Source: Gemmatimonadota bacterium (GTDB lineage: Bacteria > Gemmatimonadota > Gemmatimonadetes > Gemmatimonadales > Gemmatimonadaceae). From it: a stretch of 36,026 nt of DNA. This document shows positions 1 to 36,026 of the stretch, piece by piece. Where the stretch lies: assembly GCA_025362095.1 (NCBI GenBank), contig JANYIJ010000016.1, positions 1 through 36,026 of the forward strand, in the 5' to 3' direction. Position 1 is the stretch's first letter. Each line of letters opens with the position of its first letter. Under the pieces are notes generated by a model that made no database searches, was not told the DNA's origin, and saw only the letters and a program-made list of their open reading frames with translations. The translations under genes were made by a program, and so were the position numbers.

Positions 1-77
1 TGCTGCGCGCCGAGCGCCGCCGAGGCCGTAGCCATCAAGGCGAGCGCGAGCAAGGTGGAACGGGGATTGGGGGTCAT
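1..77 (-). CDS. N-terminus of a secreted protein (signal peptide), truncated by window edge
   Basis: Reverse complement from 77 reads MTPNPRSTLLALALMATASAALGAQ, a typical signal peptide; open to the window edge. Confidence 0.55.
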   Translation of the reverse strand, partial: MTPNPRSTLLALALMATASAALGAQ

Positions 78-192
78 GCGGGAGTGTACCCCTGAATTGG
101 AAAATGGAGCCGTCGCTTACTTCTCCGGGCTGCGGATGCCATTCTATGAAAGTGCCCGGTGCAATTCCCGTCTCACAATGCTGGAGCAGCCA

Positions 193-1860
193 ATGATCCG
201 CGCAACCGTCCGCGTGCTCGCCGTCGCCATTCTGGCGTGTGGACTATCGCGTCCTCTCGCGGCACAAGAAAAGGTCGACGTCGCGACGATCGAGAGGATC
301 AAGTCCGAAGAAATGAATCACTCGCAGGTGATGGACATCATGAGCTGGCTGTCCGATGTCTACGGACCGCGGCTGACGTGGTCGCCGAACGCGGCGCGAG
401 CGAAGGATTGGACGGTAGGGCAACTGACTTCATGGGGCCTGTCCAACGTGCACACAGAGACGTGGGATACGCCCGCCGGACTCGGCTGGCAGAATGAGCG
501 CTTCTCACTCATGGCGCTCACGCCGGTGCCGTTCATCGTGCAAGCGGTGCCGCAGGCGTGGTCGGCGAGCACCAAGGGCGTGGTGACGGGGCCCGCGGTC
601 GCGCTGGACGCAGTGTGCCTCGACGAAATGAAAGCGAAGTACAATGGAAAGCTGAAAAACGCATTCCTATTCGGCGGTGGTGGTGAGAGCCCTCCCGTGA
701 ATCAGTTCAAAGCAACAGCCACGCGCTACACCGACTCGACGCTCGCTGTGATGGCGGCCGCTCAACCGGCGGGAGGCGGCCGTGGAGGTGCCGGTGGACG
801 CGGCGGCGCGATGCCGAGCGAGCTCCCCGCGATTTGCAAAACCCAGGCGGCGCGCGATTCGACTGCGACCGTCGCGGCTGGTCGCGCGTGGCGCGGCCTG
901 CCGTTCAACCTGATGGCCGACACGAGCATGCTCCGCTGGATGCAGTCGCAGGGTGTTGGGGCGATCCTCCTTGCCGACGCCTCGCACGTTGGCGGCGACA
1001 TCGGAACGAACAACGGCGCGTCACGGGTGAGCGGTGTGGCGGCCGTGCCCACCGTTCACGTGGCGCAGGAATCGATCGGTCGCATCGAGCGGATGGTGGA
1101 GAAGAAAGTCCCAGTGCAGCTCGAGCTCAACATGCAGAACAAGTTCTTCCCCGAGAACAAATCATCTTTTAACATCGTTGGAGAAATTCCCGGCACCGAT
1201 CCCGCGCTCAAGGATGAAGTCGTGATGATCGGCGCCCACTTCGATTCATGGCACTCGGGAACGGGCGCGACCGACAACGGTGCCGGATCGGGCGTGATGC
1301 TCGAAGCGATGCGCCTCCTGAAAACCCTGAACCTCAAGCCGCGCCGCACGATCCGCATTGGTTTGTGGACCGGCGAGGAACAGGGGCTGATGGGCTCGCG
1401 GGCTTACGTCAAAGACCATTTCGGGTTTGTCGACAGCAGCGGCTTCCATCCGACCGACGAGCAGAAAAAATTCGCTGCGTATTTCAACGTCGACAACGGA
1501 AGCGGAAAAATTCGGGGCGTGTATCTGCAGGGCATCGAGGCCGAGCGTCCCGTGTTCGACGCGTGGATGGATCCGTTCAAGCAGATGGGAATGAAAACGC
1601 TCACCATCGCAAACACGGGCGGCACCGACCACCTGTCGTACATCGCAGTGGGATTGCCGGGATTCCAGTTCATTCAGGATCCGCTCGACTACGGCAACGT
1701 CACGCACCACACGAATCAAGACGTGTACGAACGCCTGCAACCGGACGACATGAAGTTCAACTCGGCGGTGGTCGCGAGTTTTGCGTGGCAGGCGGCACAG
1801 CGGGACGAGAAATTGTCGCGTCCTCCTGCTCCGGGTGGAGGCAGAGGAATCGTTCCCTGA
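193..1860 (+). CDS. M28 family metallopeptidase (secreted, PA-domain-like insert)
   Basis: Signal peptide from M at 193 (MIRATVRVLAVAILACGLSRPLAAQ); metal-site motifs GAHFDSWHSGTGATDNGAGSG, GLWTGEEQGLMGS, GGTDHLSY. The ORF track extends upstream to 55, but the start at 193 (or 178) fits the signal peptide. Confidence 0.88.
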   Translation: MIRATVRVLAVAILACGLSRPLAAQEKVDVATIERIKSEEMNHSQVMDIMSWLSDVYGPRLTWSPNAARAKDWTVGQLTSWGLSNVHTETWDTPAGLGWQNERFSLMALTPVPFIVQAVPQAWSASTKGVVTGPAVALDAVCLDEMKAKYNGKLKNAFLFGGGGESPPVNQFKATATRYTDSTLAVMAAAQPAGGGRGGAGGRGGAMPSELPAICKTQAARDSTATVAAGRAWRGLPFNLMADTSMLRWMQSQGVGAILLADASHVGGDIGTNNGASRVSGVAAVPTVHVAQESIGRIERMVEKKVPVQLELNMQNKFFPENKSSFNIVGEIPGTDPALKDEVVMIGAHFDSWHSGTGATDNGAGSGVMLEAMRLLKTLNLKPRRTIRIGLWTGEEQGLMGSRAYVKDHFGFVDSSGFHPTDEQKKFAAYFNVDNGSGKIRGVYLQGIEAERPVFDAWMDPFKQMGMKTLTIANTGGTDHLSYIAVGLPGFQFIQDPLDYGNVTHHTNQDVYERLQPDDMKFNSAVVASFAWQAAQRDEKLSRPPAPGGGRGIVP

Positions 1861-1873
1861 GCGTCAGGGTTTT
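1855..1873. terminator. Compact terminator-like hairpin containing both convergent stop codons
   Basis: CCCTGA-gcg-TCAGGG followed by TTTT; TGA (1858-1860) and the reverse-strand TGA (1864-1866) lie in opposite arms. Confidence 0.5.
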
Positions 1874-2706
1874 ACGGTTTCGAGGACGTCGGTGCGGTGG
1901 TAGTGGTATGACTGATTCACCACCCATGGCTCCTCTCCGCCCTTGTACGTCACGGCGCCGTGCAGCTCGCCGCTGCGTTCACGTGAGAGCAGGCGCCCTT
2001 CGCTGATCCAAAACAGGGCGATGCCATCTTCGTTGCCGGTGAGCGACAGCGCGGCGATGAAGGGCTGCGTCTGCATCGGGACTGTGCTCGTGATACGAAT
2101 ATCGACGTGCTGAACGATCACGATCACCCTGCGCTCTCCAACAACCGAGTCGCGCGCGGCCCGATTGTGGTTGATTCTGCGAATTGAGAGGTGGTGCCCG
2201 GCGGAGTCACTCTCGGCGCGCGTCGCCGTGTCTGTCCACGCCGTGCCGATCGTCATTCGCCCGTTGAGCGGAAGGCGCGGGAAGAAGTCGTCGAGCTGCA
2301 GTGGAAGTTCCGCAATCAGGCGGGCGTTCCGCGGAAGTTCCGGCGCCTTCACCGTCACGACTTTCCCATTTGGCTCCATGCGGAGTCGGAAAGGCGCGCG
2401 CACGAGTGCGTCGGAGTTCGTTTTTTCGCCGGCGAGCGAACCGGATGCCTCGATCGACAGTGCGTCAAACCATGCCGTCAGCGACTCGCCTCCGCTGAAC
2501 GCGAATGCGAAGGTTGCGTCGCGAGTCAGCGTGAAGGGCGCGTCTCCAGCAGCTCCGTGCACCACCCCGTCCATCTTGGTTGCATCACGATACCGGATCG
2601 TATCGCCGGCGGCACGCATGTATTCCGCCTTCTGGGCGAGCAGCGAATGTTCCGCAGCCGCCACGAGCGCGAATGCAATCGCGAGTCGAACTCCCATGCG
2701 CCTCAT
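1864..2706 (-). CDS. Hypothetical secreted protein
   Basis: 280 aa ORF with N-terminal signal-like segment (MRRMGVRLAIAFALVAAAEHSLLAQ); start overlaps the stop of the upstream kinase (ATGA). Confidence 0.75.
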   Translation of the reverse strand: MRRMGVRLAIAFALVAAAEHSLLAQKAEYMRAAGDTIRYRDATKMDGVVHGAAGDAPFTLTRDATFAFAFSGGESLTAWFDALSIEASGSLAGEKTNSDALVRAPFRLRMEPNGKVVTVKAPELPRNARLIAELPLQLDDFFPRLPLNGRMTIGTAWTDTATRAESDSAGHHLSIRRINHNRAARDSVVGERRVIVIVQHVDIRITSTVPMQTQPFIAALSLTGNEDGIALFWISEGRLLSRERSGELHGAVTYKGGEEPWVVNQSYHYHRTDVLETVKP

Positions 2707-4856
2707 GCCTTGTCCGCAGCGAGCAGTTCCTGAAGTCGCGACAACTCGACCGGCTTCACCAGATGATGATCGAAGCCCGCCCGCTGCGATCGCTTGAGAT
2801 CTTCAGGCTGGCCCCAGCCCGTCAGCGCGATCAGGCGCATGCGAGCGCCCCACGGACGTTCGCGAATACGTGTCGCGAGTTCGAGTCCATTGAGCACCGG
2901 CATTCCAATGTCGAGCAACATGATCTCGGGACGAAACAGTTCCGCCTGCGTGAGCGCATTGACTCCGTCGTAGCATACGCGAACATCGTGACCGACCATT
3001 TGCAGCATTTGCGCGAGTGTGTCGGCCGAATCGCGGTTGTCATCGGCAATCAGGACGCGCCGTCCCTTGGGAAACGCGAAAGTGCGCGCGGCCGCTGTCT
3101 CGGCCGAAGCGGGCGCGCCCGCGGCGGCGAGGCGGACAGTGAAGGTGCTGCCGCGGCCGAGCCCCTCGCTCGCGGCTTCAATCGTGCCGCTGTGCAACTG
3201 CACGATGCGCCGCGACAGCGTGAGGCCGAGTCCCAGTCCGCCCTGCGAGCGCTCGAGCGACGAATCGATCTGGGTGAACATTTCGAAAACGTTCTGCAGA
3301 TGATCGCGCGAGATCCCGATGCCGCTGTCTGAAACGGTGATGATCGCGTCGGATCCGTCGCGCATAGCCTGCACGTGAATCCGCCCGCCGGGATTCGTGT
3401 ACTTGGCGGCGTTGCCGAGAAGATTGTACAGCACCTGCGCGAGGCGGCTCTCGTCCGCGTCCACGACCAGCGGGGCGGTCGGCAGCGCAAGTGTGACGGC
3501 GTGGCGGCGTTCCTTGATCAACGGATCCGCGCTCTCCATCGCGCGCTGCACGACCAGCGCGAGGTCGACCGGCTTGCGGCGCAGTTCGAGGCGGTCACGT
3601 GTGATGCGCGAGACATCGAGCAGGTCATCGGTGAGCCGCACCATCTGTTCCACCTGCCGCTCCATGATGCCGCGCACGCTCGCGACCACGTGTGGATCGT
3701 CAGCGGAGAGGCGCACCATCTCGATCGCGTTCCGCAGCGGCGCGAGCGGATTGCGCAGCTCGTGCGCGAGCATGGCGAGAAACTCGTCCTTTCGGCGATC
3801 GGCATCGCGAAGCTGCCGTTCGCTAGCCTTTCGCTCGGCGATGTCGCGGAATATCAGCACCGCTCCCGTCATCAGGCCGTGCGCGTCGCGAATCGGAGCG
3901 GCGCTGTCGTCAATCGGCGTTTCCGTCCCAGACTTCGACACGAGCACCGTGTGACTCTGCAGCGCGACGACCGAGCCATCGCGCAGTGCGCGAAGCGCCG
4001 GATTCTCCACCGGCAGGCGTGTTTCCTCGTTGATAATTTCAAACACGGACGCGAGCGCCTCACCCTGCGCCTCCGTGGATTTCCACCCGGTGAGCGCTTC
4101 TGCGACCGGATTGAGGAACGTCACGCTCGCACCACGGTCGGTGGAGATGACGCCATCGCCGATGCTCGCGAGCGTCGTGCGGAAAAGTTCCTTCTGCTCG
4201 AAGAGCGCCTCGGAGGCGAGTGAACGCGCGCGGATATTGCGCTGCTGCAGCACGACGAACGCGGTCACCAGCACTAGCGCCGTGAGCCCCGCGGCGAGTC
4301 CGGCGCTCACCGCCCAGTCGCGACTTTGCGCGTACGCGGCCTGTTGCGCGGCGATGGTCGCCAGCTCGCGGCTCTCCATGCGTCCGACCACGGCGTGCAG
4401 CGAATCCATCGCAAGGCGGCCCCGGTCCGTCAAGACGATCGCGCGCGCCGCATCCGAACCGTTTTCCTTGCGCACCGCAATCGTCAGGCGCAGCTCGTCC
4501 AGCTTTTGTACGATGAATCGCTGGAGGCGCGGGACATCCGCTTCCTGCTCGGCATTGTCGCGCGTCAGTTGCGCGAGGCGAGAAACCTCCGCGTCGATGC
4601 GCCGCTCCGCCGCCTTGAAGGGCTCCAGATAGCGCTCGTTTCCCGTAATGATGTAACCGCGCTGGCCCGTCTCGGCTTCGCTCGCCGACGTCAGCACCTG
4701 CTCAAGCGCCGCCTGAACCCGCTCGCTGTGCGCGACACGCTCGGCCGCCGCGTAGAGCTCCACCGTGTTGCGGTAGGACAACGCGGTGTTCGCCAGAATG
4801 ATGACGACAACCACTGCGATACCGATGGGGAGTTTTCGCTCGAACGCTTTATTCAC
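2703..4856 (-). CDS. Hybrid sensor histidine kinase (CHASE3 - PAS - HisKA - HATPase_c - REC)
   Basis: CHASE3-like N-terminus between TM segments (ASEAETGQRGYIITGNERYLEPF), H-box FLAMLAHELRNPLAPL, N/G boxes VLYNLLGNAAKYTNPGG and GLGLTLSRRIV, REC VLIADDNRDSAD...LLDIGMP. Confidence 0.93.
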   Translation of the reverse strand: MNKAFERKLPIGIAVVVVIILANTALSYRNTVELYAAAERVAHSERVQAALEQVLTSASEAETGQRGYIITGNERYLEPFKAAERRIDAEVSRLAQLTRDNAEQEADVPRLQRFIVQKLDELRLTIAVRKENGSDAARAIVLTDRGRLAMDSLHAVVGRMESRELATIAAQQAAYAQSRDWAVSAGLAAGLTALVLVTAFVVLQQRNIRARSLASEALFEQKELFRTTLASIGDGVISTDRGASVTFLNPVAEALTGWKSTEAQGEALASVFEIINEETRLPVENPALRALRDGSVVALQSHTVLVSKSGTETPIDDSAAPIRDAHGLMTGAVLIFRDIAERKASERQLRDADRRKDEFLAMLAHELRNPLAPLRNAIEMVRLSADDPHVVASVRGIMERQVEQMVRLTDDLLDVSRITRDRLELRRKPVDLALVVQRAMESADPLIKERRHAVTLALPTAPLVVDADESRLAQVLYNLLGNAAKYTNPGGRIHVQAMRDGSDAIITVSDSGIGISRDHLQNVFEMFTQIDSSLERSQGGLGLGLTLSRRIVQLHSGTIEAASEGLGRGSTFTVRLAAAGAPASAETAAARTFAFPKGRRVLIADDNRDSADTLAQMLQMVGHDVRVCYDGVNALTQAELFRPEIMLLDIGMPVLNGLELATRIRERPWGARMRLIALTGWGQPEDLKRSQRAGFDHHLVKPVELSRLQELLAADKA

Positions 4857-4934
4857 GCGGCCTCGTAAGGTCGGGGCGCTCGCTGCATCGCTTATGCACC
4901 GCCGATTTCCTCTCGAAGTAACTCTCCAAACAGT

Positions 4935-4957
4935 CTCCGCGCAACTGAGCGCCGGAG
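4935..4957. terminator. Short terminator-like hairpin downstream of the response regulator
   Basis: CTCCGCGC / GCGCCGGAG arms with one bulge; no T-run. Confidence 0.3.
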
Positions 4958-4962
4958 GCGAA

Positions 4963-5619
4963 TTAACCCTCCAGCAAGCCGAGCTTCATCGCAAATCGGA
5001 CATAATCCGCGCGGTGGGCCAGTCCGATTTTTTCGTTGACGCGCTGTTTGTAAGTATCGACGGTCTTGGGACTGATGTTGAGTTTCTCGCCGATCTCCGG
5101 CGCGCTGTACCCTGCGGCGACGAAGCGCAGGATCGCCTGCTCGCGATCGGACAGTTTTGCGAACTGGTCGCGTTCGCTCGCGTGCTCTTCCCGCCGCTTG
5201 AGCTCCTTCGCGAGTGTTCTCGCGGCGGCGGCCTGCAGATATTGATGTCCGCTCGCCACCGTTCGCACGGCGTCGACGAGATCGCGGTCGGCGGCGTTCT
5301 TGACCAGGTAACCGCTCGCGCCGGCCTCCAGCAGCGGAACGAGGAACTCGTCTTCCGCATGCATCGTGAGGATCAACACCCGCGATTCGCTGCCGCGTGC
5401 CTTGAGTTCCTTCGTCGCCGCGGCGCCGTCCATGACATCCATGGACAGATCCATCACCACGACGTCCGGGTTTAATCGCATCGCCGCGTCGACCGCCTCG
5501 CGGCCGTTTTTTGCTTCTCCCACCACGGTGATGTCTTTCGCGGAGCCGAGCACGGCCTTCAGCCCCGCGCGGACCACCGCGTGATCGTCAGCCAGAAGCA
5601 CTCGAATCAGGTCGCCCAT
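4963..5619 (-). CDS. NarL/LuxR-family DNA-binding response regulator
   Basis: REC domain (VLLADDHAVVRAGLKAVL ... VVVMDLSM) plus LuxR HTH (LSDREQAILRFVAAGYSAPEIGEKLNISPKTVDTYKQRVNEKIG); start at 5619 preceded by a strong Shine-Dalgarno AAGGAGGTGGTG. Confidence 0.93.
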   Translation of the reverse strand: MGDLIRVLLADDHAVVRAGLKAVLGSAKDITVVGEAKNGREAVDAAMRLNPDVVVMDLSMDVMDGAAATKELKARGSESRVLILTMHAEDEFLVPLLEAGASGYLVKNAADRDLVDAVRTVASGHQYLQAAAARTLAKELKRREEHASERDQFAKLSDREQAILRFVAAGYSAPEIGEKLNISPKTVDTYKQRVNEKIGLAHRADYVRFAMKLGLLEG

Positions 5620-5657
5620 CACCACCTCCTTCGCCGTGCGAATCCGCGTTGAGGACG

Positions 5658-6734
5658 TCATGATTGCACGATGAGCGCTGTCACCATTCCCATCATACCG
5701 CGTTCCGACTCGGCATGCGGAAGAATGTGGCAGTGGAACGCCCACGTCCCCGGGTTCGTGCAGTTGACCACTGCATCATAACGCTCTCCGGGCGCCACGT
5801 TCAGGGTGTCGCAGCGGTACGGCGCCGGCAGCATCCAGCCGTCCTTCGCAAAAACCGTCATGTGCATTCCGTGCAGGTGCATGGGGTGGATCATCATCCC
5901 TTCGTTCATGAAGCGGATGCGCACCCTTTGGCCAAGCTTCGCGACAATCGGCTCGGTGGCCGGAAAACTCTTGCCGTTGAACGTGTAGCCGTGAAAACCA
6001 TCGTTGAGCACCATCACGTGATCGACGTCGACTTTTTCGATCGCCTCGGGCTGCTTCGCGTCGACGAGGAAGGCGCCGAGCAGCCCCATGCCGACCTGCT
6101 TGGTGGAGTTGTGATGCGAGTGGTACATGTGCGTTCCAGAGTGAGGAACCGTGAACTCGTACGTAAACGTTTTTCCCGGCTTCACCGGCGGCTGCGTGAT
6201 GTAGGGCACCCCGTCCATCGCGTTCGGAATTTCGAGGCCATGAAAATGGATCGCTGTCGATTCGGAAAGGTTGTTCGTGAGCAAAATTCGCACGCGATCA
6301 CCCTCGGTGACGCGAATCTGCGGGCCGGGGACCTGACCGTTGTACGCGAACGCCTCAACCTTCACGCCAGGCGACGTTTCCCATTGGATCTTGCTCGCCG
6401 TGAGTTCGTAGGTCTTTACGCCGGCGACGATCTTCGGGGCGAGGAGCTGGTTGCCCACGCCAGAGGTCTTTGCCGGAAATGCCTTGATGCCGGCTTCGTG
6501 CATGCGGTCCATCTCGTCGGCGGCGGACTGCGCGGAAGGGACGGTGGGATGCGCGGCCATCGCGCCGCCGGACTGGTCGCTGTCGCTGACGGATTTCGTC
6601 GCGACCGTCGCGCTCTTGGGCGATTCTTTTTCACACGCGGCGAGCAGTCCTCCTGCAATCGCGGTAAACGCGGAAGTCTTGATGAAGGCCCGCCGATCGG
6701 TGGAGTCGAAAGGGGAGGGAAGCTTAACTGACAT
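5658..6734 (-). CDS. Multicopper oxidase (Tat/lipobox-type signal)
   Basis: Copper motifs IHFHGLEIPN, HMYHSHHNS, HPMHLHGMHMTVF, WAFHCHILPHAESERGMMG; N-terminal DRRAFIKTSAFTAIAGGLLAAC. Alternative upstream ATG at 6767. Confidence 0.92.
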   Translation of the reverse strand: MSVKLPSPFDSTDRRAFIKTSAFTAIAGGLLAACEKESPKSATVATKSVSDSDQSGGAMAAHPTVPSAQSAADEMDRMHEAGIKAFPAKTSGVGNQLLAPKIVAGVKTYELTASKIQWETSPGVKVEAFAYNGQVPGPQIRVTEGDRVRILLTNNLSESTAIHFHGLEIPNAMDGVPYITQPPVKPGKTFTYEFTVPHSGTHMYHSHHNSTKQVGMGLLGAFLVDAKQPEAIEKVDVDHVMVLNDGFHGYTFNGKSFPATEPIVAKLGQRVRIRFMNEGMMIHPMHLHGMHMTVFAKDGWMLPAPYRCDTLNVAPGERYDAVVNCTNPGTWAFHCHILPHAESERGMMGMVTALIVQS

Positions 6735-6812
6735 TTGGCTAGAATCCTCAAAACTGTGGGGAAGCACTACGTTGACCTAGAGACATTTTCGTGTTTCCCC
6801 TACGCGTGCAAA

Positions 6813-6839
6813 GTCAGGAAACAGACGATTTTTCCTGAC
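6813..6839. promoter_or_regulatory. Candidate operator: perfect 9-bp inverted repeat in a divergent promoter region
   Basis: GTCAGGAAA (6813-6821) - N9 - TTTCCTGAC (6831-6839), with a further direct CCTGAC half-site at 6868-6873, between the multicopper oxidase (-) and the PAS kinase (+). Confidence 0.45.
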
Positions 6840-6907
6840 ACATTGCCTACGCCGTCGTCAGCTTTTGCCTGACACCATCGCAGGCGCGGACTTAGATTTT
6901 CCGAACC

Positions 6908-8038
6908 ATGCAACCGCTCTCCGATTCACTGGTCGTGGCGATCGTTTCGCTGGCCGCCGACGCGATCATTTGTGTCGACTCCCGCCAGAACATCACCTTC
7001 TTCAACGAAGGCGCGGCGCGAGTGTTTGGCTATGAGGCGAGTGAGATGATGGGGCAACCTCTGTCGCTGCTGCTCCCGGCGCGCATTCGCGGTGAGCACC
7101 CGGCACACGTCAGCGCGTTCGGCGCCTCCAAGGTCTCCGCGCGCAAAATGGGCGAGCGCACTCTCATCTCTGGCGTGAGGAAAAACGGCGAGGAGTTCCC
7201 GGCCGAGGCGGCGATCGCGCACATGCCGTCGGCGGACGGAAACGTGTACTCGGTCGTGCTGCGCGACGTCACGGCGCAGCGCCGTGCGCAGGAGATGAAC
7301 GAGCGCCTGATCGTGGAAATGGAGAAGGCGGTAAATCAGCGCGATGAGATGCTGGCCCTCGTCTCGCACGACCTGCGCAATCCCGCGAACGCGGTGAAAA
7401 TGCTCGCGGGATCGATACTGCGTGACGACGCCGAGAATCCCTCCACGCTTCCGCACGACATCGTCGAGCGCGCGTCCGCCATGCTTCAGGCCGCGACGCA
7501 GATGGATTCGCTCATTCAGGACCTTCTCGACTCGTCGCGAATCGAGTCCGGCCGCTTGCGGCTCCTGCCGGCGAGCACGCGCGTCGCAGATTTGATTTCC
7601 GCGGCGCTCGAGACACTCTCACCGATCGCCATCTCGAAATCGGTCTCGCTGACCTGTTCACTCGCGCCCGAGTTGCCGACTGTGTTCGCCGATGCTTCAC
7701 GCGTCGGTCAGGTGCTCTCGAACCTGGTTGGGAACGCAATCAGGTTCACGCCCGAAGGTGGCACGGTCTCAATCCAGGCCTCTCGGGACGGCAAGGGCGT
7801 CTTGTTTGCCGTACAGGACAGCGGGGTTGGCATCGCGCCGGAGGATCTCCCGTACGTATTCGACCGCTTCTGGCAGTCGAAGCGCATGAATCGCTCGGGC
7901 GCGGGTCTTGGACTCGCGATCGCCCGCGGCATTGTCCTCGGCCACGGCGGAAAAATCTGGATCGAGAGTTCGCCGGGGAATGGAACGGTGGCTTCGTTTA
8001 CGCTTCCAACCGCGCCACCGCCGGGATTTCGCCCGTAG
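6908..8038 (+). CDS. PAS domain sensor histidine kinase
   Basis: PAS (DAIICVDSRQNITFFNEGAARVFGYEASEMMGQ), H-box MLALVSHDLRNPANAVKML, N box LSNLVGNAIRFTPEGG, G box SGAGLGLAIARGIV. Confidence 0.93.
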   Translation: MQPLSDSLVVAIVSLAADAIICVDSRQNITFFNEGAARVFGYEASEMMGQPLSLLLPARIRGEHPAHVSAFGASKVSARKMGERTLISGVRKNGEEFPAEAAIAHMPSADGNVYSVVLRDVTAQRRAQEMNERLIVEMEKAVNQRDEMLALVSHDLRNPANAVKMLAGSILRDDAENPSTLPHDIVERASAMLQAATQMDSLIQDLLDSSRIESGRLRLLPASTRVADLISAALETLSPIAISKSVSLTCSLAPELPTVFADASRVGQVLSNLVGNAIRFTPEGGTVSIQASRDGKGVLFAVQDSGVGIAPEDLPYVFDRFWQSKRMNRSGAGLGLAIARGIVLGHGGKIWIESSPGNGTVASFTLPTAPPPGFRP

Positions 8039-8807
8039 CCACCTTCCACGGCAGTGCGAGCGGGCGAAACACGAGCACCGGACGTCCGGACTCTCGCACC
8101 AGTTCGTCGGCGACGCCGCCCGCTATCAGGCGCGTGAAGCCGCGTCCGTGCGTCGCAAGCGCGACGACATCTGGATTCGACCTGGCGATGTACGAGCGGA
8201 TGGCGGCCGCCGGGTTTTCCGGCGCCGGCACGAGCCGCAGGTAGTCGATTTCAGCGCCGAACGCCTTGGCGAGCCACGCGGCGTGCGGAATGATCGAGCC
8301 GGACGCCTCGGAGCCGTCGAGGAGCACGAGGACCTTGGAGACGCAGATAGTGCGCTTCACGGCGTCCGGCGACATCGCGAGGACGGGACACGCCGCATGC
8401 CGGATCACGCTGTCGGCCACGCTGTCGAGCCAGCTGGCTGCTGCGTTCGCCGCGCCGGGCGTGCTGCAGACGATCAGCCGCGAGCGCCGCTCCGTCGCGA
8501 CGACCACGATCTCGGTTTCGGGAACGCCGACGCGCAACTCATATGAGACCGGCACATCATTCAGGCGACTCACCGCCAGCGCGCGGCGCGAGAGCCACTC
8601 GCTTGCTTCTGCGCGGATCCGTTCATCGAGCACAGGATCCGGAATCATCGCGGCGGCGTCGGTCGGCACGACGAACGCGCTCAGGGGCGTGTGCACCCGG
8701 ACCAGATGCAGCGAGCCATCGACACGCCGCGCAATCTCGGCCGCATGCGCGACAGCTTCGTCGGCAAGCGAGGAGCCGTCGAGTGGCACGAGCAGTTCGA
8801 TGGACAT
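7998..8807 (-). CDS. Universal stress protein (tandem UspA domains)
   Basis: MSIELLVPLDGSSLADEAVAHAAEIA and second-domain VLVLLDGSEASGSIIPHAAWLA with VALATHGRGF; 41-bp convergent overlap with the upstream kinase. Confidence 0.88.
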   Translation of the reverse strand: MSIELLVPLDGSSLADEAVAHAAEIARRVDGSLHLVRVHTPLSAFVVPTDAAAMIPDPVLDERIRAEASEWLSRRALAVSRLNDVPVSYELRVGVPETEIVVVATERRSRLIVCSTPGAANAAASWLDSVADSVIRHAACPVLAMSPDAVKRTICVSKVLVLLDGSEASGSIIPHAAWLAKAFGAEIDYLRLVPAPENPAAAIRSYIARSNPDVVALATHGRGFTRLIAGGVADELVRESGRPVLVFRPLALPWKVATGEIPAVARLEA

Positions 8808-8906
8808 GGCTCATTCTCGCCGCAGCGGGCCAGTCGCGCTGTCAGAGATTCTGCTGGCGGGGAATCGGGGGTTCCCTGACTGCGTACGGCCTACGAACTT
8901 CAGCGC

Positions 8907-9452
8907 ATGATCGCTGGACACGTGGGAATTGCCGCTGGCGCCCGCGCACTCGACCGTCGCGAGGCAGATCTGCGCGCGCCGCTGCTCTGGCTGCTGGCGG
9001 CGTCGGCCGCCCCCGACGTGCTCGACGCCGCGTTCGCGCTGGGCCAATACTGCAATCCTGCGGGCGCTTTTTCGCACTCACTGCCGGCCGCCGGAATTCT
9101 CGCGGCCATCGTGGGGGTCGCCGCGTTTCTCCACACACGAAGTGCCGCCACGGCGCTGCTCGTCGCGGCGCTGGTGATGCTGCACCTGCCGCCGGACTAC
9201 GTCACCGGCCGCAAGGCGCTCTGGTCGGGCGGGCCGGTGATCGGACTGTACATCTACCGTTGGGGCTGGCTCGACTTTCTCGTCGAGCTTCCGATCGTGG
9301 TTGCCGGCTGGTGGATGCTGCGCCGCACGAAGTACACGCCACGATGGGCGGTGTCGGGGCTGATGCTTGTCGCCCTGCTCACCGTGCAGGCTGCGTTCGA
9401 TATCTCCAGCCAGGTGAATGGAACTCGCGCACCCCGGAGCTGCACGCGGTGA
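8907..9452 (+). CDS. Hypothetical integral membrane protein
   Basis: 181 aa with several hydrophobic segments and a conserved-looking N-terminal GHVGIAAGARAL / DVLDAAF / HSLP pattern reminiscent of membrane-bound hydrolase-like proteins. Confidence 0.65.
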   Translation: MIAGHVGIAAGARALDRREADLRAPLLWLLAASAAPDVLDAAFALGQYCNPAGAFSHSLPAAGILAAIVGVAAFLHTRSAATALLVAALVMLHLPPDYVTGRKALWSGGPVIGLYIYRWGWLDFLVELPIVVAGWWMLRRTKYTPRWAVSGLMLVALLTVQAAFDISSQVNGTRAPRSCTR

Positions 9453-9464
9453 ACCGGAGCGCGA

Positions 9465-10286
9465 TCAGGGTTTTTTAAGCGTCATCCTGGAGACAGTCCA
9501 CACCACGACCGCGCCGCAAAAATCATTTCCGAGCAGCTGCTGGTATTCGGCGGGAATTTCCGGCGCGTGCGCGTACGTCTCGATCGCGTAGAGTTCGGAG
9601 ATGCTGATGTAATTGTCGAACGTTTCGCCGTCCTGCAGTTTCACGGGCGATCCGTTCACGATGATGTTCATGGCGCAGTCGCCGCCGTACGCGGTCTTGC
9701 CCATCACGATTGCGCCGCCGGCGCCACCGCGGCCGCGGGCGGTCTGCCCATGCTTCACGCTCACGCCAACCACGCTCTGGAGGAATGTCGAAGCCAGCGG
9801 CACGGCCTTGCGGCGTTTGTCGATCTCCTCCGGAGTGACCATGTGGCCCCAGCCTGCGCGCATGCGCTGATAGAAGCCGGTGGTCGCAAGCTGAGGATGA
9901 GTCGCCTCTGCGTTGGCATCGACCTCGATCGTCGAGAGCATTTGCGCGGCGGGAAGCAACTTGACGCCGATGCTCACCGTCGAATCGGCGGGAAGCCGGA
10001 GCTGAAATTCGATTCCAGTAAAGCCGATTCGTTTTACGCGAATCGTGATCGGGCCTGCGGGGAGTTCGGCGAATCGGAAAAAACCCGAGTCATCAGAAAT
10101 CACGGCTTTCGGCGGATCGTCCGTCTCGACGATCGCGGCGCGAATGGGACGCCCCGCCGTGTCGACGACCTGTCCCTGAAAATGCGCTGGCTTCGCGGGC
10201 GCCGGTCCGGTTGACGACGCCGGCGCCACCTGCGCCACGAGTGGAGCAGCGAAGACAGCAGAAGCGACGAGGATCCTGAGCAGCAT
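9465..10286 (-). CDS. Secreted carboxypeptidase-regulatory-like / plug-like protein
   Basis: Signal peptide; FQGQVVDTAGRPIRAAIVETDDPPKAVISDDSGFFRFAELPAGPITIRVKRIGFTG (CarboxypepD_reg-like), then a plug-like region (GDCAMNIIVNGSPV...ISISELYAIETY). Confidence 0.8.
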   Translation of the reverse strand: MLLRILVASAVFAAPLVAQVAPASSTGPAPAKPAHFQGQVVDTAGRPIRAAIVETDDPPKAVISDDSGFFRFAELPAGPITIRVKRIGFTGIEFQLRLPADSTVSIGVKLLPAAQMLSTIEVDANAEATHPQLATTGFYQRMRAGWGHMVTPEEIDKRRKAVPLASTFLQSVVGVSVKHGQTARGRGGAGGAIVMGKTAYGGDCAMNIIVNGSPVKLQDGETFDNYISISELYAIETYAHAPEIPAEYQQLLGNDFCGAVVVWTVSRMTLKKP

Positions 10287-10511
10287 TCTTTAGTTTGGGA
10301 TGGCACGTTCGGAGCGGCAAGTACAAGCCCATACTTCGCCGCTCCTCCCAACCGTCACGGCTTCGGCTTCCTGACCGTGTCGGCGTTGATAACTCTTAGA
10401 TCGACGTACTCGCCTGTTGGTTCCTTGCTGGCCTTCACGCTGCGAGGAATCCGCTCGCCCAGCGCAGGTCCGAGCGACTCGCGAATGGAGGTGCTCGCTA
10501 GAGCCCGAACC

Positions 10512-11840
10512 TCAGGGCAGTATAGGCCGCAGCTTTTGGAGCTGGGGTTCGATCGCCGCGCGATCGCCGACGATCGAGATGGCCATTTTTCGCGGATCGA
10601 GGTAGGCAGCGATCGCGCTTCGCACGTCTTCACGCGATACATCCTTGATGTTCTTCACGTAGCTCGCGCGCCAGCCGTCGCCGAGCGAGTGTTCGTCCAT
10701 GAACTCCATGAGGTCGACCATGCCGTCGCGTGAGCTGTTCTGCGCGTCGAATCTGGCGATGAGCAGATTGCGCGCTCGGGTGACGTGCCGCTCCTGCGGC
10801 GCTACGCGCGAGAGTTCTTCAAGTTGGTGGAAGAGCGCCTCGATCGCCGATCCTGTGTTCGCAGTTCGCACGTTGAGTTCGGCCACCCAGTAAGTCGCAG
10901 AGCGCCGTTTCCAGATCGTGGAGATCGAGTGCGGCGGAGTGCCTTCGAGATGCGCGATCTCCCCGGAGACGCGCGAACTGTCGTCGCCCGACAGGAGCAG
11001 ATCGGCGACTTCGAGTTTGGCGAATTCCCGGTCCGCCGGATCGATCACGGGGAGGCCGATCCAGACGACGCTGCGCTCGGCGCCGGGCTGATCGAGCGTG
11101 ACGAGCTCGTGGTTCGTCACGGGCCGAACGGTGCGCGGCTTAGCCGGAAGGCCGACGGTCCAGTCGCTGTAGATTTCGCGAACTTCCTTCTCGATCTGGG
11201 CGTCGTCGAATACGCCGCTGACGTAGAGGTGCGAGCGAGACGCGGCGTAGTTGTCGTCGTACACGTTGCGGACGTGACCGAGCTGGAGCAAGCCGAGCGT
11301 ACCTGCATACGCGAACGGATGACCGAATGGACCGTTGGGGAAAATGATTGCGCGCCACTGCTGCTTGGCGAGCTCGGCCGGGTTGTGCAGGGTGGTGTCG
11401 AGCGCGCTGAGCGCGTGGCGGCGGACGCGACCGAAACTCGCCGTGTCGAGCAGGGGATGGCGCACGAGATCGGCGACGAGCGACAGGAGGTGCGGCAGGT
11501 TCTGCGATTCGACGTCGGCGCTCACGCTCGTCGTCATGGCGCCCGAGCGCACGTCGATCTTGGTGCCGAGCGCGGAGGATTCGGTCGCGATCTGCCTGGC
11601 GGAACGGGAAACGCTGCCCTGTAGCAGCATGTCGGCGGTGAGCGCCGCGAGACCGGGACCGAACGAGGGTTCATCGACTTCGCCGGTCTGGAGCACGAGC
11701 GCCACGGTCGCGCGCTTTGCGGTGCCGACATGGATGAGCGTCGTCCGCAGGCCGTTCTTGGTGGTGAACGAGCGGATGGACTGACCTTCGGCGCTCGCAG
11801 AGAGAAGCGCCGCGAGCAGTGCAGCGATGGGGAGCTTCAT
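10512..11840 (-). CDS. M16 family (insulinase/pitrilysin-like) protein, probably catalytically inactive subunit type
   Basis: M16 fold signature sequence through 442 aa with signal peptide; the HxxEH position reads LTADMLLQGS, so the zinc motif is missing. Confidence 0.85.
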   Translation of the reverse strand: MKLPIAALLAALLSASAEGQSIRSFTTKNGLRTTLIHVGTAKRATVALVLQTGEVDEPSFGPGLAALTADMLLQGSVSRSARQIATESSALGTKIDVRSGAMTTSVSADVESQNLPHLLSLVADLVRHPLLDTASFGRVRRHALSALDTTLHNPAELAKQQWRAIIFPNGPFGHPFAYAGTLGLLQLGHVRNVYDDNYAASRSHLYVSGVFDDAQIEKEVREIYSDWTVGLPAKPRTVRPVTNHELVTLDQPGAERSVVWIGLPVIDPADREFAKLEVADLLLSGDDSSRVSGEIAHLEGTPPHSISTIWKRRSATYWVAELNVRTANTGSAIEALFHQLEELSRVAPQERHVTRARNLLIARFDAQNSSRDGMVDLMEFMDEHSLGDGWRASYVKNIKDVSREDVRSAIAAYLDPRKMAISIVGDRAAIEPQLQKLRPILP

Positions 11841-11910
11841 CCCTGCAAGGTACGCCGCGGTGCGCGATACGACTGGCGAAGAGTGTGAGTAAGATCACTA
11901 TCTTCATCTC

Positions 11911-12738
11911 GTGATCACCGTGCATCAGGGCGACAATCTGCGTGTGCTCGCTGCAATTCCGGCCGGCGCGTACGACTTGGTCTATATCGATCCGCCGTTC
12001 AACACGGGGCGAACGCAGCAGCGCACGCGGTTGAGCACCACACGAAACGCAGATGGCGATCGCACGGGATTCGGCGGAAAGCGTTACGCGTCGACCAAGC
12101 TCGGCAGCGAGCGATTCGCCGATTCGTTCGACGACTACATCGCGTTCCTCGAGCCGCGGCTGATCGAGGCGAAGCGCGTGCTGTCCGCCGCCGGGAGCCT
12201 CTTCGTGCATCTCGACGCGCGCGAAGTGCACTATGTAAAGGTGTTGCTGGATGAAATGTTTGGCCGGGCCTCATTCATGAACGAAATCATTTGGGCGTAC
12301 GACTACGGCGGCCGCAGCAAAACCAAGTGGGCGCAAAAACACGACACCATTCTTTGGTATGTGAAGGATCCAGCGCACTACACATTCCGGCAGTCGGAGT
12401 CGGACCGTTTGCCGTACATGGCGCCGGGCCTCGTCACGCCTGAGAAGCGCGCTCGCGGCAAGCTGCCGACGGATACATGGTGGAATACGATCGTGAGCCC
12501 GACCGGGAAGGAGAAGACGGGCTACCCGACGCAGAAACCGCTCGCCATTCTCGAACGGATTGTGAAGGTGCATTCGAAGCCGGGGGACAAGCTGCTCGAT
12601 TTCTTCGCCGGGAGCGGATCGTTCGGCGATGCCGCGGATAGGCACGGTCGCGATGTTACGCTCGTAGATTCGAGCGCGGCGGCGATTCGGGTGATGCGCA
12701 AACGGTTCGCGGGGCGCGGCGCGCGATTCGCGAAATAG
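11911..12738 (+). CDS. Site-specific DNA methyltransferase (N6-adenine/N4-cytosine type, beta-like motif order)
   Basis: Motif IV YIDPPFNTG N-terminal and motif I DFFAGSGSFGDAA C-terminal; PTQKPLAILERIVKVHSKPGDKLLDFF. GTG start. Confidence 0.92.
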   Translation: MITVHQGDNLRVLAAIPAGAYDLVYIDPPFNTGRTQQRTRLSTTRNADGDRTGFGGKRYASTKLGSERFADSFDDYIAFLEPRLIEAKRVLSAAGSLFVHLDAREVHYVKVLLDEMFGRASFMNEIIWAYDYGGRSKTKWAQKHDTILWYVKDPAHYTFRQSESDRLPYMAPGLVTPEKRARGKLPTDTWWNTIVSPTGKEKTGYPTQKPLAILERIVKVHSKPGDKLLDFFAGSGSFGDAADRHGRDVTLVDSSAAAIRVMRKRFAGRGARFAK

Positions 12739-12741
12739 CCG

Positions 12742-13752
12742 CTACTGATACTGGATGTAGATCGGCCGAGGGTGGAGTCGAAGGATCTCGGCGATCGTGG
12801 TGCGGGGAAGATCATTACGCGGTTTGTAGAACTGTTTCCAGCCCGCGAACTGCACCGGCTCAGCTTTGATCCACTTTCGAAAGGTGTTCTTCTTGAGATC
12901 CGGCGGCCCGAACCCATCCATGTCCATCACGATCTGCACGCGTGGGTCGAGCGCGATTTTTTTCGTGTTCGTGACTCCGTGCTGCGTGAACCGGTGGACG
13001 ACGAGCACCTTGGGCGTCAGCGAGTGCTTCGTCACGAGGTCGGCGAGAAATCCAGAGGCGTAGTTCACATCCGCCGCGTCATAGGTGCCGACTTTCTTCC
13101 CGGGCGGCGTCGCGTCTTTCATCGAGAACTCGGGGTCGATACCGAGATGAAAGTTCGGCCGGCTGAGAAATCCTGCGAGACGCGGCAACTCGTCGCGCAG
13201 ATTCGACTGGCCCACCTGAATATCGAGAAACACCAGCGCATTTCGCTTGGCGGCCAGCGTCGCGACGCGCTCGATGAGCGACGAGTCCATGCGAAGCCGG
13301 TAGCGTCCATCCTTGCCAGGCGCCGCCTGCGCGACTACTGCGATCAGGTGCAGCGCGGGCTGCACCGGTGTTGTGGGATCCGCCTTGGTCCAACCGGCGA
13401 CTTCGGTGTCGAGCTTCCTGAGCATTTCCTCCGGCTCGTACTCGCCGAGGACGCCCATCTTTTTGGACAGGAGATTGCCGTAGAACGCAACGATGCGCTT
13501 GCCGGGAAGAATCGAACCGGGCAGTGGGTCCGGTGTTTTCACCGGCCACATCGCGTCGAGGATCGAGTCTTCACGCGCCTGCGCGATACTGTCGGCGTTC
13601 GGCGGTGGCAGGGTTTTCTTTTTCTTGTGCGCGGTGTCGGGCGCCGCGGTTTTGTGTTTCGGCTTCGGCTTTGGCGCCGCATTGTCGGTGGTCGACTGGG
13701 CGGCGAGCGGCGCCGCTGCGAAAAGCAGGAGGGAGAGCAGAGTCTTCATCAC
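12742..13752 (-). CDS. Conserved secreted protein of unknown function, TIM-barrel-like pattern
   Basis: Signal peptide, K/P/T-rich linker, then RIVAFYGNLLSKKMGVLGEY...LVFLDIQVGQS...FHLGIDPEF...QIVMDMDGFG...GWKQFYKPRNDLP...YIQYQ. Confidence 0.75.
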   Translation of the reverse strand: MMKTLLSLLLFAAAPLAAQSTTDNAAPKPKPKHKTAAPDTAHKKKKTLPPPNADSIAQAREDSILDAMWPVKTPDPLPGSILPGKRIVAFYGNLLSKKMGVLGEYEPEEMLRKLDTEVAGWTKADPTTPVQPALHLIAVVAQAAPGKDGRYRLRMDSSLIERVATLAAKRNALVFLDIQVGQSNLRDELPRLAGFLSRPNFHLGIDPEFSMKDATPPGKKVGTYDAADVNYASGFLADLVTKHSLTPKVLVVHRFTQHGVTNTKKIALDPRVQIVMDMDGFGPPDLKKNTFRKWIKAEPVQFAGWKQFYKPRNDLPRTTIAEILRLHPRPIYIQYQ

Positions 13753-13797
13753 GCGCGTTGACGATCTTCGGACTCCTCTCGTAACTCAAGCAGTATG

Positions 13798-13994
13798 GAG
13801 AGGGAGTGTAAGTCGGAGGGATGAGTACGAGAGAGTAGCTTGGAGTATAAGTCGGAGTCGGAGTTGAAGTGTGAGTCCGAGTCGTAGTGGGAGAGGGGGG
13901 TCTGAGTTCGCTCCCACTCCGTCTTCAACTCGAACTCCCACTCAGACTCCGAACTACTTTCTCGTACTCATCGCTCCGACTTACACTCCCTCTC
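13798..13994. repeat. Long imperfect inverted repeat (hairpin A)
   Basis: Left arm 13798-13893 starts GAGAGGGAGTGTAAGTCGGAG-x-GATGAGTACGAGA-x-AGTAG; right arm 13911-13994 is its imperfect reverse complement, with indels toward the loop. Confidence 0.85.
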
Positions 13995-14009
13995 TCACTG
14001 CCGTCATCG

Positions 14010-15746
14010 TCAGGGAGCTATGATGTCGATTCGGTGGTCTGCTCGAACCGTGTATTGTCCCGCCACCGTAATCTCGAGCTGCACGATGTACGATCCCTTC
14101 TTGAGCGTCGAGATATCGAGCTCAATCGCGCGTGGCGACGTGCTCACGCCGCGCGCCGATAGATCCTCCACCGCCACGCTCACCGGCGTGGCCTCGGTCA
14201 CCAGCTTCAGCGCCTTTGCCTGCCGGCGCAAAAAGCCTGATTCCTCCACTTCCTTCACGACCGTCAGCGATACGTTCATCTTCTCGCCGTTTGGATCGGT
14301 GCCGTACGACTCCCAGTAGACGCCGAGTTTTTCGTCGGCGCGCAGGCGCTCGGTGGGCACCGCGTGCGGCGCGGCGTCTTCGACGGTAGCGGGAAAACTG
14401 CCGTACGGCTTGTAGAACAGCAGATCCGAAAGCGTCACCCGCGTGCCCACAGCGAACGGAGGCCGCACGCCGTACCGCGCGCGCGCCACCGCGCGCCGCT
14501 CAGGCGCTGCGACCTCAGCGCTCATGAGCAGCGGGCCCCACGGTGCTTTGGCGATCAGCACGTCGACCGGTTTCGCGTCCTTTACGATCTTCCCGTACGC
14601 GACAGGTTCTGTTCCCGGGGTCACGACGAGCGCCGCGGTGATCTTGGCTCCCGCGAGTTCTGGCATGGTTCGCGAATCGTACGCGAGCACCACAAGCGCG
14701 CTGTCGCCGCGATGAAACACCGCCTTCTGATGTTCGAGCGGCTTCAGCACCGTCGCGTATGCCGGACCGTAGCGACCGATCACGGGCGGCAGCTGCAGCC
14801 GCCAGTTGGCCGAGTCGGAGAGCGACGGTTCGTTGATGACGAATCCTGCAGGGATCATGCGGTAGGCCGGCATCATTTCTTCGCCGGTAATACCGTCGCG
14901 CGACATGGCCCATGCGCGTTCCCATCCGAAACGCAGCATGAGTTCTCTCTCGTCGTCGTCGAAGCCGAACTGGTACTGGCTCGGCCCGTCCTTCAGCAGC
15001 TGCGCCATCGTCATGCGCGAGTACCACTCGGTGCGCGTGTCGTTGCCGGGCATCGAGTAGAGCGTGCGTCCGAGAAACCACACGCGTTCCTCGAACGCGC
15101 GATGCTGCGGATCGCCGCACTGCGAGCGGCGATACTGCTGGCGCGCGTCGTCGTCGATGAGCAGCGACACGTCGTGCCACGCGCACTGGTCACGCGTGAG
15201 CATCTTGCCGATCGCGCTCTCGAACGTCTTCTCCGCGACGGCGTAGTCGCCGAGTTCGTGCTGTGCGAAGCCGATGAGAATCTCGCACCACCATCCGCCC
15301 ACTTTGCAGGCGCGGGCGGCGTCGAGCGCCTCTTTCTGGCGTCCGGCTTCGTCGAGATAGCGCACGCGCTGGCCGGTAATCCAGCGGTCGCCCGGGGTGG
15401 CTTTGTCGAGCGATTCGAGCGTCTCCAGGAAACGATCGCGCGCGTCCGTGATCGTCTTCGGTTCTTTCGGCATCACCGCTTTTTCGTTGTACCAGTAGCA
15501 GAAGCGGCCTACGGTTTCGTCGCAGTTGCCGGGGCGGCCGACGCTCGCGTTCGGCAGGTGCAGACGGCGGTAGTGTTCGAATTCCTGCTGCGCACGGCGC
15601 GCGGCGTCTTCAGATGAACCCGCGGGCGCAGCTGCCGACGCCACATTTCCGGGTTCGCGAAGCACCTGGGCGCGAGCGGGCGCGGCGGCGGCGGCGGCCA
15701 GCGCGACGAAGGTGCAGAGCGTAGTGCGAGAGTTCATGGTCATCAT
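14010..15746 (-). CDS. Hypothetical secreted protein, possibly GWxTD-like
   Basis: Start at 15746 or 15737 gives signal peptide MMTMNSRTTLCTFVALAAAAAAPARAQ; TPR-like repeats, then RTEWYSRMTMAQLL...DDERELMLRFGWERAW; beta-rich C-terminus. The family assignment is weak. Confidence 0.7.
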   Translation of the reverse strand: MMTMNSRTTLCTFVALAAAAAAPARAQVLREPGNVASAAAPAGSSEDAARRAQQEFEHYRRLHLPNASVGRPGNCDETVGRFCYWYNEKAVMPKEPKTITDARDRFLETLESLDKATPGDRWITGQRVRYLDEAGRQKEALDAARACKVGGWWCEILIGFAQHELGDYAVAEKTFESAIGKMLTRDQCAWHDVSLLIDDDARQQYRRSQCGDPQHRAFEERVWFLGRTLYSMPGNDTRTEWYSRMTMAQLLKDGPSQYQFGFDDDERELMLRFGWERAWAMSRDGITGEEMMPAYRMIPAGFVINEPSLSDSANWRLQLPPVIGRYGPAYATVLKPLEHQKAVFHRGDSALVVLAYDSRTMPELAGAKITAALVVTPGTEPVAYGKIVKDAKPVDVLIAKAPWGPLLMSAEVAAPERRAVARARYGVRPPFAVGTRVTLSDLLFYKPYGSFPATVEDAAPHAVPTERLRADEKLGVYWESYGTDPNGEKMNVSLTVVKEVEESGFLRRQAKALKLVTEATPVSVAVEDLSARGVSTSPRAIELDISTLKKGSYIVQLEITVAGQYTVRADHRIDIIAP

Positions 15747-15843
15747 ATACACATCAGTACGATAATAGAGCCGGGTGCGCCTGCGTACTCCAGCACCACA
15801 ACAGCACCTCTCCACGAGGGCGCCCCGCCGCATATTTTCCTGA

Positions 15844-16365
15844 ATGGCATCCATCGTCTTTGAAGGACTTCATGCGGACGCGCAGGCGCCGCATCGCGGA
15901 ACAGCGGGGAGCGCGGGATACGATCTGGCCGCGTATCTCTCATCGCGCACCGTGCGCATCTGGCGCGACGGCGTGTCGCACGAGCGGCCCTGCATCGAAC
16001 ACAATGGCGCATTCACGCTCACACTGGCCGCTGGCGAGAAGGCGCTGGTGCCGCTCGGCTTCAAGGCACGATTGCCGGAGGGATTCGAAGCGCAGATCCG
16101 CCCGCGCTCGGGGACGAGCGTGAAGACGGATCTCGTCATCGCAAACGCGCCCGGAACGGTTGACGCGGATTACGCCGACGAATGGTGCGTGCCTGTGAAG
16201 AACGGCGGATCTGCGCCGCTCGTGATTACGCACGGCGACCGGATCGCGCAGATGATCGTATCGCGGTTCGAGGCGCTCGAGTTCGGTGCGGGCACGGTGG
16301 CGCGTTCCACCGATCGCGCCGGGGGATTCGGCTCGACGGGCACCGGCATGAGAACGGAGCCGTGA
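15844..16365 (+). CDS. dut: dUTP diphosphatase (dUTPase)
   Basis: All five dUTPase motifs: AGSAGYDLAA, RPRSGTS, NAPGTVDADYADEW, GDRIAQMIV, RAGGFGSTG. Confidence 0.93.
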   Translation: MASIVFEGLHADAQAPHRGTAGSAGYDLAAYLSSRTVRIWRDGVSHERPCIEHNGAFTLTLAAGEKALVPLGFKARLPEGFEAQIRPRSGTSVKTDLVIANAPGTVDADYADEWCVPVKNGGSAPLVITHGDRIAQMIVSRFEALEFGAGTVARSTDRAGGFGSTGTGMRTEP

Positions 16366-16372
16366 TCTCCGC

Positions 16373-17158
16373 GTGAACGCGAGCATTCGCCTCAGCGCCT
16401 GCGTCGCGATCTCGCTCGCCACGGCTGCCGGTGCGTGCGGGAGGTTCCCGCAGTTGCGTTCGCCGACGGCCAACCGGCAGCCGATAGAGAGCGCGAAGTC
16501 GTTCGTTGAGAGCGACGGGCATCGCATCCGCGTCGATGTGTATCAGCCCGCGCGCGCCGGCCGAAACCCCGCGGTGATCCTGCTTCACGGTTCGAGCGGG
16601 ATTCACCTGATCAATCCCAGCCTGGTCAATCGCTATGCCGCGGTGCTCGCCGAACAGGGCATCATCTGTTTCGTGGTGCACTACTTCGACGGCACCGGAG
16701 ATTTCATGGCGAGCGATTCGGTGGAGGCGGCGAACTATTTTCACTGGGTCCGCGAGCTGCACGACGCCGTGACGTGGGTTCGGGCGCGCCCGGACGTGAG
16801 GCCGAACCAGATCGCGTTGATGGGGCATTCGCTGGGTGCATGGCTTGCGGTCGGCGCGGCCGCGGCGGATCCGCGCATCGCGCGAATCGTGCTGCTCGGT
16901 TCCGGTCTCGAGCCGTTTCTCGCCGACAGCATCAAGCGTATGCCGCCCTCGCTGATGTTCCACGGCGACAAGGACAACGTGGTTCCGCTCTCCGACGCCG
17001 ACCACCTCGCCGATTTTTTGCGCGCGCACCGCTTCTCGGTGCAGTACAAGATCTATCCTGGCGAAGGCCACCAGTTCGCCGATTCTGCAGCGACCGATAT
17101 GCTGGAGCGCAGTGTTCGCTTTCTCGCCCCGGATCTGAAGCGCGCCCCTGGCAGATAG
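16373..17158 (+). CDS. Alpha/beta hydrolase (dienelactone hydrolase family)
   Basis: PAVILLHGSSGIH, nucleophile elbow GHSLGAW, HGDKDNVVPL, GEGHQF. Confidence 0.88.
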   Translation: MNASIRLSACVAISLATAAGACGRFPQLRSPTANRQPIESAKSFVESDGHRIRVDVYQPARAGRNPAVILLHGSSGIHLINPSLVNRYAAVLAEQGIICFVVHYFDGTGDFMASDSVEAANYFHWVRELHDAVTWVRARPDVRPNQIALMGHSLGAWLAVGAAAADPRIARIVLLGSGLEPFLADSIKRMPPSLMFHGDKDNVVPLSDADHLADFLRAHRFSVQYKIYPGEGHQFADSAATDMLERSVRFLAPDLKRAPGR

Positions 17159-17182
17159 TCACGAACAACTTCGGTTAACCAA

Positions 17183-17216
17183 GAAACACAAAACGTGTTA
17201 ACTCGTTTTGTGTTTC
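17183..17216. terminator. 34-bp near-perfect palindrome containing a stop codon (hairpin B)
   Basis: GAAACACAAAACG-tgttaact-CGTTTTGTGTTTC; the reverse-strand stop TAA lies in the central GTTAAC; flanked by GGTTAACC (17173-17180). Confidence 0.65.
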
Positions 17217-18763
17217 GCTAGTCGCAGTGCTCGCCCAGCGAGCACCCCGGTCGCCTTGCCGCCCTCCACCGCGACCCGCCCGTTCACAAACACCCACCGC
17301 ATCCCCACGGCCAACCGCTCGGGCGCGGCGTACGTCGCCAAATCTCGAATCGTTTTCGGATCGAACACGATCACATCCGCGAACCACCCGACCGCAATCT
17401 TCCCGCGTTCCACGATCTGCATGTCGCGCGCCGGCTGGCCACTGCCCGCCGCGATTGCGCGTTCCATCGATAGCACCGGCCGGTCAAGCACGTAATCGCG
17501 AATCTTCTTGGGAAACGTTCCGAACTTTCGCGGGTGGCCGTCGGATCCGTCTGAGCAGGTCGTGACGAAATCCGCGCGCATGAAGGCGTCCATGTCCTTC
17601 CCGTTCATGTTGAACGACGCGACGCTCTGATCGCCGACCGACCGGATGATCTGCAGCGCGGCTTCCACCGGCTCGACATTCCGCATTTCGCCGATCGCGT
17701 CGAGCCGCCTCCCCTCGAGATCGCGTTGACGCGAGCTCACGATCAGCATTGCGCTCGCGCCGCCGCGGCGCCGGAGATTTTCTCGCATCGCCGCCGCGAG
17801 TTTGGCGTGTATCGCCGGATCCGCGATGCGCGCGAGCAACGAGTCGCGGCCGCCGACTTCCGCCCACCGCGGCACAAGGGCCGACACGAGACTCGTGCCC
17901 GATGCATCGTATGGATATTGGCACGCCGAAACAGTCAGCCCTTCGCGCTGCGCAGCGTGGATCAGCGAGATGACGGTGTCCGCGTCACCGAACACGTCGA
18001 CGCCAAGCGCCTTGATATGCGAGAAGTGAACGGGAATGCGCGCCTCGCGCGAGATGCGCAGCACTTCGCGCACCGACGCGAGCAGGCCGATCGTGTATGA
18101 ACTCTCATCGCGCTGATGCGTGTCGTAGATCCCGCCGTGCGCGGCCGTGACCTTTGCGAGTTCGATCACCTCCTCGGTGCTCGAGTAGCTGCCGGGAGCG
18201 TAGTAGAGTCCAGTCGACATGCCGATCGCGCCCTCGGCCATTCCGCGCTCCACGAGCGCTTTCATCTGCTGGAGCTGTGACGCTGTGGGCGGTCGATCCG
18301 ACATGCCCATCACCTCGCCGCGGACGCTGCCCTGCGGAACGAAGAGCGCGGCATTGGTGCCGATGCCAGTGGAATCCCAGCGCGCGAGCAGCGCGCCGAT
18401 TCCCACCGGCCCGCTGCCGTCGTTGTTCGTGACGACGGTCGTCACGCCTTGCATGAGGTAGTCGACGTTCGCGCGTCGAGTGGCGTTCGAGAGATCACTC
18501 TGCGTGTGCGTGTGCGGGTCGATGAACCCGGGCGCGACGATCAGGCCGGTCGCGTCGATCGTGCGCGCCGCGGAGATGCGCGCGGCTTTCGCATCGCCAA
18601 CGAATACGATGCGGTCCGCGCGAATCGCCACGTCGGCGCGGCGGCCGGCGGCGCCTGAGCCGTCGTACACTGTTCCGCCGATAATGAGAACGTCTGCTGC
18701 TGTCTGCGCCGCTGCGGGGTGCGCCGAAATCGCTAGTGCGAACGCCAGCGCGACTCGTCTCAC
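17198..18763 (-). CDS. N-acyl-D-amino-acid deacylase (D-aminoacylase family amidohydrolase)
   Basis: DVLIIGGTVYDGSG, IVAPGFIDPHTHTQSDL, GVTTVVTNNDGSG, IYDTHQRDES; GTG start at 18763 overlaps the DUF192 stop (GTGA). Confidence 0.9.
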   Translation of the reverse strand: MRRVALAFALAISAHPAAAQTAADVLIIGGTVYDGSGAAGRRADVAIRADRIVFVGDAKAARISAARTIDATGLIVAPGFIDPHTHTQSDLSNATRRANVDYLMQGVTTVVTNNDGSGPVGIGALLARWDSTGIGTNAALFVPQGSVRGEVMGMSDRPPTASQLQQMKALVERGMAEGAIGMSTGLYYAPGSYSSTEEVIELAKVTAAHGGIYDTHQRDESSYTIGLLASVREVLRISREARIPVHFSHIKALGVDVFGDADTVISLIHAAQREGLTVSACQYPYDASGTSLVSALVPRWAEVGGRDSLLARIADPAIHAKLAAAMRENLRRRGGASAMLIVSSRQRDLEGRRLDAIGEMRNVEPVEAALQIIRSVGDQSVASFNMNGKDMDAFMRADFVTTCSDGSDGHPRKFGTFPKKIRDYVLDRPVLSMERAIAAGSGQPARDMQIVERGKIAVGWFADVIVFDPKTIRDLATYAAPERLAVGMRWVFVNGRVAVEGGKATGVLAGRALRLAKHKTS

Positions 18764-19230
18764 GGATCGATGATCGTGCCGGTGGGGAGCGAGAATGAAA
18801 CCGTGGTCCCTGCGGTCACTCCGTGCGACGTCATCCAGCCTTGGTTCGCTTCGAGAGCGTAGCGACATGAGCTCGTCGGCATGTGGAATACCAGCGACTG
18901 CGCGGCCATCTCATCAACATTGATCACCTTCATGTTCGCGTCGATGAACGCGATCGACAGTGGCGTCGGTGTGTTCTTCATCCAGAACGCGCAGTTCGAC
19001 GGTGTGTGATCGGTGCCGAACACGAATAGCATCCCGGAATTCGCGCCGAGCGACATGACGTTCATGAGCCCGGTGTCACGCGCGGCGCTGGTCGATGCGA
19101 TCTTCGCCGAGATCGTGCCACCGGAGAATACGACGTTGATGGTCGTGCTCACGGGAGTCACCGGTGAGTCGCTCTTGCCGCTGCAAGCGACGGCGGCGAC
19201 AAGCATCGAAACTGAGAGAAGTCGTTTCAC
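18760..19230 (-). CDS. DUF192 family lipoprotein
   Basis: Signal/lipobox VKRLLSVSMLVAAVACSG; DUF192 signatures ARDTGLMNVMSLGANSGMLFVF...CAFWMKNTPTPLSIAFID...YALEANQGW. Confidence 0.85.
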   Translation of the reverse strand: MKRLLSVSMLVAAVACSGKSDSPVTPVSTTINVVFSGGTISAKIASTSAARDTGLMNVMSLGANSGMLFVFGTDHTPSNCAFWMKNTPTPLSIAFIDANMKVINVDEMAAQSLVFHMPTSSCRYALEANQGWMTSHGVTAGTTVSFSLPTGTIIDP

Positions 19231-19240
19231 AGAACGAAAG

Positions 19241-20500
19241 CTAGCCGCCTCTCGGTTTCTTCGCGCCTTTCTCGCCGATTGGCACCCGCCGCGGCGGCCC
19301 CGTCCGGATCGCATCGTCGCCAAACTTCTCGCGCACACGATCCACCGCGCGCGAGAGATCGCGGTCGCGCTCCCGCTCCGGCGCCACGCCGTTCACCATC
19401 GGCGCTTCGAACATCGCCAGCTGCTCGGCCCGTCGTGCCGGCGACAGGTTTGAGAGCGAAATCCCCGCGAGACGCGCGGGGCCGCTGTGCTTCGCGCGAA
19501 GTTTCGCCAGCAAGGTCTCCGCAGGCTCGGTCACACCACGATCCGATTCGACGGGCTCGGGCAGCGTGTGGCCCATCGAGTACGTTGCGAAATCGCTCGT
19601 GCGCAGTTTCACCGTGATCGTGCGCGCGGCGAGGCCGGCGCCACGCAGATCGGCGGCGACCTTCGCGCCGAGGTGACGAAGCTCGGACAGCAGCTTCGCA
19701 GGGTCGGAGATGTCGCGGCCGAATGTTTCTTCGCGGCTGATTTGCCTGTTGCGGTCGCGCGCCTCGACCGCCGTCGCGCTGACGCCGCGCACGCGGTCGT
19801 GCAGCCATGCCGCGGTCTTCGGCCCGATCCAGCGTTCAAGCGTCGGAATATCCTGCTGCAGCGCGTCGTTCACGGTGACGAGCCCCACTCCAAGGAGGCG
19901 CTCCTGCAGCTTCGGCCCGATTCCGGGAATCTCGGCGAGCGAAACCTCGCTCATGAACTTCGCCACGCCGCCGTCAGGAACGATGTGCACGCCGCCGGCG
20001 TGCGGTGACCGCGACGGTTTCGCGCGCTCCGCCGCCAGTTTTGCGATCAGTTTGTTCGGTCCGCCGCCGATCGACAGCGAAAGTCCCGTCGTGGCGAGAA
20101 CGTCGGCGCGAATGCGTCGCGCCGTGGTGACGAGCGATTCCTGATGGTAGAGCGCCTCCGTGCCGCTCAGATCGAGATACCACTCGTCGATGCTGGCACC
20201 CTCGACCACCGGCGTGTATCGCTCGAGCACGCGGCGAATCTCGCGGCTCGCGTCGGAGCAGGCGTGACGCGGCACGGGGACGCACATGGCATTTGGGCAG
20301 AGGCGAAGGGCCTGCGCGATCGACATGGCGGAGCGCACGCCGAACGCGCGAGTCTCGTACGACGCGGAGCACACCACGCCGCGGCTGCCGGGTCTTCCTC
20401 CGACGATCAGCAGCGCCGCCTTGCCGGCGCCCTCTGGATCGACTTTGCGCGCGACTGCTACAAAGAAGGCGTCGGCGTCGGCGAGGAGGATGCGGGCCAT
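19241..20500 (-). CDS. dinB: DNA polymerase IV / Y-family translesion polymerase
   Basis: ILLADADAFFVAVARKVDP, VVCSASYETRAFGVRSAMSIAQA, EGASIDEWYLDLSGT, SIGGGPNKLIAKLAAERAKP, IPGIGPKLQERL. Confidence 0.93.
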   Translation of the reverse strand: MARILLADADAFFVAVARKVDPEGAGKAALLIVGGRPGSRGVVCSASYETRAFGVRSAMSIAQALRLCPNAMCVPVPRHACSDASREIRRVLERYTPVVEGASIDEWYLDLSGTEALYHQESLVTTARRIRADVLATTGLSLSIGGGPNKLIAKLAAERAKPSRSPHAGGVHIVPDGGVAKFMSEVSLAEIPGIGPKLQERLLGVGLVTVNDALQQDIPTLERWIGPKTAAWLHDRVRGVSATAVEARDRNRQISREETFGRDISDPAKLLSELRHLGAKVAADLRGAGLAARTITVKLRTSDFATYSMGHTLPEPVESDRGVTEPAETLLAKLRAKHSGPARLAGISLSNLSPARRAEQLAMFEAPMVNGVAPERERDRDLSRAVDRVREKFGDDAIRTGPPRRVPIGEKGAKKPRGG

Positions 20501-20529
20501 CCGAAAAGAATAGACAGGAGAACCGAAAC

Positions 20530-20623
20530 GACGGCAAATGGCGAGTCGTTAATGGCAACGGCGGCGAGTGGGTTGATGCTCCCACTCGCCGCTGTTGCTA
20601 ATAACGACTCGCCATTCGCTGTC
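20530..20623. repeat. Long imperfect inverted repeat abutting a stop codon (hairpin D)
   Basis: 43-nt arms 20530-20572 and 20581-20623, 38/43 complementary, 8-nt loop TTGATGCT; right edge abuts the OmpA stop (TTA, 20624-20626). Confidence 0.9.
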
Positions 20624-21691
20624 TTACGGCAGCTCGATAATCACCACGCGACGGTTGAGCGCCCGTCCGGCCGGATTGTCCTTGCCGTTGATCTCGTTGT
20701 CGGCAACCGGCTGCGATTCGCCGAAGCTCCTGGTGCTGACGCGAGCGATGTTGACGCCCTGCGTCCCGAGGTACGCCTTCACCGACTCAGCGCGGCGCAT
20801 GCCGAGCTTCATGTTGTATTCGTCCGAACCCTTGCTGTCGGTGTTGCCCTGGATTTCCACGTTCACGTCGTTGTGGTCCTTCAGGTAGCGTACCGCAACC
20901 TGTAGCGTGTCCTTCGCGCCCTTGGTCAGCGTGCTCTTGTCGAACTCGAACAGCACGGCCTTGAGCGTGAAGAGTTCACGTGCACGGGCAGGTGCCGGTG
21001 CGGGCGGTGGTGTCGGAGCGGGAGCCGGAGCTACGACGACTGGTGCCGGCGGCGGTGGCGGCGGCGGTGCCGGAGCGGGAGCAGGCGCCGGAGCGGGCGG
21101 CACGTATTCAGGAGCCGGCGCGACGTACTCAGGCTTGCACGGGCTGTTGCGCGCCTTGTTTCCGAGGAACCAGCTGACGCCGAGTCGAACATTGAACGTT
21201 TGCGTTGCGGCGCCGGGCTTCGGAGTCTGGTCGGACGGGTCCTTGAAATCTTCGACGATGTCAGCGCGCCACGACCACCTCGGGCTCATGCACTGACGAA
21301 TGCCGATCGTGGCGTTCCAGCCGCCGTCGTACGCATTGTGGGTGGTGTCGCCCTTGTAGTTGGTCCCCGTGAAGCCGCCGCCAATGAGCAAAAACGTCTT
21401 CCGCGAGAGCGGCCAGTTGTAGATCAGGTCGACACGGTTGTTCCAGACGTTGATCGAGCTCTGGGTGAGCGTGTGCGTCGGGATGACAGACGCGTCATAC
21501 TCAAGCGCGATTCTCGGAAGCAGGAACACGCCGAACCGGGCGCCTCCGCCGAAGTTGCTCTTGATATGCGTAGTGTCTGCAAAATTGCTGAACTGCCCGA
21601 AGATGCCTGCTTCGACTGCGATCCGCTGCTGCGCTTGCAGCGAACTCGCGGCAAACGTCAAAAGCGCTGCTGAAACCAAGTAACGTCGCAT
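20624..21691 (-). CDS. OmpA family outer membrane protein with Pro/Ala-rich linker
   Basis: Signal peptide MRRYLVSAALLTFAASSLQA, beta-barrel region, PAPAPAPAPPPPPPPAP linker, OmpA C-terminal domain (VEIQGNTDSKGSDEYNMKLGMRRAESVKAYL...NRRVVI). Confidence 0.92.
   Translation of the reverse strand: MRRYLVSAALLTFAASSLQAQQRIAVEAGIFGQFSNFADTTHIKSNFGGGARFGVFLLPRIALEYDASVIPTHTLTQSSINVWNNRVDLIYNWPLSRKTFLLIGGGFTGTNYKGDTTHNAYDGGWNATIGIRQCMSPRWSWRADIVEDFKDPSDQTPKPGAATQTFNVRLGVSWFLGNKARNSPCKPEYVAPAPEYVPPAPAPAPAPAPPPPPPPAPVVVAPAPAPTPPPAPAPARARELFTLKAVLFEFDKSTLTKGAKDTLQVAVRYLKDHNDVNVEIQGNTDSKGSDEYNMKLGMRRAESVKAYLGTQGVNIARVSTRSFGESQPVADNEINGKDNPAGRALNRRVVIIELP
20980..21135. repeat. Low-complexity GC-rich tract encoding the Pro/Ala linker
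   Basis: Degenerate GGAGCGGGAGC/GGCGGTGGC repeats, in frame with (AP)n/(P)n on the minus strand. Confidence 0.7.
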
Positions 21692-21791
21692 GCTGTGTGA
21701 CTCCTTGTGGTGGACGGAGCGCCTTCCGTGATGTGCGGCGATCCATCGTGCGGTTTGCTGTGAATGAGGGAAACCCACACTGGATAAACTG

Positions 21792-21815
21792 CCCAATTGG
21801 GGTGCAAGGTTGCAC
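21792..21815. promoter_or_regulatory. Two adjacent palindromes in a divergent promoter region
   Basis: CCCAATTGGG (21792-21801) immediately followed by GTGCAA-gg-TTGCAC (21802-21815), between ompA-like (-) and acetoacetyl-CoA synthetase (+). Confidence 0.35.
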
Positions 21816-21848
21816 TGACCGAAAGGAGTAGCCCGGGATGGCACTTTA

Positions 21849-23873
21849 GTGGTAGAACTGTCGCGTTTCGGCCTCCCGGCGGTAAAATTCCCGATGCTTC
21901 GTTTCCTGGAGGCGGTTCGCGCGCTCCACCCGTCTACGCCCACAATCGGCGCGCCGTACGCGGCGTGGCATGCGTGGTCGTGCGAACATCCGGATGAGTT
22001 TTGGGCGTCGGTCTGGCGATTCACCGGCATCGTCGCGGAAGAGCATCCGGGACGCGATCCATGGGATCAAGTCGTGCACGGCTTCGACCGCATGGCGCCG
22101 CCCGATCCCGAGCTCGGTCCGCTCTGGTTTCGCGGCGCGCGACTGAATTTCGCGGAGAATCTTCTGCGCAGACGCGGCGATTCGGCGGCGATAATTTTCC
22201 GAGACGAACGCGGGTCACGCCGGGAGATCAGCCACGATGCGCTCGTCGCCGGGGTCGCGCGCATCGCGGCCGCGCTGCGCGCGAGCGGAGTTCGCCCCGG
22301 CGATCGCATTGCGGGATTTCTTCCGAACATTCCGGAAGCGGTGATCGCGATGCTCGCGTGCGCGTCGTGCGGCGCGCTCTGGTCGTCGTGCTCGCCGGAC
22401 TTCGGCACGGCGGGCGTTCTCGACCGGTTTGGACAGATCGAGCCGCGTGTGCTGTTCGTCGCCGATGGCTATCGATACGCGGGAAAGGAGATCGACTCGC
22501 TCGGCCGCGCGCGCGAGATCGTCGCAGCCGTTCCGTCGATCGAGCGCGTGGTGGTGATTCCCTTTCTGCGCGACACAATACGCGATGCCGCGCTGGCCGA
22601 TATGCGCGGCGCGGAATCGTGGGAGCGGTTTGGAGCGCGGGGCGATGGCGCGCCGCTCCAGTTCGAACGCCTGCCGTTCGACCACCCGCTGTACATCATG
22701 TACTCGTCCGGCACGACGGGACCCCCGAAGTGCATGGTGCACGGAGCCGGCGGCACGCTGATTCAGCACCTGAAAGAGCATCAGCTGCACACGGGCATCG
22801 CCCCGGGTGATCGCGTTTTCTATTTCACGACGTGCGGCTGGATGATGTGGAACTGGCTCGTGAGCGCGCTCGCGAGCGGCGCGACGATCGTGCTGTACGA
22901 CGGTTCACCGATGCCGCAAGGCTCGCATGCCGCGCTTTGGACGATGGCCGCCGAGGAGCGCGTGAACGTGTTCGGCACGAGCGCCAAGTTCCTCGCGACT
23001 TCGGAGAAGCACGGGTTAAAGCCGGCGTTGACGCACGATTTGCGCGCGCTGCGCATGATTCTCTCAACGGGCAGTCCGCTCGCCGCGCACGGCTACGACT
23101 ATGTTGAGCGCGACGTGAAACCGGGTGTGCACGTCGCGAGCATCTCCGGCGGCACCGACATCATCTCCTGTTTCGCGCTCGGCAACCCGATGCTGCCGGT
23201 ACATCGCGGCGAGCTGCAATGCCGGGGACTCGGCATGGCCGTGGAGGTGTTCGACGAGCACGCGAAATCGATGCGGCTGACCGCCGGCGAGCTCGTCTGC
23301 ACAAAGCCGTTTCCGTCGATGCCGGTCTCATTCTGGAACGATTCGAACCGCGCGAAATACAATGCGGCGTACTTCCAGCTCTTTCCGGACGTCTGGGGCC
23401 ACGGTGATTGGGCGGAGATCACGGAGCACGACGGCGTGATCATCTATGGCCGCAGCGACGCGACACTCAACCCGGGCGGTGTTCGCATAGGGACGGCCGA
23501 GATTTACCGGCAGGTCGAGCAGCTCGATGAGGTGCTGGAGAGCGTCGTCGTCGCGCAGCAGGTGCACACACCAATCGGCGACGACGAGCGCGTGGTGCTG
23601 TTCGTGCGGTTGCAACCGGGTTTGACTCTGGGCGATGGGTTGCGCGAGAGAGTCCGAACGCTCGTGCGCGCGAGCTGTTCACCGCACCATGTTCCACAGG
23701 TCATTATTCAGGTAGATGACATTCCACGCACGATCAGTGGCAAGATCACGGAACTCGCGGTTCGTGACGTGATCCACGGCCGCACAGTCAAGAACATCGA
23801 CGCGCTCGCCAATCCGGCCGCGCTCGAATTATTTCGCAACCTCCCCGAACTCGACCACTCGCAAATTCCATGA
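21849..23873 (+). CDS. Acetoacetyl-CoA synthetase (acetoacetate-CoA ligase)
   Basis: Full-length AMP-forming synthetase: N-terminal WAWHAWSCEHPDEFW-like region, MYSSGTTGPPKCMVHGAGG, YFTTCGWMMWNW, SGGTDIISCF, GRSDATLNPGGVRIGTAEIY. GTG start at 21849 or ATG at 21894. Confidence 0.9.
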   Translation: MVELSRFGLPAVKFPMLRFLEAVRALHPSTPTIGAPYAAWHAWSCEHPDEFWASVWRFTGIVAEEHPGRDPWDQVVHGFDRMAPPDPELGPLWFRGARLNFAENLLRRRGDSAAIIFRDERGSRREISHDALVAGVARIAAALRASGVRPGDRIAGFLPNIPEAVIAMLACASCGALWSSCSPDFGTAGVLDRFGQIEPRVLFVADGYRYAGKEIDSLGRAREIVAAVPSIERVVVIPFLRDTIRDAALADMRGAESWERFGARGDGAPLQFERLPFDHPLYIMYSSGTTGPPKCMVHGAGGTLIQHLKEHQLHTGIAPGDRVFYFTTCGWMMWNWLVSALASGATIVLYDGSPMPQGSHAALWTMAAEERVNVFGTSAKFLATSEKHGLKPALTHDLRALRMILSTGSPLAAHGYDYVERDVKPGVHVASISGGTDIISCFALGNPMLPVHRGELQCRGLGMAVEVFDEHAKSMRLTAGELVCTKPFPSMPVSFWNDSNRAKYNAAYFQLFPDVWGHGDWAEITEHDGVIIYGRSDATLNPGGVRIGTAEIYRQVEQLDEVLESVVVAQQVHTPIGDDERVVLFVRLQPGLTLGDGLRERVRTLVRASCSPHHVPQVIIQVDDIPRTISGKITELAVRDVIHGRTVKNIDALANPAALELFRNLPELDHSQIP

Positions 23874-24844
23874 GCGCCACCGCCCTGCACGAGACAAAGA
23901 CTCTGGTGACCGCCGACGACATCCGTGCCGCCCACGACGTGATTGATTCGCGCGTGCGCCGGACGCCGATGATGCATTCCGTGCAGCTCAGCGACCGGCT
24001 CGGATTCGATCTGCACCTCAAGCTCGAACTCTTTCAGAAGACCGGATCATTCAAGGTGCGCGGCGCGCTCAATCGTGTGCACGCGCTGACGGCAGAGGAA
24101 AAGAAGCGCGGTGTGGTCACGATGTCCGCCGGCAATCACGCGCAAGGCGTCGCGTTCGCTGCGCGGGAGATGGGGACGCACGCCGTGATCGTCATGCCGG
24201 CGAAGGCCGTGAAGAGCAAAGTTGAGGCGACGCGCAACTACGGCGGCGAGGTCGTCCTCACTGAGGCCGATCTCGTCGATACGATGAACGCGATCAGGGA
24301 AGAACGAAATCTCGTGGTGGTGAGCCCGTTTGACGATCCCGAAGTGATCGCGGGCGCCGGAACGGTGGGCGATGAAATTCTCGATGACGTGCCGCTGGCC
24401 GACGTGATCATCACCGGAGTGGGCGGCGGCGGAATTCTGAGCGGGGTCGCGGTCGCGGCGCTGGCGAGGAAACCGGACATTCGCGTGATCGGCGTTGAAC
24501 CGGTGGGCGCTGCGGCGATGCAGCTCAGCCGCGAGCGCGGGTCACCGCAGAAGCTCGACAAGACCGACACCGTCGCAGACGGACTCGCCGCGCCGCACGC
24601 CGGTGCACTGACCTACGCGCACGTGATTCAGCTCGGACTGGAAATCGTGACGATTCCCGACAGCGCAATCGTGGATGCGATGTGGACGATTATTGAGCGT
24701 TGTAAGGTGCTTGCAGAGCCTGCTGCCGCGGCTGGTCTGGCGGCGCTGCTCTCGGGTGCGGTGAAGGTCGATCCGGGTTCGAGCGTAGTCTGCATCGTGA
24801 CGGGCGGGAACGCGGACAGGGAGAAGCTCCGCTCGCTGGCGTAA
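23870..24844 (+). CDS. Threonine/serine dehydratase (PLP-dependent)
   Basis: LKLELFQKTGSFKVRGALNRV, MSAGNHAQGVAFAAREMG, TGVGGGGILSGVAVA; ATGA overlap with the upstream gene. Confidence 0.9.
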   Translation: MSATALHETKTLVTADDIRAAHDVIDSRVRRTPMMHSVQLSDRLGFDLHLKLELFQKTGSFKVRGALNRVHALTAEEKKRGVVTMSAGNHAQGVAFAAREMGTHAVIVMPAKAVKSKVEATRNYGGEVVLTEADLVDTMNAIREERNLVVVSPFDDPEVIAGAGTVGDEILDDVPLADVIITGVGGGGILSGVAVAALARKPDIRVIGVEPVGAAAMQLSRERGSPQKLDKTDTVADGLAAPHAGALTYAHVIQLGLEIVTIPDSAIVDAMWTIIERCKVLAEPAAAAGLAALLSGAVKVDPGSSVVCIVTGGNADREKLRSLA

Positions 24845-24854
24845 CCCGGCTATA

Positions 24855-24883
24855 TTTCCCCCAAGGCACTCCACAGGGGGAAA
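24855..24883 (+). promoter_or_regulatory. Candidate Shine-Dalgarno-sequestering hairpin upstream of phenylalanine hydroxylase
   Basis: TTTCCCCC (24855-24862) - 13 nt - GGGGGAAA (24876-24883), directly abutting ATG at 24884; the 3' arm overlaps the purine-rich RBS. Confidence 0.4.
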
Positions 24884-25828
24884 ATGATGTCTGCGCACGG
24901 GAAGCACGAGATCATCGCCGGACAGGGGCTTACCACTACCAAGGCCCCGTACATCGAGAACGCCGTCGAAAACGGCGAGATGTATATCGAGCAGCCCTAC
25001 GAACTCTACTCCCCGGAAAACCATGACGCGTGGCAGCGCCTCTATGCGCGCATGCAGGACCGCTGGGCGCGCTACGCGAACCCGAAGTTCCTCGACGGCC
25101 TGGCGACGCTCTGCTTTGAGGCGACGCACGTGCCACGTCTCGACGACGTGAACAAATTCCTGGCGCCGCGCACCGGCTTTCGCGCGAAGGCGGTGAGCGG
25201 GTTCGTGCCCGCGTTCCAGTTTTTTGACTCCCTGAGCCGTCGCGAGTTTCCGACGACGATCACCATTCGCGACGGCAGCTCGCTCGACTATCTGCCCGAG
25301 CCGGACATTTTCCACGACATCGCCGGCCACGTGCCGATGCATACCGATCCGGCCTTCGCCGACACGCTCGTGCGTTTCGGCCAGTGTGCGCACACCGCGG
25401 CTGAACTGGTGTCGGGCGTGAAGGACGAAGAGGAAAAACTGCGCCGACTCGCGAGCATTCAGAACGCGCTGCAGCGCTTCTTCTGGTTCACGATCGAGTT
25501 CGGCCTTATGCGCGGCGACAGACCGAACGAGACGAAGGCCTACGGCAGCGGTCTGATGTCGTCGTACGGCGAGATCGTGCACTGCATTGAGTCGCCCGAC
25601 GTGCAGCGTCATCCGATCCAGATGGAGTGGGTGGTGAACCAGCACTTCGAAATCAATCACTACCAGCCGCTGCTGTTCATCGTGAACGACTTCGACCACC
25701 TGTTCGAGTTGCTCGGTCAGCTCGAAACGTGGATGAAAGACGGAAAGCTCAACAACGTGACGCCGGGCTGGCGCGACATGAGCGACGCGGACGTGAAGAG
25801 CTTCCTCGAGGCAAGCTTGAACAAGTGA
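24884..25828 (+). CDS. phhA: Phenylalanine 4-monooxygenase
   Basis: Aromatic amino acid hydroxylase signatures YLPEPDIFHDIAGHVPMHTDPAFAD, FFWFTIEFGL, YGSGLMSSYGEI. Confidence 0.93.
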   Translation: MMSAHGKHEIIAGQGLTTTKAPYIENAVENGEMYIEQPYELYSPENHDAWQRLYARMQDRWARYANPKFLDGLATLCFEATHVPRLDDVNKFLAPRTGFRAKAVSGFVPAFQFFDSLSRREFPTTITIRDGSSLDYLPEPDIFHDIAGHVPMHTDPAFADTLVRFGQCAHTAAELVSGVKDEEEKLRRLASIQNALQRFFWFTIEFGLMRGDRPNETKAYGSGLMSSYGEIVHCIESPDVQRHPIQMEWVVNQHFEINHYQPLLFIVNDFDHLFELLGQLETWMKDGKLNNVTPGWRDMSDADVKSFLEASLNK

Positions 25829-25837
25829 GATAACCCC

Positions 25838-26962
25838 ATGACGACCATCGCGTCCCCTGCGCCATCAGTCGCGCACGACACGTTCCCGATCAACGGCACC
25901 GACTACATCGAGTTCTGGGTCGGCAACGCCAAGCAGAGCGCGATGTTCTATCGCGCCGCGTTCGGATTCGAACTGCTCGCCTATCGCGGGCCGGAGACCG
26001 GTGTTCGCGATCGCGCGAGTTATCTGCTCCAGCAGGATAAAATCCGTTTCGTGCTCACGTCGCCGGTCGGGCCTGAAGGGCCGATCGCCGACCATATTCG
26101 ACTGCACGGCGACGGCGTGCGCGATCTCGCGTTCTGGGTGGACGACGCGCGCACCGCGCACAAGCTGGCCGTCGAGCGCGGCGCGCGGTCCGTGCAGGAG
26201 CCCACGGTCACGAAGGACGCCGACGGTGAGGTGGTCATCGCCGCGATCGCGACCTACGGCGACACGATTCACTCGATCGTCGAGCGCAGGAACTATCACG
26301 GCCGGTTCCTGCCGGGGTTCGTGCCGAAGTCATCGCCGTTCAAGACGGTCCCGACGGGACTCAAGTATGTCGACCACTGTGTCGGAAACGTCGAGCTCGG
26401 CAAGATGAACGAATGGGTCGAGTTCTATTCCCGCGTGCTCGGCTTTTACAATCTGCTCTCGTTCGACGACAAAGACATCTCGACAGAATACTCATCACTC
26501 ATGTCCAAGGTGATGTCGAACGGAAACGGCCGCATCAAATTTCCGATCAACGAGCCCGCGGCCGGCAAAAAGAAATCGCAGATCGATGAGTATCTCGATT
26601 TTTATCGCGGCCCCGGCGTGCAGCACATCGCGATGGCGACGGACGACATCGTGAAGACCGTGCGCGACATGATGAACCGGGGCGTCGAGTTCCTCTCTGT
26701 GCCGCATTCCTACTACGAGGGCGCGAAGGCGCGCGTCGGAAAGATCGACGAGAGCTTCTCGGCGCTCGAAGAACTCGGCGTGCTCGTGGACCGTGACGAC
26801 GAAGGGTACCTGCTGCAGATCTTCTCGAAGCCCGTGCAGGACCGTCCCACGCTGTTCTACGAAATCATCCAGCGCAAAGGTGCGAAGAGCTTCGGCAAGG
26901 GCAACTTTAGGGCGCTGTTCGAGTCGATCGAGCGCGAGCAGGGTCTGCGAGGGAACCTGTAA
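25838..26962 (+). CDS. hpd: 4-hydroxyphenylpyruvate dioxygenase
   Basis: Two-domain vicinal oxygen chelate protein: TGLKYVDHCVGNVELGKMNEWVEFYSRVLGF, GPGVQHIAMATDDIVKTV, YLLQIFSKPVQDRPTLFYEIIQRKGAKSFGKGNFRALFESIEREQ. Confidence 0.96.
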   Translation: MTTIASPAPSVAHDTFPINGTDYIEFWVGNAKQSAMFYRAAFGFELLAYRGPETGVRDRASYLLQQDKIRFVLTSPVGPEGPIADHIRLHGDGVRDLAFWVDDARTAHKLAVERGARSVQEPTVTKDADGEVVIAAIATYGDTIHSIVERRNYHGRFLPGFVPKSSPFKTVPTGLKYVDHCVGNVELGKMNEWVEFYSRVLGFYNLLSFDDKDISTEYSSLMSKVMSNGNGRIKFPINEPAAGKKKSQIDEYLDFYRGPGVQHIAMATDDIVKTVRDMMNRGVEFLSVPHSYYEGAKARVGKIDESFSALEELGVLVDRDDEGYLLQIFSKPVQDRPTLFYEIIQRKGAKSFGKGNFRALFESIEREQGLRGNL

Positions 26963-28146
26963 TGCCCGTCTATCACACGCTGGGAAAAATTCCCCGTAAG
27001 CGGCACATCATTTTTCGCAGGCCTGATGGGAAACTGTACGCCGAACAGCTTGTGGGGAACGAAGGATTTACCGGTCCCTCGTCACTGTTGTATCACGTGC
27101 ACCCGCCCACGACGGTGAAATCGACGCGGCGCATTCGCGACGTGATATACGAGGCGGATCCCGATCAGACGCTCAAGCACCGGCACTTCCGCACGGCGCG
27201 CCTCGCGCGCGGCGGCAGCCCAACGCTCGACCGCACGCCTATTCTGTTCAACGACGACGTCGCGATGCTCTACTCGGAGCCCGACAAGCAGGACGAGCAC
27301 TTCTATCGCAATGCGCAGGGCGATGAAGTCGTGTACGTCGCGGAAGGCGAGGGAACACTCGAGACGCAGTTCGGAAATATCCCGATCGTGCCGGGTGATT
27401 ATCTCGTGATACATCGGGGGATTCTTCACCGCTATGTGTTCACGAAACCGGCGAAACTCCTGATCATGGAGAGTCGCGGCTACGTGCGCACGCCGTCGCG
27501 GTACCGGAATGACTACGGCCAGATCGTGGAGGGCGCGCCGTACAGCGAGCGCGATTTTAAGGTGCCGCGCGATCTCGTGACGCGCGATGAAAAAGGCGAC
27601 TTCCAGATTATCGTGAAGCAGTACAACGGGCTGAATGAGTTCATCCTCGATCATCACCCGTGCGATGTGATCGGCTGGGACGGCATGTTCTATCCGTGGG
27701 CGTTCAACATCAACGATTTTGAACCGATCGTCGGACGCGTGCACCAGCCGCCGCCGGTGCACCAGACGTTCCAGGGCGATGGCTTCGTGATTTGCTCGTT
27801 CTGCCCGCGGCCATTCGACTTCCATCCCGAAGCGATTCCCGCGCCGTACAATCACAGCAACGTGGATTCCGACGAAGTGATTTTTTATGCGTCGAGTGAA
27901 TTCATGAGCAGAAAGGGAATCGAGTACGGCTCCATCACGCATCACCCGGATGGCATCCCGCACGGCCCGCATCCCGGACGAGCGGAAGCGTCGATCGGCG
28001 CGAAGGGTACAGACGAACTCGCCGTGATGATGGATTCGTTCAGGCCGCTGAAGGTCGCGAAGGTGATGCTGCCCGTGGAAGATGCCGGGTATCAGACGTC
28101 GTGGTTCAACGCCTCCGGTGAAGGATTCTCGCCGCCGACGAGCTGA
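26962..28146 (+). CDS. hmgA: Homogentisate 1,2-dioxygenase
   Basis: GDEVVYVAEGEGTLETQFGNIPIVPGDYLVIHRGILHRY, FHPEAIPAPYNHSNVDSDEVIFY, HHPDGIPHGPHPG; TAATG overlap with hpd. Confidence 0.94.
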   Translation: MPVYHTLGKIPRKRHIIFRRPDGKLYAEQLVGNEGFTGPSSLLYHVHPPTTVKSTRRIRDVIYEADPDQTLKHRHFRTARLARGGSPTLDRTPILFNDDVAMLYSEPDKQDEHFYRNAQGDEVVYVAEGEGTLETQFGNIPIVPGDYLVIHRGILHRYVFTKPAKLLIMESRGYVRTPSRYRNDYGQIVEGAPYSERDFKVPRDLVTRDEKGDFQIIVKQYNGLNEFILDHHPCDVIGWDGMFYPWAFNINDFEPIVGRVHQPPPVHQTFQGDGFVICSFCPRPFDFHPEAIPAPYNHSNVDSDEVIFYASSEFMSRKGIEYGSITHHPDGIPHGPHPGRAEASIGAKGTDELAVMMDSFRPLKVAKVMLPVEDAGYQTSWFNASGEGFSPPTS

Positions 28147-28236
28147 AACTGCGAGTTAACCCGTTTCGTGTTGGTTGGTTAACTGAAGTCACTTTGGTTA
28201 ACCAACCAACGAGAAACAGCTTAACGCATTTCCCAT
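28147..28236. repeat. Imperfect inverted repeat (hairpin C)
   Basis: Core GTTGGTTGGTTAAC (28170-28183) / GTTAACCAACCAAC (28197-28210), perfect 14 bp; imperfect extension on both sides (GTTAACCCGTTTC / GAGAAACAGCTTAAC). Confidence 0.85.
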
Positions 28237-28250
28237 CCGTTTAAACGGAT
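28235..28250. promoter_or_regulatory. Perfect 16-bp palindrome 1 nt upstream of an aminotransferase ATG
   Basis: ATCCGTTTAAACGGAT, then C and ATG at 28252. Confidence 0.5.
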
Positions 28251-28251
28251 C

Positions 28252-29436
28252 ATGCCAAAGCAAACAAACCGGCTCAAATCTCTCCCTCCGTATGTTCTCG
28301 CGTCCATTCCCCAGCGAAAGCGGGAGCTTCTAGCGAGGGGAGTTGACGTAATCGACCTTGGCGCAGGCGATGCGGACCTTGCGCCTCCCCCCGCCGCAAT
28401 CGAGGCGATGGCCGCCGCGATCCGCGAGCCCGCAATGAGCCGCTATGGCTTTGCGCTCGGACTTCCTGCGTTTCGCGAAACTGTATCCGCGTGGATGCAC
28501 ACGCGCTTCGGTCACACGTTCGATCCCCTCCAGGAAATCATCCCGTTGATCGGATCGAAAGAGGGACTCGCGCACCTCGCACTCGCGTACGTGCAGCCGG
28601 GCGATGCGGCGATCATCCCCGAGCCCGGCTACAACGCGTACCGCGGCGGCACGCTGCTTTCCGACGGCGAAGCGTATCTCTACCCGATAACCCCGCGCAC
28701 GAAATTTCTGGTCGAGCTCGACGACGTTCCTGCGGACGTTCTCAAACGCGCGAAGATTCTCTATCTGAATTATCCGAACAACCCAACCGGCGCGATCGCG
28801 CCGATGGAATATCTCGAGCGCATCGTAAAGCGCTGCGCCGAGCTCGACATCGTGCTCGTGTACGACAACCCGTATTCGGAGATGACGTTCGACGGCTACG
28901 TCGCGCCGAGTATTTTCGACGTCAACGGCGCTCGCGACGTCGCGATCGAGTTCCACTCGCTCTCGAAGACGTACAACATGACCGGCTGGCGCTGCGGCTG
29001 GGCGTGCGGCAACCGCGAGATCGTCGGCGCGCTCGCCAAGGTCAAAGGATTTCTCGACACGGGCCAGTTCATGGCGGTGCAGCGCGCGGGAGTCGCCGCG
29101 ATCGAATCGTGGGCAAGCTGGGTGCCTGGCAACATCGCGATCTTCAAGGAGCGGCGGGACGCAGCCGTGGCTGCGTTCTGCGCGAACGGATTCAGCTGCG
29201 ATTCGCCGAAGGGCACGATGTATCTTTGGATTCCGCTGCCCCATGGCATCCCGAGCGCGGAGTTCGCGGACCGGCTGCTCGACGAGCAGGGTGTGATTGT
29301 ACTCCCCGGATCCGGACTGGGCGCTGGCGGCGAAGGATTCTTCCGCGTGTCGTTCATCACGTCGCCTGCGCGCATCGCGGAGGCCGCGGTCAGGGCGGGA
29401 AAAGTTCTGGCGTCGTTCGCGGCTACCGCTCGCTAA
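28252..29436 (+). CDS. Class I/II aminotransferase (LL-diaminopimelate/aspartate aminotransferase-like)
   Basis: PLP motifs YLNYPNNPTGAIAP, YDNPYSEMTFDG, FHSLSKTYNMTGWRCGWACGN. Confidence 0.92.
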   Translation: MPKQTNRLKSLPPYVLASIPQRKRELLARGVDVIDLGAGDADLAPPPAAIEAMAAAIREPAMSRYGFALGLPAFRETVSAWMHTRFGHTFDPLQEIIPLIGSKEGLAHLALAYVQPGDAAIIPEPGYNAYRGGTLLSDGEAYLYPITPRTKFLVELDDVPADVLKRAKILYLNYPNNPTGAIAPMEYLERIVKRCAELDIVLVYDNPYSEMTFDGYVAPSIFDVNGARDVAIEFHSLSKTYNMTGWRCGWACGNREIVGALAKVKGFLDTGQFMAVQRAGVAAIESWASWVPGNIAIFKERRDAAVAAFCANGFSCDSPKGTMYLWIPLPHGIPSAEFADRLLDEQGVIVLPGSGLGAGGEGFFRVSFITSPARIAEAAVRAGKVLASFAATAR

Positions 29437-30745
29437 GAACCCGCTCCACCTCGGCGAGCGTCGCGTCGATCTCGACCGGTCTGTTTGCCCTCGCGGGCCG
29501 CGGCTCGGTTTCCTGATGGTATCGCTGAATGATTCCCGGATCCTTCAGCACATGTCCCGTCAGCACCGCCACCACGCGCTCGTGCTCGCCGATCACGCCG
29601 CGCATTCTCATTTGGAGCACGCCGGCGACACTCGCCGCACTCGCGGGCTCGCACCCGACGCCACTCGCGTCGATCACGGCCTTAGCGTCGAGAATTTCGT
29701 CGTCGCTCACCGAGGTCACCGCGCCGTTCGTCTCGGTGATCGCCCGCACGGCGCGATCCCAGCTCGCCGGATCGCCGATCTTTATGGCGGTCGCGAGTGT
29801 TTCCGCGTGCACGGGCTCGTGCGTCGAGAAGTGCGTCGCGAACGCGCTCGCAAACGGCGCGGCACCTGCGGCCTGAACCGCGAGCAATCGCGGCACGCGC
29901 GTGATCAGCCCGAGCGCGAACGCCTCACGCAGCGCCTTTCCGAACGCGGACGTGTTGCCGAGGTTGCCCGCGGGAAGCGCGATCCAGTCGGGCGCATCGT
30001 AGCCGAGCTGCTGCAGCATCTCGAACACGATTGTCTTCTGCCCTTCGACGCGCCAGGGATTGATCGAGTTCACGAGATACACGCCAAGTTCTCGCGAGCT
30101 TTCACGCGCGAGTCGCAGGCAGGCGTCAAAATCTCCATTCACCAGCAACGTTCGCGCGCCGTACGCGATCGACTGCGAGAGCTTTCCGAGCGCGATCTGT
30201 CCACGCGGCACGAAAACGAGCGCCGGGATTCCGGCGTGTGCCGCGTACGCCGCGAGCGAAGCCGACGTGTTTCCCGTTGATGCGCACGCCACGGCGCGCG
30301 CACCGATGCGCCGCGCCTGTGTCACCGCGACGGTCATGCCGCGATCTTTGAAGCTGCCGGTGGGATTGTGCCCCTCGTGCTTGAGCAACAGCCCCGCCGA
30401 GCGCGCGTACGTCTGCACTGCGCCGCGCTCGAGCAGCGGCGTGTTGCCTTCGGGATGACTTACGGGATTCTCCGCCGAGGGCATCACGAGTTCGAGGTAG
30501 CGCCACACGCCGCTCGGTTCAGCCGATGGCTTGAGTCCGCAGCGAAGGCCAAACAGTGCGAGCAGCGCAGCGCCATGCACGTCGGGCATCGCGTGCACGA
30601 TCTCGAAAAGCCCGCCGCAGGCAGTGCACTCTGCGGCCGCGCTGAGTTCCGGTGTGACCGCCCCGCATTTCGCGCAGCGCTGCACGCTCGCCGCGCCTTC
30701 ACTCAGGAAAAGCGACGTCGCCACGTCAGGCACTCGTCGCGTCAT
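29423..30745 (-). CDS. thrC: Threonine synthase
   Basis: N-terminal zinc-ribbon (CAKCG...CTACG), HEGHNPTGSFKDRGMTVAVTQA, CASTGNTSASLAAYAAHAG, ALPAGNLGNTSAFGKALREA; start at 30745 overlaps the thrB end. Confidence 0.92.
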   Translation of the reverse strand: MTRRVPDVATSLFLSEGAASVQRCAKCGAVTPELSAAAECTACGGLFEIVHAMPDVHGAALLALFGLRCGLKPSAEPSGVWRYLELVMPSAENPVSHPEGNTPLLERGAVQTYARSAGLLLKHEGHNPTGSFKDRGMTVAVTQARRIGARAVACASTGNTSASLAAYAAHAGIPALVFVPRGQIALGKLSQSIAYGARTLLVNGDFDACLRLARESSRELGVYLVNSINPWRVEGQKTIVFEMLQQLGYDAPDWIALPAGNLGNTSAFGKALREAFALGLITRVPRLLAVQAAGAAPFASAFATHFSTHEPVHAETLATAIKIGDPASWDRAVRAITETNGAVTSVSDDEILDAKAVIDASGVGCEPASAASVAGVLQMRMRGVIGEHERVVAVLTGHVLKDPGIIQRYHQETEPRPARANRPVEIDATLAEVERVLSER

Positions 30746-31673
30746 CCGCGAGCGTGAGCGCGCCTTTGGGCGCCACTCGCGACACGCGTGTATCGCATGC
30801 GATTCCCCGCGAGTCGTACTCTGCGCGTACCGCGTCGGCGATCTTCGCCGCGGTTGAATCGCTGTCCGTGATATAGAAGCTGGTCGGGCCGCCTCCGGAG
30901 ATGGAGCCGGCAAGCGCGCCTGCCTTGAGCGCCGCCGCTTTCGCCTCCACGAATCCGGGCAGCAGCACCGCGCGGGCAGGTTCCGCGATCTGATCGTCCA
31001 GCGCGCGGCCGAGCAGCGCCATGTCGCCGCTCGCGAACGCCGCGACCATCGCGGCGACGTTGGCCATTGCTGCGGTCACCGATGCACGATCGATGAAGCT
31101 CGGCAGCACTTCACGCGCGGCGGCCGTGTCGAGCCGCTGCGCAGGATGCGCGAGCACCACACGCAGCTCGGCGGGCCACGGGAGCGAGACGATATCGACA
31201 GGATCGAGCGATCGCACGAGAATCACGCCGCCGAACAGCGCCGACGCGAGGTTGTCGCCGTGGCGTCCCGAGAGCTGCGATTCCGCGACGAGCGCGCACT
31301 CGAAAAGCGCGATCGCGTCGAGAGGATTTCCGAGAAGCCGGTTCACCGCCACGGCGCTGGCGACAGCCGACGCCGCGCTGCCGCCCTGTCCGCCGGAAAT
31401 CGGGAGTCCTTTCTCGAGCGTGAGGCGAACGCCATCGCGTAGTGTGCCCGCGCGCTCGAGCACGGCGTTCGCCGCGATGCCCGCCGCATTTTTATCGGCG
31501 GCGCGCGGCAAGTCCGCGTGACCGGCGCCGGACATCGTGACGCCTGGTTCGTCGGCCCGTTCGGCGATGACACGGTCGCCCGGACCGGTGACGGCCATGC
31601 CGAGCACGTCGAGTCCTGGTCCGATATTTCCCACTCCGCCGGGAGCGAGCGCGGCCGCGCGTTCGAGTCGCAT
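30726..31673 (-). CDS. thrB: Homoserine kinase (GHMP family)
   Basis: APGGVGNIGPGLDVLGMAV, PISGGQGGSAASAVASAVAVNRLL, SISGGGPTSFYI; operonic with thrC. Confidence 0.9.
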   Translation of the reverse strand: MRLERAAALAPGGVGNIGPGLDVLGMAVTGPGDRVIAERADEPGVTMSGAGHADLPRAADKNAAGIAANAVLERAGTLRDGVRLTLEKGLPISGGQGGSAASAVASAVAVNRLLGNPLDAIALFECALVAESQLSGRHGDNLASALFGGVILVRSLDPVDIVSLPWPAELRVVLAHPAQRLDTAAAREVLPSFIDRASVTAAMANVAAMVAAFASGDMALLGRALDDQIAEPARAVLLPGFVEAKAAALKAGALAGSISGGGPTSFYITDSDSTAAKIADAVRAEYDSRGIACDTRVSRVAPKGALTLADDATSA

Positions 31674-31737
31674 GCGTCAGGTTAGCATGCGCGCACTTTG
31701 CTGTCCATTGAGTGACGCGACAATTACATTCCGGCCC

Positions 31738-33051
31738 GTGAAACTCCAGAAAACGCTGACGAGCACCGCGCTCGTGTTCGTGATGTTTTTCAACGTCTCC
31801 GGAGGCGCGTACGGCGTCGAGGGGATTGCCGGCACGGTCGGACCCGGACTCGCGCTGCTGGCGCTGATCATCGTCCCGCTCGTGTGGTCGCTTCCCGAGA
31901 CGCTGATCATCGGCGAGCTCGCGAGCATGCTTCCCGAGGAGGGCGGCTATTACCGATGGGTGCGCCGCGCCTTTGGCGAGTTCTGGGCATTTCAAAACGG
32001 CTGGGCGACCTGGCTCTACTCCCTGGTCGACATGGCGCTCTATCCGGTGCTGTTCAACGAATACCTGAAATGGTTTTTCCCGCAGATCGGGAGCGGCAGT
32101 GCGTGGATCGTTTCGCTCGCGGTGATCTGGGGCGCGGCGGCGATTAATTTGCGCGGAGCGCTGCCCGTCGGCAGGGTTTCGATCTGGGCGGGATCGTTCG
32201 TGCTCTTCGCGTTCTTGGCGCTCGCAGTCTTCGCGATTCCGCACGCGCAGCATGCGCCGTGGAAACCGTTTGCAAATCCGGGAACGACGGCGGGTGCGGG
32301 ATTCGCCGTCGCACTTTCCATTGTCTTGTGGAATTACATCGGGTGGGACAACGCGAGCACGGTGCAGGGCGAAGTGATCGACGCATCGCGGAGCTATCCG
32401 CGCGCGCTGATGGTGGCGCTGCCGCTGGTGACACTCTCGTATTTCGTGCCGTTGCTTCCCGCGCTCGCCGCGAGCGATGGCAGCGCCTGGAAGGATGGAT
32501 CGTGGCCGGCGATCGCGATGCAGGTAACGGGCGGGGCGGGGCCGTTCATCGCCTCGATGATCGCGTTCGGCGGGCTGGTGAGCGCGCTCGCGCTATTCAA
32601 TGCGCTGCTGCTCTCGTACTCACGAATTCCGCTCGCGATGGCCGTGGATGGCCTTCTGCCGAAAGCGCTCGCGCAGACGGACTCGCGTGGGACGCCACGG
32701 CGTGCTGTGCTCCTGTCGGCTGTATTCTACTCTGTGTTCGTGCTCGTTCCGTTCGGAAAACTCGTCGTGGCCGATGTGCTGCTGTACGCGATCGCGCTGA
32801 TGCTCGAGTTTGGTGCGCTGATTGCGCTCAGGAGACGGGAGCCGGAGTTGCGCGGCGTGTTTCGAATTCCGACCGGCACGGGTGGTGTGATTCTGCTGGC
32901 GGCGCTGCCGGCGATCGTGCTTGGCGTTGATATTTGGCTGGCGATTCGGGATGGGGATATCGCGCGGCCATCGTTAATCGGGGCGGGGATCGCGCTCGCG
33001 GTTGGGCCGGCGTTCTACTGGGGAATGAGAATCAAAGCGCCCCGGGGTTGA
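31738..33051 (+). CDS. APC superfamily amino acid permease
   Basis: About 12 TM pattern; FFNVSGGAYGVEGIAGTVGPGLALLALIIVPLVWSLPETLIIGELASMLPEEGGYYRWVRRAFG. GTG start at 31738 (ORF track extends upstream). Confidence 0.9.
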   Translation: MKLQKTLTSTALVFVMFFNVSGGAYGVEGIAGTVGPGLALLALIIVPLVWSLPETLIIGELASMLPEEGGYYRWVRRAFGEFWAFQNGWATWLYSLVDMALYPVLFNEYLKWFFPQIGSGSAWIVSLAVIWGAAAINLRGALPVGRVSIWAGSFVLFAFLALAVFAIPHAQHAPWKPFANPGTTAGAGFAVALSIVLWNYIGWDNASTVQGEVIDASRSYPRALMVALPLVTLSYFVPLLPALAASDGSAWKDGSWPAIAMQVTGGAGPFIASMIAFGGLVSALALFNALLLSYSRIPLAMAVDGLLPKALAQTDSRGTPRRAVLLSAVFYSVFVLVPFGKLVVADVLLYAIALMLEFGALIALRRREPELRGVFRIPTGTGGVILLAALPAIVLGVDIWLAIRDGDIARPSLIGAGIALAVGPAFYWGMRIKAPRG

Positions 33052-33076
33052 GAGTCTGCCCTCCCCGAGTTTAGAA

Positions 33077-33149
33077 CTGCAATCCCGCTGCTTCAGTGCC
33101 CCACTGAGCACTCCGAAGTGAGTGGGGAACTGAAGCAGTGAGATTGTAG
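33077..33149. repeat. Imperfect inverted repeat (hairpin F)
   Basis: Arms 33077-33105 CTGCAATCCCGCTGCTTCAGTGCCCCACT and 33121-33149 AGTGGGGAACTGAAGCAGTGAGATTGTAG, 25/29 complementary, 15-nt loop. Confidence 0.85.
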
Positions 33150-33171
33150 CGCCGAGCGGGGGGATATCAGA

Positions 33172-33216
33172 TTGCTCAACTTGCTCAACTTGCTCAACTT
33201 GGTCAACTCGCTCAAC
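33172..33216. repeat. 9-bp tandem repeat, 5 copies
   Basis: TTGCTCAAC x3, TTGGTCAAC, TCGCTCAAC; last copy touches the stop codon of the minus-strand permease. Confidence 0.9.
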
Positions 33217-35648
33217 TACTCGCGCCTAAGTGCAACCACTGGATCCATCCCCGACGCCCTCCTCGACGGAATCCAAATAGCCATCGCCGCCACTCCGATC
33301 AGCACCACCGGCACCAGCGCGAACGTGAGCACGTCGAATCCTCCACTGCCGTAGAGCTGACTGCTCGCGAGCCTTGCCGCGCCCGCCGCGAGCACAAGAC
33401 CGATCCCCAACCCGAACGCGACCAGTCCAAGCCCCTGACGCATGAGCAGGCGAATCACATCGCCGCGCCCCGCGCCGATCGCCATTCGGATTCCTATCTC
33501 TCTCGTCCGTTGCGCCACGGCGTAGGCCATCACGCCATAAATCCCGATTGCCGCTAGCCCGAGTCCCAGCAGTCCGAAAATCCCGAGCACGGCGCCGGTG
33601 AGTCGCGCGGGAAGCAGCGCGATGCCGAGATGCGTTTCCATCGTGCGAATTCCTGAGACGGGCATCTGCGCGTCGATCGCGGCAATCTCCGCTCGAAGCG
33701 TCGGCGCGAACGTGATCGGATCTCCCGACGTGCGAATCTGGACCCAGCGGCTGGCGTCGAAATGCTGCTCAAGCGAGAGGTACATGAATGATGTCGGATC
33801 TTCACCGAGCCGGTCGTACTTTCCCGTGGGCACGACGCCGATGACCGTGTGATCGCTTCCCCCCGTGCGCACGATGCGGCCGAGCGGATCCTGTCCCGGC
33901 CAGAAGTGATCGGCGAAGCGCTGGTTGATGACGATGACTTTCTGCGCTGTCGAATCGTCGCGCGCCTCAATGCCGCGTCCTTTCAGGATGGAAATGCCCA
34001 TCGTCTCGAAATAGGCGGGGCTGATCTTATTGAGCTCGACGCTCATCATCTCGTTCGGTGACGCCGTGTAGCCGGGAATTGTGAGGCTCCAGTCGTTTTC
34101 ACCGAGCCCGAGCGGGATCTGGTCCGATGTCGAGATGTGTTTCACTGCGGGCATTGCGGAGAGCCGCTCCGTGAGGCGGCGATAAAATTCACCCGTCCGC
34201 GCGCGATCGTAGCCTTGAAGCGACGGATCGAGATTTGCAATTAGGAGGTGGCTGCTGTCGAATCCTTTGTCGATCGTCGTCGCCGCCTGGAGATTGTGCA
34301 GGAACAGTCCCGCGCAGACGAGCAGCACGATCGAGAGCGCCATCTGCGCCACGACGAGCCCGCTGCTCGCGCGAGCGCGCGACCGGCCAGCGGGCGCCTC
34401 TCCCTTCAGCGCTGGAACAAGCGAGGGGCGCGTCGCCTGGAGCGCGGGGGCGATCCCGAACAGCAGGCCGGTGAAGACGGACGCGCCGAGCGTGAAGAAC
34501 AGCACCGACGGGCTCAGCCGCATGTCCGCGCTGAACGTGATATCGAACGGCAGATCGATTCGATTGGCAAGGCTGATCGCCCACGACGCAATGGCGAGCG
34601 ACGCGATTCCGGATGCGGCGGCGAAGAACAGGCTCTCCGTGAGCAACTGGCGCAGCAGCACCGAACGCCGCGCCCCGAGGCTCAGGCGAATAGCCATTTC
34701 ACGCGCACGGTCGCGCGCTCGGGCGAGAAACAGGTTCGCGACATTGACACATGCGATGAGCAGGAGTATCGCCACAACGGCCATCACCACCGAGGTGAGT
34801 CCGACTTCAGTGCTGCGGAACATCGGATGGACTCCAGCCTCGGACTGTGGAACGAGCGTGATGCCGTTCTGCTTGTAATCCTCGGGGTACACTCCGCGAA
34901 GCTCTGTGACCAGCGCGTCCATCCGTGCGCGCGCGGCCTTCGCCGCGATTCCGGGTTTCAGTCGCGCGATCACATTCATCGAATTGTTGTCGCGATTCTC
35001 GTATCCCTTCACGTTGCCGGGGCGCGCATCGCTCCATTGCGTGAGCGGGATCCAAAGCGCCGGCTGGACGATCGGAATCAGTCCGCGAAAGGCGGCCGGC
35101 GCGATGCCGACAATCGTATACGCGCGGCCGTTCAGGACGACCTGCCTGCCGACAATCCCAGTGTCGCCGCCGAACATCGTCCGCCAGGCGGGTTCACTCA
35201 GCACTGCCACCGGGTGCGCGTCGCGGCCGATGTCTTCCTCGGGGAGAAACAGTCGTCCCTTGACCGGGGTGACGCCGAGTATCGAGAAGAAGTTCGCCGA
35301 GACCATCTGGCCGAACACGCGCTGCGGGCGGGCGGATGTCGTGATGCTGAATTGCTCGAAAGACCACACGGCGACATCGGTGAACACGTCTTTCGTGCGC
35401 TCGCGAACACTCTGAAAGTGGGGCACCGAGCTCGATCCGTACTTCATGTCGCCGGGCCACGAGCGATAGAGTTGCACGATCTCGTTTGGCGCGCGAACTC
35501 CCGGCAGTGGCCGCAGCAGCAGCGCATCGACCGCGGAGAAGACCGCGGTATTCAGTCCGATTCCGAGTGCGAGCGTGGTGACGACAATGGCGGTGAAGCC
35601 GGGGTTCTTAATGAAGAGACGCCAGGCGAGTCGCAGGTCACGCCGCAT
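33216..35648 (-). CDS. ADOP-type (MacB/FtsX-like) ABC transporter permease
   Basis: MRRDLRLAWRLFIKNPGFTAIVVTTLALGIGLNTAVFSAVDALLLRPLPG, MacB-PCD periplasmic domain, duplicated FtsX TM domains, C-terminal REIGIRMAIGAGRGDVIRLLMRQGL ... DPVVALRRE. Confidence 0.92.
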   Translation of the reverse strand: MRRDLRLAWRLFIKNPGFTAIVVTTLALGIGLNTAVFSAVDALLLRPLPGVRAPNEIVQLYRSWPGDMKYGSSSVPHFQSVRERTKDVFTDVAVWSFEQFSITTSARPQRVFGQMVSANFFSILGVTPVKGRLFLPEEDIGRDAHPVAVLSEPAWRTMFGGDTGIVGRQVVLNGRAYTIVGIAPAAFRGLIPIVQPALWIPLTQWSDARPGNVKGYENRDNNSMNVIARLKPGIAAKAARARMDALVTELRGVYPEDYKQNGITLVPQSEAGVHPMFRSTEVGLTSVVMAVVAILLLIACVNVANLFLARARDRAREMAIRLSLGARRSVLLRQLLTESLFFAAASGIASLAIASWAISLANRIDLPFDITFSADMRLSPSVLFFTLGASVFTGLLFGIAPALQATRPSLVPALKGEAPAGRSRARASSGLVVAQMALSIVLLVCAGLFLHNLQAATTIDKGFDSSHLLIANLDPSLQGYDRARTGEFYRRLTERLSAMPAVKHISTSDQIPLGLGENDWSLTIPGYTASPNEMMSVELNKISPAYFETMGISILKGRGIEARDDSTAQKVIVINQRFADHFWPGQDPLGRIVRTGGSDHTVIGVVPTGKYDRLGEDPTSFMYLSLEQHFDASRWVQIRTSGDPITFAPTLRAEIAAIDAQMPVSGIRTMETHLGIALLPARLTGAVLGIFGLLGLGLAAIGIYGVMAYAVAQRTREIGIRMAIGAGRGDVIRLLMRQGLGLVAFGLGIGLVLAAGAARLASSQLYGSGGFDVLTFALVPVVLIGVAAMAIWIPSRRASGMDPVVALRRE

Positions 35649-35730
35649 AGTCTTGCTCGGTTGGGGAGAGACCGGTCTATGCTGGGACAGTACGCGGCGG
35701 GCCTACGGTTTGTTTCAGCGCAATCCTTAC

Positions 35731-35874
35731 AACGAGTGAACTGTTAACCGTCGGTCGGTTAACCACGGTACAAAATCAGCCCGATCACGAACCGATCGAA
35801 ATGCTTCGAAACCCGGGCTGATCATTTCACTTTTGTTTACCGATCAACTGTTAGTCGTTAACAGTTCACTCGTT
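35731..35874. repeat. Long imperfect inverted repeat (hairpin E), outer arm reaching into a stop codon
   Basis: Perfect 18-bp outer arms AACGAGTGAACTGTTAAC (35731-35748) / GTTAACAGTTCACTCGTT (35857-35874); inner 9-bp ATCAGCCCG (35775-35783) / CGGGCTGAT (35814-35822). Confidence 0.9.
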
Positions 35875-36026
35875 TAGGGTCGCTTGTAGACAGTCCCCCC
35901 TTTCATCACGAATTTCACATTGCCCGAGCGAACCCGAGAGATATCGCGCGTTGGATCGCCGTCCACCGCGATCAGGTCCGCCCACAACCCCGTCTTCACT
36001 GCGCCGAGTCTGTTCTCCAGGTGCAG
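35874..36026 (-). CDS. Amidohydrolase family protein, C-terminus only (truncated by window edge)
   Basis: Reverse-strand translation ...[50 protein letters not shown], a typical imidazolonepropionase-like amidohydrolase C-terminus. Confidence 0.75.

What the first reader, a model, noticed from the sequence alone, without database searches (positions are those of the whole stretch)
13798..35874. A recurrent class of long intergenic hairpins tied to stop codons, unrelated in primary sequence
Six post-stop gaps each contain a long, imperfect self-complementary element: A 13798-13994, B 17183-17216, C 28147-28236, D 20530-20623, F 33077-33149, E 35731-35874. The arms are not a shared repeat family; each element is complementary only to itself. 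The architecture is shared: position downstream of a stop, frequent contact with the stop codon (D abuts it, E and B include it), arms of roughly 13 to 90 nt with scattered mismatches, and no clear U-tract. Four are in tandem gaps and two are in convergent gaps. By eye I saw none in the seven divergent gaps. Known classes (intrinsic terminators, REP/BIME, MITE) do not fit well: the elements are too long, lack a U-tract, and have no common sequence. Possible roles are 3'-end or terminator structures, mRNA-stabilising 3' stems, RNase III substrates, or supercoil-absorbing cruciforms.
Basis: partly seen in the sequence, partly recalled or inferred. Interest (0 to 1): 0.75.

Follow-up and report, generated by a model that had tools for sequence, protein, structure and literature searches.

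The report
IVP-linked dispersed palindromes after genes
The six hairpins belong to several families of palindromic DNA elements scattered behind genes in a group of uncultured Gemmatimonadota, and some copies carry the gene for a protein of unknown function (IVP/S23) otherwise known from insertions in ribosomal RNA, which gives that protein a likely role in spreading or maintaining selfish hairpin DNA.

Summary
The six inverted repeats are real at the stated coordinates and far above shuffled controls. The claim that they are unrelated, non-repeat hairpins is wrong: A, C, D, E and F are copies of dispersed palindrome families in this genome (about 8-19 places each); B is a decayed C arm. Four related species carry such families at about 5-10 per 100 kb. 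They fill about half of convergent gaps, lie a median 9.5 nt after stop codons in tandem gaps, and replace each other at the same orthologous site. Divergent gaps are not exempt (11% per gap, the same as tandem). Some copies hold an ORF between the arms; where one was identified it is PF05635, the '23S rRNA intervening sequence protein' (IVP/S23). All ten readable IVP genes of the four species sit between inverted arms, eight in arms matching ORF-less families; 2 of 260 control genes do. Arms of different families share a 7-nt period (z = 22). IVP genes on plasmids of other phyla mostly have inverted heptad arms too, one inside a 23S rRNA gene. No reverse transcriptase was found in the four genomes, and no RAYT in the three searched. 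Best reading: IVS-like hairpin elements outside rRNA, with ORF-less copies spread in trans. Mobility by IVP is inferred, not shown.

The parts
13798..13994 (.). Element A: palindrome of the A family (period 6), tandem gap between 12742-13752(-) and 14010-15854(-)
   Evidence: about 8 places in the genome; gap empty in G011, larger palindrome in G014; an IVP gene lies between A arms at G000:C96 by coordinates
17150..17216 (.). Element B: remnant of a C-type arm (17168-17205) plus a small 34-nt palindrome 17183-17216, convergent gap
   Evidence: 86% over 35 nt to element C, 82% over 38 nt to another C-type copy; the same gap in G011 holds a 90-nt palindrome
20530..20623 (.). Element D: palindrome of the D family abutting the stop of 20624-22030(-), tandem gap
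   Evidence: four congeners have a short hairpin in this gap instead
28147..28236 (.). Element C: C-type palindrome of the C/E superfamily, tandem gap after 26962-28146(+)
   Evidence: four species have four different types here, seven more distant congeners none
33055..33171 (.). Element F (fuller extent than reported): F family, convergent gap between 31537-33051(+) and 33216-35648(-)
   Evidence: arms match those around an IVP gene in L252 (G000:C189)
35731..35874 (.). Element E: E-type palindrome, tandem gap, touching the stop of the next (-) gene
   Evidence: E arms enclose an IVP gene in L208 and, by coordinates, at G000:C37

Best explanation
The six hairpins are copies or remnants of dispersed palindromic elements of the same kind as the intervening sequences (IVSs) of bacterial 23S rRNA: two long inverted arms, usually of degenerate 7-nt repeats, with or without an ORF for the IVP/S23 four-helix-bundle protein (PF05635) between them. 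Here they live outside rRNA, next to stop codons. Several arm families have one or a few IVP-coding copies and several to dozens of ORF-less copies. Most likely the IVP recognises the arms of its own family and helps them to be copied to new places, the ORF-less palindromes being carried in trans, as REPINs are thought to be by RAYTs. They persist where a transcript can end in a hairpin without harm, between convergent genes and right behind stops, and can take the place of an ordinary terminator. Shown: multi-copy families, position, same-site turnover, IVP genes inside matching arms, shared period of 7 in most families, the same anatomy in a true rRNA IVS. Inferred: that IVP drives mobility, the copying mechanism, and terminator substitution.
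For: Multi-copy families. IVP counts 10, 7, 10, 11 in the four element-rich species against 0-4 in other congeners, 0 in G015 which has no long palindromes. All ten readable IVP loci have inverted flanks (nine by script, one by inspection) against 2 of 260 control genes, p = 3e-14; arms of eight match ORF-less families. IVPs with the same arm type are nearest relatives: 69% and 71%, others 23-59%. Arms share period 7, z = 22.5. IVP-bearing elements also abut stops. Eight of ten plasmid IVP genes of other phyla have inverted arms with period 7, z = 10.4, one inside a 23S rRNA gene. Coxiella's IVS carries heptameric repeats (PMC4990558). No RVT_1 in the four genomes, no Y1 transposase in G000, G009, G011.
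Against: No movement has been observed and no clean insertion junction or target duplication was defined. IVP has no known enzymatic activity. D and most small families have no IVP copy in the DNA read. C96 and C37 rest on coordinates only. A has period 6, and F no clear period. Single-copy IVPs in seven congeners have no arms, so the gene can exist without them.
Confidence: 0.7

Rival explanations
1. Host-selected 3'-end structures: the palindromes are terminators or 3' mRNA stems kept because they end or protect transcripts; the repeat families are only the raw material and the IVP genes are passengers.
For: Convergent enrichment and closeness to stops. 14 of 19 E-type cores have an adjacent T or A tract. 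Short hairpins are rarer in convergent gaps of the element-rich species (17/132 vs 11/25 in G015, p = 0.0007), as if replaced.
Against: No G-U excess on the sense strand; outer arms do not covary within elements; families differ at the same site and are absent from congeners with the same genes; does not explain why IVP genes sit in matching arms.
Confidence: 0.15
2. MITEs of an ordinary DDE transposase, or REPINs of a RAYT: the arms are transposase ends and the IVP gene is a passenger.
For: Inverted ends, size and copy number fit (Delihas review PMC2229807; REPIN paper PMC3116915).
Against: No Y1 transposase in G000, G009, G011 (G014 was not among the genomes of that search); the only ORF identified between arms is IVP; one transposase would not explain many unrelated arm sequences with a common 7-nt period.
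Confidence: 0.08
3. No mobile element: palindromes arise in place by replication template switching and repeat slippage.
For: Template switching can make and repair stems (PMC8794818); heptads suggest slippage; E-type cores keep complementarity while diverging.
Against: The same arm sequences recur at many loci and in several species, and outer arms do not covary within elements. It may still act on cores and on heptad number.
Confidence: 0.05

Closest known systems
Intervening sequences (IVS) of bacterial 23S rRNA with the IVP/S23 ORF (Coxiella, Leptospira, Xanthomonas, Brucella; PMC4990558)
   Same: Inverted arms forming one stem, IVP ORF between them (PF05635), heptameric repeats in Coxiella and in the Azospirillum IVS read here; a mobility role of the ORF has been proposed there as a hypothesis
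   Different: Located between protein genes next to stop codons, in many families and with many ORF-less copies; no rRNA around the clade's IVP loci
REPIN/RAYT systems (PMC3116915)
   Same: Non-autonomous palindromes, extragenic, several families per genome, each apparently tied to its own protein gene
   Different: Protein is IVP, not a Y1 transposase; arms are 40-100 nt and heptad-built rather than 20-40 nt REPs; the gene lies between the arms
Bacterial MITE-like repeats (Correia/NEMIS, ERIC, RUP, RPE; review PMC2229807)
   Same: 100-200 bp, inverted ends, long stem-loops in RNA, mostly intergenic
   Different: No transposase or target duplication identified; strong 3'-end and convergent-gap preference; same-site replacement between families
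Intergenic heptanucleotide repeats: cyanobacterial STRRs (from memory), Xanthomonas/Nostoc GGGAATC (PMC4692102), TAACTGA of Beggiatoaceae (PMC4679880)
   Same: 7-nt units, intergenic; in Xanthomonas on average 28 nt from the 5' neighbouring ORF against 160 nt to the downstream one; Nostoc plasmid palindromes here are made of such units
   Different: Reported as direct repeats; no link to IVP or to inverted arm pairs in the passages read. TAACTGA repeats lie mostly before start codons

Membership tests
23S rRNA IVS-type element | Inverted arms forming one long stem | tested here: met
23S rRNA IVS-type element | IVP/S23 ORF (PF05635) between the arms in coding copies | tested here: met
   the six window copies themselves are ORF-less
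23S rRNA IVS-type element | Located inside 23S (or 16S) rRNA | tested here: not met
   window copies are intergenic (one search finds no rRNA); Rfam finds no rRNA around the clade's IVP genes tested; so not filed as an rRNA IVS, only as the same plan elsewhere
23S rRNA IVS-type element | Excised by RNase III without religation | not testable with these tools
   needs RNA data
REPIN/RAYT | Cognate Y1 transposase (RAYT, PF01797) in the genome | tested here: not met
   0 matches in G000, G009, G011; G014 not searched; controls ring; genomes 90-98% complete
REPIN/RAYT | Dispersed non-autonomous inverted pairs in extragenic space | tested here: met
Transposase-type MITE | Ends shared with a transposase-coding element | tested here: inconclusive
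   the ORF identified between matching arms is IVP, not a transposase; no dedicated search for all transposase families was made
Transposase-type MITE | Target-site duplication | tested here: inconclusive
   flanks and a few orthologous gaps inspected; no clear duplication, exact ends uncertain
Retroelement with its own reverse transcriptase | Reverse transcriptase gene (PF00078) in the genome | tested here: not met
   0 matches in G000, G009, G011, G014
Intrinsic terminator | GC-rich stem followed by a U-tract | tested here: inconclusive
   14 of 19 long E-type cores have T4+ or A4+ beside the core; A, C, D and F lack it by eye

The most novel reading that the evidence does not exclude
IVP/S23 four-helix-bundle proteins are the mobility factors of a separate class of selfish hairpin elements whose arms are built of 7-nt repeats; rRNA intervening sequences, the intergenic palindromes described here and the heptanucleotide repeats of cyanobacteria and xanthomonads are all forms of it, each arm family recognised by its own IVP.
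Probability: 0.4. Interest if true: 0.92.

Novelty: new variant of a known kind. Interest (0 to 1): 0.8.

Why it matters
The function of the IVP/S23 protein and the origin of rRNA intervening sequences have been open for decades (PMC4990558 calls both unclear), and the origin of intergenic heptanucleotide repeats is likewise unexplained. Finding the same protein gene inside several unrelated arm families, each with its own ORF-less palindromes, ties these puzzles together and predicts a protein-arm specificity that can be tested with purified protein. It would also add a non-transposase route by which bacteria acquire hairpins at the ends of their genes.

Tried and rejected
Wrong strand given for L252, corrected. 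Two script errors. Insertion into terminator loops, suggested by a few complementary flanks: not supported for E, because flanks match only as family consensus. RNA-pairing selection through G-U excess: no signal. RAYT/IS200 and RT routes: genes absent where searched. attC-like integron sites: considered from memory, the arm motifs do not fit the core-site consensus, not pursued. Rfam: nothing in the window. Literature: no paper found that links IVP to dispersed palindromes; preprints and most subscription journals are not held. Assembly artefact: rejected, since families recur in four MAGs, three of them traced to separate studies. No structure prediction was run, since solved relatives exist (2gsc, 2rld).

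Full report
OBSERVATION. The six inverted repeats exist as described and fold far more stably than dinucleotide shuffles (z from -5 to -14). Shuffled gaps of the same genome give none at the threshold used. Element F is longer than stated (33055-33171).

NOT UNIQUE SEQUENCES. The window is contig C119 of a 2.99-Mb draft genome (G000). Searching that genome with each element returns many other places, on both strands as expected for palindromes: A about 8, D about 12, F about 9, C about 11, E about 19; these counts merge the listed hits by eye. C and E fall in one cluster of 36 related elements; hybrids with E-type and C-type parts occur (L179, L107). B is a decayed C-type arm (86% over 35 nt). 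E also has dozens of hits in species G014 and a few in G011.

GENOME-SCALE SURVEY. In samples of four species (G000, G014, G011, G009; 1.8 Mb) palindromes of score >=50 occur at 7.7-10.2 per 100 kb, and at 5.5 in G000 contigs chosen without regard to hits. A congener, G015, has only ordinary 33-47 nt hairpins. 149 elements of at least 46 nt fall into 15 multi-copy families and 30 singletons. Gap classes pooled: convergent 53/101, tandem 62/553, divergent 18/161. Convergent gaps are strongly enriched (p = 4e-13 against divergent); tandem and divergent gaps are alike per gap. Within tandem gaps, elements sit a median 9.5 nt from the upstream stop and 93.5 nt from the next start (58 of 62 nearer the stop, p = 3e-9). 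Gene calls are from a simple hexamer caller written here, so single starts may be off.

SAME SITE, DIFFERENT FAMILY. The window is syntenic with G014, G011 and G009. At gap E all four species have a palindrome at the same position next to the same stop: E-type in G000 and G014, two other types in G011 and G009. At gap C the four species have four different types, while seven more distant congeners have no element. At gap F, G011 and G014 share a family unlike that of G000, and G009 keeps one arm only. Gap A is empty in G011. At gap D four congeners have a short hairpin where G000 has element D. In one convergent gap G011 has a 168-nt palindrome where the stops of G000 and G014 are 2-3 nt apart.

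WHAT THE ARMS SHOW. In 19 long E-type elements the outer arms are no more alike within an element than between elements (0.843 vs 0.844 after permutation), whereas the core is (0.758 vs 0.631, 0 of 2000 permutations). So outer arms behave like family ends, and the core is kept paired or copied as a unit. On the sense strand of tandem elements G-U and A-C mismatches are equal (194, 188), which gives no sign of RNA-level pairing selection. Arms of families without common sequence share a 7-nt period: lag-7 identity 0.395 against 0.283 in shuffles (z = 22.5), lag 14 z = 13.9; ordinary gaps 0.274. The A family has period 6, and F shows no clear period.

THE ORF INSIDE. One E-type element in G014 (L208) has its arms about 570 nt apart with a 141-aa ORF between them. 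It is PF05635, 23S rRNA intervening sequence protein (E = 4e-31), with solved relatives 2gsc and 2rld. PF05635 counts are 10, 7, 10 and 11 in G000, G009, G011 and G014, and 0-4 in other congeners. Ten loci of these species could be read: nine have inverted flanks by script, and L228 has (AGCCGGA)n arms by inspection; controls 2 of 260. The arms match ORF-less families: E (L208), F (L252), fam3, which is the family at gap F of G011 and G014 (L238), fam5 (L253, L231), fam10 (L254), fam9 (L228), fam31 (L049). L227 matches none in the sample, and L114 matches mainly the palindrome next to it. Two more IVP genes lie between A arms (C96) and E arms (C37) by coordinates. IVPs with the same or similar arm type are nearest relatives (69%, 71%; others 23-59%). 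IVP-bearing elements sit next to stops too. Seven congeners outside the group have a single-locus IVP without arms.

BEYOND THE CLADE. Of ten IVP genes read from plasmids (nine cyanobacterial, one Azospirillum), eight have inverted arms scoring at least 28, with strong period 7 (lag-7 identity 0.73 vs 0.36, z = 10.4). The Azospirillum gene is inside a 23S rRNA gene, i.e. a true IVS, and Coxiella's IVS has heptamers too (PMC4990558). A 50-kb stretch of a Nostoc plasmid holds five further heptad palindromes without an IVP gene, two of them 3 and 9 nt after stops and one in a convergent gap. In Xanthomonas, which has an IVP (2gsc), GGGAATC repeats average 28 nt from the 5' neighbouring ORF (PMC4692102); whether its IVP gene has such arms could not be tested.

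MECHANISM. Shown: families, place, turnover, IVP in matching arms, period, and the same plan as an rRNA IVS. Inferred: IVP binds its own arms and promotes their spread; ORF-less copies use it in trans; 3' ends are favoured because a hairpin is harmless or useful there. No RT was found in the four genomes, and no RAYT in the three searched. Insertion into hairpin loops was tested through flank complementarity for E and not supported. Some elements probably act as terminators (E cores with T/A tracts; fewer short hairpins where long ones are common, p = 0.0007), but this is not shown.

VERDICT. It is a new setting of the IVS/IVP kind of element, with a testable role for a protein of unknown function.

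Noticed in passing
L256, L258, L261 (cyanobacterial plasmids): IVP genes lie between cas6 and cas4 of type I-D CRISPR operons and between cas10 and cmr3 of a type III-B operon, i.e. right behind cas genes.
   Followed up: partly
L234-L237, L241, L242, L244: Seven congeners outside the element-rich group have an IVP gene of one closely related type without inverted arms; possibly a settled, host-adapted form.
   Followed up: partly
window 33172-33215: Tandem 9-nt repeats (TTGCTCAAC)n directly after element F, reaching the stop of 33216-35648(-).
   Followed up: no
window 24845-24883: A seventh window gap: G011, G014 and G009 have a palindrome of AGCCGGA heptads between the stop and a TATATT box; the window has only CCCGGCTATATT there.
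   Followed up: partly
L042 15147-15486, L137 2663-2830, L075 9121-9233: Palindromes containing variants of 'CCACGGATTTCACGGA', a further family present in G000, G011 and G014.
   Followed up: no
L266 33933-34046: A heptad palindrome lies inside the annotated mobF gene of a Nostoc plasmid, so such elements may also enter coding sequence.
   Followed up: no
L136 9926-9990: In G011 the last part of the cupin gene next to gap C is a run of N in the assembly, just beside a palindrome; contigs of these MAGs often end at or near elements.
   Followed up: no
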